Positions 1-61,950 of a stretch of 61,950 bases of DNA are shown here, one piece after another; position 1 is the first letter of the stretch, and each line of letters opens with the position of its first letter. The position numbers were made by a program, and so were the translations under genes. The DNA is from Oscillospiraceae bacterium (GTDB lineage: Bacteria; Bacillota; Clostridia; Oscillospirales; Oscillospiraceae): assembly GCA_009783555.1 (NCBI GenBank), contig WRDH01000012.1, positions 1 to 61,950 on the forward strand, in the 5' to 3' direction. The notes below the pieces were generated by a model. That model was not told the DNA's origin. It searched no databases and saw only the letters and a program-made list of their open reading frames with translations.

Positions 1-1
1 G

Positions 2-499
2 CAAGACTTTGACAACCTTGGAATCGAGTATTTTTACACATTGATAGACGATGCCGTCGCCCGTGTCGTGCGTTCAAAAGGCGGCTTCATCTGGGCATGC
101 AAAAACTACGACGGCGATGTAATGAGCGACATGATAAGCTCCGCCTTCGGCTCATTGGCAATGATGACAAGCGTACTCGTCTCACCCGACGGAAAATACG
201 AATACGAAGCCGCACACGGCACAGTCACCCGCCACTATTACAGATACATAAAAGGTGAACGCCCATCCACAAACCCGATAGCAACTATCTTCGCATGGAC
301 GGGAGCACTAAAAAAGAGAGGCCAGCTCGACAATCTGCCGCAACTCATAGAATTTGCGGAAAAACTGGAAAAAGCAAGCCTTGACACACTAAAATCAGGA
401 ACAATGACCACAGACCTGACAGGCTTGGTAGAGCCGGGTTTTGAAGCACACGCAGTAAACTCCTGGGAGTTTATAGACGCGATAGCGAAGAGACTCTAG
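2..499 (+). CDS. icd: NADP-dependent isocitrate dehydrogenase, C-terminal part (5' end outside window)
   Basis: The reading frame is open from base 2, so the gene is cut by the window edge and only the last 165 or so residues are present. Isocitrate dehydrogenase oxidatively decarboxylates isocitrate to 2-oxoglutarate in the cytoplasm, giving NADPH and the carbon skeleton for glutamate. The visible part has the family blocks [40 protein letters not shown] and [12 protein letters not shown]. The [10 protein letters not shown] block with a following STNP is typical of the dimeric, eukaryote-like NADP enzyme rather than the E. coli Icd type. TAG at 497-499 ends the gene. No neighbour on this strand suggests an operon. 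The family call is very likely; the cofactor is inferred from the family. Confidence 0.93.
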
Positions 500-513
500 A
501 GCCGACCGGCTCT
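498..513 (+). terminator. short hairpin at the icd stop codon
   Basis: A 6-bp perfect stem AGAGCC/GGCTCT with a GACC loop begins in the icd stop codon. It lies between two convergent genes, so it could end transcription from either side. It has no T-run on either strand, so an intrinsic terminator is only a weak call. Confidence 0.25.
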
Positions 514-525
514 TAACAGATCCTA

Positions 526-1350
526 TCAGAAATGCACAGGCGCTATATTCTCATAGAGCACAATCAACTTACTTGCAACGGTCATTTCCGGGATGCTCCT
601 TGTTGAGACTCCATAAATGACTATGATGCGTCTGCCATCAAACTCGTCCCCGATAAACTCGACACCGTCTTCTAAAACGACTTCTGTGTTTTCATCAATT
701 CTAAATGCAAACAAGCCATCGTGCGAAATATAATAACCATCATCATTGCCTTCCCATGTTTCGAAAAGATTAACTCTCACATTCACACCGTCCGGCACAC
801 CTGCTGCAAACACAGCAGCCATGTACTGAGGCGGATATATTGCAGGAGCGGGTGCATTTGCCGGAAACCAACCTGTAACAATATCACCTACTTCAATCCT
901 GTTGGAAAACGGAAACAACGTATCTTCCCCAACCAACAGAACTGTAATAACGCCATCAGCATCCTCAATGGTTACATAGGTCGCAGCACCTCTTGTTTCA
1001 ATACTTGCAACAGTACCGTTTTTTGCAATGTAGTAAGGTCTTGTCATATCGATGTTACAATCATCACCTTCGCCGGGCAGAATAATATTTACATCGTCAA
1101 AAGTAATATCAGAACCCCAGTCAATATGCATATCATCATCTGTGTTTGAATTATCAAATTTATACTCAAACTCATCATTGCCTTCTGTAAAATCTCCGCC
1201 TGTATACATACCATCAGTAATATCATCTGATGCCGGTACAATACCATCTACATTATTCTCATTTTCCACATCAGGACCACCGCACGCTACGGCAACTCCC
1301 GAAATTATACCTACCGATAATAGTAATAAAATTGCTTTTTTCATCGTCAC
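526..1350 (-). CDS. putative secreted lipoprotein with OB-like beta units
   Basis: The start is read as GTG at 1348-1350: a strong AGAGGAGGT sits six bases upstream, inside what a longer frame would translate. The product is about 274 residues with a basic start, a hydrophobic stretch and a cysteine near residue 23 in the context VAVAC, which looks like a type II signal peptide with lipid attachment. An acidic Asp/Asn-rich linker follows, then two beta-rich units. The first contains a VGDIVTGWFP..IYPPQY pattern that I associate with secreted Clostridia proteins often annotated beside copper-amine-oxidase-like N-terminal domains; the second ends RRIIVIYGVSTRS. No enzyme motif is visible. It is convergent with icd and separated from gatD by repeats, so the context gives no function. 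Confidence 0.7.
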   Translation of the reverse strand: MTMKKAILLLLSVGIISGVAVACGGPDVENENNVDGIVPASDDITDGMYTGGDFTEGNDEFEYKFDNSNTDDDMHIDWGSDITFDDVNIILPGEGDDCNIDMTRPYYIAKNGTVASIETRGAATYVTIEDADGVITVLLVGEDTLFPFSNRIEVGDIVTGWFPANAPAPAIYPPQYMAAVFAAGVPDGVNVRVNLFETWEGNDDGYYISHDGLFAFRIDENTEVVLEDGVEFIGDEFDGRRIIVIYGVSTRSIPEMTVASKLIVLYENIAPVHF

Positions 1351-1493
1351 ATCGATACCTCCTCTTTTCAATATCTAAATACAAAAGTAATATTGCAGAA
1401 AATAAGGTCTGCACAGGATTACTTTTTTCTTTATGTATTCAGACGAAAATAAAGTTATTTTGTTCCATTTGTCTCTCCTGAACAGGGGGAGGG

Positions 1494-1547
1494 ACACGAG
1501 GACGGTTCATCTGTCTTACCAGAACACGGGGACGGTTCATCTGTCCT
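1494..1547. repeat. two tandem half-copies of the GGGGACGGTTCATCTGTC repeat
   Basis: Two direct copies of the dispersed element core (GAGGACGGTTCATCTGTC and GGGGACGGTTCATCTGTC) lie head to tail between the lipoprotein gene and gatD. The second copy runs into the gatD stop codon (1546-1548). The same core occurs in murT, gatA, upstream of gatC and downstream of phoR. Confidence 0.85.
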
Positions 1548-2283
1548 ACAGTACCGCGAGTGCAGACTCATATGCTTTTTGCTGATACTCAAAAAACATA
1601 TCATCCCTCTTAATCGACTCACCTACAAATTCTCCTGCGATAATATCTGCAAAATAACTCAATAACGGGGGATTTCGCACAAGAACAGGACCTGTCAGGT
1701 ATGTGCCCAGCTGGTTCTTGTACTTAATGCCTTCTGTACACGCTGGATAACCTGCGCCCTCACGCGGAAAAACCGAAAACGGACGTTCTATATCACCTTT
1801 TTGTTCACCACCGGCGCGGTTAATAAAACCAATAACCTTATCGGTCAAAAACGAGCACTCACACAAACAATCCTCTGTAATACGAGTGTTCAACTGCACA
1901 GTCTCAAAATCAAGCAGCCCCATCATTTCATGCCGGACACCGCCGGAGTCCGTCACAGCCTGCCCGAACAACTCATGCGAGTTCCCCGTTGCAAGCATTG
2001 GCACCTCGGCATTTATCCGCTCAGTCAACACATCCTTGTACCGCATTAGATCACGCATACAAGCAAGCTGACTGCGCTCCGTACCGCTCCCGATATAAGT
2101 AAAGTCGGAATTGTCAAAGTCTATATCATCCCCGACACTCTTTCTATCAATAATAACCTCACACCCGCGATAAACAAGCTCGCGTTCCAAAGCTGCAACA
2201 TTACCCCAATCACCATAAAGATTCATAAGGTCAGGATATAAGTACAGGATTTTTATTTTCTTTAGCGTGTTATTTTTGTTCAA
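1546..2283 (-). CDS. gatD: GatD-like class I glutamine amidotransferase subunit with catalytic Cys and His replaced
   Basis: GatD normally hydrolyses glutamine and passes ammonia to MurT, which amidates the D-Glu of lipid II. The chosen start is TTG at 2281-2283, seven bases after GAGGAG. Family blocks are clear: YPDLMNLYGDWGN, YIGSGTERSQ, GLLDFETVQLNTRI, GFINRAGG and YKNQLGTYLTGPVL. The nucleophile elbow, normally AICGGYQLLG, reads ATGNSHELFG, so the expected cysteine is Gly100. The catalytic His block GTYLHGP reads GTYLTGP (Thr197). Glutaminase activity is therefore unlikely as read. It sits 43 bases downstream of murT on the same strand, as in canonical murT-gatD operons. The fold and pairing are secure; the loss of glutaminase chemistry is inferred from motif alignment. 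Confidence 0.85.
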   Translation of the reverse strand: MNKNNTLKKIKILYLYPDLMNLYGDWGNVAALERELVYRGCEVIIDRKSVGDDIDFDNSDFTYIGSGTERSQLACMRDLMRYKDVLTERINAEVPMLATGNSHELFGQAVTDSGGVRHEMMGLLDFETVQLNTRITEDCLCECSFLTDKVIGFINRAGGEQKGDIERPFSVFPREGAGYPACTEGIKYKNQLGTYLTGPVLVRNPPLLSYFADIIAGEFVGESIKRDDMFFEYQQKAYESALAVL

Positions 2284-2326
2284 ATTACTTACTCCTCGAA
2301 CTCTACCTACCATTACTATATATCAT

Positions 2327-3784
2327 TTATTGTTTTATGTACAACGCTTTTAGCAACTTCGTTTTATCCGAAAAACACGTTACCGCATAAATGCTTCCAC
2401 TGCCATTTCTGTCTAAGCATACAGATAAACCGCTTAGGTCAGCGACATATTTAATCTTCGTTTGGTCAACCGCAGACATCGCAAACCTTGCAGCCAACTC
2501 ATTTACATACCGACCCGCAAGAATTATACACTTGACATTATCATCTGCCAGCAGATCAAAATCGATATCCCACAGCCATGAAGTCTCACTCGTATAATAC
2601 TTACGGCTTATTGCATCGACCAACACTATAACAGTACAAGGTTTCTTCTGCTGAACAATCCACGAAAGTGAACAATCATACGCAAAAGAATTTTCATGCT
2701 TTGACAATAACAAAAGACTATCACTGCCGCCAACAGGCAACGAAATCACACGCCCGCCGGTAAGCTCGTAATTATCCAACGCTTTCACAGAGTCCGAAAC
2801 ACTCACTCCTACCGCTTCAGCAACAGCAACAGCAGCGCAATAATTATATGCGTTTGTAATGCTTGGCTGCTTGATTTTTAAGGCAAGACAGGGGGACGGT
2901 TCATCTGTCCTGAGCTTTGTTTGCAAGGATTTATTACAAGACAGATGAACCGTCCCCCTGTCTTGTATCGCAACCTCAACATCAGGCTCATTTCGCTTCA
3001 ACCTGCAAGACGAACAACTATAGCTGCCATAATGCCCGGCAATGCGATACTTATAAACCATACGCGCTTTACATACAGGACAAAATGCGCCATCATCGTA
3101 CATCCCCATGCGCGGTGGAGCAATATTGTCGGGACTGACTCCAAACCATGAGACAAGACAAGGGGACGGTTCATCTGTCCTGAGCTTTGTTTGCAAGGAT
3201 TTATTACAAGACAGATGAACCGTCCCCCTGTCTTGTGTCTCACCCGACCAAAAAGCCAATGCAGCAACATACGGATCATCCGCATTCAATACTAGTTGAA
3301 CTCCCTCCCCTGCCGCTTCTATAGCCTCCCTCAAACAATCCTCGACAAATTCAGGATGACCGTTGCGGGTCAACTGGTCACGGCATAAATTCGTCACCAG
3401 CAAAACAGTCGGACGCACCTTTTTAAAAATCCACTTAGCGTACCGCTCGTCGCACACCATGACGATTGTATCACGCTTGACCTTACCGCTAAAAGAGGCA
3501 ATACGAAGAAGAAGTGTAGCAACACCCTCAGTCTGGTTAGAACCTTCATAATTCCAGCCAACATTTCTCCCGTTCGCCTTCAAAACACGCACAATCAGCT
3601 CAGAAGTCGTAGTCTTCCCGTTTGAGCCGGTAACAGCAATTATCATATCCGGCAAGCTCAAACACCCAAGCACATCCGGAAACAACCTAAGTGCAACCTT
3701 GCCGGGTAAGCTGCTGCCCTTGCCTACACGCTTACCTAAAAAATACAGCGTTTTACATATAAAAACGGCTAAAAAAACCTTCAC
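2327..3784 (-). CDS. murT: MurT-like lipid II isoglutaminyl synthase subunit with two in-frame repeat insertions
   Basis: This Mur-ligase-like ATP-dependent subunit amidates the alpha-carboxyl of D-isoglutamate in lipid II, with GatD. The start is GTG at 3782-3784 behind AAAGGA. Seen in order: the P-loop VTGSNGKTTTSELI (about residues 52-65), NYEGSNQTEG, a four-cysteine zinc ribbon (CPVC..CSSC, about 234-262), then a DUF1727-like C-terminus with SWLWDIDFDLL. Two nearly identical peptides, each containing RGTVHLSCNKSLQTKLRTDE, interrupt the protein at about 184-210 and 274-300, one on each side of the zinc ribbon. They are the in-frame translations of palindromic repeats at 3151-3240 and 2885-2965. 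The C-terminal KNPAG motif is absent (KHENS), and the D-x-SWxWD motif reads E-T-SWLWD. MurT identity is strong; activity is uncertain. Confidence 0.88.
   Translation of the reverse strand: MKVFLAVFICKTLYFLGKRVGKGSSLPGKVALRLFPDVLGCLSLPDMIIAVTGSNGKTTTSELIVRVLKANGRNVGWNYEGSNQTEGVATLLLRIASFSGKVKRDTIVMVCDERYAKWIFKKVRPTVLLVTNLCRDQLTRNGHPEFVEDCLREAIEAAGEGVQLVLNADDPYVAALAFWSGETQDRGTVHLSCNKSLQTKLRTDEPSPCLVSWFGVSPDNIAPPRMGMYDDGAFCPVCKARMVYKYRIAGHYGSYSCSSCRLKRNEPDVEVAIQDRGTVHLSCNKSLQTKLRTDEPSPCLALKIKQPSITNAYNYCAAVAVAEAVGVSVSDSVKALDNYELTGGRVISLPVGGSDSLLLLSKHENSFAYDCSLSWIVQQKKPCTVIVLVDAISRKYYTSETSWLWDIDFDLLADDNVKCIILAGRYVNELAARFAMSAVDQTKIKYVADLSGLSVCLDRNGSGSIYAVTCFSDKTKLLKALYIKQ
2885..2965. repeat. 81-bp palindromic element inserted in frame in murT (copy 1)
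   Basis: Perfect 25-base inverted arms (AAGACAGGGGGACGGTTCAT continuing to CTGTC, and the complement ending in GTCTT) flank an asymmetric centre containing TGAGCTTTGTTTGCAAGG. The length is 81 bp, a multiple of three, and the reading frame of murT crosses it without a stop. Its centre is identical to the second copy about 270 bp away. Confidence 0.93.
3151..3240. repeat. palindromic element inserted in frame in murT (copy 2)
   Basis: Same element as at 2885-2965, in the same orientation and the same reading frame, with one substitution in the left arm (AGACAAGGGG instead of AGACAGGGGG). The flanking AGAC/GTCT bases extend the palindrome beyond the shared 81 bp. Confidence 0.93.
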
Positions 3785-3820
3785 AAACGCACCATCCTTT
3801 GAATACCCTTGCTCGCATCC

Positions 3821-3849
3821 ATTGTATACTGTATGATTAATAAAGTAAA
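3821..3849 (-). promoter_or_regulatory. candidate sigma-A promoter for murT-gatD
   Basis: On the minus strand TTTACT is followed by a 17-base spacer and TACAAT. This would start transcription about 30 bases before the murT GTG codon. Confidence 0.5.
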
Positions 3850-3979
3850 TAGGTGGAACAAAATCGCACGCTCTGCGTCATGATACAACTCGACTACTTT
3901 ACAGCAAGCTTCGACACAAAGATATTAACATTTCACCATTTGTTAACATCTTAACCATCTTTTTACAATATTATTCATA

Positions 3980-4007
3980 TTGACACATGTTATATTCATG
4001 TTTTACT
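3980..4007 (+). promoter_or_regulatory. possible promoter for the chemoreceptor gene
   Basis: A perfect TTGACA at 3980-3985 is followed 16 bases later by TTTACT, a poor -10 box, about 100 bases upstream of the ATG. No flagellar sigma-28 consensus was seen. The inverted repeat TTTAC/GTAAA overlaps the proposed -10. Confidence 0.3.
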
Positions 4008-4111
4008 CAAGGTAAACATGAGTTTCGACGCATTAACAGAGAGCATTACTAACCATAACCGGTTACACACATTCTAAAAATAATTTATTAAACGAGAGGT
4101 AGGTATATTTT

Positions 4112-5896
4112 ATGAAAAACATGAAAATCCGTGCGAAACTGTTCACCGGCTTTATTTTTGTAACCATTCTCGGAATACTGCTGGGCGTGGTCGGCATCGT
4201 GTCCATATCAATGATACGGACACGAACAGAAGATATCGCATCATTGCAAGAAGTAAGCAGCGGAGCCTCAAGTGTACTCAATGCGCACTACATCTGGAGA
4301 CACAACCTCACTGAAGCAGTGCTGACCGGAGGTGATTTTACCGGATCTCTCGATCCCAACGGATGTGCTCTCGGCAGGTGGCTTGCAAGTGATGAAGCAA
4401 GAAGTATAACAGATCCTGAAATCTTAGACCTTTTACGGCAGACGGATGCCCCCCACCGTTTTATCCATACCGAAGCTGCTTTAGTAGTTGCGAGTATTGA
4501 AGAAGGTAATCTTGCAGAGGCAACACGGCTTCTGGTAGAGGCTATCCTTCCAAGGACACAGGAGGTCATCTCGCTCCTGACTGATGTAGAAACGCGGTTC
4601 GACGATATTATAGACGGGTTGAATCTTGAAATACTGGATCTTGAGTCTGTTTTCATCTATATAATCATTGGTGTTATCGCAGTAGCCGCGGTTATAAGTA
4701 TGTTCCTGGCATTTTATATATCAAACCAGATCAGCAAACCACTTGCTCCGCTGACTGCGTTTATGACCAAAGCCGGCACAGTCGGTGACCTTACCCTCCG
4801 TCCGGAAGATGTGGCGGTCATCGCAAAGTTTGCGGAAGCAAAGGATGAAATAGGGCAAACCATCGGCAGTTGCGCCACTTTCGTCAAACATGTTACTGAT
4901 ATTTCCGAGCAGTTGGCAAGAATTGCAAGCGGAGACCTGACCACCGAAGTAAAATGCCTGTCAAACGATGATGCCTTAGGTGTAGGGCTGCGAACGATGG
5001 TTGACAGTATGAACGATATGTTCAGCGAAATCAACGAATCCTCCGCACAAGTCTCCTCCGGCTCAAAACAAATCGCGGACGGTGCTCAATCCCTTGCACA
5101 AGGCTCGACTCAGCAGGCTGCCACAGTTGAAGCTCTTTCAAAATCCATTGTTGAGATAGCAGAAAAAACAAAAGATAACGCTGAAATGGCAAACAGAACT
5201 GCTACTTTGGCAAATACAATCATGCAAAACGCACAAAAAGGCAGCGGTCAAATGGATGAAATGACAGCAGCAGTGCGAGAAATCAATCAGGCAAGCCAAA
5301 GCATCAGCAAGGTCATCAAAGTCATCGATGACATCGCATTCCAAACGAACATCCTCGCACTCAATGCTGCAGTGGAAGCGGCACGTGCAGGTCAGCACGG
5401 CAAAGGCTTCGCCGTTGTCGCTGAAGAAGTCCGAAACCTCGCCGCCAAGAGCGCGGAAGCCGCAAAAGATACAGGCGGGCTTATTGCTAACTCAATGGAG
5501 AAGGCCGAACTCGGTGCGCGTATAGCGGACGACACCGCTGCCAGCCTCACCGAAATCGTATCCGGCATCAACGAAAGCAACCAGCTCATAACAGAAATAG
5601 CCGGAGCTTCTGAAGTGCAATCAGAAGGTATAGCAGCAATAAATATTAGTATCGACCAGGTCGCTCAAGTCGTCCAGCAAAACAGCGCAACAGCAGAGGA
5701 AAGTGCTGCCGCTTCGGAAGAAATGAGCGGACAGGCGGATACACTCCAACACCTCATCTCCCGCTTCAAGTTGAAGTCAAGCGGCAGCTTTAACAGCCTG
5801 CCATCGGCAAGACCCCCGCAGCACAACACTCCCGCCGTAGTGGAGGATCATAGCTATACAGGACTGGATGACACCTCAGGCTTTGGCAAATACTAG
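4112..5896 (+). CDS. methyl-accepting chemotaxis protein with CZB-like extracellular sensor
   Basis: This 594-residue transmembrane receptor would signal to a CheA-CheW kinase complex, not encoded here. The RBS GAGAGGTAGG lies eight bases before the ATG. TM1 is at about residues 11-32 and TM2 at about 182-204. The extracellular part has a His near 58 in HYIWRHN, a C-x-L-G-x-W block (CALGRWL, near 84) and H-x-x-x-H near 115-119. These are the spaced residues of chemoreceptor zinc-binding (CZB) domains, which are more often cytoplasmic. HAMP and a DNA-like MCP_signal coiled coil follow; the hairpin tip [17 protein letters not shown] is near 411-430. The end carries no CheR-docking pentapeptide that I recognise. 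The receptor call is certain; the ligand, zinc or a redox/oxidant cue, is inference. Confidence 0.95.
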
Positions 5897-5913
5897 TCAC
5901 ATATATCATCTAT

Positions 5914-5958
5914 ATCCGGGAAAGCAAAAGATCACCTCTTGTTTTCCCGGATTTTTTC
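5914..5958 (+). terminator. intrinsic terminator after the chemoreceptor gene
   Basis: The stem TCCGGGAAA pairs with TTTCCCGGA and is followed by TTTTTTC. It lies 18 bases after the stop codon and faces the convergent PsiE-like gene. Confidence 0.85.
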
Positions 5959-5982
5959 TTTGAGTTTCTGTAAATATTATTT

Positions 5983-6390
5983 CTATATATCTTGTATATC
6001 CTTCCAGGAACTAAGCAAGTTAACCCCAAGCAAAACTTTCTTGATTGCGAATAGGCCTGCTATTGCCAAAACACCGATTAGCAGGTCTAATGTCCTTTCG
6101 TGATAAACGACCATTTGGCGCGCAATGGCAAAGAGCAATACATCCACAACCGATTCCGGCGTATGTTTTATCAGCATTTTTGTAAACTCAACGCCGATTA
6201 CGAGGTTAAGGGTTACTGACAAGATCCCGGCAAACTCCATTGTTAAAATCCCAACCGGAAACCCGGTCAAATCAAAAGAAACTTCAATAATCTTAATGAC
6301 AACAATGACCAACAATACCAATGCAATAACAATTTCTATAGCTTTCGCAACTTTCTCAAGATAAATAATCCATTTTTTCATTCCCCTCAT
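5983..6390 (-). CDS. PsiE-like small integral membrane protein
   Basis: The product has 135 residues and about four hydrophobic segments (near 16-36, 44-66, 76-92 and 100-120), with the conserved-looking stretch ARQMVVYHERTLDLLIGVLAIAG. The length, topology and R-x-x-x-x-Y-H pattern resemble the phosphate-starvation-inducible PsiE family, whose molecular role is not established. It is the last gene of a minus-strand operon behind a double-receiver protein (seven bases apart) and a large hybrid kinase, so it could be a membrane effector of that pathway; that is inference. No Pho box was seen near it. The first ATG directly follows GAGGGGGT, and an in-frame ATG three codons later is equally possible. 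Confidence 0.65.
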   Translation of the reverse strand: MRGMKKWIIYLEKVAKAIEIVIALVLLVIVVIKIIEVSFDLTGFPVGILTMEFAGILSVTLNLVIGVEFTKMLIKHTPESVVDVLLFAIARQMVVYHERTLDLLIGVLAIAGLFAIKKVLLGVNLLSSWKDIQDI

Positions 6391-6397
6391 ACCCCCT

Positions 6398-7180
6398 CTA
6401 TTTTATATGCCGTTCTATTTTACTTCGCAGTACTTCCATCTCAAATGGCTTTGCAATGAAATCGCATGCGCCTAATTCAACTGCTACGCTTATATTATCA
6501 AATGTACCTTCGCTTGTCATAAATATGACAGGCGTGTCTTTATGTTCAGGAAATTCACGAATGATGGCAATAAGATCAAATCCACTTATCGACGGCATCT
6601 TATAATCTATCAAAAACATATCCGGAGATATGTCCCGTAACAGCTTTGACAGCTTTTCCGGCTTTGGCAGCGTATATACCTTGTATTTAACGTGGAGCAT
6701 AGAGTGAACTGCCCGTAATATATCCGGTGCATCATCAACACCAAGAACTATACGCTTTGAGCTGCTGGATTCACCATAACTGTTATCCTCCGTATCGTTT
6801 CCGCCGGCAGGGTTTAGCAATTTTTCGATATGTTCAACCAAATCCGGACCGTCAAAAGGCTTCGTTATAAAACCCGCCACACCGAGCTTTGAACCCTTTA
6901 TTACGCTTTCTTTATCGTTTGAAGCCGTAAGAAAAATTACCGGAATCTTTGCATAACGCTCGTCGCTTTTAAGATGCTTTAAAGCTTGAAAGCCATCAAT
7001 CACAGGCATCTTTATGTCAAGAAGTATCAAATCCGGCGAAAAAAGTTCAAGAACTTCAAAAAGTTTATAAGCGGAAGATAAAGGGTAGACCTCGTAAGAA
7101 TCTTTAAGGATAGCCCGTCCTTGCATACGGCTTGAATTATCATCGTCAACAAGCACTACCTTTTTTCGTTTATTAATCAT
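6398..7180 (-). CDS. response regulator with two receiver domains and no output domain
   Basis: The 260-residue protein is two CheY-like receiver domains joined by a short Ser-rich linker. REC1 (about 6-125) has the acidic pocket VDDDN, phospho-acceptor LLDIKMP, T in FLTAS and K in TKPF. REC2 (about 143-260) has VDDAP, LIDYKMP, MTSEG and AKPF. Both sets look functional. With no DNA-binding or enzyme domain, it probably acts by protein contact or as a phosphate relay or sink. It lies 35 bases downstream of the gene for a hybrid kinase that ends in an HPt domain, the natural phosphodonor. The next gene downstream is PsiE-like. Confidence 0.92.
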   Translation of the reverse strand: MINKRKKVVLVDDDNSSRMQGRAILKDSYEVYPLSSAYKLFEVLELFSPDLILLDIKMPVIDGFQALKHLKSDERYAKIPVIFLTASNDKESVIKGSKLGVAGFITKPFDGPDLVEHIEKLLNPAGGNDTEDNSYGESSSSKRIVLGVDDAPDILRAVHSMLHVKYKVYTLPKPEKLSKLLRDISPDMFLIDYKMPSISGFDLIAIIREFPEHKDTPVIFMTSEGTFDNISVAVELGACDFIAKPFEMEVLRSKIERHIK

Positions 7181-7215
7181 AAACTAAGACAACTCCTTTC
7201 ACAGAACCATCCAAA

Positions 7216-10200
7216 TCATAAAATCATCGTTTCGACAATTTTATCAACGATTTCATCAAAATTCATCGACTCAACATTTTCACAGATCCACTGAACAAGA
7301 CCATCATCATCCTCATATTGATATCTTGTCATCTCCTCCATAGCTGCATCCACAGCATCCATATCGTAGGCGTTACACGCTGCTGCCAGAGCGGAAAGCG
7401 CAGCTTTATCCGGCTTATCCTTTATTGGTTTTTTGGTTAATGAATCATAGGTTTCCAGCAGACCCTCAATATCATCAATAAGGTTTTTTACTACTTTAAT
7501 GAATGATTCATTTTGCTTCTTAATGTAGCCGAACTCAAAAGCCTTCGCTGCCCTCTCCAAATCTGATGCTAATCTGCCGACTGAATCCGCGCAGATTCCG
7601 TAGCTTGACCCTTTGATACTGTGGACCGATATTTCATAATTATACAGACCGTTTTCTGTCACATTAGCAATCGGTTCAAGCAGGTTTCTCGTATTTATCA
7701 TAAAAGACCGCAAAACACCGATATATACTTCTTCATCACCGCCAAACCTCTCTACACCCAAATCATAATCCAGGCTGGTTATCTCTTTTCCGCTGAAAAC
7801 CCTCTCGGATGTTCTATGAGGCTCTTCCCGGACGCTCTGAGACTCTTTCGGAACTTCAGTGATTTCCATCATTTTCTCTTTATCTTGTTTGCGAATCCAC
7901 TGCCTGATGACTGCATCAAGCCTGGCAATGTCTATAGGCTTTGACAGAAATGCTTGAAAACCTTTACTGAGAAACATTTCTTCATTTCCAACAACTGCAT
8001 TTGCGGTCAGCGCGATAATCGGGAGATTTACGGCATAATCGGTTCCCAGTTCACGTATATGCTGTGTAGCTTCAATCCCGTCCATTCCGGGCATCATTTG
8101 ATCCATGAAAACCGCGTCATATTTAACACGCCCTGCATCAATCAAATCGATTGCCTTCTGCCCGCTGTCTACACAATCTATTTGCATTTGATATGGCTTC
8201 ATAAGCCCCTTTGCCACATCCAGATTTGTTTGATTGTCATCAACAATAAGTACATGCGCATATGGAAGACTGACACGCTTGAGAGTCATTTCTTTTGCAC
8301 GTCTGCCGTCCATATAGCTGAAACTGTTAAGGCTTGCAACAATATCGGGACCGATAACAGCATCGTCAACAAACTTCTGCTTAAGCCTTGCGGTAAATAC
8401 ACTGCCTTTTCCGTATTCGCTCTCTACAGATATTGAGCCGTCCATCATCTCACAAAGCATCTTAGCTATCGGAAGACCCAAGCCTGTACCTTCAATCATC
8501 CTGTTTGCATTTGTATCCAATTGCGCATAATCGTCAAATAATCTAACCAGATCGCTGCGCTTGATGCCTTGGCCCGTGTCACCTACTTCTATTGTCAGCC
8601 ATACGGTATCGCCCTCTCTTTCGCAACTTATCCCGAATCTAACCTCACCTTTGTCTGTATATTTTATAGCATTTGACAAAAGGTTATTCATGATTTGATT
8701 CAATCGCAGTTCATCACCGTAAAGGATTTCATATATATTCTCGCTGATGTTCAGCTTCAGTTTAATGGGTTTTTCACCTATCCGCAGAAGGTTTTGCGTG
8801 ACGGTATCATTAATAAGACTCGCTATGCTGTACTCAACCGGCACAAGATCAAGCTTACCTGACTCGATTTTTGAAATGTCGAGAATATTGTTAACGAGAC
8901 CAAGAAGTGTTGTTCCCGCATTATGTGCTTTAACCAGATTTGATCGTATATCTATGTCGATATTGTTTTTTTCAAGACTGAGCCATGTGAGACCTATGAT
9001 AGCGTTAAGAGGCGTACGCATTTCATGACTCATTGTCGCCAGAAAATCGCTCTTGGCGTTATTTGCTCTTTGTGTTTCAATTAATGCCGCTTCAAGCTTT
9101 TCTGCTGCTTTTCTCATATTAAGCGTCATTTCGTTACGTACGATGGCATTGGTTATAAGCAGGCAGCCGGAAAGTAGCGAAGCAGCGACCTCTTCGGAAA
9201 ACACATTTTCATTATAACAGTTATCGCAGCTCACAAAACCCCAAAACTCATCCTGCACATATACCGGTGCGGCAAATATGGATTTTACTCCGTGTTCCTT
9301 CATCCGCTCTTGTTCGAGCGGCGGCAAATCTCGCACTACTGAGTTGACACACTCACCGCGTTTAAATAGTTGTTCGAATTTTGGGAGGTTATCTTCATAT
9401 GCAAGATTCTTTAACAAATCATCTTTACTGCGCAAGAAAACACTTGTAACCCACTCGTATTCGAGGGAAAAGTGCAGCTTTCCGTCTATTATACTGTTTT
9501 TCCACATACGGAATCTGCTGGCCTTTACGGCTTTTCCCATCATGCCCATGCATATTTGCAAGTTATCTTCAAACTCATCAATTTCCGATTGCAGTAATAT
9601 GTTCGCAGCCGTATTCATGTTATCGAGCAGCACGGATTTCTGCTGGATTTCACGCATCATTTCTTTCTGCTCACGCAAATCACGAATATATCCGGCTACG
9701 GCAAAATCATCATCATACGCAACGCGGACAAGAGTTACTTCCGATGGTATCGGGATGCCATCCGATGTTTGGTGCATCCATTCAAACACATTCTTGCCAT
9801 CTTCAAATGCTTTTTTTATCTTCGTCGGTGCTACCTCCGACGAGCGGGAACCGTCAGGTTGAAAATCCGGCGAAAGGTCATGGAACCGGTTTGCGTAATC
9901 TACTTTGTCTTTCATATTAAACAATCGTACCGATTCCTCATTACAGTCAAAGATACGGCTGTTTTTATCCCAGAGATTGATAACAATAGGCGATGTATCC
10001 AGCAACAACCTCGTACGCTCATGCGCTTCATGTATTTGAACGGCTTGCATGCTGCGGTTTATGGCACTGGCAAGCATACTGCTGATTGAGCTGATAATAC
10101 TGATCTCGTCCTCTGCAAAAACTTCCTCCAGATCGCAATTTTCAATACTCAAAAATCCCCAAAACGTTCTTTTGATAAACATGGGGATTACCAATACAGC

Positions 10201-10989
10201 CTTTATGCCATAACCATCTAAAAATCGTTGCTCCTGTTGCGACAGATCTCGAAGCAATCCGTTTATATACCTGCCACTCGAGAATATTTCTTTCCATTCC
10301 GGTACTGCCGAATAAGGAAACTCTATGCCGATCGGAACAGATTCCTGTTGTTTACCTACTTCGTTTTGCCATTCATAGGTGTGGACAAAATACAGCTCTC
10401 CGTCAATCAACTCATTTCGCCAAATCCTCACCCGATCCCCACCAATCGCAATCCCCACGATTTTTAGACTTTCCAGCAACGCCTCGGAAATATCTATATC
10501 ATCTTCAGTAGAAAGTAAGGTCTCAACAGCCAGATTGCCTGTATTGATCATTTTATTACGCTTCTCGATCGCCTCCATCATACGGTTATGCTCGCGCATA
10601 TCTCTCGTATAGCCGGCAACTATGTAATCGTCTTCGTACTCCAGGCGGACAAGCGTGACCTCACAAGGTAAAGGCTCTCCGTGTGACGTTTGAAATGTGA
10701 ACTCCGAAACACATCTGCCTTCGGCAAATGCTTTTTCAAAATACTTTTGACCTGTTTCGGTAGAAACACTGCCATCAGGTTGATATTTAGGGAATATTTC
10801 AAAATACCGCTCTAGAAATTCCTGCTTGTTCTTAAACTTAAAGAGCCTGACAGCCTCCTCATTACACTCAAACGGCTCATATTTACTATCGCTTACCCTT
10901 TTCATTAAACGGCAAGCAAGAGGAGTCGCGTCAAGCAGCAACTGCGCACGCTCATGTGCGGAAGAATTGTTATTATTTTTCACATCCAT
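7216..10989 (-). CDS. hybrid sensor histidine kinase, PAS-GAF-PAS-GAF-HisKA-HATPase-REC-HPt
   Basis: A 1257-residue kinase with no transmembrane segment that I can see, so probably cytoplasmic. The sensor part is a duplicated unit. PAS1 (about 12-135) and PAS2 (about 325-440) share AHERxxLLLDxxP, F(D/E)CNEE(S/A)VRLF and a RDxRE end; GAF domains follow each (about 150-318 and 460-620). HisKA has MSHEMRTPLN with His near 655, and HATPase has NNLLSNAIKY near 770, DTGQGI and GTGLGL. REC has FMDQMMPGMDG with Asp near 961, and HPt has SVHSIKGSS with His near 1121. A full phosphorelay is therefore in one chain. It heads an operon with a double receiver and a PsiE-like protein. GGGGGTGAAATT before ATG is the RBS. 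The ligands of the sensor domains are unknown. Confidence 0.95.
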   Translation of the reverse strand: MDVKNNNNSSAHERAQLLLDATPLACRLMKRVSDSKYEPFECNEEAVRLFKFKNKQEFLERYFEIFPKYQPDGSVSTETGQKYFEKAFAEGRCVSEFTFQTSHGEPLPCEVTLVRLEYEDDYIVAGYTRDMREHNRMMEAIEKRNKMINTGNLAVETLLSTEDDIDISEALLESLKIVGIAIGGDRVRIWRNELIDGELYFVHTYEWQNEVGKQQESVPIGIEFPYSAVPEWKEIFSSGRYINGLLRDLSQQEQRFLDGYGIKAVLVIPMFIKRTFWGFLSIENCDLEEVFAEDEISIISSISSMLASAINRSMQAVQIHEAHERTRLLLDTSPIVINLWDKNSRIFDCNEESVRLFNMKDKVDYANRFHDLSPDFQPDGSRSSEVAPTKIKKAFEDGKNVFEWMHQTSDGIPIPSEVTLVRVAYDDDFAVAGYIRDLREQKEMMREIQQKSVLLDNMNTAANILLQSEIDEFEDNLQICMGMMGKAVKASRFRMWKNSIIDGKLHFSLEYEWVTSVFLRSKDDLLKNLAYEDNLPKFEQLFKRGECVNSVVRDLPPLEQERMKEHGVKSIFAAPVYVQDEFWGFVSCDNCYNENVFSEEVAASLLSGCLLITNAIVRNEMTLNMRKAAEKLEAALIETQRANNAKSDFLATMSHEMRTPLNAIIGLTWLSLEKNNIDIDIRSNLVKAHNAGTTLLGLVNNILDISKIESGKLDLVPVEYSIASLINDTVTQNLLRIGEKPIKLKLNISENIYEILYGDELRLNQIMNNLLSNAIKYTDKGEVRFGISCEREGDTVWLTIEVGDTGQGIKRSDLVRLFDDYAQLDTNANRMIEGTGLGLPIAKMLCEMMDGSISVESEYGKGSVFTARLKQKFVDDAVIGPDIVASLNSFSYMDGRRAKEMTLKRVSLPYAHVLIVDDNQTNLDVAKGLMKPYQMQIDCVDSGQKAIDLIDAGRVKYDAVFMDQMMPGMDGIEATQHIRELGTDYAVNLPIIALTANAVVGNEEMFLSKGFQAFLSKPIDIARLDAVIRQWIRKQDKEKMMEITEVPKESQSVREEPHRTSERVFSGKEITSLDYDLGVERFGGDEEVYIGVLRSFMINTRNLLEPIANVTENGLYNYEISVHSIKGSSYGICADSVGRLASDLERAAKAFEFGYIKKQNESFIKVVKNLIDDIEGLLETYDSLTKKPIKDKPDKAALSALAAACNAYDMDAVDAAMEEMTRYQYEDDDGLVQWICENVESMNFDEIVDKIVETMIL

Positions 10990-11091
10990 AATTTCACCCC
11001 CACACAGTATTTTTTCTGATTTATTTTATCATGATTTGGCTATGGAAACAAGAGAAAGAGCCTTTAACAAAACGTAAATTTCACCAAAACT

Positions 11092-11168
11092 CGTCATTGC
11101 GGCCTCTGAGCCGCAATCCCGTGAAGTACGCATTATCAATGGGATTGCGGGTCGAGCCCGCAATGACG
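11092..11168. repeat. CGTCATTGCGG palindromic repeat
   Basis: Outer arms CGTCATTGCGG/CCGCAATGACG enclose two smaller inverted repeats, TTGCGGC/GCCGCAA and CCGCAATCCC/GGGATTGCGG. It lies between the large kinase gene and rplT. A decayed relative is at 14917-14975, and a related unit with CCGGGTCAAGCCCGG is at 20556-20586. Confidence 0.8.
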
Positions 11169-11191
11169 AAGTATGTTTAGTTATTTACCCT

Positions 11192-11551
11192 CTATGCACT
11201 AATCGCCTCTCTTGCTGTACCACAAAGCTGCTTAAACACTTCGGGTTCGTGTATTGCCATTTCCGAGAGCATTTTTCTGTTGAGATTTATTCCCGAAAGC
11301 TTTAAGCCGTGCATGAAGCGGGAGTAATTCATTCCGTTTGCTTTGCATGCGGCACTTATTCTCGTTATCCAAAGTCTGCGGAAATCTCTTTTTTTCAGCC
11401 TGCGTCCGGTGTACGCATAGGTGAGTGATTTCATAACAGCCTGATTTGCCATCTTGAAATGTTTTGACTTAGAGCCCCAATAGCCCTTAGCTAGTTTCAA
11501 TATTTTTTTTCTTCTTTTGCGCGTTGTTACAGCACCTTTAATTCTGGCCAT
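11192..11551 (-). CDS. rplT: 50S ribosomal protein L20
   Basis: The 119-residue basic protein matches L20 along its full length: [50 protein letters not shown] and [19 protein letters not shown]20 binds 23S rRNA early in large-subunit assembly. In Bacillota it also represses its own infC-rpmI-rplT operon by binding the leader, which fits the attenuator-like hairpin before infC here. It is the last gene of the operon, ten bases after rpmI. Confidence 0.98.
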
Positions 11552-11561
11552 TTCTACCCTC

Positions 11562-11759
11562 CTATTTGTACGGAATCATAAGCTTGATTGCGGCTTCATT
11601 TGTGACATCGGCATAACCTGTTTTACGCAGGCCTCTCTTGCGCTTTGTCGTCTTCTTGTTGAGAATGTGGTTTTTATACGCGTGAGCGCGTTTAACCTTC
11701 CCGGTTTTAGTGAGGCTGAATCTCTTCTTCGCCCCGCTATGTGTCTTGATTTTTGGCAT
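11562..11759 (-). CDS. rpmI: 50S ribosomal protein L35
   Basis: The 65-residue product has the L35 signature [14 protein letters not shown], followed by [16 protein letters not shown]35 is a small basic protein of the large ribosomal subunit. It sits between infC and rplT, the standard order. The C-terminus IKLMIPY is normal for the family. Confidence 0.98.
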
Positions 11760-11882
11760 AACTAATTATCTCCTCTTTGAATGTTCTATACAAAAATTCT
11801 CTTGTCGCTTAGATGTATCAGAATGACATGCAATGCCATCCCGAACAAAACTAAGAATTTTGTTTTCGGTGTAAAACACCTA

Positions 11883-12404
11883 TCAGTGTTTTGTTTGCTT
11901 CGGTGTTAAGAACAATGACATATGTCTGCCGTCGAGCTTCGGGTTTTTATCTACGTTCCCGACCTCCGCGCATTCCTCGGCAAACTTTACCAGCAGCTTT
12001 TCCCCGATGTCCGTGTGTGCCATCTCTCTGCCCCTGAAACGTACTGTTACCTTGAGGCGGTCGCCTTCTTTCAGGAATTTTAGCCCGTTTTTCAGCTTAA
12101 TGTTAAAGTCGTTTATGCCGATACTCGGCGACATACGTATTTCCTTTACCTCTACGATATGCTGGTGGCGTCGCACTTCCTTCTCCCGCTTTGCCTGTTC
12201 ATAACGGAACTTGCCGTAATCCATGATTTTGCAGACAGGCGGCTTGGAGTTCCCTGCGATCTTAACAAGGTCAACCTCTTTCTCGACAGCGATTTTCATC
12301 GCGTCTGCCGACGACATGATGCCCAGTTGTGTTCCATCCTCGTCGATAAGACGAACTTCACTGTCGGTAATCTCCTCGTTAATTTGATAGTTTACGTTGC
12401 TTAT
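11883..12404 (-). CDS. infC: translation initiation factor IF-3, probable ATA start
   Basis: IF-3 binds the 30S subunit and proofreads start-codon choice. The product shows INEEITDSEVRLIDEDGTQLG at the N-terminus, DYGKFRYEQAKRE in the middle, and EIRMSPSIGINDFNIK and VRFRGREMAHTDIG in the C-terminal domain, at normal length (about 173 residues). The start is the interesting part. A GTG at 12411-12413 is in frame but is itself part of the ribosome binding site GTGAGGTG, while ATA at 12402-12404 lies six bases after that site. Unusual AUU/AUA/AUC starts are an established feature of infC, because IF-3 discriminates against them and so controls its own level. An annotation starting at the GTG would be three codons too long. 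Confidence 0.96.
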   Translation of the reverse strand: MSNVNYQINEEITDSEVRLIDEDGTQLGIMSSADAMKIAVEKEVDLVKIAGNSKPPVCKIMDYGKFRYEQAKREKEVRRHQHIVEVKEIRMSPSIGINDFNIKLKNGLKFLKEGDRLKVTVRFRGREMAHTDIGEKLLVKFAEECAEVGNVDKNPKLDGRHMSLFLTPKQTKH

Positions 12405-12430
12405 AAAAAACACCTCACTTCAATTTTCCA

Positions 12431-12459
12431 AAACAAAGACGGATGCGTAAACACCCGTC
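12431..12459 (-). terminator. leader attenuator hairpin before infC
   Basis: On the minus strand GACGGGTG pairs with CATCCGTC (one G-U pair, six-base loop) and is followed by TTTGTTTT. It is about 140 bases downstream of the promoter and 27 bases before the infC start, the position expected for a ribosomal-protein (L20) leader attenuator. Control by L20 is inferred from other Bacillota. Confidence 0.65.
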
Positions 12460-12601
12460 AAACAATAATACCTCAATGGTATCTTGCCACCTAACATTTA
12501 GGTTTTGAACCACAACTCGCTATACGCGGCAGGGTGAGGACGGGGTTACCGTTCTGCTTACAATATGCGCCACAAGTGGCAATCCACCGATGACAATCGC
12601 A

Positions 12602-12630
12602 ATGATACACTGTATCAGTATATATGTCAA
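12602..12630 (-). promoter_or_regulatory. consensus sigma-A promoter of infC-rpmI-rplT
   Basis: On the minus strand a perfect TTGACA (12625-12630) is separated by exactly 17 bases from TATCAT (12602-12607). Transcription would start near 12595, giving a leader of about 190 bases with small hairpins (such as CCTAA/TTAGG) and the terminator-like stem at 12431-12459. Confidence 0.8.
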
Positions 12631-12637
12631 GAAATAT

Positions 12638-14818
12638 TTACCACAACCGCTCAAATTCACCGGTGTCATTATCGCTGTCGGTTATGTAAAGAACACCGTT
12701 TACAATCTCAAACGAGAATTTATATTCAAACCCTTGACCATAATCACTAATTACCGTAAGTTCATTTCCATTGACAGACCATAGACCAAATTCATCATCA
12801 GCCATTACAATGGCATTCTCATCAAAATAAACAAGCTCTGACCACCAAAAGAAGTATGTACCCACACCGCCGGAGAACGACCAGGCACCTAATAGTTCAT
12901 GATCTATCAGATCCGGATCTGTAATACCCGGAGGTGGTGGAGGATCAACAGGAGGAGGAGTCCCGTGATCTGGCGGATCAATCCACGGTACGTCCATATA
13001 GTCGCCGAACCCTAAGAAATCTTCAAATCTCTCAAGAAGTGTTTCTCCCCAATCAGCAATATTAATAAAGTTAACTTCCTCTATCCTGCCTGCGCTGTTT
13101 GATGCTGAAATTGTCAAAGACAAGCTCTCATCCCAAAACGAATCTGTAAACGGGTCATCAATTTCAAGTCTGAAGCCATCACTGTTTCTTGTATAAACAC
13201 CCGACAGAATCGTTTCAGAAGACCTATCCTCTACGTATGACAATGTAAAATTCCCTCTGTCTGTCCAACTGAGAGTTAACTCACCGGTTTCGTTATCTGA
13301 CCAACGGTCATCAGTGGTTCCTCTAAACACCACTTCACTACCGTGCGAGGTTTCTCTCATTTCCCATTCAAGAGTAAAAGACATACGATCTCTGCCTGCA
13401 CCGACATTCATCTCAAAAGTCCAAATGTCGGTCGCCGATGCGCCAAAATCAACTGACATATCAAAAAGTTCAACTTCTCCCTCATATGCAAGGTCGGTAC
13501 CTATCTCAATCCGCAAAAGCCTGTTATTGCTGCCAATGTAAAATGTTACTGTAATTTCGCCGCTTAAGCTGCGGGTAAAGCTTCGTACCTCACGGCGCAT
13601 TTCACGAATAAAATCATCATAAGAGGTGTAAAAGAAGCCTAGATCGGAAATATTTGACTCAAGCATTGCTCGTATGTTTTCGTCATTTTCAAGAATATCA
13701 AAAAACTCTTCAAACAAATCGGCTATATCACGGTCGGTAATAATAAAATCGATTTTTTGCGCTCTTACACTATTACCGCCTGACATTATATCAATTCTCT
13801 CGGAAGTTACATCAAGACGTTGTACAAAATCGCCGAGCAGTTTTCCATACTCTTCCGAAAAAGCCTCCGTATCATCGCTGCCTCTTAAGAAATCGGCAAG
13901 CATTTCAACAGCATTAACAATCTCGTCGGTTTCCGTGCGGTCTAAATCCAGCACACGCGCAAAAGAACGAAAATCATCTTCAAATGTATCAAAAACAATA
14001 CCGTAGTAATTATTGTCAACTTGCCTCAGACGTGCAGCTGCCACATCCCTGTTAAGATATACATCCAAGTCCATACTGATGTTAAAAACGGTCAATCCGA
14101 CTTCAAGCGCATATTCTCCGCGCCTTCCGTCAGAATGGAGCATGACAGAGCCGCGGGTTTCACTCCAGAGGTTTCTGTGATCAAAATCTACAGATACCGA
14201 TCCGTCTTGCAGACTTTCAAACAATAACCCAAACAGCTCAAGTGGTGTGCCCTCTAAACGCTCTTCGATGTCGCTTCCGACATTTGACAGTGCCCTGAAC
14301 ACAGTTGTCGTCGGAGAAGAAAGAAAAACCAAAAAGTATATCAATAAAGCAGTTGCAATCAAAGCAACCGCAGCAACAACCGGCACGATGATTTTCCACA
14401 CCTTCTTAGATGGCTTGGTATTGTGCGGTATTTCAGGCGGTGGTACAGGTGGCTGTTGATATGGCTGGTACTGCTGATATAGCGGGTTTTGTTGATCAGG
14501 CGGACTTTGCGGATATGGCGGGTTCTGCGGGTACGATTGATTCTGCGGATATACAGGCTGTATAACTTGCGGGTCTGTTTGTTGATAAGGCGGTTTAAAT
14601 GCAGGCGGTTCAAGCACAATAGGAGCATCATCTGCTTGCGGAGACTCTTCATTTTCAGAGATTTCATCTGCTTGCGGAGTTTCAATTTGCTCAGATGCAC
14701 GATTCCTTTCCGGTGTTTCTTCTTGAACAACAGCGTCAACATATTGCAATACTGCTCCGCATTTTCCGCAAAACCTGCTCCCGGGAGTAACACTTGAACC
14801 ACAACTATGACAAAACAT
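12638..14818 (-). CDS. zinc-ribbon membrane protein with large extracellular domain
   Basis: The 726-residue product begins with a double zinc-knuckle, MFCHSCGSSVTPGSRFCGKC (C-x2-C and C-x2-C). A cytoplasmic Glu-rich then Pro/Gln/Tyr-rich linker with repeated YPQNP-like units runs to about residue 140, followed by one transmembrane segment at about 147-170. The remainder is extracellular: a long region with SVSVDFDHRNLWSETRG and many acidic residues, a Pro-rich linker near 640 (PPPVDPPPPPG), and a C-terminal lipocalin-like beta unit (LLGAWSFSGG..YITDSDND). This one-TM layout is common in uncharacterised Bacillota proteins; no enzyme motif is visible. GGGGGAG lies before the ATG. It is monocistronic, just upstream of the infC promoter. 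Confidence 0.8.
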   Translation of the reverse strand: MFCHSCGSSVTPGSRFCGKCGAVLQYVDAVVQEETPERNRASEQIETPQADEISENEESPQADDAPIVLEPPAFKPPYQQTDPQVIQPVYPQNQSYPQNPPYPQSPPDQQNPLYQQYQPYQQPPVPPPEIPHNTKPSKKVWKIIVPVVAAVALIATALLIYFLVFLSSPTTTVFRALSNVGSDIEERLEGTPLELFGLLFESLQDGSVSVDFDHRNLWSETRGSVMLHSDGRRGEYALEVGLTVFNISMDLDVYLNRDVAAARLRQVDNNYYGIVFDTFEDDFRSFARVLDLDRTETDEIVNAVEMLADFLRGSDDTEAFSEEYGKLLGDFVQRLDVTSERIDIMSGGNSVRAQKIDFIITDRDIADLFEEFFDILENDENIRAMLESNISDLGFFYTSYDDFIREMRREVRSFTRSLSGEITVTFYIGSNNRLLRIEIGTDLAYEGEVELFDMSVDFGASATDIWTFEMNVGAGRDRMSFTLEWEMRETSHGSEVVFRGTTDDRWSDNETGELTLSWTDRGNFTLSYVEDRSSETILSGVYTRNSDGFRLEIDDPFTDSFWDESLSLTISASNSAGRIEEVNFINIADWGETLLERFEDFLGFGDYMDVPWIDPPDHGTPPPVDPPPPPGITDPDLIDHELLGAWSFSGGVGTYFFWWSELVYFDENAIVMADDEFGLWSVNGNELTVISDYGQGFEYKFSFEIVNGVLYITDSDNDTGEFERLW

Positions 14819-14916
14819 TATTTTTCTCCCCCATTATCATGTAACGATTATTACGACTCCTTCTATCTCAATATATAATATACAAAAGCTCATAATAATG
14901 CAATAACGAAAATGCT

Positions 14917-14975
14917 CGTCATTGTGGGAATATTTCATCCTCCGCAGAGGTGAAAAGGCTCGACCCGTAATGACG
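14917..14975. repeat. degenerate CGTCATTG...AATGACGG repeat
   Basis: Outer CGTCATTGTGGG and CTCGACCCGTAATGACGG match the ends of the repeat at 11092-11168, but the centre has diverged. It lies between the zinc-ribbon gene and rmuC. Confidence 0.6.
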
Positions 14976-14987
14976 GATAGAATGTGA

Positions 14988-16337
14988 TTAATCACCTAAT
15001 TCATCATCAAGCCCCTCATCATCGTCGTCTTCAAAAGCCTCCAACATCACCGGAACTGCAGCTTCTTCCAACTCATTAACATCAACACCTGCATCCAGCA
15101 CCTCAACATTTCGCAGCTTCCTGTTGATCGCCTTAGTTCTTGTCCCGACTATTTCGCCGATTGTTTTATCTGCGGTTTGAATTTGCTTCTGCGCCTTTTC
15201 GAGCATGTCGCCAAACTTGATGAACTCTGACTTCACTGCACGTAAAGTGTTCCATACATCCAGTGACCGTTCTTCTATCGCAAGAGTCTTGAATCCCATT
15301 TGATACGAACTTAAGAGCGCGGCAAGCGTTGTAGTTCCAACGGCAATGACCTTGAACTTCGTACGCAACTCCTCGAACAAGGCGACATTTTGCACTACCT
15401 CGGCATAAAGCCCTTCGGTGGGTAAAAACATGAGCGCAAAATCCGTGGTTTTCGGCGGCATTATATACTTATCGGCAATCTCCTTTGCGGAAACGCGGAT
15501 TGCTTGCGCCAGCGACTTTCTGGCGTCCTTTATCTCATCCTTATCATCGGCATCAACCAAGCGGTTGTAATCCTCAAGCGGAAACTTCGAGTCAATCGGC
15601 ATCAGCAACGGTTCATCGCCGGGACCGGGAAACTTTACAGCAAACTCCACCCGCTTGCCGCTGTCAATTTCAACATTTGCAACGTATTGCCCCGGTGCAA
15701 GAATATCGGATAACAGTTTCTCAAGCCTGACCTCACCATAGGAGCCGCGCTCTTTAACATTCATCAAAGCATTACGCAAGCTCTTGGTATCGGCGGCAAG
15801 ATTCTTCATCTCACCAAGCCCTTGCTGAACACTTTCGAGTTGCTTGCTTACCACTTCAAACGACTGAGCCAAGCGTGATTCCAGAGTTTTTTGCAACTTC
15901 TCATCAACCACTCCCTGCATCTGCTCTAGCCGCTTCTCATTGCTCTCCTGAAGACTCTTCATTTTACTTTCAAGCGTCTCATTGACCTTCTCAATATTCC
16001 CCGCACTATCGCGTTGAATAGAAGAAAGCCTGCTGTCAAGCTGCATCTGAAACTCACGAAGCTGTTTATTGGTTTCCTCGCGGTTGCCCTGCAAAGTAGA
16101 TTGAATACTCTCGGAAATAACACCGAACCGCTTAAACTGCTCGGTGGTATTATCACTAAGCTGCCGCGAAAAACTTTCCTGTTGTCTCGCCTCGTTCTCT
16201 CGCTGCTCATCTTTACTCTTCCGAAGAATCTCAGCAATCCTGTCAACCCCGCTCTTGCTCCGCCCGACAAAAAACAAAACAATAACAACCAAAAGTAAAA
16301 CAGCAATAACAATACTTAACAGCAATTGAATATCCAT
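14988..16337 (-). CDS. rmuC: RmuC-like DNA recombination protein
   Basis: The start is ATG at 16335-16337, six bases after AAAGGGAG; the in-frame GTG upstream lies before this site and overlaps gatB. The product has an N-terminal membrane anchor (about 4-24), a long coiled coil (about 30-190) with Gln/Glu/Ser heptads, then the RmuC nuclease-like domain: RGSYGEVRLEKLLSDIL, PIDSKFPLEDYNRL, MPPKTTDFALMFLPTEGLYAE and TTLAALLSSYQMGF. RmuC limits DNA rearrangement at inverted repeats in E. coli; its PD-(D/E)xK-like core is predicted, not proven. A very acidic tail (EAFEDDDDEGLDDELGD) closes it. It directly follows gatB. Confidence 0.95.
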   Translation of the reverse strand: MDIQLLLSIVIAVLLLVVIVLFFVGRSKSGVDRIAEILRKSKDEQRENEARQQESFSRQLSDNTTEQFKRFGVISESIQSTLQGNREETNKQLREFQMQLDSRLSSIQRDSAGNIEKVNETLESKMKSLQESNEKRLEQMQGVVDEKLQKTLESRLAQSFEVVSKQLESVQQGLGEMKNLAADTKSLRNALMNVKERGSYGEVRLEKLLSDILAPGQYVANVEIDSGKRVEFAVKFPGPGDEPLLMPIDSKFPLEDYNRLVDADDKDEIKDARKSLAQAIRVSAKEIADKYIMPPKTTDFALMFLPTEGLYAEVVQNVALFEELRTKFKVIAVGTTTLAALLSSYQMGFKTLAIEERSLDVWNTLRAVKSEFIKFGDMLEKAQKQIQTADKTIGEIVGTRTKAINRKLRNVEVLDAGVDVNELEEAAVPVMLEAFEDDDDEGLDDELGD

Positions 16338-16351
16338 ACAAAACTCCCTTT

Positions 16352-17776
16352 TCACTCCTCCAGCATCTTTCCCAACAACTCGTTCACCGAACGCGGGTCA
16401 GCTTTACCGGACGTCTTTTTCATTACCTGACCGACCAGAAAACCGAACACTTTTTGGCTCCCACCCTTAAACTCATCCACGCTTTTCGGATTCTCCGATA
16501 AAACCTCTTTGATTGCAGATTCCAAAAGCCCTGTATCACTCACCATTGCTAGTGAGTGCTTTTCAATATACTCATTTGGTTCTGCGTTCTCTTCAAATAC
16601 TGCAGCTAAAACTTTTTTCCCTACAGAGCGGTTTATTTTACCCTCATCGACCAGCATGATTAATGTTGCGAATTTCAAAGCGTCAATGGTAATATTATCG
16701 TCACCTGTATCTGCATCCTTCACGATCGCAAGAAGCTCACCCAAAATCCAGTTCGATACATCTTTTGCTTTGCTAAAATGTTTCATTACACCGTCAAAAA
16801 TATGAGCTAAACTCTGACTGCCTGAAATAATCTTACTATCGTACTCGGGCAACCCAAGCATGGTCGTCAGACGTGCAAATTTCTCATGTGCAGGCTCGGG
16901 CAAAGCCGTACGAACACGTTCAATCCACTCTTCACTTATATGAACAGGCATTATCTCGGGATTCGGGAAATAGCGATAGTCCGCCGCTTCCTCTTTTTCA
17001 CGCATTGAATATGTCATGCCGATATCATCATCCCACCGTCGTGTTTCCTGAATAAGCTCTTCACTGCCTGTCTCCAGAGCATCAATATGCCTTTGAGATT
17101 CATACTCAATGGCTCTTGCAATAGCTTTTAGCGAGTTCATATTTTTAGTCTCCGTGCGCGTACCTAGAGTTTGACACCCCTGTTCCCGAACAGAAATATT
17201 TACATCACAACGCATTGAGCCCTCTTGCATTTTGCAATCCGAAATACCTGCAAAACTAAGCAGTAAACGAAGTTTATCCAGATACTCCGTGACTTCATCA
17301 GCCGTGTTAAAATCGGGATTGGAAACAATTTCAATAAGCGGCACGGACGCCCGGTTGAAGTCGATTAAAGTCATGCGTGTCCGTGGTTCGTGTACCAGCT
17401 TCCCCGCGTCTTCTTCTATGTGGATTTGCTTCAAAGTTATGCGCTTGCCGTTATCAAGCTCCACCCAACCGTTTGTACAAACCGGCGCAAAATACTGCGT
17501 AATCTGATAACCCGTCGGTAAGTCAGGGTAAAAATAGTTCTTTTTATCAAAAGAAATCACCTTCGATATCTCGCAGTTTGTAACAAGCCCCGCCGCAATA
17601 GCAAGTTCAATAGCCCTCTTGTTGACAACAGCAGGCATACCCGGCATACCCGAACAAGCAGGGCAAACATTTTCGTTAGGCTCTGCACCAAACTTCGCCG
17701 AACATGAACAAAAAAGCTTAGACTCCGTCGATAGCTCCACATGAACTTCAAGCCCCATAACTACTTCATATTGCAT
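16352..17776 (-). CDS. gatB: Asp/Glu-tRNA amidotransferase subunit B
   Basis: GatB is the kinase/transamidase subunit that activates Glu-tRNA(Gln) or Asp-tRNA(Asn) and swaps in ammonia. All expected blocks are present over 474 residues: MGLEVHVELST, zinc site C-x-C...CPAC, ISFDKKNYFYPDLPTGYQIT, IHIEEDAGKL, RASVPLIEIVS, GSMRCDVNISV and EEAADYRYFPNPE, plus the C-terminal YqeY-like tRNA-binding tail (FLVGQVMKKTSGKADP). The active site therefore looks intact, in contrast to the GatA encoded just upstream. It overlaps the gatA 3' end by 16 bases, which suggests translational coupling. Confidence 0.98.
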   Translation of the reverse strand: MQYEVVMGLEVHVELSTESKLFCSCSAKFGAEPNENVCPACSGMPGMPAVVNKRAIELAIAAGLVTNCEISKVISFDKKNYFYPDLPTGYQITQYFAPVCTNGWVELDNGKRITLKQIHIEEDAGKLVHEPRTRMTLIDFNRASVPLIEIVSNPDFNTADEVTEYLDKLRLLLSFAGISDCKMQEGSMRCDVNISVREQGCQTLGTRTETKNMNSLKAIARAIEYESQRHIDALETGSEELIQETRRWDDDIGMTYSMREKEEAADYRYFPNPEIMPVHISEEWIERVRTALPEPAHEKFARLTTMLGLPEYDSKIISGSQSLAHIFDGVMKHFSKAKDVSNWILGELLAIVKDADTGDDNITIDALKFATLIMLVDEGKINRSVGKKVLAAVFEENAEPNEYIEKHSLAMVSDTGLLESAIKEVLSENPKSVDEFKGGSQKVFGFLVGQVMKKTSGKADPRSVNELLGKMLEE

Positions 17777-18894
17777 AATAGTTGTGCCTCCAAGATATCA
17801 TCTCGCCCTGTATTTGCAACATAAACTCCTTCAGGTGTCGCAAGCGATGGCAAACCACAGAGCCTTGACAATGTTAGTAAATTATAGAAACTGTTCCATT
17901 TTTCTGTTTGACTTTTTTCTTGTCCTTTGTCATTTGTCATTTGTCCTTTGTCATTTATTATCACATCATACTTATCAAACTCCAAAGAATCACGAATCAA
18001 CCGCCTTAACCTCATCGCCTTGTCGTAATATCGCATATAGTTTTCCTGCGATAACACCATTGCACCAATTACTGCGGCAAGCTTAATATCCTCGCCGAAC
18101 GCCTCTGTCCGGCTCTTTGTATAAAGCTCATGCAAGCCATTGTACCCCTTAGCCCTGTACCCAAACTTTATTCCATCATAACGGCTGATATTATTCCCAA
18201 TCTCCGCACAACAAAGTATCTGCATGATTTGCGGAAGAATTTCAGAGTATTTTTCAGAGTCTCGCTTGCGAGGCTTTAGACAGGGGGACGGTTCATCTGT
18301 CCCCGCATCAGCTGTGTATTCTTTATTATTCGTCATTTGTCCTTTGTCATTTGTCATTTGTCCTTTGTCATTTATCCTTTGAATCATAACCCCATCTTTA
18401 CTATCAAACCCGGTAATCATCTTCAAAACTTCAAACCCAACCACTGGCTTCTTGCAAAGAACGCCAATCTGATCCATAGAAGAAACCGCCGGAATAAGAC
18501 CATATCTTGATACCGACCCATACGTAGGATGAATGTAATAAAGCCCTTGTTTCGCTGCCGCAAGGCTTATCGCACCGATGTAGTCGTTGCACAGGATAAA
18601 ATCTGCTTCGCTATCGGCAAGCAGGCAAGACAGGGGGACAGGTACACTGTCTTGTGTACGCCCAAGACAGTGTACCTGTCCCCCTGTCTTACCGTCCACC
18701 GAACTACCAAACAACCCGTCAACACCAAACTCGCCAACGTCACATCGACCGACAATCTGCACCCCGGCAGCTTCAAGCCGGGTCACGACAGTAGCATCTA
18801 TTGGCGAAATAAAATCTGCAAGCATCTTCGACCCTGCAGTAGCGGGTACACCCTTTTGCATTATCGAACTATCTAATATTGCATTATAACTCAT
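17761..18894 (-). CDS. gatA: GatA-like subunit lacking the amidase triad and carrying repeat insertions
   Basis: GatA normally hydrolyses glutamine with a Lys-cisSer-Ser triad and channels ammonia to GatB. Here the first 70 or so family residues are missing: the ORF starts at ATG 18892-18894 behind GGAAGG. The Lys block KDNICTKGV reads DSSIMQKGV, the Gly/Ser loop GGSSGGS is absent, and the nucleophile block TDTGGSIR reads NDYIGAIS (Ala108). Other family blocks survive: KMLADFISPIDATVV, PTYGSVSRYGL, SSMDQIGVL, ISRYDGIKFGY, ELYTKSRTEAFGEDIK and the C-terminal LCGLPSLATP. Four repeats are translated within it (18627-18690, 18331-18376, 18278-18303, 17920-17956), yet the frame stays open for 377 codons. 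It is best read as a structural or pseudo-enzyme subunit; a recent pseudogene is the alternative. Confidence 0.88.
   Translation of the reverse strand: MSYNAILDSSIMQKGVPATAGSKMLADFISPIDATVVTRLEAAGVQIVGRCDVGEFGVDGLFGSSVDGKTGGQVHCLGRTQDSVPVPLSCLLADSEADFILCNDYIGAISLAAAKQGLYYIHPTYGSVSRYGLIPAVSSMDQIGVLCKKPVVGFEVLKMITGFDSKDGVMIQRINDKGQMTNDKGQMTNNKEYTADAGTDEPSPCLKPRKRDSEKYSEILPQIMQILCCAEIGNNISRYDGIKFGYRAKGYNGLHELYTKSRTEAFGEDIKLAAVIGAMVLSQENYMRYYDKAMRLRRLIRDSLEFDKYDVIINDKGQMTNDKGQEKSQTEKWNSFYNLLTLSRLCGLPSLATPEGVYVANTGRDDILEAQLLCNMK
17920..17956. repeat. TTTGTCA/TTTGTCC heptamer repeat in gatA (copy 1)
   Basis: Tandem seven-base units (TTGTCCT, TTGTCAT) are translated on the minus strand as INDKGQMTNDKGQ. 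The same array occurs at 18331-18376. Heptamer arrays of this kind resemble short tandemly repeated repetitive sequences of other bacteria. Confidence 0.85.
18278..18303. repeat. half-copy of the GGGGACGGTTCATCTGTC element in gatA
   Basis: Holds AGACAGGGGGACGGTTCATC and continues to TGTCCC, one arm of the element found in murT. It is translated in frame as GTDEPSPCL, the same peptide that ends the two MurT insertions. Confidence 0.88.
18331..18376. repeat. TTTGTCA/TTTGTCC heptamer repeat in gatA (copy 2)
   Basis: Longer array of the same seven-base units as 17920-17956, translated in frame within INDKGQMTNDKGQMTNN. It lies about 30 bases from the half palindromic element at 18278-18303. Confidence 0.85.
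18627..18690. repeat. 64-bp perfect palindrome (GGGGGACAGGTACACTGTC variant) in gatA
   Basis: Perfect 28-base inverted arms, AAGACAGGGGGACAGGTACA continuing to CTGTCTTG and its complement, enclose the loop TGTACGCC. It shares the AAGACAGGGGGAC end with the murT elements but has a different arm centre. Translated in frame (about residues 69-90), it occupies the place of the GGSSGGS loop of active GatA. Confidence 0.92.
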
Positions 18895-18915
18895 ACGCCA
18901 AAGCCTTCCATTCTC

Positions 18916-18970
18916 ACGGGCGACCGGGGACGGTCGCCCCTACAAGACAGATGAACCGTCCCCCTGTCTT
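18916..18970. repeat. GGGCGACC hairpin repeat joined to a half palindromic element
   Basis: 18918-18939 is a GGGCGACC/GGTCGCCC hairpin followed by CCTAC; the same unit recurs at 26332-26359. It is joined directly to a half-copy of the GGGGACGGTTCATCTGTC element (18944-18970, inverted relative to 18278). The pair fills most of the gatC-gatA gap. Confidence 0.85.
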
Positions 18971-18974
18971 CGCC

Positions 18975-19262
18975 TCAATCTATCGTCGCCGGAACTTGAA
19001 AATACCCGTCATGCTTCTCGGGTGCATTCGCCAACACTTCATCCCTTGTAAACAGCTTTACAGCGACATCCTCTCGCAAAACATTATTCACATCCAAAAC
19101 AGAAACAAGCGGCGAAACTCCGTCTGTATCATAATCATCAAGCGCAGCAAACCCGCCGACAATCTCATCAAAACGCGCAGCAAGCCTCACCCGCTCCGAA
19201 TCCGGCAAATCTAACATCGCCATATTCTCATAATCCTTAAAACACCGCATAGCTTTAATCAT
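18975..19262 (-). CDS. gatC: Asp/Glu-tRNA amidotransferase subunit C
   Basis: GatC is the small subunit that wraps GatA and GatB together. The product contains the family blocks MLDLPDSERVRLAARFDEIV, DTDGVSPLVSVLDVNNVLRE, LANAPEKHDGYFQVPATID. I chose ATG 19260-19262, preceded by AAGGAAGGA, giving 95 residues, the usual size; a longer frame upstream has no ribosome site and covers the promoter. The subunit looks intact, which argues that the GatCAB complex is still made although GatA is degenerate. It is the first gene of gatC-gatA-gatB. Confidence 0.93.
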   Translation of the reverse strand: MIKAMRCFKDYENMAMLDLPDSERVRLAARFDEIVGGFAALDDYDTDGVSPLVSVLDVNNVLREDVAVKLFTRDEVLANAPEKHDGYFQVPATID

Positions 19263-19282
19263 TCCTTCCTTAAACCTAGAAT

Positions 19283-19312
19283 AGAATACCATGAAATACC
19301 ACAAATTTACAA
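19283..19312 (-). promoter_or_regulatory. candidate promoter for gatCAB
   Basis: On the minus strand TTGTAA is followed by an 18-base spacer and TATTCT, preceded by TGG (extended -10). The leader before gatC would be only about 15 bases, too short for a T-box. Confidence 0.45.
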
Positions 19313-19332
19313 CAATACTTTTCAATCTCTGA

Positions 19333-19361
19333 TTGACTAAAAACAAATAATCCCTTACAAT
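19333..19361 (+). promoter_or_regulatory. consensus sigma-A promoter for the pnt operon
   Basis: TTGACT (19333-19338), exactly 17 bases, then TACAAT (19356-19361). The transcript would begin about 25 bases before the pntAA start. It is divergent from, and nearly abuts, the gatCAB promoter. Confidence 0.75.
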
Positions 19362-19394
19362 CTATGTGAAACAAAAACGGAGAGGAGAATGCAA

Positions 19395-20522
19395 GTGAAT
19401 AAAGTATTATTATGTGCCGAGACAATGCCCGAAGAGACAAGAACAGCTCTTGTACCCACGCATGTCAAAGCACTTTGCGATATGGGATACGAACTATATG
19501 TACAACAGGACGCAGGGATAACCATAGGACACACCGATGAAGACTATATGGCAGCAGGTGCAAAAATCGTTGAAACAGTTCAAGAAGGATATGATGTTTG
19601 CGATATCGTTGTCCGGATAAACAGACCGATTGAAAATATAGTCGGCATGCGGGATAAAACACTGCATATCAGTTCTTTTGACGTATTTAATGAAAAAGAA
19701 GCAGTTGAAGAATTTGCGGAAGCGGGAATAAGACTTATAAGCCTTGAAATGATGCCCCGCTCAACGCTTGCACAAAAAATGGACATACAAAGCTCACAAG
19801 CATCGCTGGCCGGCTACTATGCCGTGATTTTAGCGGCTTCACGTTTGCCAAAAATATTCCCGATGATGATGACACCTGCAGGAACAATAACCCCTGCCAG
19901 AGTATTTATTATCGGTGTTGGTGTCGCAGGATTACAAGCAATAGCAACAGCAAAAAGACTCGGAGCAAGAGTAGAAGCATTTGATACGCGCCCCGTAGTT
20001 GAAGAGGAAGTAAAATCACTCGGAGCAAAGTTCGTAAAAATAGACCTTGGCGAAATGGGGCAAACAGAACAAGGCTACGCAAAAGAACTCACCCCCGAGC
20101 AAGTAGAGCTTCAAAGGCAAGGACAAGCAAAAGTCTGCGCCCAGTCAGATATCGTCATTACTACAGCAAAGGTTTTCGGGCGAAAAGCACCACTAATAGT
20201 AACAAAAGAAATGACGGACAAAATGAAGCCCGGCTCAATAATCGTTGATATGGCAGTAAAAACAGGCGGAAATGTCGAAGGTTCAAGCCCCGACGAAGAC
20301 GTAATTCTGGATAACGGTGTTATGATAATAAACGGTGACAGTCTGGAGCGAGCTGTACCCAAAGATGCCTCAAATATGTTCTCAGGAAACATCTTCGCGT
20401 TTCTCGAACACTTCTGGGACAAGGAAAACAAAACCTTCAAGCTCGACTACGAAGACGAAATAATGAAAGGCTGCCTGATAACATCGAATAAGCAGATTGT
20501 CCACGAAAGGTTTAAAACATAA
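19395..20522 (+). CDS. pntAA: NAD(P) transhydrogenase alpha subunit 1 (NAD-binding domain)
   Basis: This is domain I of proton-translocating transhydrogenase, which binds NAD(H) on the cytoplasmic side. The start is GTG at 19395-19397, seven bases after AGAGGAG; the ATG six bases earlier is too close to that site. The alanine-dehydrogenase/PNT fold is evident: PEETRTALVPTHVKAL, MMPRSTLAQKMDIQSSQASL, the Rossmann loop GVGVAGLQAIATAKRLGA, EAFDTRPVVEEEVKSLGA and GSIIVDMAVKTGGNVEGS. At about 375 residues it is the stand-alone first subunit, as in organisms with the split three-gene form. Its partners follow immediately. Confidence 0.96.
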   Translation: MNKVLLCAETMPEETRTALVPTHVKALCDMGYELYVQQDAGITIGHTDEDYMAAGAKIVETVQEGYDVCDIVVRINRPIENIVGMRDKTLHISSFDVFNEKEAVEEFAEAGIRLISLEMMPRSTLAQKMDIQSSQASLAGYYAVILAASRLPKIFPMMMTPAGTITPARVFIIGVGVAGLQAIATAKRLGARVEAFDTRPVVEEEVKSLGAKFVKIDLGEMGQTEQGYAKELTPEQVELQRQGQAKVCAQSDIVITTAKVFGRKAPLIVTKEMTDKMKPGSIIVDMAVKTGGNVEGSSPDEDVILDNGVMIINGDSLERAVPKDASNMFSGNIFAFLEHFWDKENKTFKLDYEDEIMKGCLITSNKQIVHERFKT

Positions 20523-20555
20523 CGGCTAATTAACCTCTAAATCAACGCAACACTT

Positions 20556-20586
20556 ACGGGATACCGGGTCAAGCCCGGCATGACGT
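20556..20586. repeat. CCGGGTCAAGCCCGG repeat between pntAA and pntAB
   Basis: An imperfect hairpin (CCGGGT/AGCCCGG) flanked by ACGGGATA and CATGACGTTA. It resembles one unit of the 11092-11168 repeat (CGGGTCGAGCCCG..ATGACG). Confidence 0.6.
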
Positions 20587-20620
20587 TACCCCTAATATAC
20601 GAAAGGCATGGTAATACCAA

Positions 20621-20911
20621 ATGATTTTTCTCTTACTACTATTTATACTAATTATAGCGACATTCCTAGGCAGAGAGCTTATCTCAAAGGTACCGTCGCA
20701 GTTACATACACCGCTGATGTCCGCAACAAACGCAATATCAGGCATAACCGTACTCGGAGCGTTAGTAGTTTGTGCCGCAAACACGGACGATACGCTGATT
20801 CTCGTACTGTCCTTCATCGCCATTGTACTTGCTACGATAAACACGGTCGGCGGTTACGCAGTCACGGACAGAATGCTTGGAATGTTTAAGAAAAAGGACG
20901 GTAAGAAATAA
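20621..20911 (+). CDS. pntAB: NAD(P) transhydrogenase alpha subunit 2 (membrane part)
   Basis: The 96-residue hydrophobic protein matches the small membrane subunit of split transhydrogenases: an N-terminal helix, GRELISKVPSQLHTPLMSAT, NAISGITVLGAL, a second membrane pair, TINTVGGYAVTDRMLGMFKK. These helices form half of the proton channel. The stop overlaps the pntB start by one base (TAATG), and pntAA precedes it by about 100 bases containing a repeat. Confidence 0.95.
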   Translation: MIFLLLLFILIIATFLGRELISKVPSQLHTPLMSATNAISGITVLGALVVCAANTDDTLILVLSFIAIVLATINTVGGYAVTDRMLGMFKKKDGKK

Positions 20912-22356
20912 TGATAAATGAACTTAACCTCACCGACCTTAACAATCTTGCATACATCCTCGCATGCGTCTGTACGATAATCGGTATAAAAATGCTTGGT
21001 AAGCCCGGAACAGCACGTCGCGGAATGCTAATCTCAGCAGCCGGTACTCTTGTAGCAGTGGTGGCGGTATTCTTCGATGGTCAAGTCGTGGATTCATGGG
21101 ATGCAAGCAACGTACTGCGAAACGGCTACTTCTGGTGCTTTATGGCAATTCTCATCGGTTCTGTGATAGGTCTTGTATGGGCGCAAAAAGTAAAAATGAC
21201 AGGAATGCCCGAGCTTGTAGCATTGTTTAACGGCTTTGGAGGACTCGCTTCCGCACTTGTTGCTTTCTCTTCATTTTATGTGTTATACAAAGCTGATGGC
21301 GGTTATAGCTATGATGCAGTAAACGACATATCAACAGCTCTCGCTATATTCATTGGAACAATAACCTTCACGGGCTCAATGCTCGCCTGGGGAAAGCTTT
21401 CGGAAAAAGTAACAGGCAGAGCAATAGTCTTCAAAGGACAAAAATTAATAAACCTTATTTTGCTCCTTGCAGCTATAGCCGCTATGGTAATTTACATCGT
21501 ACCGGGCTTTGATAATTTTACGCTTGTTGCAGTGTTGACCCTGACAGGAATCGCACTGGTATTCGGTGTGGCTTTCGTATTGCCGATTGGCGGCGGAGAT
21601 ATGCCGGTCGTAATTTCTCTGCTAAACAGCCTTACAGGCGTGGCAGTTGCAATGGCAGGCTTCATTATCGAAAACACTGTGTTGATAGTAATTGGTGCAC
21701 TTGTTGGAGCCTCGGGTGTAATACTGACGCTTATAATGTGCAAAGCAATGAACCGCTCAATAAGCAACTTGCTATTCAGCGGCTTCGGTGCAACCGATAC
21801 GGTATCTGCCAAAGGACCGGGTGCAGAGCCTAAAGCAATATCGGTAGAAGATGCATATATGATACTCGAAGCAGCACAATCAATTGTCTTTATTCCGGGC
21901 TATGGCATGGCAGTGGCTCAAGCACAACACGTTGTCCGTGAGCTTGCGGAAAAACTGGAGGAAAACGGCGCAGAAGTAAACTACTGCATACACCCGGTTG
22001 CAGGCAGAATGCCCGGACACATGAACGTCCTGCTTGCGGAAGCCGACATCCCGTACGAACAGCTTAAGACCATGGATGAAATGAACCCGACCATGCAGAT
22101 GCAAGACGTTGCAATAGTCATAGGTGCAAACGATGTCGTAAATCCCGCAGCTGAAACCGATCCCGGCTCCCCTATTTACGGAATGCCGATAATAAAAGCC
22201 TTTGAAGCAAAAACAGTTTTTGTATTAAAAAGAGGCAAAGGCAGAGGCTTCTCAGGAATAGAAAACGAACTCTTCTCAATGCCAAACACCCTGATGATAT
22301 ACGGCGACGCAAAAGCTACGATATCGTCACTGGCAAACGAATTTACTATGGAGTAG
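20911..22356 (+). CDS. pntB: NAD(P) transhydrogenase beta subunit
   Basis: PntB couples hydride transfer from NADH to NADP+ to inward proton flow, supplying NADPH. The 481-residue protein has about nine membrane segments in the first 290 residues (including NGFGGLASALVAFSSF and GGGDMPVVISLLNSLTG). The cytoplasmic NADP-binding domain III follows, with VFIPGYGMAVAQAQH, IHPVAGRMPGHMNVLLAEADI, IGANDVVNPAA, GSPIYGMPII and KRGKGRGFSGIENELF. All signature blocks are intact. With the neighbouring icd this cell has two visible NADPH routes; linking them is inference. Confidence 0.97.
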   Translation: MINELNLTDLNNLAYILACVCTIIGIKMLGKPGTARRGMLISAAGTLVAVVAVFFDGQVVDSWDASNVLRNGYFWCFMAILIGSVIGLVWAQKVKMTGMPELVALFNGFGGLASALVAFSSFYVLYKADGGYSYDAVNDISTALAIFIGTITFTGSMLAWGKLSEKVTGRAIVFKGQKLINLILLLAAIAAMVIYIVPGFDNFTLVAVLTLTGIALVFGVAFVLPIGGGDMPVVISLLNSLTGVAVAMAGFIIENTVLIVIGALVGASGVILTLIMCKAMNRSISNLLFSGFGATDTVSAKGPGAEPKAISVEDAYMILEAAQSIVFIPGYGMAVAQAQHVVRELAEKLEENGAEVNYCIHPVAGRMPGHMNVLLAEADIPYEQLKTMDEMNPTMQMQDVAIVIGANDVVNPAAETDPGSPIYGMPIIKAFEAKTVFVLKRGKGRGFSGIENELFSMPNTLMIYGDAKATISSLANEFTME

Positions 22357-22422
22357 TGGTGGGGTTACGTGGGATTGTGTTGTTTTTTTGACATGATTCT
22401 CTGCTAACAAGGTTGGAACGGT

Positions 22423-22545
22423 GGGGGATTAGGTTGTTATTTTGAAATTTCGTCGAGAGTAGCCACGGATGGTGGAGCGTCCGACAGTAGAGTACACGAT
22501 GTACTCTCTGGCGGTAGAAATTACTAAATAATAACCTAATTCCCC
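22423..22545. repeat. structured inverted-arm element, copy A
   Basis: About 27-base imperfect inverted arms (GGGGGATTAGGTTGTTATTT... and ...AAATAATAACCTAATTCCCC) enclose a core. Read on the minus strand, the core runs CTACCGCCAG, a GTACA/TGTAC hairpin, CGCTCCACC, and GAAATT. The core aligns along its whole length with 56831-56912 on the plus strand. It fills the pntB-GNAT gap. Confidence 0.75.
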
Positions 22546-22569
22546 TCCGCACGATAACAATGAAAGGAT

Positions 22570-23169
22570 ATGCACACCATGCTTGACAAGTCCGTTCCTT
22601 TCGCAAAAATAAAAATGGTTCATCGAGCCGGTACTCCTATACCCGATTTTCCCCTTCCCGATGGGTATAGATTCGTCTTCTTCAAAGATGGGGATGAAGT
22701 GGATTGGGCGAGGATAGAAACATCGGTTGGCGAATTTGACAGTGAGTTTGCCGCTCTGCTCAGATTTACGGAAGAATTTTTACCGGAAATTGAAGAGCTC
22801 TACCGGCGTCTGCTCTTTATTGAGGACAAAGACGGTAGAAAAGTAGCAACCGCTAACGCATGGTGGTCATACGCAGGCGATGAACGCAGAGCGTGGCTCC
22901 ATTGGGTAAGTGTTGATGCCGACTACCTCGGGCTCGGGCTCGGCAAAGCCATAATCTCACGTGTAACACATCTGCTCAAAGAAATAGAGGGCGATGTTGA
23001 TTTTTACCTAAGCACACAAACCTGGAGTTACGTAGCAATCGACATCTACAAAAAATGCGGGTATGAACCAACAGACGAGAGAGTCCTCTACCCGGGAAAA
23101 CTCAAGAATGAGTACAAAAAGGCCATGAAGATTTTAGAGAAGCTCGAAAAAAAGCGAAGCCCTCTTTGA
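22570..23169 (+). CDS. GNAT-family N-acetyltransferase
   Basis: The 199-residue protein has the GNAT pattern: a central VATANAWWSYAGDERRAWLHWV strand region (motif D/A), the acetyl-CoA loop GLGLGKAIISRVTHLL, and a C-terminal FYLSTQTWSYVAIDIYKKCG followed by YEP (motif B). It would transfer an acetyl group from acetyl-CoA to an unknown amine. GAAAGGAT precedes two possible starts, ATG 22570 and ATG 22579. The last residues (SPL) and the stop codon come from a repeat at 23160-23200, so the C-terminus was probably altered by that insertion. Its neighbours give no hint of the substrate. Confidence 0.85.
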   Translation: MHTMLDKSVPFAKIKMVHRAGTPIPDFPLPDGYRFVFFKDGDEVDWARIETSVGEFDSEFAALLRFTEEFLPEIEELYRRLLFIEDKDGRKVATANAWWSYAGDERRAWLHWVSVDADYLGLGLGKAIISRVTHLLKEIEGDVDFYLSTQTWSYVAIDIYKKCGYEPTDERVLYPGKLKNEYKKAMKILEKLEKKRSPL

Positions 23170-23230
23170 AAAGAGGGTGTCGCTGATAGCGACGGGTGAT
23201 TTTAGGACAGAAGAACCGTCCCCCTGTCTT
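23160..23230. repeat. CCCTCTT hairpin repeat plus half palindromic element
   Basis: CCCTCTT-TGAA-AAGAGGG and GTCGCT-GATA-GCGAC hairpins (23160-23197) belong to the same type as 52343-52389. A half GGGGACGGTT element (23205-23230, with TTCTTCTGTC on the minus strand) follows, ending two bases before the phoR stop codon. Confidence 0.8.
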
Positions 23231-23231
23231 T

Positions 23232-24899
23232 TTACCATAAATCAGGAAAAAAACACTCAACCGTTGTCCCGGCATTTAATTCACTCGTCAGGGTGACCTT
23301 TCCGCCGTGCTGTTCACTGATATGTTTAACAATAGATAAACCCAAACCGGTACCGCCGGTTTTTTTTGAGCGCGATTTGTCTACCCGATAGAATCTTTCA
23401 AATACACGATTTTGATGCTCCTGAGGTATTCCTATTCCTGTATCAGATACACTGATTTTGCATAAGCCGTTTTCTTTATGTATGGAAACGGTGACGCATC
23501 CGTTATCCTTGTTATATTTAATCGCATTATCAATAAGATTAAACAAAAGCTCGTCAATCATTTGCTTATTTGCTTTTATCTCAAAATGTTCACCTTCCGG
23601 ATTAATAATCACACTTTTTTCATCCGCTTTTTGTTGCAAAACCTCTATTACCGACATTGCAAGATCATATAAATCAAACTCTGTATATTCATCCGCACCA
23701 ATCGTCCCCTCATCAAATTCCGACAGCTTTATGATATCTTCAATGATGTTTATAAGCCGTTTTGTTTGAGTCGTGATTTTTCCTGCAAACGCCTTAATGT
23801 CTTCTTCTTGTGCCATACCGTTTTCAATCATTTCAGCCGTTGCGGAAATTGTCGTCAAAGGAGTTTTCAGCTCGTGTGAAACATTGGCAGAAAATTCCCT
23901 TCGCTGCTTTTCTGTCTCATGTTTCTCTGAAATATCATGTAACAGTATAACACCTCCTGATATTTCATAATCACGTACCGGACTGAAATAGACATTAAAT
24001 GTTTTCCCGCTGCGCTCAATGACCATCTCGGCATTCTCGCCTGCCAGACATTTCCGCACAACATCCGGAAAGCCAAAATCTCTGATTATATGAGTAATCT
24101 TTTTCCCGATCATATCTTTATCACTAATGAAATCCGAAGCACTTCTATTGACTGACAATAAAACGGCATCCTTGTCTATAAGAATGAGTCCCTCATTCAT
24201 ACTTTCCATAATAACTTCGATGGTTTCGGACCGGCTTCGAAGCATATCGATTTGATTGTTGATTTTGCTTTTTTGCTGATCGATTTTTCTCACGAGCGGT
24301 ACAAGCTCATCGTATACATCAGAGTTATCGCTGTCAAAGTCTATCGCGGCAAGCGGTTTGAGTATTTCCTTTGTAAGCTTGCCCGCAAGAATTGACGCTA
24401 TCAGCATAATCAACACAGTCACGGCAGCAATGGGTGCAAGCAATGCGATGAACACACCGGCGATGTTATGCATTGTTTTTGAAATACGCAACACATCACC
24501 ATTATCCAGTCTAATCGCATAGTAATATGTTTCATCAAGCAACGTTAATGAAAAGCGTGTCGATTCACCGTGTCCGTATTGTATAGCGGAACGGAACTCA
24601 GGGCGGTCACTATGATTGTCAAGCGAAGCGATAGAAGCCATATTATCAAGCAACACAGTCCCATCTCTTGCGATAATCGTTATTCGGGCTGCGTCTAAAT
24701 CACCGGTATAGAAATCTTTTATTCCTGTGCTGCCGATTGTATTATTAATAACATCAGCTATCAGGTTTGCCCGATCCTTTACAGAAGCAATCTCATTATT
24801 TCTGATTGCAGTATTAACAATGATACTGACTGATACAGATAATAATATTACGCACAACAATATCATGAGCAAGAAATTTCTAAAGATACGTTTTTTCAT
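23232..24899 (-). CDS. phoR: PhoR-type phosphate sensor histidine kinase
   Basis: This membrane kinase phosphorylates PhoB, encoded upstream in the same operon. The start is ATG 24897-24899 (GAAAGGAA ten bases before). TM1 is at about 7-28 and TM2 near 145-170, with an extracellular sensor between. Then come a linker, a PAS domain (about 225-315: MESMNEGLILIDKDAVLLSVN), HisKA with FSANVSHELKTPLTTI, N-box FNLIDNAIKYNKDNG, DTGIGIP and KKTGGTGLGLSIVKHI. PhoR in this setting usually reads phosphate status through PstSCAB-PhoU rather than binding phosphate itself. The order with pst and phoU makes the assignment strong. Confidence 0.93.
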   Translation of the reverse strand: MKKRIFRNFLLMILLCVILLSVSVSIIVNTAIRNNEIASVKDRANLIADVINNTIGSTGIKDFYTGDLDAARITIIARDGTVLLDNMASIASLDNHSDRPEFRSAIQYGHGESTRFSLTLLDETYYYAIRLDNGDVLRISKTMHNIAGVFIALLAPIAAVTVLIMLIASILAGKLTKEILKPLAAIDFDSDNSDVYDELVPLVRKIDQQKSKINNQIDMLRSRSETIEVIMESMNEGLILIDKDAVLLSVNRSASDFISDKDMIGKKITHIIRDFGFPDVVRKCLAGENAEMVIERSGKTFNVYFSPVRDYEISGGVILLHDISEKHETEKQRREFSANVSHELKTPLTTISATAEMIENGMAQEEDIKAFAGKITTQTKRLINIIEDIIKLSEFDEGTIGADEYTEFDLYDLAMSVIEVLQQKADEKSVIINPEGEHFEIKANKQMIDELLFNLIDNAIKYNKDNGCVTVSIHKENGLCKISVSDTGIGIPQEHQNRVFERFYRVDKSRSKKTGGTGLGLSIVKHISEQHGGKVTLTSELNAGTTVECFFPDLW

Positions 24900-24943
24900 G
24901 AAAAGTCTATTCCTTTCGTAAATTACAGGCACAAATCACATTT

Positions 24944-25621
24944 TTACTCCCCGAACTTATATCCTACATTGCGAATTGTTTTGATATTCTGAGCAAGCAT
25001 ACCCAACTTTTGCCTGAGTGAGCGAATATGCATATCGAGTGTACGGCTTTCGCCTTCAAAGTCATACCCCCAAACAGTTTCCAGAATTTTACTCCTGTCA
25101 AGAGCAAGCCCTTTATTCAGCATTAGATAGTGAAGCAGTTCATACTCTTTAAATGTCAATATTATCGGCTCACCATCCACGGTAACGGTACGTCTGGTGT
25201 TGTCAATTGTAATGCCGCCATATTCAAGCTTCTTGTCCGGTTCATTCTCCACGCCGCTTCTTCGTAAAACGGCATTTACTCTTGAAACAAGCTCCATTAC
25301 ACCAAAGGGTTTTGTGACATAGTCGTCAGCACCGAAATCCAAACCCTTAACCTTGTCAAGCTCGCTCCCTTTTGCGGTCAACATGATTACCGGCAGCTTT
25401 TTTGTATTATTTGAGCTTCTCAGCTTTTTCAAAATATCGAGTCCATCGTCACCCGGCAGCATGATATCAAGCAAAACAAGAGCGGGACTGGAGTCATTCA
25501 TGGCTTTATAAAACTCCAAAGAACTTTCAAACCCGGTCACTTCAAACCCTGCGGAACAAAGTGCGTATTTTACAACCTCACGAATATCTTCATCATCTTC
25601 TACTATGTAGATTTTCAGCAT
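24944..25621 (-). CDS. phoB: PhoB/PhoP-type response regulator
   Basis: The 225-residue OmpR-family regulator has a receiver domain (about 1-120: EDDEDI, LLDIMLPGDDG, LTAKG, DDYVTKPFG) and a winged-helix DNA-binding domain (about 130-225: LTFKEYELLHYLMLNKG, ILETVWGYDFEGESRTLDMH, RSLRQKLG, RNVGYKFGE). It should bind the 11-bp-spaced TTTACA repeats found upstream of pstS. It overlaps phoU by seven bases and is followed by phoR, so the two-component pair is co-transcribed with the transporter, giving positive autoregulation. Confidence 0.95.
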   Translation of the reverse strand: MLKIYIVEDDEDIREVVKYALCSAGFEVTGFESSLEFYKAMNDSSPALVLLDIMLPGDDGLDILKKLRSSNNTKKLPVIMLTAKGSELDKVKGLDFGADDYVTKPFGVMELVSRVNAVLRRSGVENEPDKKLEYGGITIDNTRRTVTVDGEPIILTFKEYELLHYLMLNKGLALDRSKILETVWGYDFEGESRTLDMHIRSLRQKLGMLAQNIKTIRNVGYKFGE

Positions 25622-26295
25622 GAACTTTCTCCCTCGTTTTCAATAATATCGATATCTTTATGCTTACCGGTCATAGAAAATACGACCCACTCGGCAATAT
25701 TTTCCGCGTGATCGCCAATACGTTCAAAATACTTCGCTATCATCAGCAAATCCATTGCCTGTCCGCCATTTTTGCTGTCTTCGCGTATAAGCTCAACCAG
25801 TTCATATTTTATAATATCGAACAACTCATCGACCACATCATCGTGCTTAATGACCGAAAGTGCCAAATCCAAATCCTTCGCAACAAATGCGTCAATGCTC
25901 TCCGAAACCATTTTCACAGTAGCCTCCGCCATTTGCGGTATATGTTCAAGCGCTTTTATATACGGCGTTCCTGCAAGCATAATTGCTATCTCGGCAATGT
26001 CGGCTGCTTGATCTCCAATACGCTCCATGTCTGTTATCATTTTTAGTGCTGCGGATATAAACCGGAGATCTCTCGCCACCGGCTGCTGCTGCAGGAGCAG
26101 CTTTAAGCACAATTGCTCAATGTCCTTTTCTTTCTGGTCGACCTCTTTATCATAAGCAATGGCTTTTTTTGCCTGAGCTATATCCTGTGTTTTAAGAGCA
26201 TGTGTTGCTCCTGCAATAGCTGTTTCGATAAGTGCACCCATCTCCACAAGCATATTGCCCAACTGTTCCAGTTGTTCATCATATTTTTTACGCAT
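25615..26295 (-). CDS. phoU: phosphate signalling protein PhoU
   Basis: PhoU links PstSCAB to PhoR and dampens the Pho response when phosphate is plentiful. The start is ATG 26293-26295, nine bases after AAGGAGGA. Two PhoU three-helix repeats are seen, with the metal-site motifs EVDQKEKDIEQLC, DMERIGDQAADIAEIA and VDELFDIIKYEL, ERIGDHAENIAEWVVF. At about 226 residues it has normal length. It lies between pstB and phoB, the usual place. Confidence 0.96.
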   Translation of the reverse strand: MRKKYDEQLEQLGNMLVEMGALIETAIAGATHALKTQDIAQAKKAIAYDKEVDQKEKDIEQLCLKLLLQQQPVARDLRFISAALKMITDMERIGDQAADIAEIAIMLAGTPYIKALEHIPQMAEATVKMVSESIDAFVAKDLDLALSVIKHDDVVDELFDIIKYELVELIREDSKNGGQAMDLLMIAKYFERIGDHAENIAEWVVFSMTGKHKDIDIIENEGESSC

Positions 26296-26331
26296 GATCT
26301 TCATTCCTCCTTGTATCGTAGTATCACACCA

Positions 26332-26359
26332 CACGGGCGACCGGAGCGGTCGCCCCTAC
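26332..26359. repeat. GGGCGACCGG hairpin repeat between pstB and phoU
   Basis: CACGGGCGACCGGAGCGGTC followed by GCCCCTAC forms a GGGCGACC/GGTCGCCC hairpin. It is the same element as 18916-18942, with only the loop changed. Confidence 0.85.
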
Positions 26360-26396
26360 ATAGATTTCTCTGTCTTTTGATATCGCATAATTATAA

Positions 26397-27149
26397 TTAG
26401 CCAAATCGTCCTGTTATATAATCCTCGCACCTGATATCTTTAGGCATAGAAAATACCTGTTCACTGTCGCCAAATTCCACCATTTCACCAAGCAGGAAAA
26501 ACGCTGTGCTGTCGGAAATTCTTGCAGCCTGCTGCATATTATGAGTAACGATGACAACTGTATATTGCTGCTTTAGTTCTGTTATTAAGTCCTCTATTTT
26601 TGAAGTTGAAATAGGGTCAAGTGCTGAAGTAGGTTCATCCATTAAAAGCACATCCGGAGAAACCGATAATGCACGCGCAATACATAGCCGCTGCTGCTGA
26701 CCCCCGGAAAGTGATAACGCACTTTTTTTCAACCTGTCTTTGACTTCATCCCATATCGCAGCATCATTAAGAGCCTTTTCTACGATGTCATCGAGCTTGT
26801 ATTTAGACTTAATACCATGAGTCTTAGGTCCGAATGCAATATTATCGTATATACTCATCGGGAACGGGTTTGGTTTTTGGAAGACCATGCCGACTCGCTT
26901 GCGCAATAAATTTATGTCGATATCGCCGTATATATCTTCACCGTCAAGTAACAACTCACCTGTGATCTTGCATCCTTCCACTAAATCATTCATGCGGTTA
27001 AGACTTTTTATCAGTGTTGATTTACCGCAGCCCGAAGGTCCTATAAACGCTGTGATGGCATTTGCTTCAATATCCATCGAAACATCATGAAGTGCTTGGA
27101 AATCATTATACCACAAGTTAACATTACGAAGCTTGAATTTGTTTGTCAT
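26397..27149 (-). CDS. pstB: phosphate ABC transporter ATP-binding protein
   Basis: This ATPase drives phosphate import by PstSCA. It has Walker [20 protein letters not shown], the Q-loop at [19 protein letters not shown], signature [15 protein letters not shown], Walker [14 protein letters not shown] and the His switch [23 protein letters not shown] is typical of PstB. I chose the ATG at 27147-27149; an ATG four codons earlier sits directly after the ribosome site and is possible. It follows pstA by about 110 bases that include a TAATTTC tandem repeat. Confidence 0.97.
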
Positions 27150-27218
27150 ACTAAGGACCATGCCTTTCTGTGAAACAAAACGCTATAAAAACGTTTTCTA
27201 TTTCTGCATTCTGCATTA

Positions 27219-27243
27219 TAATTTCTAATTTCTAATTTCTATA
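27219..27243. repeat. short TAATTTC tandem repeat between pstA and pstB
   Basis: Three seven-base TAATTTC units in a row, preceded by two TTCTGCA units. It is a simple-sequence tract with no recognised role. Confidence 0.55.
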
Positions 27244-27256
27244 CTACTAGCAATTT

Positions 27257-28162
27257 CTATTTTACAATTTTCTTCGCAACTGCTGCACTTAACCAGTTTA
27301 TAAGAAGAACCAGCACAAGCAACACGACACCTGTAGCTGATGCTTGATTAACATGTAAACCTTCATTCGCAAGAACGTACATATGCACCGCAAGAGTTCT
27401 TCCCGAGCCTAAAACACTGTCCGGAACTTGTGCAACAGATCCGGCGGTGAACAATAGTGCAGCAGTTTCTCCCATTACTCTTCCGGTCGCAAGGATTATG
27501 CCTGCAAGAATACCGGGGATTGCACCGGGCAGCACGATTCGAAAAACCGTACGCAGCTTTCCGGCTCCGAGCGCATAGCTTCCCTCACGATAGGATATTG
27601 GTACGCTGATCAATGCTTCTTCTGTTGTACGCATTACCAGCGGCAAAATCATGATTGACAAGGTCAGAGCACCTGCAAGCATTGAGTAACCCCATCCAAT
27701 CGTTACGACAAAAAACAACATTCCAAATAAACCATAGACTATCGATGGTATGCCGGATAAAGTTTCAGCCGTCATGCGTACTATTTTCACAAGTCTGTTA
27801 GCTGACCCCGCATACTCTACAAGGTATATTGCGCTGAATATTCCCAAAGGCCCTGAAATGAGCAGAGCGAGCACTACCATTATCAGGGTGTTGATTATTG
27901 CGGGCATCATAGAAACATTGGTTGTGTTATATTGAAATTCAAATAGACTGAGATTTAAGTGCGGTACTCCGCGAATCAATATATATCCTATAATAAACAG
28001 CAGGACCGCAAAGGTTACAAGTGCTGCGACTGTCACGATAAGGAATAATAATCCCGAAAGCGGATGCTTGATATATCCAAGCAATCTATCCTTATATGAT
28101 GTGGTATTTATGGCTTTTATTGTTAACGGCGGTGCTTTTGCACTAATTGGTTTCAAATTCAT
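27257..28162 (-). CDS. pstA: phosphate ABC transporter permease PstA
   Basis: PstA forms half of the phosphate channel. The 301-residue protein has six membrane segments, the first after a basic N-terminus (about 36-62), and the permease EAA-like loop at SYREGSYALGAGKLRTVFRI, with GIPSIVYGLFGMLFFV and GRVMGETAALLFTAG. These match PstA rather than PstC. Its start overlaps the pstC stop (ATGA), so translation is coupled. Confidence 0.96.
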   Translation of the reverse strand: MNLKPISAKAPPLTIKAINTTSYKDRLLGYIKHPLSGLLFLIVTVAALVTFAVLLFIIGYILIRGVPHLNLSLFEFQYNTTNVSMMPAIINTLIMVVLALLISGPLGIFSAIYLVEYAGSANRLVKIVRMTAETLSGIPSIVYGLFGMLFFVVTIGWGYSMLAGALTLSIMILPLVMRTTEEALISVPISYREGSYALGAGKLRTVFRIVLPGAIPGILAGIILATGRVMGETAALLFTAGSVAQVPDSVLGSGRTLAVHMYVLANEGLHVNQASATGVVLLVLVLLINWLSAAVAKKIVK

Positions 28163-29034
28163 AACTGCTGCCCTCTTTTCTTCATTAGGTTAAAGAGCAC
28201 ATTTATAATGAGAATGAAAACAAACAGTACAACACCTGTAGCAATCAACGCTTCGCGGTGAAGCTCTGCTGCATAACCCATCTCCATAACGATGTTTGCA
28301 GTCAATGTCCTGACCCCTCTGAACAATCCTGTGGGCATACGCGCCTGATTGCCGGCAACAAGTATGACTGCCATAGTTTCTCCTATCGCACGGCCAACTC
28401 CCAAAATTATACTTGTCATGATGCCCGACCCCGCAGCAGGTGTTACTACAAAAAATACACTGCGTTCATGGCTTGCACCCATCGCTACAGCAGCTTCATA
28501 ATAGCTTTCAGGCACAGCCCGTATAGCTGCTTCACTGACTCCGATTATAGTAGGCAAAATCATTATTCCAAGTAGTATAGAAGCCGTGAAAATACTCTGT
28601 CCGTTTCCGCCAAAGGTAATGCCAAATGTTTCCCGGACCATAGGTACAATAACGATCAGCCCGAAGAACCCGTAAACGATCGATGGAATTCCCGCAAGAA
28701 GTTGAGTTGCCGGCTTTAAGTATCTGTATAAAATAGGCGGGCAAAACTTAGCCATAAAAATTGCAGTCAGTACACCGATCGGAACACCTACTATTATCGC
28801 TCCTGCTGTGATATAGATGCTTCCAAGTATCATAGGGAATATTCCGAAAACCTGCGGTGTATCCGAAGGAGCCCAGACCCTTCCCAGCAGGAAGTTAAAG
28901 AAACCTATTTCATGCATTGCCGGCACACCGTTAATAAACAAGAATGCGCAAATCAAAGCTACAGCAAGTATTGATACGGTTGCTGCAAGCATAAAAATAT
29001 ATTTCATTACAGATTCTATTAACTGTTTCTTCAC
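28159..29034 (-). CDS. pstC: phosphate ABC transporter permease PstC
   Basis: PstC is the other permease subunit. It has 291 residues and six membrane segments, with GIPSIVYGFFGLIVIVP, the cytoplasmic loop PESYYEAAVAMGASHERSVF, and GRAIGETMAVILVAGNQARM. The N-terminal FNFLLGRVWAPSDTPQVFGI is typical of PstC. It follows pstS after 105 bases that contain a strong hairpin, and overlaps pstA by four bases. Confidence 0.96.
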   Translation of the reverse strand: MKKQLIESVMKYIFMLAATVSILAVALICAFLFINGVPAMHEIGFFNFLLGRVWAPSDTPQVFGIFPMILGSIYITAGAIIVGVPIGVLTAIFMAKFCPPILYRYLKPATQLLAGIPSIVYGFFGLIVIVPMVRETFGITFGGNGQSIFTASILLGIMILPTIIGVSEAAIRAVPESYYEAAVAMGASHERSVFFVVTPAAGSGIMTSIILGVGRAIGETMAVILVAGNQARMPTGLFRGVRTLTANIVMEMGYAAELHREALIATGVVLFVFILIINVLFNLMKKRGQQL

Positions 29035-29075
29035 TTATGTTTTTCCTTTTGTATTTTTCTTTATCTAATCACCGC

Positions 29076-29104
29076 AAGATTCAGGATTTGGCGTCCTGAA
29101 TCTT
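29076..29104 (-). terminator. pstS-pstC intergenic hairpin
   Basis: A perfect 11-bp stem AAGATTCAGGA/TCCTGAATCTT with a seven-base loop, without a T-run on the minus strand. It more likely protects the pstS message or reduces read-through, so that the binding protein exceeds the permease, than ends transcription completely. Confidence 0.5.
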
Positions 29105-29139
29105 TTGCACGGCGATGTTGCTGTGCTGTCAGATACTAT

Positions 29140-30090
29140 CTAATGAACATCTGACCACCTTGTCTTTTCACCGGTGAAGATTTCTCTCACTTCTTCCATT
29201 GTGAGATTTGTCAGCGGATTGTCGTTATTGACAATAACTGCGATACCGTCCATTGCAATCGTGATTTGCTGATAAAGATTCTCCATTTCGCTGTCTCTTA
29301 TATTGCGGCTTGACATACCGATATCTACGACACCATCGATTGCACCGGTTATTCCCGCGCCCGAGCCTGTCGCATGAACTTCGATATTTGCACCTGTATT
29401 TATTTCCTGATACGCTTCTGCAAGTCTTTCTACAACCGGAGATACTGATGTCGAGCCACCGACTACAACTGTTCCTGTTGCACGGTTGGATTCAAAGGCA
29501 GGTGCGCTTTGATCTACGGGGATGTAACGGTCGGCAACGATTTCCTGACCCTCTTGTGACATTATAAAGCTTAAAAAGTCTTGTGCGACAGGCGAAAGTC
29601 CATCCATCGTTACAACAATAAACGGACGGGCTATTTTATAGTTACCCGCCAATATATTTGCCGGTGTAGGCTCAACTCCGTCGATATTTACCGCTTTAAT
29701 CGAGTTGTCTATAGAACCTGTAGAGATGTATCCAATTGCATATAAATCACCGGAAACATTTGTCATAATCGCATTGGTATTGTTTCCGATAACAGCTTCC
29801 GGGCTGGTCATGTCTGTTGTGTTACCATCTGCACTGACTTCGACACCTGTCAGCTCGACAAAAGCACCGCGTGTTCCGGAACCGCTCTCACGCGATACAA
29901 CTATTATTTCTCTTCTGTTATCGAAATTTGATGTGTCTTGGGCGGGTGCATCTTGAGCGGGTGTATCTTGAGCGGGTGTATCTTGGGATGGATTTCCGTA
30001 TGCCGGTGCTTCCGATGAGCCGTCATCACATGCTGCGAATAAGAATAGTGCGAGAGTACAGACTAGAATCAAAGCTATTGATTTTTTCAT
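29140..30090 (-). CDS. pstS: phosphate-binding lipoprotein PstS
   Basis: PstS captures phosphate outside the membrane for PstCAB. The signal peptide (MKKSIALILVCTLALFLFAA) ends at Cys20 in LFAAC, a lipid-attachment site. A linker of repeated DTPAQ units follows to about residue 50, then a PBP-like fold with phosphate-site segments SRESGSGTRGAF (near 67-79) and GGSTSVSPVVERLAEAYQ plus HATGSGAGITGAIDGVVDIG. The first of these normally lies late in the family, so the two lobes look permuted relative to classical PstS; that arrangement is also known in other Firmicutes PstS proteins. It ends at IFTGEKTRWSDVH. It is first in the operon, behind a Pho box. Confidence 0.93.
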   Translation of the reverse strand: MKKSIALILVCTLALFLFAACDDGSSEAPAYGNPSQDTPAQDTPAQDAPAQDTSNFDNRREIIVVSRESGSGTRGAFVELTGVEVSADGNTTDMTSPEAVIGNNTNAIMTNVSGDLYAIGYISTGSIDNSIKAVNIDGVEPTPANILAGNYKIARPFIVVTMDGLSPVAQDFLSFIMSQEGQEIVADRYIPVDQSAPAFESNRATGTVVVGGSTSVSPVVERLAEAYQEINTGANIEVHATGSGAGITGAIDGVVDIGMSSRNIRDSEMENLYQQITIAMDGIAVIVNNDNPLTNLTMEEVREIFTGEKTRWSDVH

Positions 30091-30156
30091 TTTCTTCCTC
30101 CATTATTATGTTACGCACATAATAAACGGCGGAAGTAAAAACCAAATACAGGTGTG

Positions 30157-30184
30157 TGTAAAATCTATGTAAAATCTTTACAAA
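30157..30184 (-). promoter_or_regulatory. Pho box upstream of pstS
   Basis: On the minus strand TTTACA occurs at 30168-30173 and 30157-30162, with a near match TTTGTA at 30179-30184. The three sit at a strict 11-base period. B. subtilis PhoP binds TT(A/T/C)ACA repeats with this spacing. The site is about 70-95 bases upstream of the pstS start. Confidence 0.75.
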
Positions 30185-30215
30185 TTGTCAGGGGGACGGT
30201 TCTCCTGACAATTTG
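30181..30215 (-). terminator. hairpin variant of the GGGGACGGTT element between the adhesin gene and pstS
   Basis: A perfect 12-bp stem CAAATTGTCAGG/CCTGACAATTTG encloses GGGACGGTTCT, the core of the dispersed element. It starts right after the adhesin stop codon and is followed on the minus strand by TAAAGATTTT, so it may work as that gene's terminator. Its distal arm overlaps the outermost Pho-box repeat. Confidence 0.6.
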
Positions 30216-33200
30216 TTATCTCTTATCCTTCACGCTCTGCCGACGTATAACTATCAATACTGCTGCAGTTGCAACGATTGAGGTCATTAAGCCGAGTACC
30301 AGTATCCAAAGCATTGATACTACGCCTGTTTGCGGCAGACCACCGGTGCCGGTGCCAGTGCCTTCCGAAGTATTAGAATCATCAGCAAAGTTTATAGGAA
30401 TAAACCGCAAATCCACCTGCAAGGGCACCGGAAGACCGTCAAACTCTATTAAGACGCTGCCTCTTGTAATCCTGCCGGTTTTTTCAACAATTTCTTCCAC
30501 GCCGGCAATTGTAGTCGATAATTGTGCTGTAAAGTACCCGTCCTCACACGGCTCAAGAAGAACATATACACAATCAAGCTCATTTAAGTTGCGTACGGCA
30601 ATATGCGACCAATCGGTAGTAAAACCTTCTATGGGAATACCATAAACCGATTGAGATACATAAGGCTTGCCGCCCAAAGCAGGCACACCATCGCTGCAGA
30701 TTTTAAGATTGCCTTCATCAAAACCATCACGCCCGATGACCATGACATTACCACCGATTTTAGAGCCGGATTCATCAACAGTTACGTTGTTTACCGCAAG
30801 TGTCGGTACAAAACGAACTTCGACAGTAACGGAACGCGGCATACCCTCAGCAAGATGACTAAGCACCAGTCTCACAGCACCATTTGGTGTAATGTGTAAA
30901 CGAGCACCCGCACTAATAAATCTACGCAATCCTTCCGGATTATCGGCAGAACTTAAAAGTTCTTCCAACGTTTTTGGCGTGCCGTCCGGATTTAAATAAT
31001 CAGTGACCGTAATCGACTGCTCCTCGGTTTCGCCAAAATCAATATACCGGATGGTGAAATGACCTCCAACCGTCCAGAAGCCTTCAGGCTCCCATCTAAC
31101 GGCAAGAGCATCAGGTATACCCTCAACGCCATCTGCTCCCGTGTACATCTGACCACCATTCTCTTCAACAGTTACAGTGCCTCCCGCATTGGTACGGCGG
31201 GACGGTGCTTGAGAACCTCCATTTTGCGAAATACCTTCATTCGGAGTTGTGTTTACTATCGAGACTACCCTGATAGCTACGTTCTCTACGTCAAGCAAAG
31301 TTGGAGGCAAATCCGCAAGCGGGTCTATACTTGAAGCGCGCCCTAATCGACCATTCATGACAGAACCTTCTTTTAACCCGAATTCATGATGCTCATCTTC
31401 CACGATGTAGAAGTACATCCCTTGAGGTAAATCTCGAATAACAAAACTCTCCCCTGCGGCAATCTCGATTTTGCCATCACTTGTAATTTGCTCTATGTTA
31501 AGTGGAGTCAGCACACTTTCATCGCCGGCATACTTCCCGACAATCACGTGATAATCATGGTTCGTGAGCAGTGTACCTTGTGTCTCCGGATCGGTTATTT
31601 CATTTAGTGAGAAATACACTTCAAATGTAAATCTCGGTGCATTCTCAAGCGGTGCTTTCGGTCCGAAATCCGTATCCTTATGCACCGACAAAGATGTTAT
31701 TTCATCGGACTTCAGGCTGTTGGTGAAGTTAGCGTTAATGATATATCCGTTGTCGTTATTTGGATTTCGTTGACCTGTGGTACTGTTTTCCGGCACAGGC
31801 AGTACCGGTGGGGGTGCAGCCGGTGGAATAATAGCAGCCATATTATAAAAATTTTGTAACGTAGACGGCAATACTTCTTGCACGGCAAATTCCCTGAGTT
31901 TGTCCGTGCCGGGTTCATACTTAGTAAGCCCGTGACCTCTGATAGTATATGACCATACATTACCATTTCTAACCCACACTACATCATAGTCACTTTTTGC
32001 CACCGGTGCCCAATAAGTTCCCGCATCGTAGTAAACATTCAGTTCCAAATTATTCGGTCTGAAACCAAACCTGTTATTACCATCGTTCCAGGTTTTTATG
32101 CCTGATATCGCTATCTTTTCCATAACAACTTCGTTAATGACCGTTGTTCTGAAACCTCCCGCAATAGGCACGGTAGATGATCTGAATGTATAATACGAAG
32201 AGTTGGTATTTCCTATAGTACCTCCGGTAGGATTCCCGGTATTCGGAGAAAATGGATTGGTAATCCCCACACCGCTCGCACCTGTTTCAATAACCCTGTA
32301 ATCCCATGGATTACCATTCGAATCAAACCGCGGCAAACCGGTAAATACTAACTCTTGTACATCCAAAGCAAGCGGGTCTGACCGTAAGGGCCCTCTTCTG
32401 TCAGATATCATATTTTGTGTTACGGGAGCCGGAGATGTTGTCGAGTTCACCACATTTTCAAAAGCTGCCGTACCGATTCTTCTTTGTAAAGTAAACGTCA
32501 AATGCTCGGGTCTCAGACGATATAAGTCACCAAAATCTCCCCACTGCTTCCTGACCGTAACACTTACTGTGTCGAGATTATTTGTAATTGTTACGGAATG
32601 CGCTGTATTAGTATCATCGCTAATGCTTCCTCTAATGCCCCTACTTGATGAACCCACAGCACCATTGCTTCCCGTTGGAGTGTATACATATCCCGCCGAG
32701 TATCCGTTGACAGTTGATGTATTTGAGCCAAGCTCCACAACAGAGTAATACAGCGGAACACTTGTACCCGGTACCGTGACAGAACCTCCCGTGTTTCTCA
32801 TAACCGGCAAACTATTCCATGTATGTGTCCATGTCGACCCTGTAGGTATTACGGTCACAGGGCTTCCAACCGCAGCTCCACCCGTCACACCATCCGGATT
32901 TGCAGTTACATACAATTGCAAACGTATCGAATCGGGTCGTGTATCGTAAAGGTTGTTTTGGTCGTTCCAGAGCTTCTCGGCTGTAAGGCTCATCGATCTG
33001 GGTGTGTAGCTGTTCTGCACTGTTACAACAGTCGCAGAAGCTGTATTGTCTAAATTCTGTACACGTGCGCTCACAGGCTGACCGGTAGCCACACCTGTAC
33101 CGGCATTATTGGTGAACCCTGTCACCGAACCAACACGATAGGCGGCAGGACTGTAGCTTGGAACAACGGTGAGCGGCACTTCTATCACACGGTAGGTGTT

Positions 33201-36200
33201 CTCGCCACCGGTATCATTATACCTTGGCAGATTTGTAAACGTATGTGTCCAACCGTTAGCTGCATTTAGCGTCATTGGTTCGGAGATGATTTCCTGTCCG
33301 GCGACATTCATATTCATTATTAGGCGAACTTGAACCGATGCCGGTCTGATGCCGTCTTGATTGTTGCTGTCATTCCACTCTTTTCGGACAGTTATATCAT
33401 TGCGAGTCACCAGAGTATTGGTGATTGTAATGCTGTCCAACGGGTTAACCGCAGCATTAACTGCACTTGCGGTGCTCTGATAGCTTAGCGGAAATACGTT
33501 ATCAGTAACATTAACGTTGTCAATACTGATTTCACGCACAGTATACTCAAAAGCAGTACCGGCACTGTTTCGCACAGGCAGATTATCAAACCTTCCTGTC
33601 CACTGATTATTTAAGGTAAGCTCCTGCATAACACCCGTTTCTATCCAACCGCCTGTTTGACCGGTAACGGCAAGGCGGTATAACAATTCAACCCTAACCG
33701 GAGCAGTCTTTGCAAGCGGATTGTTGCCCGACATCCTGTCATTCCACGCCTTATTTACAGTAACATTCACTGTATCCAGAGTGTTGGTAGCAAATGCCAA
33801 ATGTGTCTGTGGTATAGCATCAATACTACCACTAATACTTTCAGCAGGTGTGCCGCCTGCTAACTCATATGTGTACGAAGTTGTATAACCTGCCACTCCA
33901 ACTTCGACAATTGTGTAATATAGTAACTGTGAATTACCCCTTTCAGTGTCAGTACCTAGTTCGTTACTATTAATCGGTAAATTACTCAATGTATATGTCC
34001 ATGACGGTGCCGAAATAGGTCCAAAGTCTCTTATATGAATCCTGTCTGTGATTCCATCGGAATTTGTCGTCGCGTACAGCCGCAGATGTATTGATGCAGG
34101 ACGTGTCGGATAATCCCCGAACTCAGTCCAAAACTTTTGTGCCGTTATATTCATGGTTTTCGGCTCATAAGAATTTTTGACCGTTACGGTTACATTGCCC
34201 GGATGATTCTCGAAAGTAACAGCAGGGCTAACTCTGTTGCCCGGGGATGCGCCGCCGGTTGCAGGCATGTACGAGAATACTCCGCTGTCTATCTTGTCTA
34301 TCTGATAAACCGGTTCATCATAATGTGTAACAATTTCTTCCTGCACATGGTATACAGTGTGCTCTTCGCCGTTTGCTCTGTATCTTGGCAGATTTGTAAA
34401 TGTGTGCGACCAGCTTGGAGCTCTTAGTTCCACATAACCGGAAACAATCTCCTCTGTGGTATTCATATCCTTTATAAGCCGTACCCGCACAAACTCGGGT
34501 CTCAAACCGTCTTGGTTTTCATCATCATCCCATTCTTTTGTAACTGTAATATTGCCACGCGTTTGAAGTGTATTCGTGACCGTTATGCCGTACACCGGAC
34601 CTTCCATGGCATTAACCGTTCCCTCACTGCTCTGATAACTGAGCGGAAAAACGCTTCCGGCGGTATCTACATTACCTATTTTGATTTCACGTACGGTATA
34701 CTGATATGCTATCCCGGCATAGTTCTGTCTTGGCAGATTTGTAAACGTTGCAGTCCATTGATTTTCTGAGGTTAGCTGCCGTGTAACATTTCTTGATGTC
34801 CATTCCGATGACTCTGGTACTGCAAGGCGATAATACAGCATTACTTCCACTGCTGCGGTCTTTGCAAACGGATTGTTGCCTGTTGGCGTTCCGTCATTCC
34901 ATATCTTGTTTACTGTGATGCTGCTAAGTGTTTGACAAGTATTCGTCACTGTTGCAGTGTAAGAATCTGACGGAGTTGCGATATTGCCTTTTATACCCGC
35001 AGCGGTACTGTTGCCGCCTGAATATACTATAGTCGGCTTGTGGTAACTTGTAATCGGTCCAACCTCGTCGTTCTCATTAAGCTCAACAACGGTATATATC
35101 AATGGATGGGTAATCCCCCGTGTCGCGGTCGCCTGTGTGCTTGTACCTCCTATGTTGTGCAATAGCGGAAGATTGTTCCACTCTGCGCTCCACAAGTTAT
35201 CTGCATCAACGATTGCAGGGTTAGTAATCCCCAATCCGGAAACCACCGTTGTGTTACCCAAACCATCTGTAACTAACAACCGTAACTTCACCGAGTTCGG
35301 GCGTGTATCATAATAAGGGTATTGATCAACCCATACCTTTTCTGCCGTTATATTCATAACCTGTGGAGTGTATCTGTTGGTGATGTTTACCACTGTAGCT
35401 GTCCCGACCGAACCGCTCACCCACATATTCAAAAACGCTCCACTGCCCGCAGTCCCCGATGCTGAAATACCCGTGCCAATCACGAAATCCGCAGGATGGT
35501 AATGCAGTATCGACGTTTCTGCCACATGGTAAGAACTTGGGGTTGTCCCATCCCGCCTGTACATAGGTAAATTCTCAAATGTATACGACCAGTAGTTGGA
35601 TTCTCTCAATGTCACGGGTGCCGATATTATTTCCTGCCCAACAACACCCATATCTCTTATCAAGCGTACTGTCACATATTCCGGTCTTCTGCCGTCTTGA
35701 TTGTTGTTATCGTCCCATATCTTATTTACTGTGATATTGGCACGCGTCTGTAAGGTGTTTCCAACTGTTGCTTTAACATATGGCGCAGTAGCAGACGGAT
35801 TACCCACAGGGTCGGTTACAGATGTTGAGAAGCTATATGGAGACTCACCGGTATTGAATGGCATCCCGCCTATCGACACTTCTCTCACGGTATATTGATA
35901 TGTAATACCTAAATTATTTACCTTAGGCAGACCTGTAAAATTAGCTGTCCATGGTGCTCCTGTAATTGTCCGTTCACTATTGATGCCTGTCGCCGCAATC
36001 CACTGACCGTCACCATTTGCGAGACGGTAATACAGCTTTACAGTCACGGGAGCAGTTGGTGCGAATTGATTGTTGTATGTACTCGAAAATACACCCGTGG
36101 CTGAATTGCGCCATACCTTTTCAACATCCAGCCTGACCGTGTCAAGCTTGTTTTCGAGTTCGATTCTCGCAACATTTTTTACGATGCCATTCTCAGTCAC

Positions 36201-39200
36201 CGCAGCAGTGTTAAGCTCTGTCACCGATACCGGGGTTGTATAGAAGGTTCCTGTACTTCCTATGCGATACGTCGCCGTATAAGCATGCATTTTCGTCACC
36301 GTGCCGGAACTATTTGTTTCCCTCACACGGTAGTGGAAATACTCTCCCTGATCATGCCGTGCGGTCAGTCCCGTCCATGTGTGCGTCTGTGTCCACGGCG
36401 ACTCGTTTGATACATTCAGCGGTACCGTCGGTACTTGACCGTTTCCGAGCTGCTCTGCGGTCATATCTGCCCAGTTGATGCCATCAGGGCTTCGTTGTAT
36501 CGTCACATATATTAAATCATCTTCCGGACGTATAAGCTCACGATGCGGCGCTCCTATGCTTGTGTCAATATCGGCATCCGACCAGTTTTTTGACACGGTT
36601 AAATCTATCTTTCTTTGATTGTTCTTGTTTGTAAACTGATAAACCATCGAGCCATCCAAAAGCGTTCCATTCGGAGCAGCAATAATGAATGACCCTGCCG
36701 GAATCGCTGCCTCAAGCAAATCATACTCCATCCTCGATACTACATCGCCGATGAGTTCCTCAACTGTGTACGTGCTCGATGTAACTCCATCCGCCATAAA
36801 TTGCGGTACATAAACCGTGCGCTCCGTCATATTGGCGGTTGTGGTCATAACAACATCCATGAACTGAAGCGAATTATTGTCGCGTGTAATCCGGAACGTG
36901 ATTGAAGACGGTCGCGTACCATCACGGTTGTTATCGTCTTCCCACACTTTGCGGATAGTCAACGGAATAGTCACAGCCGCATTTATTACCGGTGTAAGTG
37001 CACTGCCATCATTGCCGGCAACAATAAAGCCGCCTGCGGAACCTGCCGTAACATCCCTGTCGCCAATACGTGTCTCAATAAAGCGGTACTCCCTGATGAT
37101 ATCCGGAGCATTACCATATTGCGGTAATAGAGGATTATTGAATGTTATTGTCATTTGATGTGTTCCGGATGCCCGTAATGCGCTGATTATCTCTGCCCGA
37201 TTGCGTTCAATAGTATATGGAGTACCGGGAGTTCCGGTTCCGGGTTGATTAAAGAAGTCCCAATCTTTGTAAACAGTGCCTTCATACATTTCCCTGTACT
37301 GTAACCGGAGCGTAATGCTCGGAGGTATCATCATCTCCAGCTCAGACGGATTTTCGAGACTCATCGGCACTGACCCTGCGGCAGCTTGTCTTTCCCAAGC
37401 CTTAGTCACGGGTACAGTGGTCGTGCGAAGTGTATTTCGGAAGCTTGCAACCTTGTTCGTACCTCCCGTCGCCATCACTCGCAAGTTTCCTGCAGCCGTC
37501 GATGTCACAAGACCGTTGCCGATCATTGCAGACGGTATAGCTGCGCCGCCTGTAAGCACAGGTACTTGATAGTGATGATTAACACTGACTTCTTCGACAA
37601 AGTATATAAACTCAACACCTGTAAGCGAGAAGCGATAAAGAGTTGCCCCGGATGCCGTTCCCGGTCCACCCGGTGCGACGCCGACCGGAATCGCTTGTGA
37701 TGTACCCGCATTAACAACATAACCCCACCTGTTATCATTCCCTGCAGTTTTTGTCCAAACAATATCAACGGAGTTCGTTATTTCCTGGAATGTACCCGGT
37801 AGGATTGAATTCGGCGCGTTTCCCGCAATTGCTCGGTACACTCTTAGTGTCACGCTCGGCGGACTATCCAATGATGTATCTCCGTTTGCATATAAAAACC
37901 CGCCGTTTGGTCTTGTACCAAACAGATTGGTGCTATCTACCCAATCCTTGGTGCCGCCCAGACTCACTAAGCTGTTGTTTACACCTATATCACTGCTAAA
38001 CCCGTCATATCTGTTGGTTGCAAGGTCATAATGGAATGTTGCGGTAGTGGGGACACGCGGAATATTCGGCGGGAGAGGCGGAGTACCCGGAAATACCGTA
38101 TGGTTAGGAGGACCGGGAATGAATGTATACCCGTCTAAAGATTCTCTCAGGAAATATCGGTACGGTTGACCGTTATACCCGATTCTGAGCAATTTTCCTA
38201 ATTTTGTAAGATCCTCTTCATCCTCCGGTAAATCAAACCCTAAATTAGCCGCCGAGAACGTTTGAATCACACCTTGTTGGTTAAATCTTATTTCTATCTC
38301 GCCAACTTTTATCTCTGTGTTTCTTATGTCATTTCCGCCAATCACGGATGTATTTGCACCATTACCATTCCAAAACTCACCTGCACCGGTGGTCATAACA
38401 CGCCATAACTCAATCTTAGCGACAGGATTCAACTCAGTCATCTGTGCCAAAGTGAAAGGAGCATAGTTCCAGGTTTTCGTGACAGACACCGTAACTGTTT
38501 GTGCCTCTGTGCTTACATCATACTCATTGGTGACTTCCATCAAGTAATCATTATATACAGGGTCTTTATATCCGCCGGGCGTCTGACTGACTTCCTCTGC
38601 ACGGTATCTGATATATACACCGAACTCGTCATATTTCTCCATAGCGGCACCGCCGGCACCGAATGCAAATGAAGTATTTCCATTATGGAGAGTTACATTT
38701 GAAAATCCCAATACACGCTGCCATACAGGCAAACTGTTGTCGTCGCGTTGCATAAGCGCAAACTCAATCGTAGGAAAGCCGGCAGGCAACGTATCGCTCG
38801 GAACATTTTTCCATACCTTATAGCCGGACATAGAACGGGTAGCCTCACGCCTGTTAACGATAATACCGCCGTTGCCTACGCTTCCGGGTTGCCCTTCTGC
38901 TGTGACAGTAAATTTACGTTCAAAGTGACCATTAGTAGAAGGAACATCCGAATCATGAACCGGCACTTTATATACCGCCTTATCAGTAACATGGTTAAGC
39001 AACGGAACCACTGATACAGGCGATGGTCTTATCCACGGGTTAGGTACAACCGCCGGTGCTATCAGTTCCCAGTACTCGGTGACATAATCACTGCCGGGTC
39101 TGTTTGGCATACCTTCAACTACCGAATAGAATATCTCAACTCCTGAAGATGTATATCGTTCTAACGATTCAAATGTGCATTTCCAGTAATATTCGTTATA

Positions 39201-42200
39201 TAAGCCTGTCGTTGACCATGTACGCCCTACAAATCGCTCCACCTCCGAAGTTTTATCATCAATTGTTTGGTAAAGAGTCAGGAAGATATCGGGACGGCGG
39301 TAAGCCTCCATACGCGGGTCGAAATCTACGCCTGCAACACCTCCGTAAACTTCACCTCCGTAAGACGCAACACGAGCCACATCATGCCACAGCTTATATA
39401 CCGCAAAGTTTATCGTCTCCGAACGCTGGTTTGTCACCGTATATGAGTATTCGTCAGCTCTCGGTTCTGTCTGTCCCGGACGATGGTCGCCGAAATCAGT
39501 CCTCGTTCTGACAACACTTGCGGAATATCGATGCCCGTCGGAAAGCACATATGAACCGCCCGACACTATATGTGACCTTCCGGGGATTCTGGTTCCGTTT
39601 TCAGCCATCTCATGCACATATGTCTCTGTAACGCGGTATATGTACAGCACACCGTCAGGACTATACTTTGGAAGCGTAAGCCCGGGGAACTCCGGCACAC
39701 TCGTACTGTTCCACTGCAGCGACGATGGATTACTCGCATTCCATTGTAACAGGATTATCCCGTTAAACATCGTATCCGAAATCAGATTCCCTTTGTCGTC
39801 TTCATTCGGCCGATGCCAAACATCCTCATCATATGCGTTGGTGTAATTTAAGCGGCGGTGTATCTCAATTTGAACCTGCTGCGGTACCCTCTCGTGGTGC
39901 AAAGCGTCATTCCAATTTTTCCTAATGTCTATTTCTACCTCGCCGGTGCGGACATTTCTGAACGTATAAGACGTGCGGTAAGACGTGGTAGCGACATATG
40001 CATCCGGAATACCTAAACTTGTATTAAGCGCGGAGCCGGTTGTAAATCCCGCTTTAGCGAATACATCATAAAAATGCGCATCAGTCTTTAGCGCACCGAG
40101 TCGTGTACCGTAAGCAGTGCCTAAAGACAAGTATGGAAACGCTGCCGGATTATCTTGATTATACTGCACAAGATAATTAACAGGGTTAGCGACAGTCCCG
40201 CGTACAACATGACGCTCCCTTACAAAATAATTATTGTAATTCTGGTCTTCTACCTCTATATAATCACTGGTTGGTTCATTGTCTGCATCCATAATTGGCA
40301 CTTGGATTTTATGGGAAAGGCGCATAAACGCCATCCAATCATTTCCTCTGGTTAACGTTGCACTGCTTACATAAGTAACGGAGCCACCGACACCGACATG
40401 ATACAATTCCATGACGACATTGCCTCGGCAGGCAAGGTCTCCGTCATCAGCCCATTCCTTATGAACGGTTACATAACGGCCTGATTCCCCTGCCGGTGTG
40501 TTGGTGAAATCAGCCTCGGTTACACCAACCCTCGGGTTTAATCTATCATAGAATCTGAATTGAAATGAGTTATGATACCCGGTTTTAGCAACTTCTCTGA
40601 CAACATAAACAATTTCACGACCCCGCTCATCATATCGGGGAAGACCTGATATAACAAGCCAACCGCCGGCATCCCCGCCCGCTTGCCCCGCATCAGGCAC
40701 ATCAATAAATAACTGGTTAGTTGTTAAGGTCGGATTTGATGTGCTGGTTGGTCTGGTCGTGACCGTACCGCTATTATCCATTGATATTTTAAGATTCGGG
40801 TCAATCCAGTTAATTTGCCCCCCATCTGCGCGGGTCACGACAAAACGTACTGTGCCTTGAGGATTATTCGGATGCGTCCCATTCCAGGTTTTCCTAATCC
40901 TTACTTCACTCTCACCGATTAAGGTGTTGGTTATGCGCGTGTTTGCAATCGGTGTACCTTCATCATTTAGCTCAGTGCTGGTGGTACTCTTGCCCATCCT
41001 GTAAACATACCCGTCATCAAATGTAATTACCGGATTTAGCTGGTCCTTTGGCACATCAACTTTATCCTCATCTATAGTTACTGCAACCTCTGATATACGG
41101 TATTCATACTCACGTCCCTGACCGTCAAATTTCGGAAGATTACCAAATGAATGGGTCAGCTCCATAACTTCAGCACGAAAACCGGATAATTCATAGTCGG
41201 TGACCCACTCCCATGTACTCGCTTCCGGTCTGTGCGGAAGCATTGCAGACAGTCTTCGCTCCACTCGCACGGTAATAGATGCGTTCATGCTCTGACGTGC
41301 GGCGGCTTCCCATCTCTTTGTCACCGACACGCCAGCCGAGCCGACACGGCGGTTATTTAACGTACCTCCATTAAAAAGTGTGCCGTCTATGCTTAATGCG
41401 TTATCGGGAACAAAAAAAGGTGAGCTGCTGCTGTAAACGGGAAAGCTTCTGTAAAAACCCGGACTTGTAATAAGTTCTCTTACAAAATAAACATACTCTT
41501 GACCTTCGCTGTCAAAACGCGGCAACGGATATCCCGGAATACCGCTGAAATCTATTACAACTTCATTTTCGCTTCTGTCAATTTCAATTTCAAATCCCGA
41601 AACAACCGATGCTGTCCTGTAGCTCATCCCCGGGGTATTCGGATAACGGTTTAGCTGAAAGCTGCCCCTCGGACGAGTGCTTGCAGGAGCATTGTCATCT
41701 TGCCAAACCTTCCGGGCATCAAATCCCACTTCGTCTGTAAGCCTGTTGATTATAACACCTTGATTGAAGCACCTTTCAATATCCTCGGCGGAGGCTCCCA
41801 CATTCTCATAAGAAGCCACATATCTTACAGTATCATATGGTGCCGGCACATTATGCCCGCCTGCGATGCTTAAATCATTGTTTTCGTTAACAAAATAATG
41901 GAACTGTGTACCATCGGAATCAAACATGGGAATATCCGAAATAGTTATAGTCCATCTGTTTGAAGCCGGATTGGGCAGCTCAGGCGGAGTGGGCATCGCC
42001 GGAATATTATAGGTAATGGTCACATCCGGAATAATGTTTTCACTGAAATCAGCCAGCGTCCCTAATTGCACAGTATCATCCCCGGACAATCTGCTGAAAT
42101 TAAGGTTTGCACTGAGTTCATCCCAACCGACTCTGGTTAAGTGTTTATTATTGGCATCCTTCCACTCTTTTGTAAACGTAAATACCTCTCTACGGGTATT

Positions 42201-43877
42201 GATATAACCTACACCAATGGATGGTGATAAATCCGCAATAATATAATCACTTTCAAAAGAGGTGTCCTTCATCTTAAAGGAATAGGTAATCCCAACTGTC
42301 TCTGTTGCATATATCGGTTTCGCAGGGTCGGTATCTTCCTCATAACCGATAATCTCGCGCAAGCTCGTTGGCAAACCCGAGTAGGCATACGTCCAGAAAT
42401 TTGACCTGAGCCCGCTGAAAGTCGGGATAGGAGTATTAATCATCTCTTGTGCATTCTTTAGTGCTTCTTCAAGTGCTGTCTCAAATGCAGCAGGTGTATC
42501 TTCGGCAGGCAGTACTTTAACCCAACCCCAATCAACAAGATGCTGTGCGGTAAGTTCCTCAGATTCTCTGCCGGGAATTTCAAAATAAAGGGTAAGCTCA
42601 AAGTCTTTATAATCCGGTCTGCGCCCTTCTGTATCCCATGGATATGTCCACCCGTTATCATTCCAATCGATAATTCCCATAAAAAACCTGGAACCCTCGG
42701 CATAAAACTCCGCATCATCATCAAACAAAACACCATCATCCATCGCCGCAAAGCTCAACTCAAACTCGCCCGGCAGCACTTCCACCGTCACGAACTCGCC
42801 GACGTACTCATCGTCTTCCAAAACGGTGTGGAACACATCGACAAGCCAAGGCTCCGCTTCTTCCCATTCTTCCGTGTCCTCATTGAAGACAGGCTCCGGC
42901 ATCGGCGGTAAATTGTCTATGTCAAAGTGTACGGGAATCTCAAATTCGATTCTTATTTGTTCTCCGTCTGCTCCGCTATAAAATGCGCTCGCTGTGAGTG
43001 CACCTGCATTGCCAAACATTGATATCGAACTGCCGGACTTGCTCTTTCTGATACCATCTTCGCTATCTCCGCTTTGTTCAGAATCCGGTGGCATTGTGTC
43101 TGTTTTTGAAGACGCCGCGTCCTTTGCATCCAGCCCTGTACTTGTGTATTTATCCGCGCTATATGCATCATTATACGCAGGTTCGCTTGAACCGTTTGCC
43201 GCATTTCCGGGTGCCTCATTGGTCGGATTTTCTGTGGAATTTCCGTTATTTCCGGCTGCATCTCCGCTCGATTCCGCGGGATTTCCACCTGCACTACTAT
43301 CTAAATCAGTCATATCAGGCTCAATTGAACCGTTATCATCGGCACACGACTCGCAGCAATCTTCTGCAACAATGTCCACGTCGATACCCGCTGCGTTATC
43401 AGCGTTTGCGTCACCTTCGGCATTTTCTGCATCCGGTTCAAAATATACTTTGATAACCCCGTCTTCATCAACAATTACCTTCACTCCGGACAAAAACTCC
43501 CCGTAAACGTCAAAGGCGACGGCACTATACTCGCCCGTCACCGCTTTAAGAACATCCGGAAGTGAAACCTCTATTGGAAATTGACCCGTGTTAAGTGTAA
43601 ACTCGTATACTGCATTCATCATTGCGCTGAGCGGTATGCCGACGCCATCGTAGATATTTGCTCCGTCAAATTCTATGCGAGGATGCATCCACAACTCATT
43701 TTCGTCTGTCTGCTCTGCCCGGGTTCCGGCAAACCCCCACGGAAAAGGTACGAGCATTTGCAAAACGATTAGCACGCTCATCAACAAAGCCACTGCTCTG
43801 CCGCGCCACCGCGGCTTTTTCGCAATAAGCTTATCGACAATTTTGGAGTAGACAGCTCGTCGCCTAATGTCAAACAT
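30216..43877 (-). CDS. giant LPxTG-anchored surface protein with about 24 CnaB-type domains
   Basis: The start is ATG 43875-43877 behind GGGAAGGA; the product is about 4550 residues. A basic N-terminus precedes a hydrophobic signal segment (AVALLMSVLIVLQMLVPFPW). Next come two beta modules, a low-complexity Asn/Ser/Gly/Asp region with a Cys cluster (EDCCESC), and a head region. About 24 tandem CnaB-like domains follow, each with a K-x-W strand (as in ITVNKIWDDNNNQDGRRPE), an acidic Y-x-V-x-E strand and a terminal N-T: the Lys, Glu and Asn of intramolecular isopeptide bonds. A SpaA-like unit, a non-repeat C-terminal region and LPQTG, membrane helix and basic tail (RRQSVKDKR) end it. Sortase would anchor it to the wall; none is encoded here. 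Likely an adhesin or stalk; the ligand is unknown. Confidence 0.93.
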   Translation of the reverse strand: MFDIRRRAVYSKIVDKLIAKKPRWRGRAVALLMSVLIVLQMLVPFPWGFAGTRAEQTDENELWMHPRIEFDGANIYDGVGIPLSAMMNAVYEFTLNTGQFPIEVSLPDVLKAVTGEYSAVAFDVYGEFLSGVKVIVDEDGVIKVYFEPDAENAEGDANADNAAGIDVDIVAEDCCESCADDNGSIEPDMTDLDSSAGGNPAESSGDAAGNNGNSTENPTNEAPGNAANGSSEPAYNDAYSADKYTSTGLDAKDAASSKTDTMPPDSEQSGDSEDGIRKSKSGSSISMFGNAGALTASAFYSGADGEQIRIEFEIPVHFDIDNLPPMPEPVFNEDTEEWEEAEPWLVDVFHTVLEDDEYVGEFVTVEVLPGEFELSFAAMDDGVLFDDDAEFYAEGSRFFMGIIDWNDNGWTYPWDTEGRRPDYKDFELTLYFEIPGRESEELTAQHLVDWGWVKVLPAEDTPAAFETALEEALKNAQEMINTPIPTFSGLRSNFWTYAYSGLPTSLREIIGYEEDTDPAKPIYATETVGITYSFKMKDTSFESDYIIADLSPSIGVGYINTRREVFTFTKEWKDANNKHLTRVGWDELSANLNFSRLSGDDTVQLGTLADFSENIIPDVTITYNIPAMPTPPELPNPASNRWTITISDIPMFDSDGTQFHYFVNENNDLSIAGGHNVPAPYDTVRYVASYENVGASAEDIERCFNQGVIINRLTDEVGFDARKVWQDDNAPASTRPRGSFQLNRYPNTPGMSYRTASVVSGFEIEIDRSENEVVIDFSGIPGYPLPRFDSEGQEYVYFVRELITSPGFYRSFPVYSSSSPFFVPDNALSIDGTLFNGGTLNNRRVGSAGVSVTKRWEAAARQSMNASITVRVERRLSAMLPHRPEASTWEWVTDYELSGFRAEVMELTHSFGNLPKFDGQGREYEYRISEVAVTIDEDKVDVPKDQLNPVITFDDGYVYRMGKSTTSTELNDEGTPIANTRITNTLIGESEVRIRKTWNGTHPNNPQGTVRFVVTRADGGQINWIDPNLKISMDNSGTVTTRPTSTSNPTLTTNQLFIDVPDAGQAGGDAGGWLVISGLPRYDERGREIVYVVREVAKTGYHNSFQFRFYDRLNPRVGVTEADFTNTPAGESGRYVTVHKEWADDGDLACRGNVVMELYHVGVGGSVTYVSSATLTRGNDWMAFMRLSHKIQVPIMDADNEPTSDYIEVEDQNYNNYFVRERHVVRGTVANPVNYLVQYNQDNPAAFPYLSLGTAYGTRLGALKTDAHFYDVFAKAGFTTGSALNTSLGIPDAYVATTSYRTSYTFRNVRTGEVEIDIRKNWNDALHHERVPQQVQIEIHRRLNYTNAYDEDVWHRPNEDDKGNLISDTMFNGIILLQWNASNPSSLQWNSTSVPEFPGLTLPKYSPDGVLYIYRVTETYVHEMAENGTRIPGRSHIVSGGSYVLSDGHRYSASVVRTRTDFGDHRPGQTEPRADEYSYTVTNQRSETINFAVYKLWHDVARVASYGGEVYGGVAGVDFDPRMEAYRRPDIFLTLYQTIDDKTSEVERFVGRTWSTTGLYNEYYWKCTFESLERYTSSGVEIFYSVVEGMPNRPGSDYVTEYWELIAPAVVPNPWIRPSPVSVVPLLNHVTDKAVYKVPVHDSDVPSTNGHFERKFTVTAEGQPGSVGNGGIIVNRREATRSMSGYKVWKNVPSDTLPAGFPTIEFALMQRDDNSLPVWQRVLGFSNVTLHNGNTSFAFGAGGAAMEKYDEFGVYIRYRAEEVSQTPGGYKDPVYNDYLMEVTNEYDVSTEAQTVTVSVTKTWNYAPFTLAQMTELNPVAKIELWRVMTTGAGEFWNGNGANTSVIGGNDIRNTEIKVGEIEIRFNQQGVIQTFSAANLGFDLPEDEEDLTKLGKLLRIGYNGQPYRYFLRESLDGYTFIPGPPNHTVFPGTPPLPPNIPRVPTTATFHYDLATNRYDGFSSDIGVNNSLVSLGGTKDWVDSTNLFGTRPNGGFLYANGDTSLDSPPSVTLRVYRAIAGNAPNSILPGTFQEITNSVDIVWTKTAGNDNRWGYVVNAGTSQAIPVGVAPGGPGTASGATLYRFSLTGVEFIYFVEEVSVNHHYQVPVLTGGAAIPSAMIGNGLVTSTAAGNLRVMATGGTNKVASFRNTLRTTTVPVTKAWERQAAAGSVPMSLENPSELEMMIPPSITLRLQYREMYEGTVYKDWDFFNQPGTGTPGTPYTIERNRAEIISALRASGTHQMTITFNNPLLPQYGNAPDIIREYRFIETRIGDRDVTAGSAGGFIVAGNDGSALTPVINAAVTIPLTIRKVWEDDNNRDGTRPSSITFRITRDNNSLQFMDVVMTTTANMTERTVYVPQFMADGVTSSTYTVEELIGDVVSRMEYDLLEAAIPAGSFIIAAPNGTLLDGSMVYQFTNKNNQRKIDLTVSKNWSDADIDTSIGAPHRELIRPEDDLIYVTIQRSPDGINWADMTAEQLGNGQVPTVPLNVSNESPWTQTHTWTGLTARHDQGEYFHYRVRETNSSGTVTKMHAYTATYRIGSTGTFYTTPVSVTELNTAAVTENGIVKNVARIELENKLDTVRLDVEKVWRNSATGVFSSTYNNQFAPTAPVTVKLYYRLANGDGQWIAATGINSERTITGAPWTANFTGLPKVNNLGITYQYTVREVSIGGMPFNTGESPYSFSTSVTDPVGNPSATAPYVKATVGNTLQTRANITVNKIWDDNNNQDGRRPEYVTVRLIRDMGVVGQEIISAPVTLRESNYWSYTFENLPMYRRDGTTPSSYHVAETSILHYHPADFVIGTGISASGTAGSGAFLNMWVSGSVGTATVVNITNRYTPQVMNITAEKVWVDQYPYYDTRPNSVKLRLLVTDGLGNTTVVSGLGITNPAIVDADNLWSAEWNNLPLLHNIGGTSTQATATRGITHPLIYTVVELNENDEVGPITSYHKPTIVYSGGNSTAAGIKGNIATPSDSYTATVTNTCQTLSSITVNKIWNDGTPTGNNPFAKTAAVEVMLYYRLAVPESSEWTSRNVTRQLTSENQWTATFTNLPRQNYAGIAYQYTVREIKIGNVDTAGSVFPLSYQSSEGTVNAMEGPVYGITVTNTLQTRGNITVTKEWDDDENQDGLRPEFVRVRLIKDMNTTEEIVSGYVELRAPSWSHTFTNLPRYRANGEEHTVYHVQEEIVTHYDEPVYQIDKIDSGVFSYMPATGGASPGNRVSPAVTFENHPGNVTVTVKNSYEPKTMNITAQKFWTEFGDYPTRPASIHLRLYATTNSDGITDRIHIRDFGPISAPSWTYTLSNLPINSNELGTDTERGNSQLLYYTIVEVGVAGYTTSYTYELAGGTPAESISGSIDAIPQTHLAFATNTLDTVNVTVNKAWNDRMSGNNPLAKTAPVRVELLYRLAVTGQTGGWIETGVMQELTLNNQWTGRFDNLPVRNSAGTAFEYTVREISIDNVNVTDNVFPLSYQSTASAVNAAVNPLDSITITNTLVTRNDITVRKEWNDSNNQDGIRPASVQVRLIMNMNVAGQEIISEPMTLNAANGWTHTFTNLPRYNDTGGENTYRVIEVPLTVVPSYSPAAYRVGSVTGFTNNAGTGVATGQPVSARVQNLDNTASATVVTVQNSYTPRSMSLTAEKLWNDQNNLYDTRPDSIRLQLYVTANPDGVTGGAAVGSPVTVIPTGSTWTHTWNSLPVMRNTGGSVTVPGTSVPLYYSVVELGSNTSTVNGYSAGYVYTPTGSNGAVGSSSRGIRGSISDDTNTAHSVTITNNLDTVSVTVRKQWGDFGDLYRLRPEHLTFTLQRRIGTAAFENVVNSTTSPAPVTQNMISDRRGPLRSDPLALDVQELVFTGLPRFDSNGNPWDYRVIETGASGVGITNPFSPNTGNPTGGTIGNTNSSYYTFRSSTVPIAGGFRTTVINEVVMEKIAISGIKTWNDGNNRFGFRPNNLELNVYYDAGTYWAPVAKSDYDVVWVRNGNVWSYTIRGHGLTKYEPGTDKLREFAVQEVLPSTLQNFYNMAAIIPPAAPPPVLPVPENSTTGQRNPNNDNGYIINANFTNSLKSDEITSLSVHKDTDFGPKAPLENAPRFTFEVYFSLNEITDPETQGTLLTNHDYHVIVGKYAGDESVLTPLNIEQITSDGKIEIAAGESFVIRDLPQGMYFYIVEDEHHEFGLKEGSVMNGRLGRASSIDPLADLPPTLLDVENVAIRVVSIVNTTPNEGISQNGGSQAPSRRTNAGGTVTVEENGGQMYTGADGVEGIPDALAVRWEPEGFWTVGGHFTIRYIDFGETEEQSITVTDYLNPDGTPKTLEELLSSADNPEGLRRFISAGARLHITPNGAVRLVLSHLAEGMPRSVTVEVRFVPTLAVNNVTVDESGSKIGGNVMVIGRDGFDEGNLKICSDGVPALGGKPYVSQSVYGIPIEGFTTDWSHIAVRNLNELDCVYVLLEPCEDGYFTAQLSTTIAGVEEIVEKTGRITRGSVLIEFDGLPVPLQVDLRFIPINFADDSNTSEGTGTGTGGLPQTGVVSMLWILVLGLMTSIVATAAVLIVIRRQSVKDKR
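32580..36145 (-). repeat. three-domain super-repeat (C-A-B, three times) inside the adhesin gene
   Basis: Nine successive CnaB modules fall into three types: C (VNKIWND..NPFAKTA with LYYRLA), A (ITVxKxWDDxNxQDGxRP with VRLI) and B (MNITAxKxW..YDTRPxS with LRLxVT). They recur in the order C-A-B with a period of about 1.15-1.2 kb: type A starts near 35740, 34550 and 33395. Flanking modules are not sorted this way, so the block looks like amplification of a triple unit. Confidence 0.8.
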
Positions 43878-44014
43878 CACACGAATCCTTCCCAAAAATT
43901 CATTTAAGCATGCCAAATTCATACAATATTTCTGCATATAATATCATAAATATTGTAAATATTTTATGAACCGGTGTGATAATTTACATAATATTCATTT
44001 TTGAGGTCTGCAAA

Positions 44015-46432
44015 TCACCCGTCACCTGCGGTGAGGACCTCTTTTATTCTTGCTTTCACTGTGTCGGATTCAAAGGGTTTTGATATATACCCGGCGGCAC
44101 CCAGCTCTGAGCCTTTTGTTATTGCGTCCGAACCGTCGAGACCTGACACCAGAATTACGGGGATGTCGCGGGTTATGTCGGAATCCTTCAGAGCGGCGAG
44201 CACTTCATAACCATCCATTTCAGGCATGAGTAAATCAAGCAGTATAACCTCCGGTACATGGGTTTCCGCCATCGACAGTGCGTCTCTGCTGTCTCTGGTT
44301 ACGAATATACTGAACTCATCTCTAAGAAAATGAATAAGAGCGATAATATTGCTTTTTTCATCATCAACAATAAGTATGCGTTTTTTATCCGCAGAAGCTG
44401 AGTCAGCCGACCCTGAAGATGCACTTTTTTCACTGCGTCCCGGTTTCTTATCCTCATTTTCAGCCGCCAGAGCAGTATTGATAATCTTGAGTCTGTCCAA
44501 AACCATCTTAAGCTCACTTTCAAGATGATTAAGGTGAGGGGCTATATCATCTACTTTATTTTCCTCGACCATTTTCTCCACTATTGCCGCAAGCTCTTGA
44601 AGCCTATGCTCTCTTATCAGCCCCGCATTGCTTTTTAGTGTATGCGCCAATAACCTGGCTTGTTTAAAATCATTTGTAGTTAATGCTTCTTTTAATTCAC
44701 TAATTCTATTTTTATTTTCGTCCGGGAAATTGAGTTGTAATCTAATGAGCAGTTCATTATCTTTTTTGTTGATTGTCTTTTTGTTTACCTTGGACTTGCT
44801 GACAGGTATCAGGAAACTGAGCAAACATCGCCACAGGTCCCAAGTTTGAAACGGCTTTCCGATACAGTCCATCAGTCCGCTTCTTCTGTAGTTTTGAAGA
44901 TCCGTTGTCATTACGTTTGCAGTTAATGCAACAATCGGAGTGCCTACACCAAGGGCATTTATCCTTGCCGCTGCTTCAATACCGTCCATTATAGGCATTT
45001 GCATATCCATCAAAATCAAATCAAAGGGTTTTTGATTCTTTTTCATACGCTCCATAACGATTTTTACACCCTCTAAGCCATTTTCGGCAATCTCACATTC
45101 CAGACCGACGCGGCCCAGATGCTCCATTATGACATGTTGATTCAATCTGTTATCTTCACAAACTAAAACTTCACCCTCAAAGTGCGGTCTTTCAACATTA
45201 TCCGAAATAACATCTCCGAAAATATCGTCAAACAGGCTTTCCGTATCGGTTATGGTAAATTTAATTTCAATAGTGAACTTGCTGCCGACGCCAAGCTGGC
45301 TGACTGCAAACAATTTGCCGCCCATTATCTCAACAATGCTTTTTGTAATCGGTAGACCAAGTCCTGTCCCGGCATTCGGGCGGGTCAAATCGGTATTAAT
45401 CTGAGCAAAGGGTTCAAACGAAAACTCCAACTGCTCGTTAGTCATGCCTATGCCGCTGTCTTCAACAACAAAACGCACAACTGCCTCCTCCTTATCGGTG
45501 CTCATCAGCAGCGCAGAGAGTGTCACTGTGCCTTTTTGCGTAAATTTCGCGGAGTTGGAAAGAAGATTAAGAACTGCTTGATAGAGTCTGACGGGATCTC
45601 CCAATAATTGCATATCCCGTAACTGCTCATCAACATGAATAGCAAACTTTATTCCTTTTTCGTTTAATTGCTGAGAAATCATCGTTTGGCAACTGTTTAT
45701 AACACTGTTCACGCCGAAGGAAATGTATTCCATATCCATTTTGCCTGCTTCAATTTTAGAAAGATCTAAAATATCGTTGATAACCCTGAGAAGAAGTATT
45801 GTACTCTCTTTAATTCTCTGTATATATCCTCTGGTCTCGGGATTAGGCTCAGTGTCCAGAGCTATCTCGGAAAACCCCATTATACTGTTCATGGGAGTTC
45901 TGATTTCATGGCTCATGCTGGCAAGAAATGAAGACTTGACCAGTATATCTTTTTTTGCAGTATCAACAACAGATTCAAGCTCTTTCCGGGTCTGTATCAG
46001 TTCTTCCGTCTTCGACTCAACAAGCTCGTTCATCTTTTTCTTAAAGTGATGCAGTTCAAGATGGAAATGTACTCTCTTTAGCAAAATCCCATCAACAATA
46101 GGCTTGAGAAGATACTCGGCAGCTCCCAACTCCAGTGCATACTCTTCTTTTTCACGATCTGCAATTCCTGTCAGGAATAAGACGGGAATGTCTTTCCATT
46201 TGGGGCTGGCTTTGATTTTTTGCATAAAATCAAAACCGTTGATTTCAGGCATTTCCAAGTCCAGCAATATAAGATCCGGAATCATTTGACCCATCAATGA
46301 ATATGCTTCAGTCGCCGACTGCGCGGTACTGATATTATACAGCTCACCGAGAATATTAGTTACAACCGTCAAAACAAGCGTACTATCATCGATAACGAGA
46401 ATATTGCTATCAAGAGTTATGTCTTTTTCCAT
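44015..46432 (-). CDS. hybrid histidine kinase, REC-HisKA-HATPase-REC-HPt-REC
   Basis: An 805-residue cytoplasmic phosphorelay protein. REC1 is at the N-terminus (VIDDS, LLDLEMPEING with Asp near 56). A short coiled coil leads to HisKA with MSHEIRTPMN (His near 174). HATPase has LNLLSNSAKF near 292, DSGIGM and GTGLGLPI. REC2 is LMDMQMPIMDG (Asp near 476), HPt is LAHTLKSNAG (His near 595), and REC3 is LLDLLMPEMDG (Asp near 733). There is no transmembrane or ligand-binding domain, so REC1 is probably the input, phosphorylated by another kinase. It is transcribed away from the glycogen cluster through a shared 228-bp region with two inverted repeats. A role in controlling glycogen storage is a guess from position. 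Confidence 0.94.
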   Translation of the reverse strand: MEKDITLDSNILVIDDSTLVLTVVTNILGELYNISTAQSATEAYSLMGQMIPDLILLDLEMPEINGFDFMQKIKASPKWKDIPVLFLTGIADREKEEYALELGAAEYLLKPIVDGILLKRVHFHLELHHFKKKMNELVESKTEELIQTRKELESVVDTAKKDILVKSSFLASMSHEIRTPMNSIMGFSEIALDTEPNPETRGYIQRIKESTILLLRVINDILDLSKIEAGKMDMEYISFGVNSVINSCQTMISQQLNEKGIKFAIHVDEQLRDMQLLGDPVRLYQAVLNLLSNSAKFTQKGTVTLSALLMSTDKEEAVVRFVVEDSGIGMTNEQLEFSFEPFAQINTDLTRPNAGTGLGLPITKSIVEIMGGKLFAVSQLGVGSKFTIEIKFTITDTESLFDDIFGDVISDNVERPHFEGEVLVCEDNRLNQHVIMEHLGRVGLECEIAENGLEGVKIVMERMKKNQKPFDLILMDMQMPIMDGIEAAARINALGVGTPIVALTANVMTTDLQNYRRSGLMDCIGKPFQTWDLWRCLLSFLIPVSKSKVNKKTINKKDNELLIRLQLNFPDENKNRISELKEALTTNDFKQARLLAHTLKSNAGLIREHRLQELAAIVEKMVEENKVDDIAPHLNHLESELKMVLDRLKIINTALAAENEDKKPGRSEKSASSGSADSASADKKRILIVDDEKSNIIALIHFLRDEFSIFVTRDSRDALSMAETHVPEVILLDLLMPEMDGYEVLAALKDSDITRDIPVILVSGLDGSDAITKGSELGAAGYISKPFESDTVKARIKEVLTAGDG

Positions 46433-46448
46433 AGCTATACCTACCAGA

Positions 46449-46473
46449 ATAATGATTGTTTTGCAATCATTAT
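46449..46473. promoter_or_regulatory. perfect inverted repeat upstream of the hybrid kinase gene
   Basis: ATAATGATTG-TTTTG-CAATCATTAT, a perfect 10-bp dyad with a five-base spacer, 16 bases upstream of the kinase start codon. It could be an operator or a leader hairpin. Confidence 0.45.
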
Positions 46474-46539
46474 ATCATATGTATTTTAATAATAACAGAG
46501 TTTAATTTCTGTTCATAATTTTATACACCATTATAATGT

Positions 46540-46563
46540 ATAATAACCACTAGCGGTTATTAT
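46540..46563. promoter_or_regulatory. inverted repeat ATAATAACC/GGTTATTAT upstream of glgB
   Basis: A perfect 9-bp dyad with loop ACTAGC. The half ATAATAACCAC recurs as a direct repeat at 46619-46629. A TATAAT at 46532-46537 just before it could be the glgB -10 box, but no good -35 was found. Confidence 0.45.
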
Positions 46564-46660
46564 ATATTGATTTAATGATATCGTTCCACTCCTCGCTGAG
46601 CGAGAACCGTGAAACATGATAATAACCACAAAGTACGAAACTATATAATCGAGGTGGACA

Positions 46661-48547
46661 ATGGCAAATAAAGAAGTAAAAAACGAGCTGCCGGTTTATT
46701 TATTTCATCAGGGCACAAACTATCGTGCCTACGAGTTTCTCGGATGTCACTTTGACACAAAAACAAAAATCGCAGTATTTCGGACATGGGCTCCAAAAGC
46801 AAAGACCGTACATCTTGTCGGCGACTTTAACAATTGGGGCGAAGAAGAGATGAAAATGAAGCGCATTTCAGACGGCGGCGTATGGGAAATCACCGTCGAC
46901 GGAGCCATGCAATATCAGCGTTATAAATACGCAATAACATCCGGCAATGACGGCGGCGTATTAAAAGCAGACCCATATGCGTTTTGCTCCGAAACAGAAG
47001 GAAAAACTGCATCCATTGTCTTTGACATCAACGGGTATCAGTGGGGTGACAGCAAATGGCAGAAAAAAATCGGTAAACGTAAAAACCTCGACTACCCAAT
47101 GAACATTTACGAAGTACATCTCGGATCATGGATGAGGGATACCGACGGGCAAGCATTCAATTACACAGAGCTGGCAAACCGCCTTATTCCATACGTTAAA
47201 GAAATGAACTACACCCATATTGAAATAATGCCGGTTATGGAGCACCCCTTCGGCGGCTCATGGGGATATCAGGTATGCGGATATTACGCGCCGACAACGC
47301 GTTATGGCAATCCGCATGAATTTATGCAATTTATAGATCTTTGCCATCAGGCTGATGTAGGCGTTATCCTCGATTGGGTACCGTCACATTTCCCGAAAGA
47401 CGAACACGGGCTCATCAACTTTGACGGCGGTCCGCTCTACGAATGCCACGGCGAAGATCGCATAGAAAACCGGGAATGGGGCACCCGCTGTTTTGACTAC
47501 GGCAGAACCGAAGTTCAATCCTTTCTCGTTTCAAACGCGATTTTCTGGTTGGACTTGTACCATGCCGACGGGCTAAGGGTTGATGCCGTCAGTTCCATGC
47601 TGTATCTCGATTATGGTAGAAAAGCCGGGGAATGGACTCCAAACACAAACGGCGGTAATGAAAACCTCGATGCGATTGCATTTATTCAAAAAATGAATAA
47701 AGCAGTATTTGAGAAATTTCCGCAAGCAATGATGATAGCGGAAGAATCCACAGCATGGCCGCTCGTCACAAAACCCATACATGACGGTGGACTCGGATTT
47801 AATTACAAATGGAACATGGGTTGGATGAACGACATGCTTGAATATGTCGAAGTCGACCCGTTATACAGACGAGGCATACACAACAAAATAACATTCTCAT
47901 TCATATATGCGTTTTCCGAAAATTTTGTCCTGCCGATATCTCATGACGAGGTCGTCCATGGAAAAAAATCACTTCTTAATAAAATGCCCGGCGACTACGA
48001 AATGAAATTTGCGGGACTCCGTGTATTTCTCGGATACATGATAACCCATCCCGGCAAAAAACTCACCTTCATGGGTGCAGAGTTCGGACAGTTCAGAGAA
48101 TGGGACACCGACACGGGACTTGATTGGCTGCTGCTTGAATACCCGATGCACAACAACTTAAAAAACTATGTAAAGCACCTGAATTCCTTCTATAAAAGAA
48201 ATCCTGCACTATGGGAAATAGACTTCTCATGGGACGGCTTTAGTTGGATTAGTGCCGGTGACCGCGACCAGAACACAATAGCATTCATACGAAAGGATAA
48301 AAAAGGCAAAAGCATTATCTCTCTGATTAATTTTGCGCCTGTTATAAGGGACGATTACAGAATAGGCGTACCTGAGGACGGTATTTATAAGGAAGTATTT
48401 AATTCTGATTTAGCCGAATACGGGGGGTGGGACAACAGAAACAGAAGAGAAATAAAAGCAGAAGAAATTCCGATGCACGGCTACAACTACAGCATTTCAA
48501 TGAAATCACCACCTTTGGCAATGGTATGTTTGAAACGAAAGGATTGA
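46661..48547 (+). CDS. glgB: 1,4-alpha-glucan branching enzyme
   Basis: GlgB makes the alpha-1,6 branches of glycogen. The 628-residue protein has an N-terminal CBM48 domain (about 25-120: FRTWAPKAKTVHLVGDFNNW) and a GH13 barrel with the GlgB blocks MEHPFGGSWGYQVCGYYAP and DWVPSHFPKDEHGL. The nucleophile is in GLRVDAVSSM (Asp near 308), the acid/base in MIAEESTAWP (Glu near 361) and the third acid in SHDEVVHGK (Asp near 429). The C-terminal beta domain is complete. Start: ATG after GAGGTGG. It opens the glycogen operon; glgC begins four bases after its stop. Confidence 0.97.
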   Translation: MANKEVKNELPVYLFHQGTNYRAYEFLGCHFDTKTKIAVFRTWAPKAKTVHLVGDFNNWGEEEMKMKRISDGGVWEITVDGAMQYQRYKYAITSGNDGGVLKADPYAFCSETEGKTASIVFDINGYQWGDSKWQKKIGKRKNLDYPMNIYEVHLGSWMRDTDGQAFNYTELANRLIPYVKEMNYTHIEIMPVMEHPFGGSWGYQVCGYYAPTTRYGNPHEFMQFIDLCHQADVGVILDWVPSHFPKDEHGLINFDGGPLYECHGEDRIENREWGTRCFDYGRTEVQSFLVSNAIFWLDLYHADGLRVDAVSSMLYLDYGRKAGEWTPNTNGGNENLDAIAFIQKMNKAVFEKFPQAMMIAEESTAWPLVTKPIHDGGLGFNYKWNMGWMNDMLEYVEVDPLYRRGIHNKITFSFIYAFSENFVLPISHDEVVHGKKSLLNKMPGDYEMKFAGLRVFLGYMITHPGKKLTFMGAEFGQFREWDTDTGLDWLLLEYPMHNNLKNYVKHLNSFYKRNPALWEIDFSWDGFSWISAGDRDQNTIAFIRKDKKGKSIISLINFAPVIRDDYRIGVPEDGIYKEVFNSDLAEYGGWDNRNRREIKAEEIPMHGYNYSISMKSPPLAMVCLKRKD

Positions 48548-48551
48548 TTAA

Positions 48552-49721
48552 ATGAGAATTTCCGAGCGAAAGGAATGTATTGCGATGCTTCTTGCGGGCG
48601 GGAGAGGGTCGAGACTCAAATCCCTGACCGAGCAAGTCGCGAAGCCGGCAGTCACATTTGGCGGAAAGTACAGGATAATTGACTTCCCGCTCACGAACTG
48701 TGTCCGCTCCGGAATCGACACGGTCGGAATAATGACTCAATACCAACCATTATTATTACATGAATACATCGGCAAAGGACAACACTGGGATCTCGACTTA
48801 CTGCACGGAGGGGTTTCAATCCTGCCTCCGCACAGCAAGCCCGGCAGCACCGCTTGGTACAGTGGAACTGCAAACGCGGTCTTTCAAAACCAAAACTTTA
48901 TCGAATCCTTCGCTCCGGAATACGTGCTGATACTTGCTGCCGACCACGTATACAAAATGAACTACAGAACAATGCTCGACTACCACAAGAGTGTAAACGC
49001 CGACTGTACAATTGCCGTCATCGAAGTGCCGCTTAAAGACGCAAACCGTTTCGGCATCTTAAACACGGCATCCGACGACAGCGTTATCGAATTTGAAGAA
49101 AAACCCGATAAACCAAAAAACAATCTTGCATCAATGGGAATATACATATTTAACTGGCGTACATTAAGAGAGTATCTCAATAATGACGAAATTGACACCG
49201 ACTCATCTCACGACTTCGGAGGCGATGTGCTTCCAGCTATGCTGCGTGACGGTCTTCGGCTTTTCGCGTACCGCTTCGACGGCTATTGGAAGGATGTCGG
49301 AACGGAAGAAAGCCTATGGCAGGCAAATATGGATTTGCTCGACGATTTGCACCTCGGTTTTGAGGACTGGCACATTCTTTCAAGATCCGAAGGCAGACCG
49401 CCGCATTTTATCTCGCCGACAGGCAGTATAAAAAACACCCTGATAACAGAAGGCTGTGAGATATACGGAAGTGTTGAAAACAGTATATTATCGGTAGGGG
49501 TTGTGGTGGAAGAAGGCGCGGTTGTAAAAGACAGCGTTATCATGGAAAACGCACGCATATGCAAAAACGCTACCGTCAACTATTCAATCCTTGATGAAGA
49601 AACCGTGGTGTCCGAAGATACCATTGCCGGAGAATCCCGCGAAATCGGCGGTAAGCTTAACGTCTACTCAAGAGGAACTGTCTTTAAGAAAAAAGTAACC
49701 GAAAGGAGGAGGAAGAAGTGA
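48552..49721 (+). CDS. glgC: glucose-1-phosphate adenylyltransferase, catalytic subunit
   Basis: GlgC makes ADP-glucose from ATP and glucose-1-phosphate, the committed step. The 389-residue protein shows the nucleotidyltransferase loop [38 protein letters not shown], the Asp-containing [20 protein letters not shown] and [15 protein letters not shown], then a left-handed beta-helix C-terminus ([15 protein letters not shown] and on). The residues for catalysis and sugar-phosphate binding are in place. It overlaps glgD by four bases (GTGA). Confidence 0.97.
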
Positions 49722-50830
49722 TAGGATTATGCCTTTCCGACCCTCATCCCGACCGAGCCGGTGACGGATGTCCGGTAAGAACACTCTCGGCGGCACGCTA
49801 TGCAGGCAGATACCGCCTTGTAGACTTTATGCTTTCTAATATGGTTAACTCAAAAATCTATTCTATAGGAATGATACTCAACAGTCATTACCAGTCTCTC
49901 ATAGGTCACATCGGTATGGGTAAAGACTGGGATTTGGCTCGTAAATCCGGCGGCGTAATGTTTTTTCCGCCATATTACGCAGACGATCGCCGAAGTGTTA
50001 ACAACGAACTCGACGGACCTCTGCAGAGAGCTGCGGAACATCTTGCAGAACAAAAAACGGAATTTCTGGTCCTTGCCGACAGCAGCATCGTATATAACAT
50101 GGACTACAGAAAAGCATTTGAAGCACATAAAAAAAGCGGCGCAGATATAACGGCAGTATACACAAAAAAGAAAATCACACCGGGAGAGCGCGAAAACACC
50201 GTATCCTTTGATTTGACAGAAAACGGAAGAGTCAGCGGCGTAGGGCTTGCACCTCCAAACGCCGGAACCATAAACGTATCGCTCGGCGCATATATTATGC
50301 ACAAGCGCCATTTCATTCAACTGACCGCAGGCGAGAAGAACTGCGGAATGCTCCGTTTCTCAAGAGTGTTGCTTGCAAATGCACTCGACCGTTTAGATGT
50401 AAATTCCTACGAATTCAAAGGATACTCCGCACATATATGCTCGGTCGAAACATTTTTCCACTACAACCTTGATATCATGGACGTGGATAACAGAAACGCA
50501 TTATTTGACTTTGAAGGCAGACAGATATTTACCAACCGCAGGGATTCATTACCCGCAAAATATGGAAAGAACGCCGAAATCAAAAACTCGCTGGTAGCCG
50601 ATGGCTGCCAAATCGACGGCACGGTTATAAACAGTACAATATGCCGTAATGTAAAGATAGCGCAAGGAGCGGTCATAAAAAACTGTGTACTCCAAGACGA
50701 CACGGTAGTAGAAAAAAATGCAACACTTGATTGTATAATCACCGACAACTCCGTATTAATTTCCGAAAACCGGAGCATGATGGGCTACAGAACATACCCG
50801 GTTTACATCGAACGAGGAAGAGTAATTTAG
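49718..50830 (+). CDS. glgD: GlgD, regulatory subunit of glucose-1-phosphate adenylyltransferase
   Basis: GlgD is the non-catalytic partner that raises GlgC activity in Bacillota. The start is GTG 49718-49720 behind GAAAGGAGGAGG. The 370-residue product keeps the fold ([38 protein letters not shown], beta-helix [16 protein letters not shown]). It lacks the GGRGSRL nucleotide loop: the N-terminus reads [16 protein letters not shown]. The catalytic aspartate segment reads [12 protein letters not shown] instead of [10 protein letters not shown]. The glgC-glgD order and overlap support a GlgCD hetero-complex. Confidence 0.95.
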
Positions 50831-50870
50831 GAAAAGATTTTAACTTAATTAAAAACTGGAGGTTTTTACA

Positions 50871-52310
50871 ATGCCTAGGAAAAAGAAAATGAAGATTCTC
50901 AACGCAGTATCGGAAGCTGTGCCTTTTCTTGCCACAGGCGGAATGGGGCAAGTTGCAGGAGCACTCGCAAGCGTGCTTGCACAAAGCGATAAATCACTTG
51001 ACGTACGCGTGGTTACGCCGCTGTACGCAAAATTCCGCGATAAGTACGAACCTCAAATGAAGTTTCTCGGAGCTACCGAAATTCAGCTTGCCTGGCGGAC
51101 GCAGTATTGCGGCATATATGAACTCTCACACGATGGAGTTACATATTATTTTGTCGATAACAGGCATTATTTTGACAGGGAGAACGCATACGGATATGTA
51201 GACGACGGTGAAAGATTCGCGTTTTTCTGCAAGGCGGTATTCGCAGTTATCGATATCTCAAAATTCGTTCCCGATGTCATACACGCACATGACTGGCAAG
51301 CGGCTCTTGTGCCAATTTACCTGAAAACACATTTCTACGAAAAATACGGAAAAATCAGAACGGTACTTACAATACACAACATGGAATACCAGGGACAAAT
51401 GCCGGGCTATATCCTGTACGATGTGTTTGAGTTATCCGAAGAGGACAAAGACATTGTCTGGTACAATAACTGTATAAACCTTATGAAAGGCGCAATCATC
51501 TGCGTAGACAGATTTACAACAGTCAGCCCCTCCTATGCAGCAGAAATACAAATAGACGGCGGCTACGGGCTTGAACCGATAATCAGAGAAAACGCATATA
51601 AGCTCAGCGGCATAATTAACGGCATTGACACCTCTACATATGATCCTTCGACAGACCCGTTTCTCGGTAAAAATACATATTCTACAGAAAATCTCAAAGG
51701 GAAAGCAGCAAACAAAAAGAAGCTGCAAACATTTTTCAACCTGCCGAAAGCATCCCGTACAATGATTATATGCGTAGTTTCACGGCTGGTATCGCATAAA
51801 GGGATTGACCTGATTACATACATGCTCGATGACCTTCTTAAGCTGGATGTCCAGTTTATATTGCTGGGCACAGGAGATCCCGCCTATGAATACTTCTTTG
51901 AAGAAAAAGCATTCAGCAATCCGGACAAGGTTGCTGTCAGTATTGCCTTTAACCCTCACACCGCCACTATGCTATATGCCGGTTCTGATGTCCTGCTTAT
52001 GCCGTCACGCAGCGAACCATGCGGACTCGCTCAAATGATAGCCTGCAGGTATGGAACAATCCCGGTAATCCGAAAAACAGGCGGACTCGGTGATACAATA
52101 CAAGACTGCCGTCACGGAGACGGTAACGGCTTCGTATTTGAAGACTACACCTCCCATGCGTTATTAGACACAATAGTTGCAACACTTGACTTGTACACAA
52201 ATCACCAAAAAGACTGGACAAATCTGGTAAAAGCCGCAATGAACTCCGACTTCAGTTGGGACCATTCGGTGAAAGCCTATAGTAGTTTGTATAGAGAGTT
52301 GGAAGAGTAA
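50871..52310 (+). CDS. glgA: glycogen synthase (ADP-glucose)
   Basis: GlgA extends alpha-1,4-glucan chains from ADP-glucose. It is a GT5 enzyme of 479 residues. The N-terminal nucleotide-sugar loop reads ATGGMGQVAGALASVLA, a slight variant of the usual KTGGLGDV. Also seen are HAHDWQAALVPIYLKT, GIINGIDTSTYDP, SRLVSHKGIDLI and the C-terminal SRSEPCGLAQMIACRYGTIP with RKTGGLGDTI. A clear RBS (GGAGG, ten bases before ATG) follows a 40-base gap after glgD. The first residues MPRKKKMK are unusually basic for the family. Confidence 0.97.
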   Translation: MPRKKKMKILNAVSEAVPFLATGGMGQVAGALASVLAQSDKSLDVRVVTPLYAKFRDKYEPQMKFLGATEIQLAWRTQYCGIYELSHDGVTYYFVDNRHYFDRENAYGYVDDGERFAFFCKAVFAVIDISKFVPDVIHAHDWQAALVPIYLKTHFYEKYGKIRTVLTIHNMEYQGQMPGYILYDVFELSEEDKDIVWYNNCINLMKGAIICVDRFTTVSPSYAAEIQIDGGYGLEPIIRENAYKLSGIINGIDTSTYDPSTDPFLGKNTYSTENLKGKAANKKKLQTFFNLPKASRTMIICVVSRLVSHKGIDLITYMLDDLLKLDVQFILLGTGDPAYEYFFEEKAFSNPDKVAVSIAFNPHTATMLYAGSDVLLMPSRSEPCGLAQMIACRYGTIPVIRKTGGLGDTIQDCRHGDGNGFVFEDYTSHALLDTIVATLDLYTNHQKDWTNLVKAAMNSDFSWDHSVKAYSSLYRELEE

Positions 52311-52342
52311 ATGACAAATTGCATATATTAAATAGTAGTATT

Positions 52343-52389
52343 GCCTTCTTTGAGAAGAAGGTGACGCGCAGCGGCGGATGATGTTCAAT
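52343..52389. repeat. CCTTCTT hairpin repeat between glgA and the GH13 gene
   Basis: CCTTCTT-TGAG-AAGAAGG followed by GTGACGCGCAGCGGCGGATGA. It is the same architecture as 23160-23200 (hairpin, then GTCGCTGATAGCGACGGGTGA), with different bases in the stem. Confidence 0.75.
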
Positions 52390-52416
52390 TAAATTAACAA
52401 AGGAGTAATCCTGATA

Positions 52417-54225
52417 TTGTATATTTTTGACGAGAGTGACATTTATTTCAGAAGTCCGGGCGGTGCTGTAGAGGCACCGGGGAAGCTTACGCTTCAAATA
52501 AAATTGCGTAGGGGTGAGTCAAAAAACCCCCGCGTCGGAGTTTATCTTGATGGTTCTGCATCGAATGAATCCGCCATGGAATACGTCTGTGCGACAGGTG
52601 CTTATGATGTATATAAGCTGGATGTCAGCTTTGAAAAAGCAGGATTGTACTGGTATTATTTCGTGTGCGATTACGCGTGGGGTGCTTCCTTTACTGTCCC
52701 CGAACATGAAGGCGGTGCATTTCAAGTCACAGTTTACAACTTGGATGCGGCACAACCTGACTGGATATGGGGAGGCACAATATATCATATTGTCGTGGAC
52801 AGATTCCGCGGCGACGGTACAGTAAGGCTCGGACCCAATGCCGTACAAAGAAACGACTGGGGTGGTTGCCCGTATTTCCTCCCCGATGAAAAGGGCATTG
52901 TAAAAAACAACGATTTCTTTGGCGGTAATTTGTATGGAATTATAGAAAAACTGCCGTATCTTCAAGAACTTGGCGTTACATGTATATATTTAAGTCCGGT
53001 TTTTGAAGCTGATTCAAACCATAAATATGACACCGGCGACTTTATGAAAGTCGATGAGGCATTCGGCGGGGATGAAGCACTTGAAGAGCTCTGCAAAAAG
53101 GCAAGCAAATTCGGCATGAAGGTAATCCTCGACGGTGTTTTTAACCATGTCGGCAGCGACAGTATCTATTTTAACAGATATGGTAAGTACAACAGTGTAG
53201 GAGCTTATCAAAGCCGCCATTCCCCATATCGTGACTGGTTTATGTTTAATGACGACGGCACATACGAGGCATGGTGGGGAATTGAGTTACTTCCTTCTCT
53301 TAATAAGCAAAATAAAAAATACAGAGACTTTCTCTGCGGTAAAGATGGTGTCATAGCGCACTGGATGAAAAAAGGTATTTCCGGTTGGAGACTTGACGTA
53401 GTTGACGAAGTTCCGGATATATTACTCGATCCTCTATGTCAGGCGATGAGAAGAGAAAACAAAAACGTCTTTATTGCAGGAGAGGTTTGGGAAGATGCAT
53501 CACACAAAATCGCCTACAGCTACAGACGACGTTATTTCCTCGGCGGGCAACTGAGCTCCGTCACAAACTACCCGTTAAAGGATGCGATAATCGCATGTGT
53601 CAAAGACGGGAATGTGGCGACACTTGCATATACAATGGCGGCTCTTTGCAAAAATTACCCGAAGCATGTTCTCGATTCACTGATGAATATAGTAGGGACA
53701 CACGATACAATGCGTATTCTATCAGTGCTTAGCGGTGCGGATTACCCCGGCACCAAGCTTGAGATGTCACACTTCAAGCTATCCGAAAATGAGCTGAATC
53801 TCGCTAAAAAACGGCTCAAGCTCGCTGCGGCACTGCAGTTCACATTGCCGGGTGTACCGTGCTTATATTATGGTGACGAAGCAGGAATGGAAGGCGGCGC
53901 AGACCCCTTCAACAGAGTTTGCTACCCTTGGGGGAACGAGGATAACGACCTTCTTACCTACTACAAAAGACTTGCGTACATAAGAACAATGCAAAACGCA
54001 TTCAAAAACGGTGAATATACTCTTATTGAAGCGCGGGACGGACTCTTTGCATTTACAAGAGGAGAAGGCAGCAAGCGTGTAATGGTCGCGGTAAACGTTT
54101 CAGACGTCGATCGAAGAATCACCGGACATGAATTTAACTTCGACCTCCTAAAAGGAGCAAAAGCCGATGACATAATCATTAAATCTAATGAAGCAGGAAT
54201 ATACTATTTGGATAAATCCAAATAA
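52417..54225 (+). CDS. GH13 alpha-glucan hydrolase (neopullulanase/cyclomaltodextrinase-like)
   Basis: This 602-residue enzyme would cut alpha-1,4 (and possibly alpha-1,6) glucans or limit dextrins in the cytoplasm; there is no signal peptide. The start is TTG 52417-52419 after AAAGGAG. It has an N-terminal beta domain (about 1-115), then a GH13 barrel: YHIVVDRFRGDG, YLSPVFEADSNHKYDTGDF, LDGVFNHVGSDS, nucleophile in GWRLDVVDEVP, acid/base in FIAGEVWEDAS and the third acid in VGTHDTMRIL. The catalytic triad is complete. The N-terminal domain and conserved blocks fit GH13 subfamily 20/39 proteins. It lies between glgA and glgP, and probably takes the debranching role since no glgX is present here. 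Confidence 0.9.
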   Translation: MYIFDESDIYFRSPGGAVEAPGKLTLQIKLRRGESKNPRVGVYLDGSASNESAMEYVCATGAYDVYKLDVSFEKAGLYWYYFVCDYAWGASFTVPEHEGGAFQVTVYNLDAAQPDWIWGGTIYHIVVDRFRGDGTVRLGPNAVQRNDWGGCPYFLPDEKGIVKNNDFFGGNLYGIIEKLPYLQELGVTCIYLSPVFEADSNHKYDTGDFMKVDEAFGGDEALEELCKKASKFGMKVILDGVFNHVGSDSIYFNRYGKYNSVGAYQSRHSPYRDWFMFNDDGTYEAWWGIELLPSLNKQNKKYRDFLCGKDGVIAHWMKKGISGWRLDVVDEVPDILLDPLCQAMRRENKNVFIAGEVWEDASHKIAYSYRRRYFLGGQLSSVTNYPLKDAIIACVKDGNVATLAYTMAALCKNYPKHVLDSLMNIVGTHDTMRILSVLSGADYPGTKLEMSHFKLSENELNLAKKRLKLAAALQFTLPGVPCLYYGDEAGMEGGADPFNRVCYPWGNEDNDLLTYYKRLAYIRTMQNAFKNGEYTLIEARDGLFAFTRGEGSKRVMVAVNVSDVDRRITGHEFNFDLLKGAKADDIIIKSNEAGIYYLDKSK

Positions 54226-54316
54226 CATATTCAATATGTGCCAATTGCTCCCTTGACAGAAACCACAATTGATGCACGATTTGTGTCTGACAAAAACGAA
54301 AGGAATGTTCATTAAC

Positions 54317-56776
54317 ATGATAGAGAGAAGAAAAAAAGGCAAATCTTTACAGCTTGACTATAAGGACCCCAAGGTGTTTTCCATGTTGTTTCTTGATAAG
54401 CTTGAGGTCGTAAGAGGAATAACGATTGAAGATGCTACTGCCGACGACTGCTACATTGCGCTTTCGTCATTGATCAGAGACCAGATAATGAAGCAGTGGA
54501 CAAAGAGCAACATCCTTTTTGACAAAAAGGAAAAGAAAAAGCAAGTGTTTTACTTCTCACTTGAGTTTCTGCTCGGTCCGATGCTTGAGCGCAACATCAT
54601 GTCGCTCGGGCTTAAAGATGTTTGCAATAAATCACTTACAGATCTCGGACTTGACCCGCAGAAAATATATAATGTAGAGCTTGACCCGGGGCTTGGCAAC
54701 GGGGGGCTTGGCAGGCTTGCCGCATGTTTCCTGGACTCTCTTGCGTTTCTCGGTATCCCCGGAAACGGATGTACGATCCGCTACAAATATGGATTATTTG
54801 AGCAAAAAATAGTCGACGGATATCAGGTCGAAATGCCCGATAACTGGTTGAAAATCGAATCCGTTTGGGAGATTAAAAAACCACATAAAGCGGTGCTTGT
54901 TAAATACTATGGCAACATTAAGGAAGAAATGGTTAATGACCGGATGGTATTCACCCACGAAAACTACGAATCCGTTATCGCCATGCCATACGACATCCCG
55001 ATACCCGGTCATGAGAGCGGGACTGTTAACACTTTGAGATTATGGGGTGCGGAAGCAATACAGCAATTTGACTACGGTCAATTCTCAAGCGGCGACTATC
55101 TGAGTGCCGTTTCCCGTAAGTATTCTGCGGAAGCAATATCCGAAGTTCTATACCCCGATGATTCAAACTACCAGAACCAGATGCTAAGGCTAAAGCAACA
55201 ATACTTCTTTGTATCGGCAGGCTTAACCAGCATATTGACGCATTACAAAAAGAACTTCGGCGGCATAAAAAACATGGCTGATTTTGTTTCCGTCCACATC
55301 AATGACACGCATCCTGCGCTTGCGGTACCGGAGCTTATGCGTCTTCTGATGGACGAAGAAGGTCTGGGTTGGGACGATGCGTGGGAAGTGACAGTAAAAA
55401 CCATCTCCTTTACAAACCACACGGTAATGCCGGAAGCTTTGGAGCGTTGGTCGGAGAGTTCTTTCTCGGAGCTGCTTCCCCGTATATACATGATCGTCTG
55501 CGAAATCAACAGACGTTGGTGCGAACAACTCAACCAAAGATTTCACGGCGATATGGGAAGAGTCTCGAGAATGTCAATTATACAAAACGGTTCGATTGCT
55601 ATGGCATATCTTGCACTTGTCGGCAGCCACGCCATCAACGGAGTTGCGAAGGTACATAGTCAAATACTCAAAGAAGACTTGTTCCGCGACTTTTACGAGG
55701 TTTTCCCCGAACGTTTCACGAACATGACAAACGGTATTGCACACAGAAGATGGGTCAACAAAGCAAACCCGCAGCTTAGCGATCTCATTTCAAAGACAAT
55801 CGGAGATAGCTGGATTAAAGAGCCCCTAAAGCTTAGTCTTCTGGATGATAAGGGCGCAGTACGTGATAAGGCGTTCCTTGAAAAATTGCGCGAGATTAAA
55901 CGTGAGAAGAAAATACAACTGGCAGAGTATATTAAGGAACACAACGAGATTGTCGTAAATCCCGATTCTATCTTTGATGTTCAGGTAAAACGGATTCATG
56001 CATATAAACGTCAACTGCTTCTGCTGCTTAACATCGCAAATATGTACTTCGATATTCTCGACAATCCGAACATCGATTTTGTACCAAGGACTTTCATTCT
56101 TGCAGGCAAGGCTGCTCCGAGCTACCATTTTGCCAAAGAAATCATTAAGTTCACTTCTGTACTGGGTGACAAGATCAACAACGACCCGCGTGTCAAGGAT
56201 TTGATAAAAGTAGTCTTCCTGGAGAACTATCGTGTTTCGCTTGCAGAAAAGATTTTCCCGGCAACAGATTTGAGCGAACAGATTTCAACCGCAGGTAAAG
56301 AGGCTTCAGGTACAGGTAACATGAAGTTTATGATGAACGGTGCGGTAACTATTGGTACATACGACGGTGCTAATATTGAGATTTTCGAGGCTGTGGGCAA
56401 GGGTAATTATATTTCATTCGGTCTAACTGTTCCCGAAGTCTTTGAGCTGCAAAGAAATCAGAGTTACAACAGCCGCGAGTTCCTCTCACGCCATACAAGG
56501 CTCAAGCGGATAGTACATGATTTTATCAACTCCGACTGGAGAGATGCGCTAAGAGCGGATTTCCCCTACATCTTCGACTCTTTGCAGACTCACAACGATG
56601 AGTATTTCGTCCTAAAAGACTTCGACTCGTATATAAAGGCACAAAAAGAGGCCTCCGCTTTGTATAAGGACACCGAAACGTGGTCACAAATGGCCGCAAT
56701 GAACATTGCTCATTCAGGCTGCTTCTCAAGCGACGAGGTAATAAAGAAGTATGCGAAAGAAATATGGCATGTTTGA
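54317..56776 (+). CDS. glgP: glycogen/maltodextrin phosphorylase
   Basis: GlgP releases glucose-1-phosphate from glycogen chain ends using PLP. The ATG at 54317 is preferred; an ATG four codons upstream directly abuts GAAAGGA, and earlier TTG/ATG codons lack a ribosome site. The family blocks are complete: VFYFSLEFLLGPMLERNIMS, DPGLGNGGLGRLAACFLDSL, HINDTHPALAVPELMRLL, TFTNHT-like ISFTNHTVMPEALERW, QVKRIHAYKRQLL and the PLP lysine region EQISTAGKEASGTGNMKFMM (Lys near 650). Length, about 819 residues, is normal. Its stop lies about 30 bases before a structured repeat (56808-56942). Confidence 0.97.
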   Translation: MIERRKKGKSLQLDYKDPKVFSMLFLDKLEVVRGITIEDATADDCYIALSSLIRDQIMKQWTKSNILFDKKEKKKQVFYFSLEFLLGPMLERNIMSLGLKDVCNKSLTDLGLDPQKIYNVELDPGLGNGGLGRLAACFLDSLAFLGIPGNGCTIRYKYGLFEQKIVDGYQVEMPDNWLKIESVWEIKKPHKAVLVKYYGNIKEEMVNDRMVFTHENYESVIAMPYDIPIPGHESGTVNTLRLWGAEAIQQFDYGQFSSGDYLSAVSRKYSAEAISEVLYPDDSNYQNQMLRLKQQYFFVSAGLTSILTHYKKNFGGIKNMADFVSVHINDTHPALAVPELMRLLMDEEGLGWDDAWEVTVKTISFTNHTVMPEALERWSESSFSELLPRIYMIVCEINRRWCEQLNQRFHGDMGRVSRMSIIQNGSIAMAYLALVGSHAINGVAKVHSQILKEDLFRDFYEVFPERFTNMTNGIAHRRWVNKANPQLSDLISKTIGDSWIKEPLKLSLLDDKGAVRDKAFLEKLREIKREKKIQLAEYIKEHNEIVVNPDSIFDVQVKRIHAYKRQLLLLLNIANMYFDILDNPNIDFVPRTFILAGKAAPSYHFAKEIIKFTSVLGDKINNDPRVKDLIKVVFLENYRVSLAEKIFPATDLSEQISTAGKEASGTGNMKFMMNGAVTIGTYDGANIEIFEAVGKGNYISFGLTVPEVFELQRNQSYNSREFLSRHTRLKRIVHDFINSDWRDALRADFPYIFDSLQTHNDEYFVLKDFDSYIKAQKEASALYKDTETWSQMAAMNIAHSGCFSSDEVIKKYAKEIWHV

Positions 56777-56807
56777 TTGATGGGTGCTTGTTGGGCTTGG
56801 GAAGGTG

Positions 56808-56942
56808 CTTGCGGGACTTTGGGGTTGTAAATTACAATTCCCTACCGCCAGGAGTGCACGTCCTGTGCACACTGACGGCGCTACACCGTCCATGGTTCCG
56901 CGTGAAGAAATTGCAATTTACAACCCCAAAGCCCCACTGCGC
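56808..56942. repeat. structured inverted-arm element, copy B
   Basis: Inverted arms of about 33 bases share GGGxCTTTGGGGTTGTAAAT on the left and its complement on the right. They enclose a core with CTACCGCCAG, a perfect GTGCAC/GTGCAC hairpin, an ACGG/CCGT stem and GAAGAAATT. The core matches the minus strand of 22423-22545. It fills half of the 259-bp glgP-malQ gap; the rest shows nothing recognisable. Confidence 0.78.
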
Positions 56943-57035
56943 ACAGGCATCATATTGCAAAACAGTTAGCTAAAAATTGGTGGCATACCAATGGTTCGTA
57001 GATGGTGAATAGTATTTTATAAATGAGGTTATTTT

Positions 57036-58625
57036 ATGTTACTTAAACGTAAGTTCCCACGTTCTTCCGGTGTTTTGATGCCACTCCCCTCACTCCACGG
57101 TCCTTTTGGTATCGGGGTTATGGGAGCGGAGGCTTATGAGTTTATCGACTTTCTTGTAAGTGCCGGATTTCACGCATGGCAGGTGCTGCCTGTTGAGCAA
57201 GCTAGAATGTATTGCAGTTCTCCGTATAGTTGTTTGTCAGCTTTTGCGGGGGAGCCTATGTTGATAGATCCTAGGATGCTGCTTACTATGGGGCTTATTA
57301 CTGAGGATGAGTTAGCTGAACGGATGCTTGATATGAGTGATTCTTATATTGAGTATGAGATTATTCGGAATAAGCAGTTGCATCTTTTGAGGATTGCTTT
57401 TTCACGTCGGTCGCGTCAGCATGATGCTGCTTATAAAGAGTATAATCCTTTTTGGCTTGATGAGTACGCTCTCTTTATATCACTAAAGCATTTCAATGAC
57501 TTGCAAGCATGGTATCAGTGGGAGGATGAGGGGCTTCGCAGCCACGATGAGAAGGTTTTGAGTGAATACCGCAAAGAACATGGTGAGGATATCGAGTTCC
57601 ATAAATTTGTGCAATGGCTTTTTTATGTGCAGTGGGAAACGCTCCGGACTTATGCAGCAGAGAGGGGTATATCCATAATTGGCGATATGCCGATTTATCT
57701 GGCGGATGATAGTGCGGAAGTTTGGAGCAGACGGGAATTATTTAATGCCGGTGCTGACGGGAAGTTAGAATCAATAGGCGGAGTGCCACCGGATTATTTT
57801 TCGCCCACCGGGCAGCGTTGGGGCAATCCCATATATAATTGGGATTTGATGAAAAAGGATAAGTATAGATGGTGGATAAACCGTTTAAGAGCTTCGCTCA
57901 GGAGATATGATGTGGTTCGTTTGGATCATTTCAGAGGGTTTGAAAGCTATTGGCGCATACCGGGGGGTGCTAAAACAGCAAAAAGAGGTAAGTGGACAAA
58001 AGGTCCCGGAATAGAACTGTTCAGAGCACTGGAAAGGTCACTTGGAAAGCTGTCATTGTCTGTAATTGCAGAGGATTTGGGATTCATCGGTAAAGATGTC
58101 GTGCAGCTAATAAGCGACACCGGATTTCGATGTATGCGTGTCTTGCAGTTTGCTTTTGATGACGAGGGCGTCCATATGCCGCACAACTTACCCGAAGAGT
58201 CCGTTGCATATACAGGCACTCACGATAACACTACAATGCTGGCATGGCTTTTTAGTCTTGACCCCGAAGAGCGTGAAAGAGTGCTTTTTTATACAAACTT
58301 TCAAGGCGACTGGACAGTCGGCGGGCCAAACTGCGGTGTTTTAAAAGCGTGGATGCACACGTTATTTATGACGCGCTCATCAATAATAGTTGTGCCAATC
58401 CAAGACCTGCTCGGTTATGGAGCGGACACCCGTATAAACACCCCCGGTACCCCCTCCGGCAACTGGAGGTTCAGAATAAGAGAAGGAGTCCTCTACGAAA
58501 TTGATGCAGGCTTCTATACTGCTCTCCATAAAGCTTACCAAAGAGAAGATCAGTTAAAAAAATACAAGCCAAGAAAGAAAAAAGAGAAGAGTTCTCCTAA
58601 AGAATATGAAAGGACAACCGGTTAA
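57036..58625 (+). CDS. malQ: 4-alpha-glucanotransferase (amylomaltase)
   Basis: MalQ moves glucan chains between maltodextrins, turning short ends left by phosphorylase into longer ones. The GH77 blocks are present over 529 residues: RSSGVLMPLPSLHGPFGIG, AWQVLPVEQARMYCSSPYS, IGDMPIYLADDSAEVW, GGVPPDYFSPTGQRWGNPIY, nucleophile in VVRLDHFRGFESYWRIP, acid/base in VIAEDLGFIG and TGTHDNTTMLAW. The substrate loop reads RMYCSSPYSCLSAFAGEP where GYGDSPYQSFSAFAGNP is usual. The lysine-rich tail (KKYKPRKKKEKSSP) is unusual for the family. The first 700 bases use more T-ending codons than the upstream glg genes. Confidence 0.95.
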   Translation: MLLKRKFPRSSGVLMPLPSLHGPFGIGVMGAEAYEFIDFLVSAGFHAWQVLPVEQARMYCSSPYSCLSAFAGEPMLIDPRMLLTMGLITEDELAERMLDMSDSYIEYEIIRNKQLHLLRIAFSRRSRQHDAAYKEYNPFWLDEYALFISLKHFNDLQAWYQWEDEGLRSHDEKVLSEYRKEHGEDIEFHKFVQWLFYVQWETLRTYAAERGISIIGDMPIYLADDSAEVWSRRELFNAGADGKLESIGGVPPDYFSPTGQRWGNPIYNWDLMKKDKYRWWINRLRASLRRYDVVRLDHFRGFESYWRIPGGAKTAKRGKWTKGPGIELFRALERSLGKLSLSVIAEDLGFIGKDVVQLISDTGFRCMRVLQFAFDDEGVHMPHNLPEESVAYTGTHDNTTMLAWLFSLDPEERERVLFYTNFQGDWTVGGPNCGVLKAWMHTLFMTRSSIIVVPIQDLLGYGADTRINTPGTPSGNWRFRIREGVLYEIDAGFYTALHKAYQREDQLKKYKPRKKKEKSSPKEYERTTG

Positions 58626-58652
58626 CTCTTAACTATTTTTGAGGTTTGTACT

Positions 58653-61415
58653 ATGCAGAAAAAAGATAGTTCTAAAAATAACGTAACACAAAAAAAAGAT
58701 GCAACCCGGGCAACTACGAAAATGACACCCGAGCAGATTAAGCGGCGCAATGATGTCCGGAAACGGTTGCAGAAGTCCGCCGTGTCTGATATTGACACGG
58801 TTTTTACCATGATTGGTTCTTCTCCTGATGGAATAGACGAAGACCTTGTTGAAGATTTCAGAGATAGATATGGTGACAATAAAGTAACTCACGGAAAAAA
58901 GATACCACTCTTCAAACGCCTGTTTGAATCATTTGCCAGCCCATTCACACTTATCCTCTTAAGTCTTGCGATAGTATCAGTTTTCACCGATATTATTTCA
59001 GCAGCTCCCGGACAAGCAAACTACGCTACAGTCATAATAATTGTTGTTATGGTTCTTCTTTCCGGGGTTCTCAGGTTTGTGCAGGAAACAAGAAGCGGAA
59101 ACGCCGCCGAGAGTTTGCTGAAAATGATAAAAGTAACAACAAATGTAAAGCGGTTAGGAAAAGAAAATGAGGAAATCCCGCTGGAAGACGTTGTTGTTGG
59201 TGATATTGTCCATTTAGCGGCAGGTGACATGATACCGGCTGATGTAAGGATTATTCGTGCAAAAGACCTGTTTTTAAGTCAATCTGCACTCACCGGAGAA
59301 AGTGTCGCAGTCGAGAAAATAGCAGACACGCAAAAAAACGCTGATGAGCTGACAGAGATTCCCAACCTTGCGTTTATGGGCACCAATGTTGTTAGCGGTA
59401 GTGCTTCCGGTGTTGTCATTGCTACGGGTGACGACACTATTTTTGGTGAAATAGCGAAAACCCTCGGTGACAAGCACGTCAGAACAAGCTTTGAGAAGGG
59501 CGTTAACTCCGTATCGTGGCTGCTCATACGTTTCATGCTTGTTATGGTGCCGATTGTTCTGTTTGTCAACGGCTTTACAAAAGGGGACTGGATGCAGGCT
59601 GTATTGTTTGCCCTTTCTGTTGCGGTCGGTTTAACGCCTGAGATGCTTCCAATGATTGTAACCACCTGCCTTGCAAAAGGCGCAATGGCAATGTCAAGGG
59701 AAAAGACTATTATAAAGAACCTGAACTCAATCCAAAATCTCGGTTCAATGAACATTCTTTGCACTGACAAAACCGGGACATTGACACAAGACAAAGTCGT
59801 CCTGCAGTATCACATGAACATTCATGGAGAAAAAGATGCACGGGTCTTGCGCCATGCTTTTCTAAACAGCTATTATCAAACCGGTTTGAAAAACCTCATG
59901 GATAATTCCATTATCGACCGCACACATGAAGAAGAAAATGATGTGGTAGACCTTCGTGATCTTACAGAAAGATACATAAAGATAGACGAAATCCCGTTTG
60001 ATTTTGAGCGTCGCCGCATGAGTGTTGTTGTTGCAAATTACCCCACACAGGATAAAACACAGATGATAACAAAGGGTGCGGTTGAAGAAATGCTTGAGGT
60101 TTGCACCTTTGCCGAAGATAACGGGCAGGTCGTTCCTCTTAATGATGATGTACGCACACTTATACTGAGCAAGGTCAATGATCTAAATGAAGATGGTATG
60201 CGGGTTATTGCTCTTGCTCAAAAAACAAACCCCTCTCCTGTCGGTGTTTTTTCACCTGCTGATGAATCCGATATGGTGCTTATGGGGTATCTTGCGTTTT
60301 TAGACCCGCCAAAGGAATCAACCGCCGCAGCAATTAAAGCACTAAATGAAAACGGTGTAAGTGTGAAAATCCTGACCGGTGACAACGAGAAAGTGACACG
60401 CCATGTCTGCCGTCAGGTGGGAATACCGGCAAAACAAATCCTGCTCGGCTCTGACCTTGATAGCATGAGTGATGAGGAACTGGGAAAAGCTGCGGAAAAA
60501 GTCAGCGTTTTTTCAAAGCTGTCACCTCAGCAGAAAGCGCGGGTCATAACCGTCTTGCGGGACCGCGGACATGATGTTGGTTATATGGGTGACGGTATTA
60601 ATGATGCAGCTGCTATGAAAGCATCCGATGTCGGCATTTCAGTGGATACAGCCGTTGATATCGCAAAAGAATCGGCAGATGTTATCTTGCTCGAAAAGGA
60701 TTTAATGGTACTGGAAAAAGGCATCATCGAAGGACGTAAAACTTACGCAAATATGATAAAGTATATTAAGATAACAGCAAGTTCAAATTTCGGAAACATG
60801 TTCTCAGTCCTCGTAGCAAGCGCGTTTTTACCCTTTTTGCCTATGCTCCCGATCCATCTTCTTTTGTTGAACCTGATTTACGACTTTAGCTGCTCCTCAA
60901 TCCCGTGGGATAACGTCGATAAAGAGTTCCTCGCTGTCCCGAGAAAATGGGATGCATCCTCGATCAGTAAGTTCATGCTCTGGATAGGCCCGACAAGCTC
61001 GGTATTCGATATGTCTACATTCGCCTTATTATACTTTGTCATTTGTCCCACAGTGGCAAACGGGCAGATGTACCACCAGATAACCGACCCCACATTGCAA
61101 ACAGCGTTTATTGCGGTATTCCACGCAGGCTGGTTCGTGGAATCAATGTGGACACAAACATTTGTAATCCACATGCTGCGCACCCCGAAAATCCCCTTCA
61201 TCCAAAGCCGCGCATCCCTCCCCCTGATATTAATCTCATTCTCCGGAATAGCCGCTCTAACAATAATCCCCTTCACAACCCTGGGCACAACTCTGGGTCT
61301 CGCCGCTCTGCCGTTAGCGTTTTTCCCATGGCTGCTCCTGACCATCGCAATGTACACACTGCTGGTGACGGTGTTCAAGAAGGTTTATATCAGAAGGTAC
61401 GGGCAGTTGCTGTAG
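58653..61415 (+). CDS. mgtA: magnesium-translocating P-type ATPase
   Basis: This is a P3B-type ATPase of 920 residues that imports Mg2+. Features in order: a basic N-terminus ([20 protein letters not shown]), membrane pair 1-2 (about 90-140), the actuator loop with [11 protein letters not shown] (near 213), membrane pair 3-4 with [20 protein letters not shown], phosphorylation site [12 protein letters not shown] (Asp near 371), nucleotide-binding KGAVEEML and LTGDNEKVT, and hinge [20 protein letters not shown]. Six more membrane segments follow, with [20 protein letters not shown], characteristic of MgtA/MgtB. It lies only 27 bases after malQ, so there is no room for an M-box leader and it may be read from the glycogen operon. 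Confidence 0.95.
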
Positions 61416-61499
61416 CATTCTATTTAAAATAAAATATATGGAAATTCGTTTGAGTATGTGGTAAACTGTCCAAGGTTTACTGAATTTGTATGTGAAAAT

Positions 61500-61575
61500 C
61501 GGGGTGTGGCGCAGTTGGTAGCGTGCGTGGTTTGGGACCATGAGGCCGAGAGTTCGAGTCTCTCCACTCCGACCA
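61500..61575 (+). tRNA. tRNA-Pro (anticodon TGG)
   Basis: A full cloverleaf can be folded: acceptor CGGGGTG/CACTCCG with one G-T pair, D-loop GCGCAGTTGGTAGCGT, anticodon loop TTTGGGA with anticodon TGG between GTGGT and ACCAT, T-arm GAGAGTTCGAGTCTCTC, and an encoded CCA. The initial C1 with G72 and the overall sequence match bacterial proline tRNAs. It stands alone 85 bases after mgtA. Confidence 0.96.
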
Positions 61576-61670
61576 GATTTTTCAGAAGCCTGTAGTTGCA
61601 ATGGGTTGCAGACACTAAGAATAGCGCATACACGATTTATACACGTTTTCCCACAAAAAAATAAGGCTTA

Positions 61671-61758
61671 ACCTTGCATCAACGGCGACTATATCAAAAA
61701 CGGTATAGTCGCTGTTTGTATATAGCTTAATATTGATGTTACAAGGTGCGTTTTTTGT
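61671..61758 (+). other. nested hairpin followed by T-rich tract
   Basis: Outer arms ACCTTGCATCAA and TTGATG-TTA-CAAGGT enclose a 13-bp inner stem AACGGCGACTATA/TATAGTCGCTGTT (one G-T pair). The outer stem is followed by GCGTTTTTTGTTGTTTTT. It could be a terminator for the tRNA transcript or a small structured RNA. Confidence 0.5.
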
Positions 61759-61856
61759 TGTTTTTCTTTTGTGTAAGCAACGATTTTTGAGGCGGTGGTA
61801 TATCTGTGTAGCCCCTAACTTTCAAGACGATTCATGCTGTTTTATCGGGACTTTAC

Positions 61857-61931
61857 GAGTCAAGGGAAGTGTGGAGATTTTATCCCTGTGTCCGCAGACA
61901 AAAGGGGATAAAATACTACCGACCTTGACTC
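61857..61931. other. 75-nt triple-nested inverted repeat
   Basis: GAGTCAAGG (61857-61865) pairs with CCTTGACTC (61923-61931), ATTTTATCCC with GGGGATAAAAT inside it, and TGTC/GACA at the tip around CGCA. All three stems are perfect or nearly so. No T-run follows on the plus strand. Confidence 0.55.
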
Positions 61932-61950
61932 CGCTCCCAGAGTATAATTA

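What the first reader, a model, noticed from the sequence alone, without database searches (positions are those of the whole stretch)
1546..18894. Two unrelated glutaminase subunits, GatD and GatA, both appear to have lost their catalytic residues in one genome segment
MurT/GatD and GatCAB both need ammonia released from glutamine by a dedicated subunit. Here the GatD elbow AICGGYQLLG reads ATGNSHELFG (Cys to Gly100) and GTYLHGP reads GTYLTGP (His to Thr197). GatA has KDNI replaced by DSSI, no GGSSGGS loop, and GGSIR replaced by GAIS. The synthetase partner GatB keeps its zinc site and IHIEEDAGKL. GatD is class I GATase and GatA an amidase-signature enzyme, so the losses are independent. One explanation is that the cell lives with high free ammonia and has relaxed selection on glutamine hydrolysis; another is that a separate amidohydrolase feeds both complexes.
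Basis: partly seen in the sequence, partly recalled or inferred. Interest (0 to 1): 0.8.

Follow-up and report, generated by a model that had tools for sequence, protein, structure and literature searches.

The report
Bacterium that dropped glutamine-splitting enzymes
Two enzymes in this bacterium have lost the parts that split glutamine to release ammonia, and most of its other enzymes of that kind that could be checked have lost theirs too, which suggests that the cell builds its molecules from free ammonia instead.

Summary
In detail: GatD lacks Cys and His; GatA lacks Lys, cis-Ser and nucleophile; one amidase gene was found in the genome (92% complete). But neither is a fresh loss. GatA belongs to a conserved non-glutaminase clade (GatA*): none of 79 readable rows keeps the Lys (74 have Asp/Glu), and close pairs are under purifying selection. 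gatB follows in 78 of 80 loci, an aspartyl-tRNA synthetase precedes in 63 of 80. GatD belongs to a separate Cys-to-Gly clade; the same change (C94G) in S. aureus abolished glutamine use but not ammonia use. Elsewhere in the genome PurL's glutaminase is dead, GuaA has none, CarB lacks CarA, PurF's glutamine site is altered; GlmS, GltB, AsnB and PyrG were not found. Best reading: GatCA*B makes Asn-tRNA and MurT/GatD amidates lipid II with free ammonia, in a lineage whose nearest named relatives live in termite hindguts. Rival: an asparaginase-like protein, in the cluster of 21 of 80 GatA* loci and 0 of 23 canonical ones, feeds GatB as in archaeal GatDE. Against: 10 of 11 genomes of the genus keep a class I domain, and G111 keeps an intact PurL. 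Nothing biochemical was tested.

The parts
1546..2313 (-). gatD, class I GATase-like subunit without catalytic Cys (Gly110) and His (Thr207)
2327..3784 (-). murT, Mur-ligase-like partner; P-loop GSNGKTTT and the CPVC...CSSC zinc ribbon present as read by eye
2885..2965 (-). 81-bp palindromic repeat copy read in frame inside murT (residues 274-300)
3155..3235 (-). second copy inside murT (residues 184-210), 80 of 81 bases the same
16352..17776 (-). gatB, intact transamidase/kinase subunit
17761..18894 (-). gatA*, non-glutaminase GatA (Asp8 for Lys, no GGSSGG, Ala108 for Ser)
18627..18690 (-). 64-bp inverted repeat (28-bp arms) read in frame in gatA* where the GGSSGG loop would be
18975..19250 (-). 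gatC, 91 aa, ends DGYFQVPATID
   Evidence: assignment by reading, motif recalled

Best explanation
GatA here is a member of GatA*, a conserved clade of GatA that keeps the amidase fold and its gene partnership with gatC and gatB but has given up glutamine hydrolysis. With a second, gat-associated aspartyl-tRNA synthetase, GatCA*B turns Asp-tRNA(Asn) into Asn-tRNA(Asn), probably the cell's route to asparagine; the ammonia comes from the cytosol and not from glutamine. GatD likewise is a scaffold that lets MurT amidate lipid II with free ammonia. Both fit a wider switch in this lineage, in which glutaminase domains were disabled or deleted while synthetase partners stayed. Shown: the sequences, the clades, purifying selection, gene neighbourhoods, the genome-wide pattern in G000 and G008. 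Inferred: ammonia as donor, Asp-tRNA(Asn) as substrate, the ammonia-rich gut habitat of this genome.
For: GatA*: 0 of 79 readable rows keep the Lys (44 Asp, 30 Glu, 5 other), 0 of 81 have GGSSGG, no row keeps two of the three catalytic residues, 10 of 10 canonical rows keep all; one branch, support 100; dN/dS 0.06-0.20 in the 25 most similar pairs. gatB after gatA* in 78 of 80, AspRS before it in 63 of 80; 5 of 9 tRNA genes in the 80 loci are tRNA-Asn, with U1-A72. Four GatA* genomes (G028, G001, G107, G048; 91, 83, 79, 59% complete) have no AsnRS over cut-off. Neither AsnA nor AsnB found in G000, G008, G111, G028; AsnA in G003, G022, G052, G137. One of two AspRSs of the own genome groups with the gat-linked ones (97*). 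S. aureus GatD C94G kept ammonia-dependent activity (PMC3266927, passages). No PF00117 in G000, 14 of 14 controls ring; PurL Cys and His lost, GuaA 335 aa, CarB without CarA; NadE short in G000, G008, G111, G028, G052, G137 but 660 and 646 aa in G003 and G022.
Against: No biochemistry. PurF keeps its nucleophile Cys. Of 11 genomes of the genus, 10 have one to four PF00117 hits; the two of G008 look unlike amidotransferases, the rest were not read except G111's CarA. G111 keeps CarA and an intact PurL glutaminase. G022 and G133 combine dead GatD with canonical GatA, so the losses do not track each other. 19 of 81 GatA* rows keep a Ser at the nucleophile column. The window's gat cluster, like those of L179-L185 and L187, has no AspRS beside it. 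The genome is 92% complete. Missing PyrG is unexplained. G028 also holds a lone canonical gatA (6% contamination).
Confidence: 0.6

Rival explanations
1. A separate amidohydrolase supplies the ammonia: an asparaginase-family protein hydrolyses Asn or Gln and feeds GatB, as the asparaginase-like GatD feeds GatE in archaeal GatDE.
For: An asparaginase-family gene lies in the gatA* cluster in 21 of 80 loci: 24-50 bp after gatB on the same strand in seven (between match ends), before aspS on the same strand in eight, opposite strand in five, 1.1 kb after gatB in one; 0 of 23 canonical stretches (Fisher p 0.003; rows are related and stretch lengths differ). Catalytic-type motifs TGGT in 20 of 21, HGTDT in 21 of 21. 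Best models are type I asparaginase and archaeal GatD, both below cut-off in 6 of 6 tested.
Against: None in the window nor in the loci of the window's close clade (L179-L189). 59 of 80 loci lack it. Own genome not searched. It would not explain the loss of PurL, GuaA and CarA glutaminases.
Confidence: 0.2
2. GatA* and GatD are vestigial or have other duties; the complexes no longer amidate, and asparagine comes from uptake with AsnRS doing the charging.
For: G000, G008 and G111 have GlnRS and AsnRS over cut-off; gatA* and murT of G000 carry in-frame repeat inserts; MurT scores far below its model.
Against: Purifying selection on gatA* and third-position excess in gatA*, gatB, gatD and murT between G000 and G008; gatB intact; four GatA* genomes without AsnRS.
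Confidence: 0.12
3. The active site has been rebuilt with other residues (for example the Cys two residues before the conserved Asp of the old SDTGG stretch), so GatA* still hydrolyses glutamine or another amide.
For: Cys at that column in 49 of 81 rows, the window's included; acid at the Lys column in 74 of 79; Arg for the Gln carboxylate in 80 of 81.
Against: Cys absent in 32 of 81; the Asp that binds the Gln amide absent in 81 of 81.
Confidence: 0.05

Closest known systems
Bacterial GatCAB tRNA-dependent amidotransferase (GatA structures 3h0l, 2df4)
   Same: Fold and length of the core (profile against 3h0l E 5.3e-90), gatC-gatA-gatB order, GatB above cut-off
   Different: Ser-cis-Ser-Lys site and Gln-amide Asp gone, about 60 N-terminal residues shorter
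S. aureus MurT/GatD and its C94G mutant (PMC3266927, passages seen)
   Same: Cys to Gly at the same place; murT next to gatD
   Different: Natural and clade-wide here, and His is lost as well
Archaeal GatDE (asparaginase-like GatD)
   Same: Asparaginase-family gene beside gatB in 21 of 80 relatives
   Different: GatA* is retained; no such gene in the window; models below cut-off
Ammonia-using single-domain NadE (PMC3376133) and vertebrate carbamoyl phosphate synthetase I (recalled)
   Same: Amidotransferases that use free ammonia without, or after losing, a working glutaminase
   Different: One enzyme each; here several enzymes of one genome
tRNA-dependent asparagine synthesis in Bdellovibrio and Deinococcus (PMC4206432, passages seen)
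   Same: GatCAB kept beside AsnRS and GlnRS when AsnA and AsnB are absent
   Different: There GatA is a normal glutaminase (recalled)

Membership tests
Glutamine-dependent GatCAB | amidase-signature GatA with Lys, cis-Ser and nucleophile Ser | tested here: not met
Glutamine-dependent GatCAB | gatC and intact gatB beside gatA | tested here: met
Glutamine-dependent GatCAB | glutamine hydrolysis coupled to tRNA amidation | not testable with these tools
   needs enzyme assay
tRNA-dependent Asn synthesis | no AsnA and no AsnB | tested here: met
   no hit with E. coli AsnA and AsnB pieces in G000; 92% complete genome, single-sequence queries
tRNA-dependent Asn synthesis | a second AspRS of the gat-linked type | tested here: met
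   G000 C29 groups with gat-linked AspRSs, 97*
tRNA-dependent Asn synthesis | AspRS charges tRNA-Asn (non-discriminating) | not testable with these tools
   needs enzyme assay
tRNA-dependent Asn synthesis | tRNA-Asn with U1-A72 | tested here: inconclusive
   five tRNA-Asn genes in four relatives' loci have it; own tRNA-Asn not found by a strict pattern
MurT/GatD | GatD with catalytic Cys and His | tested here: not met
MurT/GatD | murT next to gatD | tested here: met
   also in G008 and G137
Archaeal GatDE | asparaginase-like subunit beside the GatB/GatE subunit | tested here: not met
   none in the window; present in 21 of 80 relatives' loci

The most novel reading that the evidence does not exclude
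This bacterium has given up glutamine as a nitrogen donor altogether: the amide and amino transfers that remain (Asn-tRNA, lipid II, the PurF and PurL steps, GMP, carbamoyl phosphate, NAD, probably glucosamine by NagB run backwards) use free ammonia, and glutamine is only an amino acid for proteins. GatA* is part of this, its catalytic Lys turned into an acid that may bind or guide ammonium towards GatB.
Probability: 0.35. Interest if true: 0.9.

Novelty: new variant of a known kind. Interest (0 to 1): 0.76.

Why it matters
A 2012 survey (490 to 800 genomes per family) lists no GatABC, CarAB, PurL, PyrG, GuaA or AsnB without a glutaminase part (PMC3376133 Table 1), and argues that free ammonia in cells is typically too low to do without one. 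A lineage that keeps synthetases and drops glutaminases, with relatives in guts where ammonia is high, makes it directly testable why cells channel ammonia from glutamine. GatA*, a whole conserved clade of a translation enzyme without its classical active site, is a clean subject, and the asparaginase-like neighbours raise the possibility that the archaeal GatDE solution arose again in bacteria.

Tried and rejected
Rejected: a recent loss in one genome (both states are clade-wide). Rejected: assembly or reading error (the same residues are missing in separately assembled relatives). Rejected: an intact second gatA in the own genome (92% complete). Rejected: one coupled loss of GatD and GatA (G022 and G133).

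Led nowhere or partial: the tRNA-Asn pattern matched 1 of 11 genomes, so it was too strict. ARAGORN finds only tRNA-Pro in the window. GatD counts come from loci of the 30 best hits among 91 matching genomes, one dropped because a wrong frame was read (L054), so 15 of 29 without Cys is no population estimate. In one search 49 of 150 genomes matched; I read 30 loci, 8 of them GatA* and 22 canonical. One search kept 80 of 303 relatives; the other 223 were not read. One search printed 25 of 309 pairs. G028's PurL was cut by the end of the stretch and is not used. The E. coli AmtB query is a weak probe (about 30% identity where it hit), so its silence in six of eight genomes says little.

Full report
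What is there. The window is one whole contig of 61,950 bases (G000:C12). On its minus strand lie murT-gatD (3784 to 1546) and gatC-gatA-gatB (19250 to 16352). GatD has Gly110 for the catalytic Cys and Thr207 for the His; GatA has Asp8 for the catalytic Lys, no GGSSGG motif and Ala108 for the nucleophile. GatB scores above the cut-off of its family model; GatA, GatD and MurT score well below theirs. PF01425 finds one gene in the own genome.

GatA is one of a clade, called GatA* here. Of 150 family genomes 49 matched; of the 30 loci read, eight are GatA* (G000, G008, G111, G028, G085, G001, G107, G048) and 22 canonical. A scan of named genomes kept 80 of 303 relatives, some of them the same records. 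In the 81 aligned rows (80 and the window's) no Lys remains; 79 rows have a residue at that column, 44 Asp, 30 Glu, 5 other; GGSSGG occurs in none, the Asp that binds the Gln amide in none, and no row keeps two of the three catalytic residues, while 10 of 10 canonical rows in the same alignment keep all three and the Asp. A Ser stands at the nucleophile column in 19 of 81. The Arg for the Gln carboxylate is kept in 80 of 81. The residue roles are from PMC4027206 (passages). On a tree of 29 GatA* and 24 canonical rows one branch with support 100 separates them. dN/dS in the 25 most similar of 309 pairs is 0.06-0.20. The clade's profile matches Aquifex GatA 3h0l over its length, E 5.3e-90.

What GatA* does. 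gatB follows in 78 of 80 loci and an AspRS precedes in 63 of 80. Canonical gatCAB stretches of the same family also have AspRS beside them, 20 of 23, so GatCAB in this family looks dedicated to Asn-tRNA. The window's cluster, like those of L179-L185 and L187, has lost that neighbour. Of nine tRNA genes in the 80 loci five are tRNA-Asn; all five have U1-A72, for two of them after moving ARAGORN's start by one base. Four GatA* genomes, G028, G001, G107 and G048 (91, 83, 79, 59% complete), have no AsnRS over cut-off, so GatB with GatA* is the evident route to Asn-tRNA there; G028 does hold a lone canonical gatA elsewhere. G000, G008, G111 and G085 do have AsnRS. Neither AsnA nor AsnB was found in G000, G008, G111 and G028, while G003, G022, G052 and G137 gave AsnA. 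The own genome has two AspRSs; C29 lies with the gat-linked ones (97*), C20 with the other type. Bdellovibrio sets the precedent for GatCAB kept for asparagine beside AsnRS and GlnRS (PMC4206432, passages).

GatD. Of 29 readable rows from the 30 best hits, 15 have Gly for Cys and 14 of these also lack His; one branch with support 93 splits the two states. S. aureus GatD C94G lost glutamine-dependent but kept ammonia-dependent lipid II amidation (PMC3266927, passages), and with ammonia GatD still had to be present (PMC6085368, passages), which would explain why it is kept.

The rest of the genome. PF00117 gives no hit in G000, with 14 of 14 controls ringing. In 399 family genomes 16 have none: G000, nine of genus g52, four of g5, one each of g92 and g96, so this happened more than once. 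Against this, 10 of the 11 genomes of the window's genus in that search have one to four hits. The two of G008 sit in 480 and 377 aa proteins that look unlike amidotransferases; G111's is CarA. A joined query found in G000 and G008 GuaA of 335 and 332 aa without glutaminase domain, CarB without CarA, PurF and PurL, and no PyrG, GlmS, GltB, AsnB or amidotransferase-type HisH; G003, positive control and partly the source of the query, gave 21 matches and G022 18. In PurL the catalytic Cys is Gly and the His is lost in G000 and G008; G111 keeps both. The dead domain still evolves under constraint (differences 0.587 at third, 0.146 at second positions). PurF keeps its Cys, but the Arg of GHVRY is Lys in G000 and G008 (Asn in G111) and AHNG reads AFNG in G000 and G008; G028 keeps both (roles of these residues recalled). 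NadE is short (249-258 aa frames) in G000, G008, G111, G028, G052 and G137, and 660 and 646 aa in G003 and G022; G008's match counts two TGA stops. NagB, a glutamate dehydrogenase and one glutamine synthetase of 708 aa (GSIII type by its length) are present in G000.

Habitat. The nearest named relatives are Oscillospiraceae MAGs from higher termites: 23 of 80 titles carry isolate codes listed in PMC7024585 (passages), 30 of 80 name a ruminant gut, 27 state neither. High ammonia in termite guts is stated in PMC4675541 and PMC8784593 (passages).

The rival. An asparaginase-family gene lies in the cluster in 21 of 80 GatA* loci and in none of 23 canonical stretches. It is closest to type I asparaginase and archaeal GatD models, below their cut-offs. 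Archaeal Gln-tRNA formation by an asparaginase with a kinase subunit is known from the title of Feng et al. 2005, seen in a reference list. I cannot say whether the own genome has such a gene.

Novelty. The library searches listed no paper that by its title or abstract start describes a non-glutaminase GatA clade or a genome-wide loss of glutaminases; most subscription journals are not held. PMC3376133 (introduction read) lists none without a glutaminase part among GatABC, CarAB, PurL, PyrG, GuaA and AsnB.

Noticed in passing
window 2885-2965, 3155-3235, 18279-18293, 18627-18690, 18954-18968, 23214-23228, 30187-30201: A palindromic repeat built on GACAGGGGGACGGTT (10 half-sites in the window, 0 expected) is inserted in frame twice in murT and in gatA*, and lies between gatC and gatA*. 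G008 carries different repeat-like inserts at matching places of murT and gatA*. It resembles Rickettsia palindromic elements (recalled).
   Followed up: partly
window 17922-17955 and 18332-18372: Heptamer-type tandem repeats (AATGACAAAGGACAAATGAC) read in frame inside gatA* as NDKGQMTNDKGQ.
   Followed up: no
G000, G008, G111, G028, G052, G137: No CTP synthase (PyrG) was found in six of eight genomes, although the query hit G003 and G022 strongly. Where CTP comes from is unexplained.
   Followed up: no
L105 1661-2725 (G111 CarA): CarA of G111 keeps Cys and His but reads HPGAG where HPEA is usual, so the Glu of the triad seems lost; carB lies on another contig.
   Followed up: no
L231, L238, L258: In these three of 80 loci a canonical gatA lies downstream of gatA*-gatB, so both kinds coexist.
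   Followed up: partly
window 30216-43937: An open frame of 4573 aa on the minus strand, not examined.
   Followed up: no
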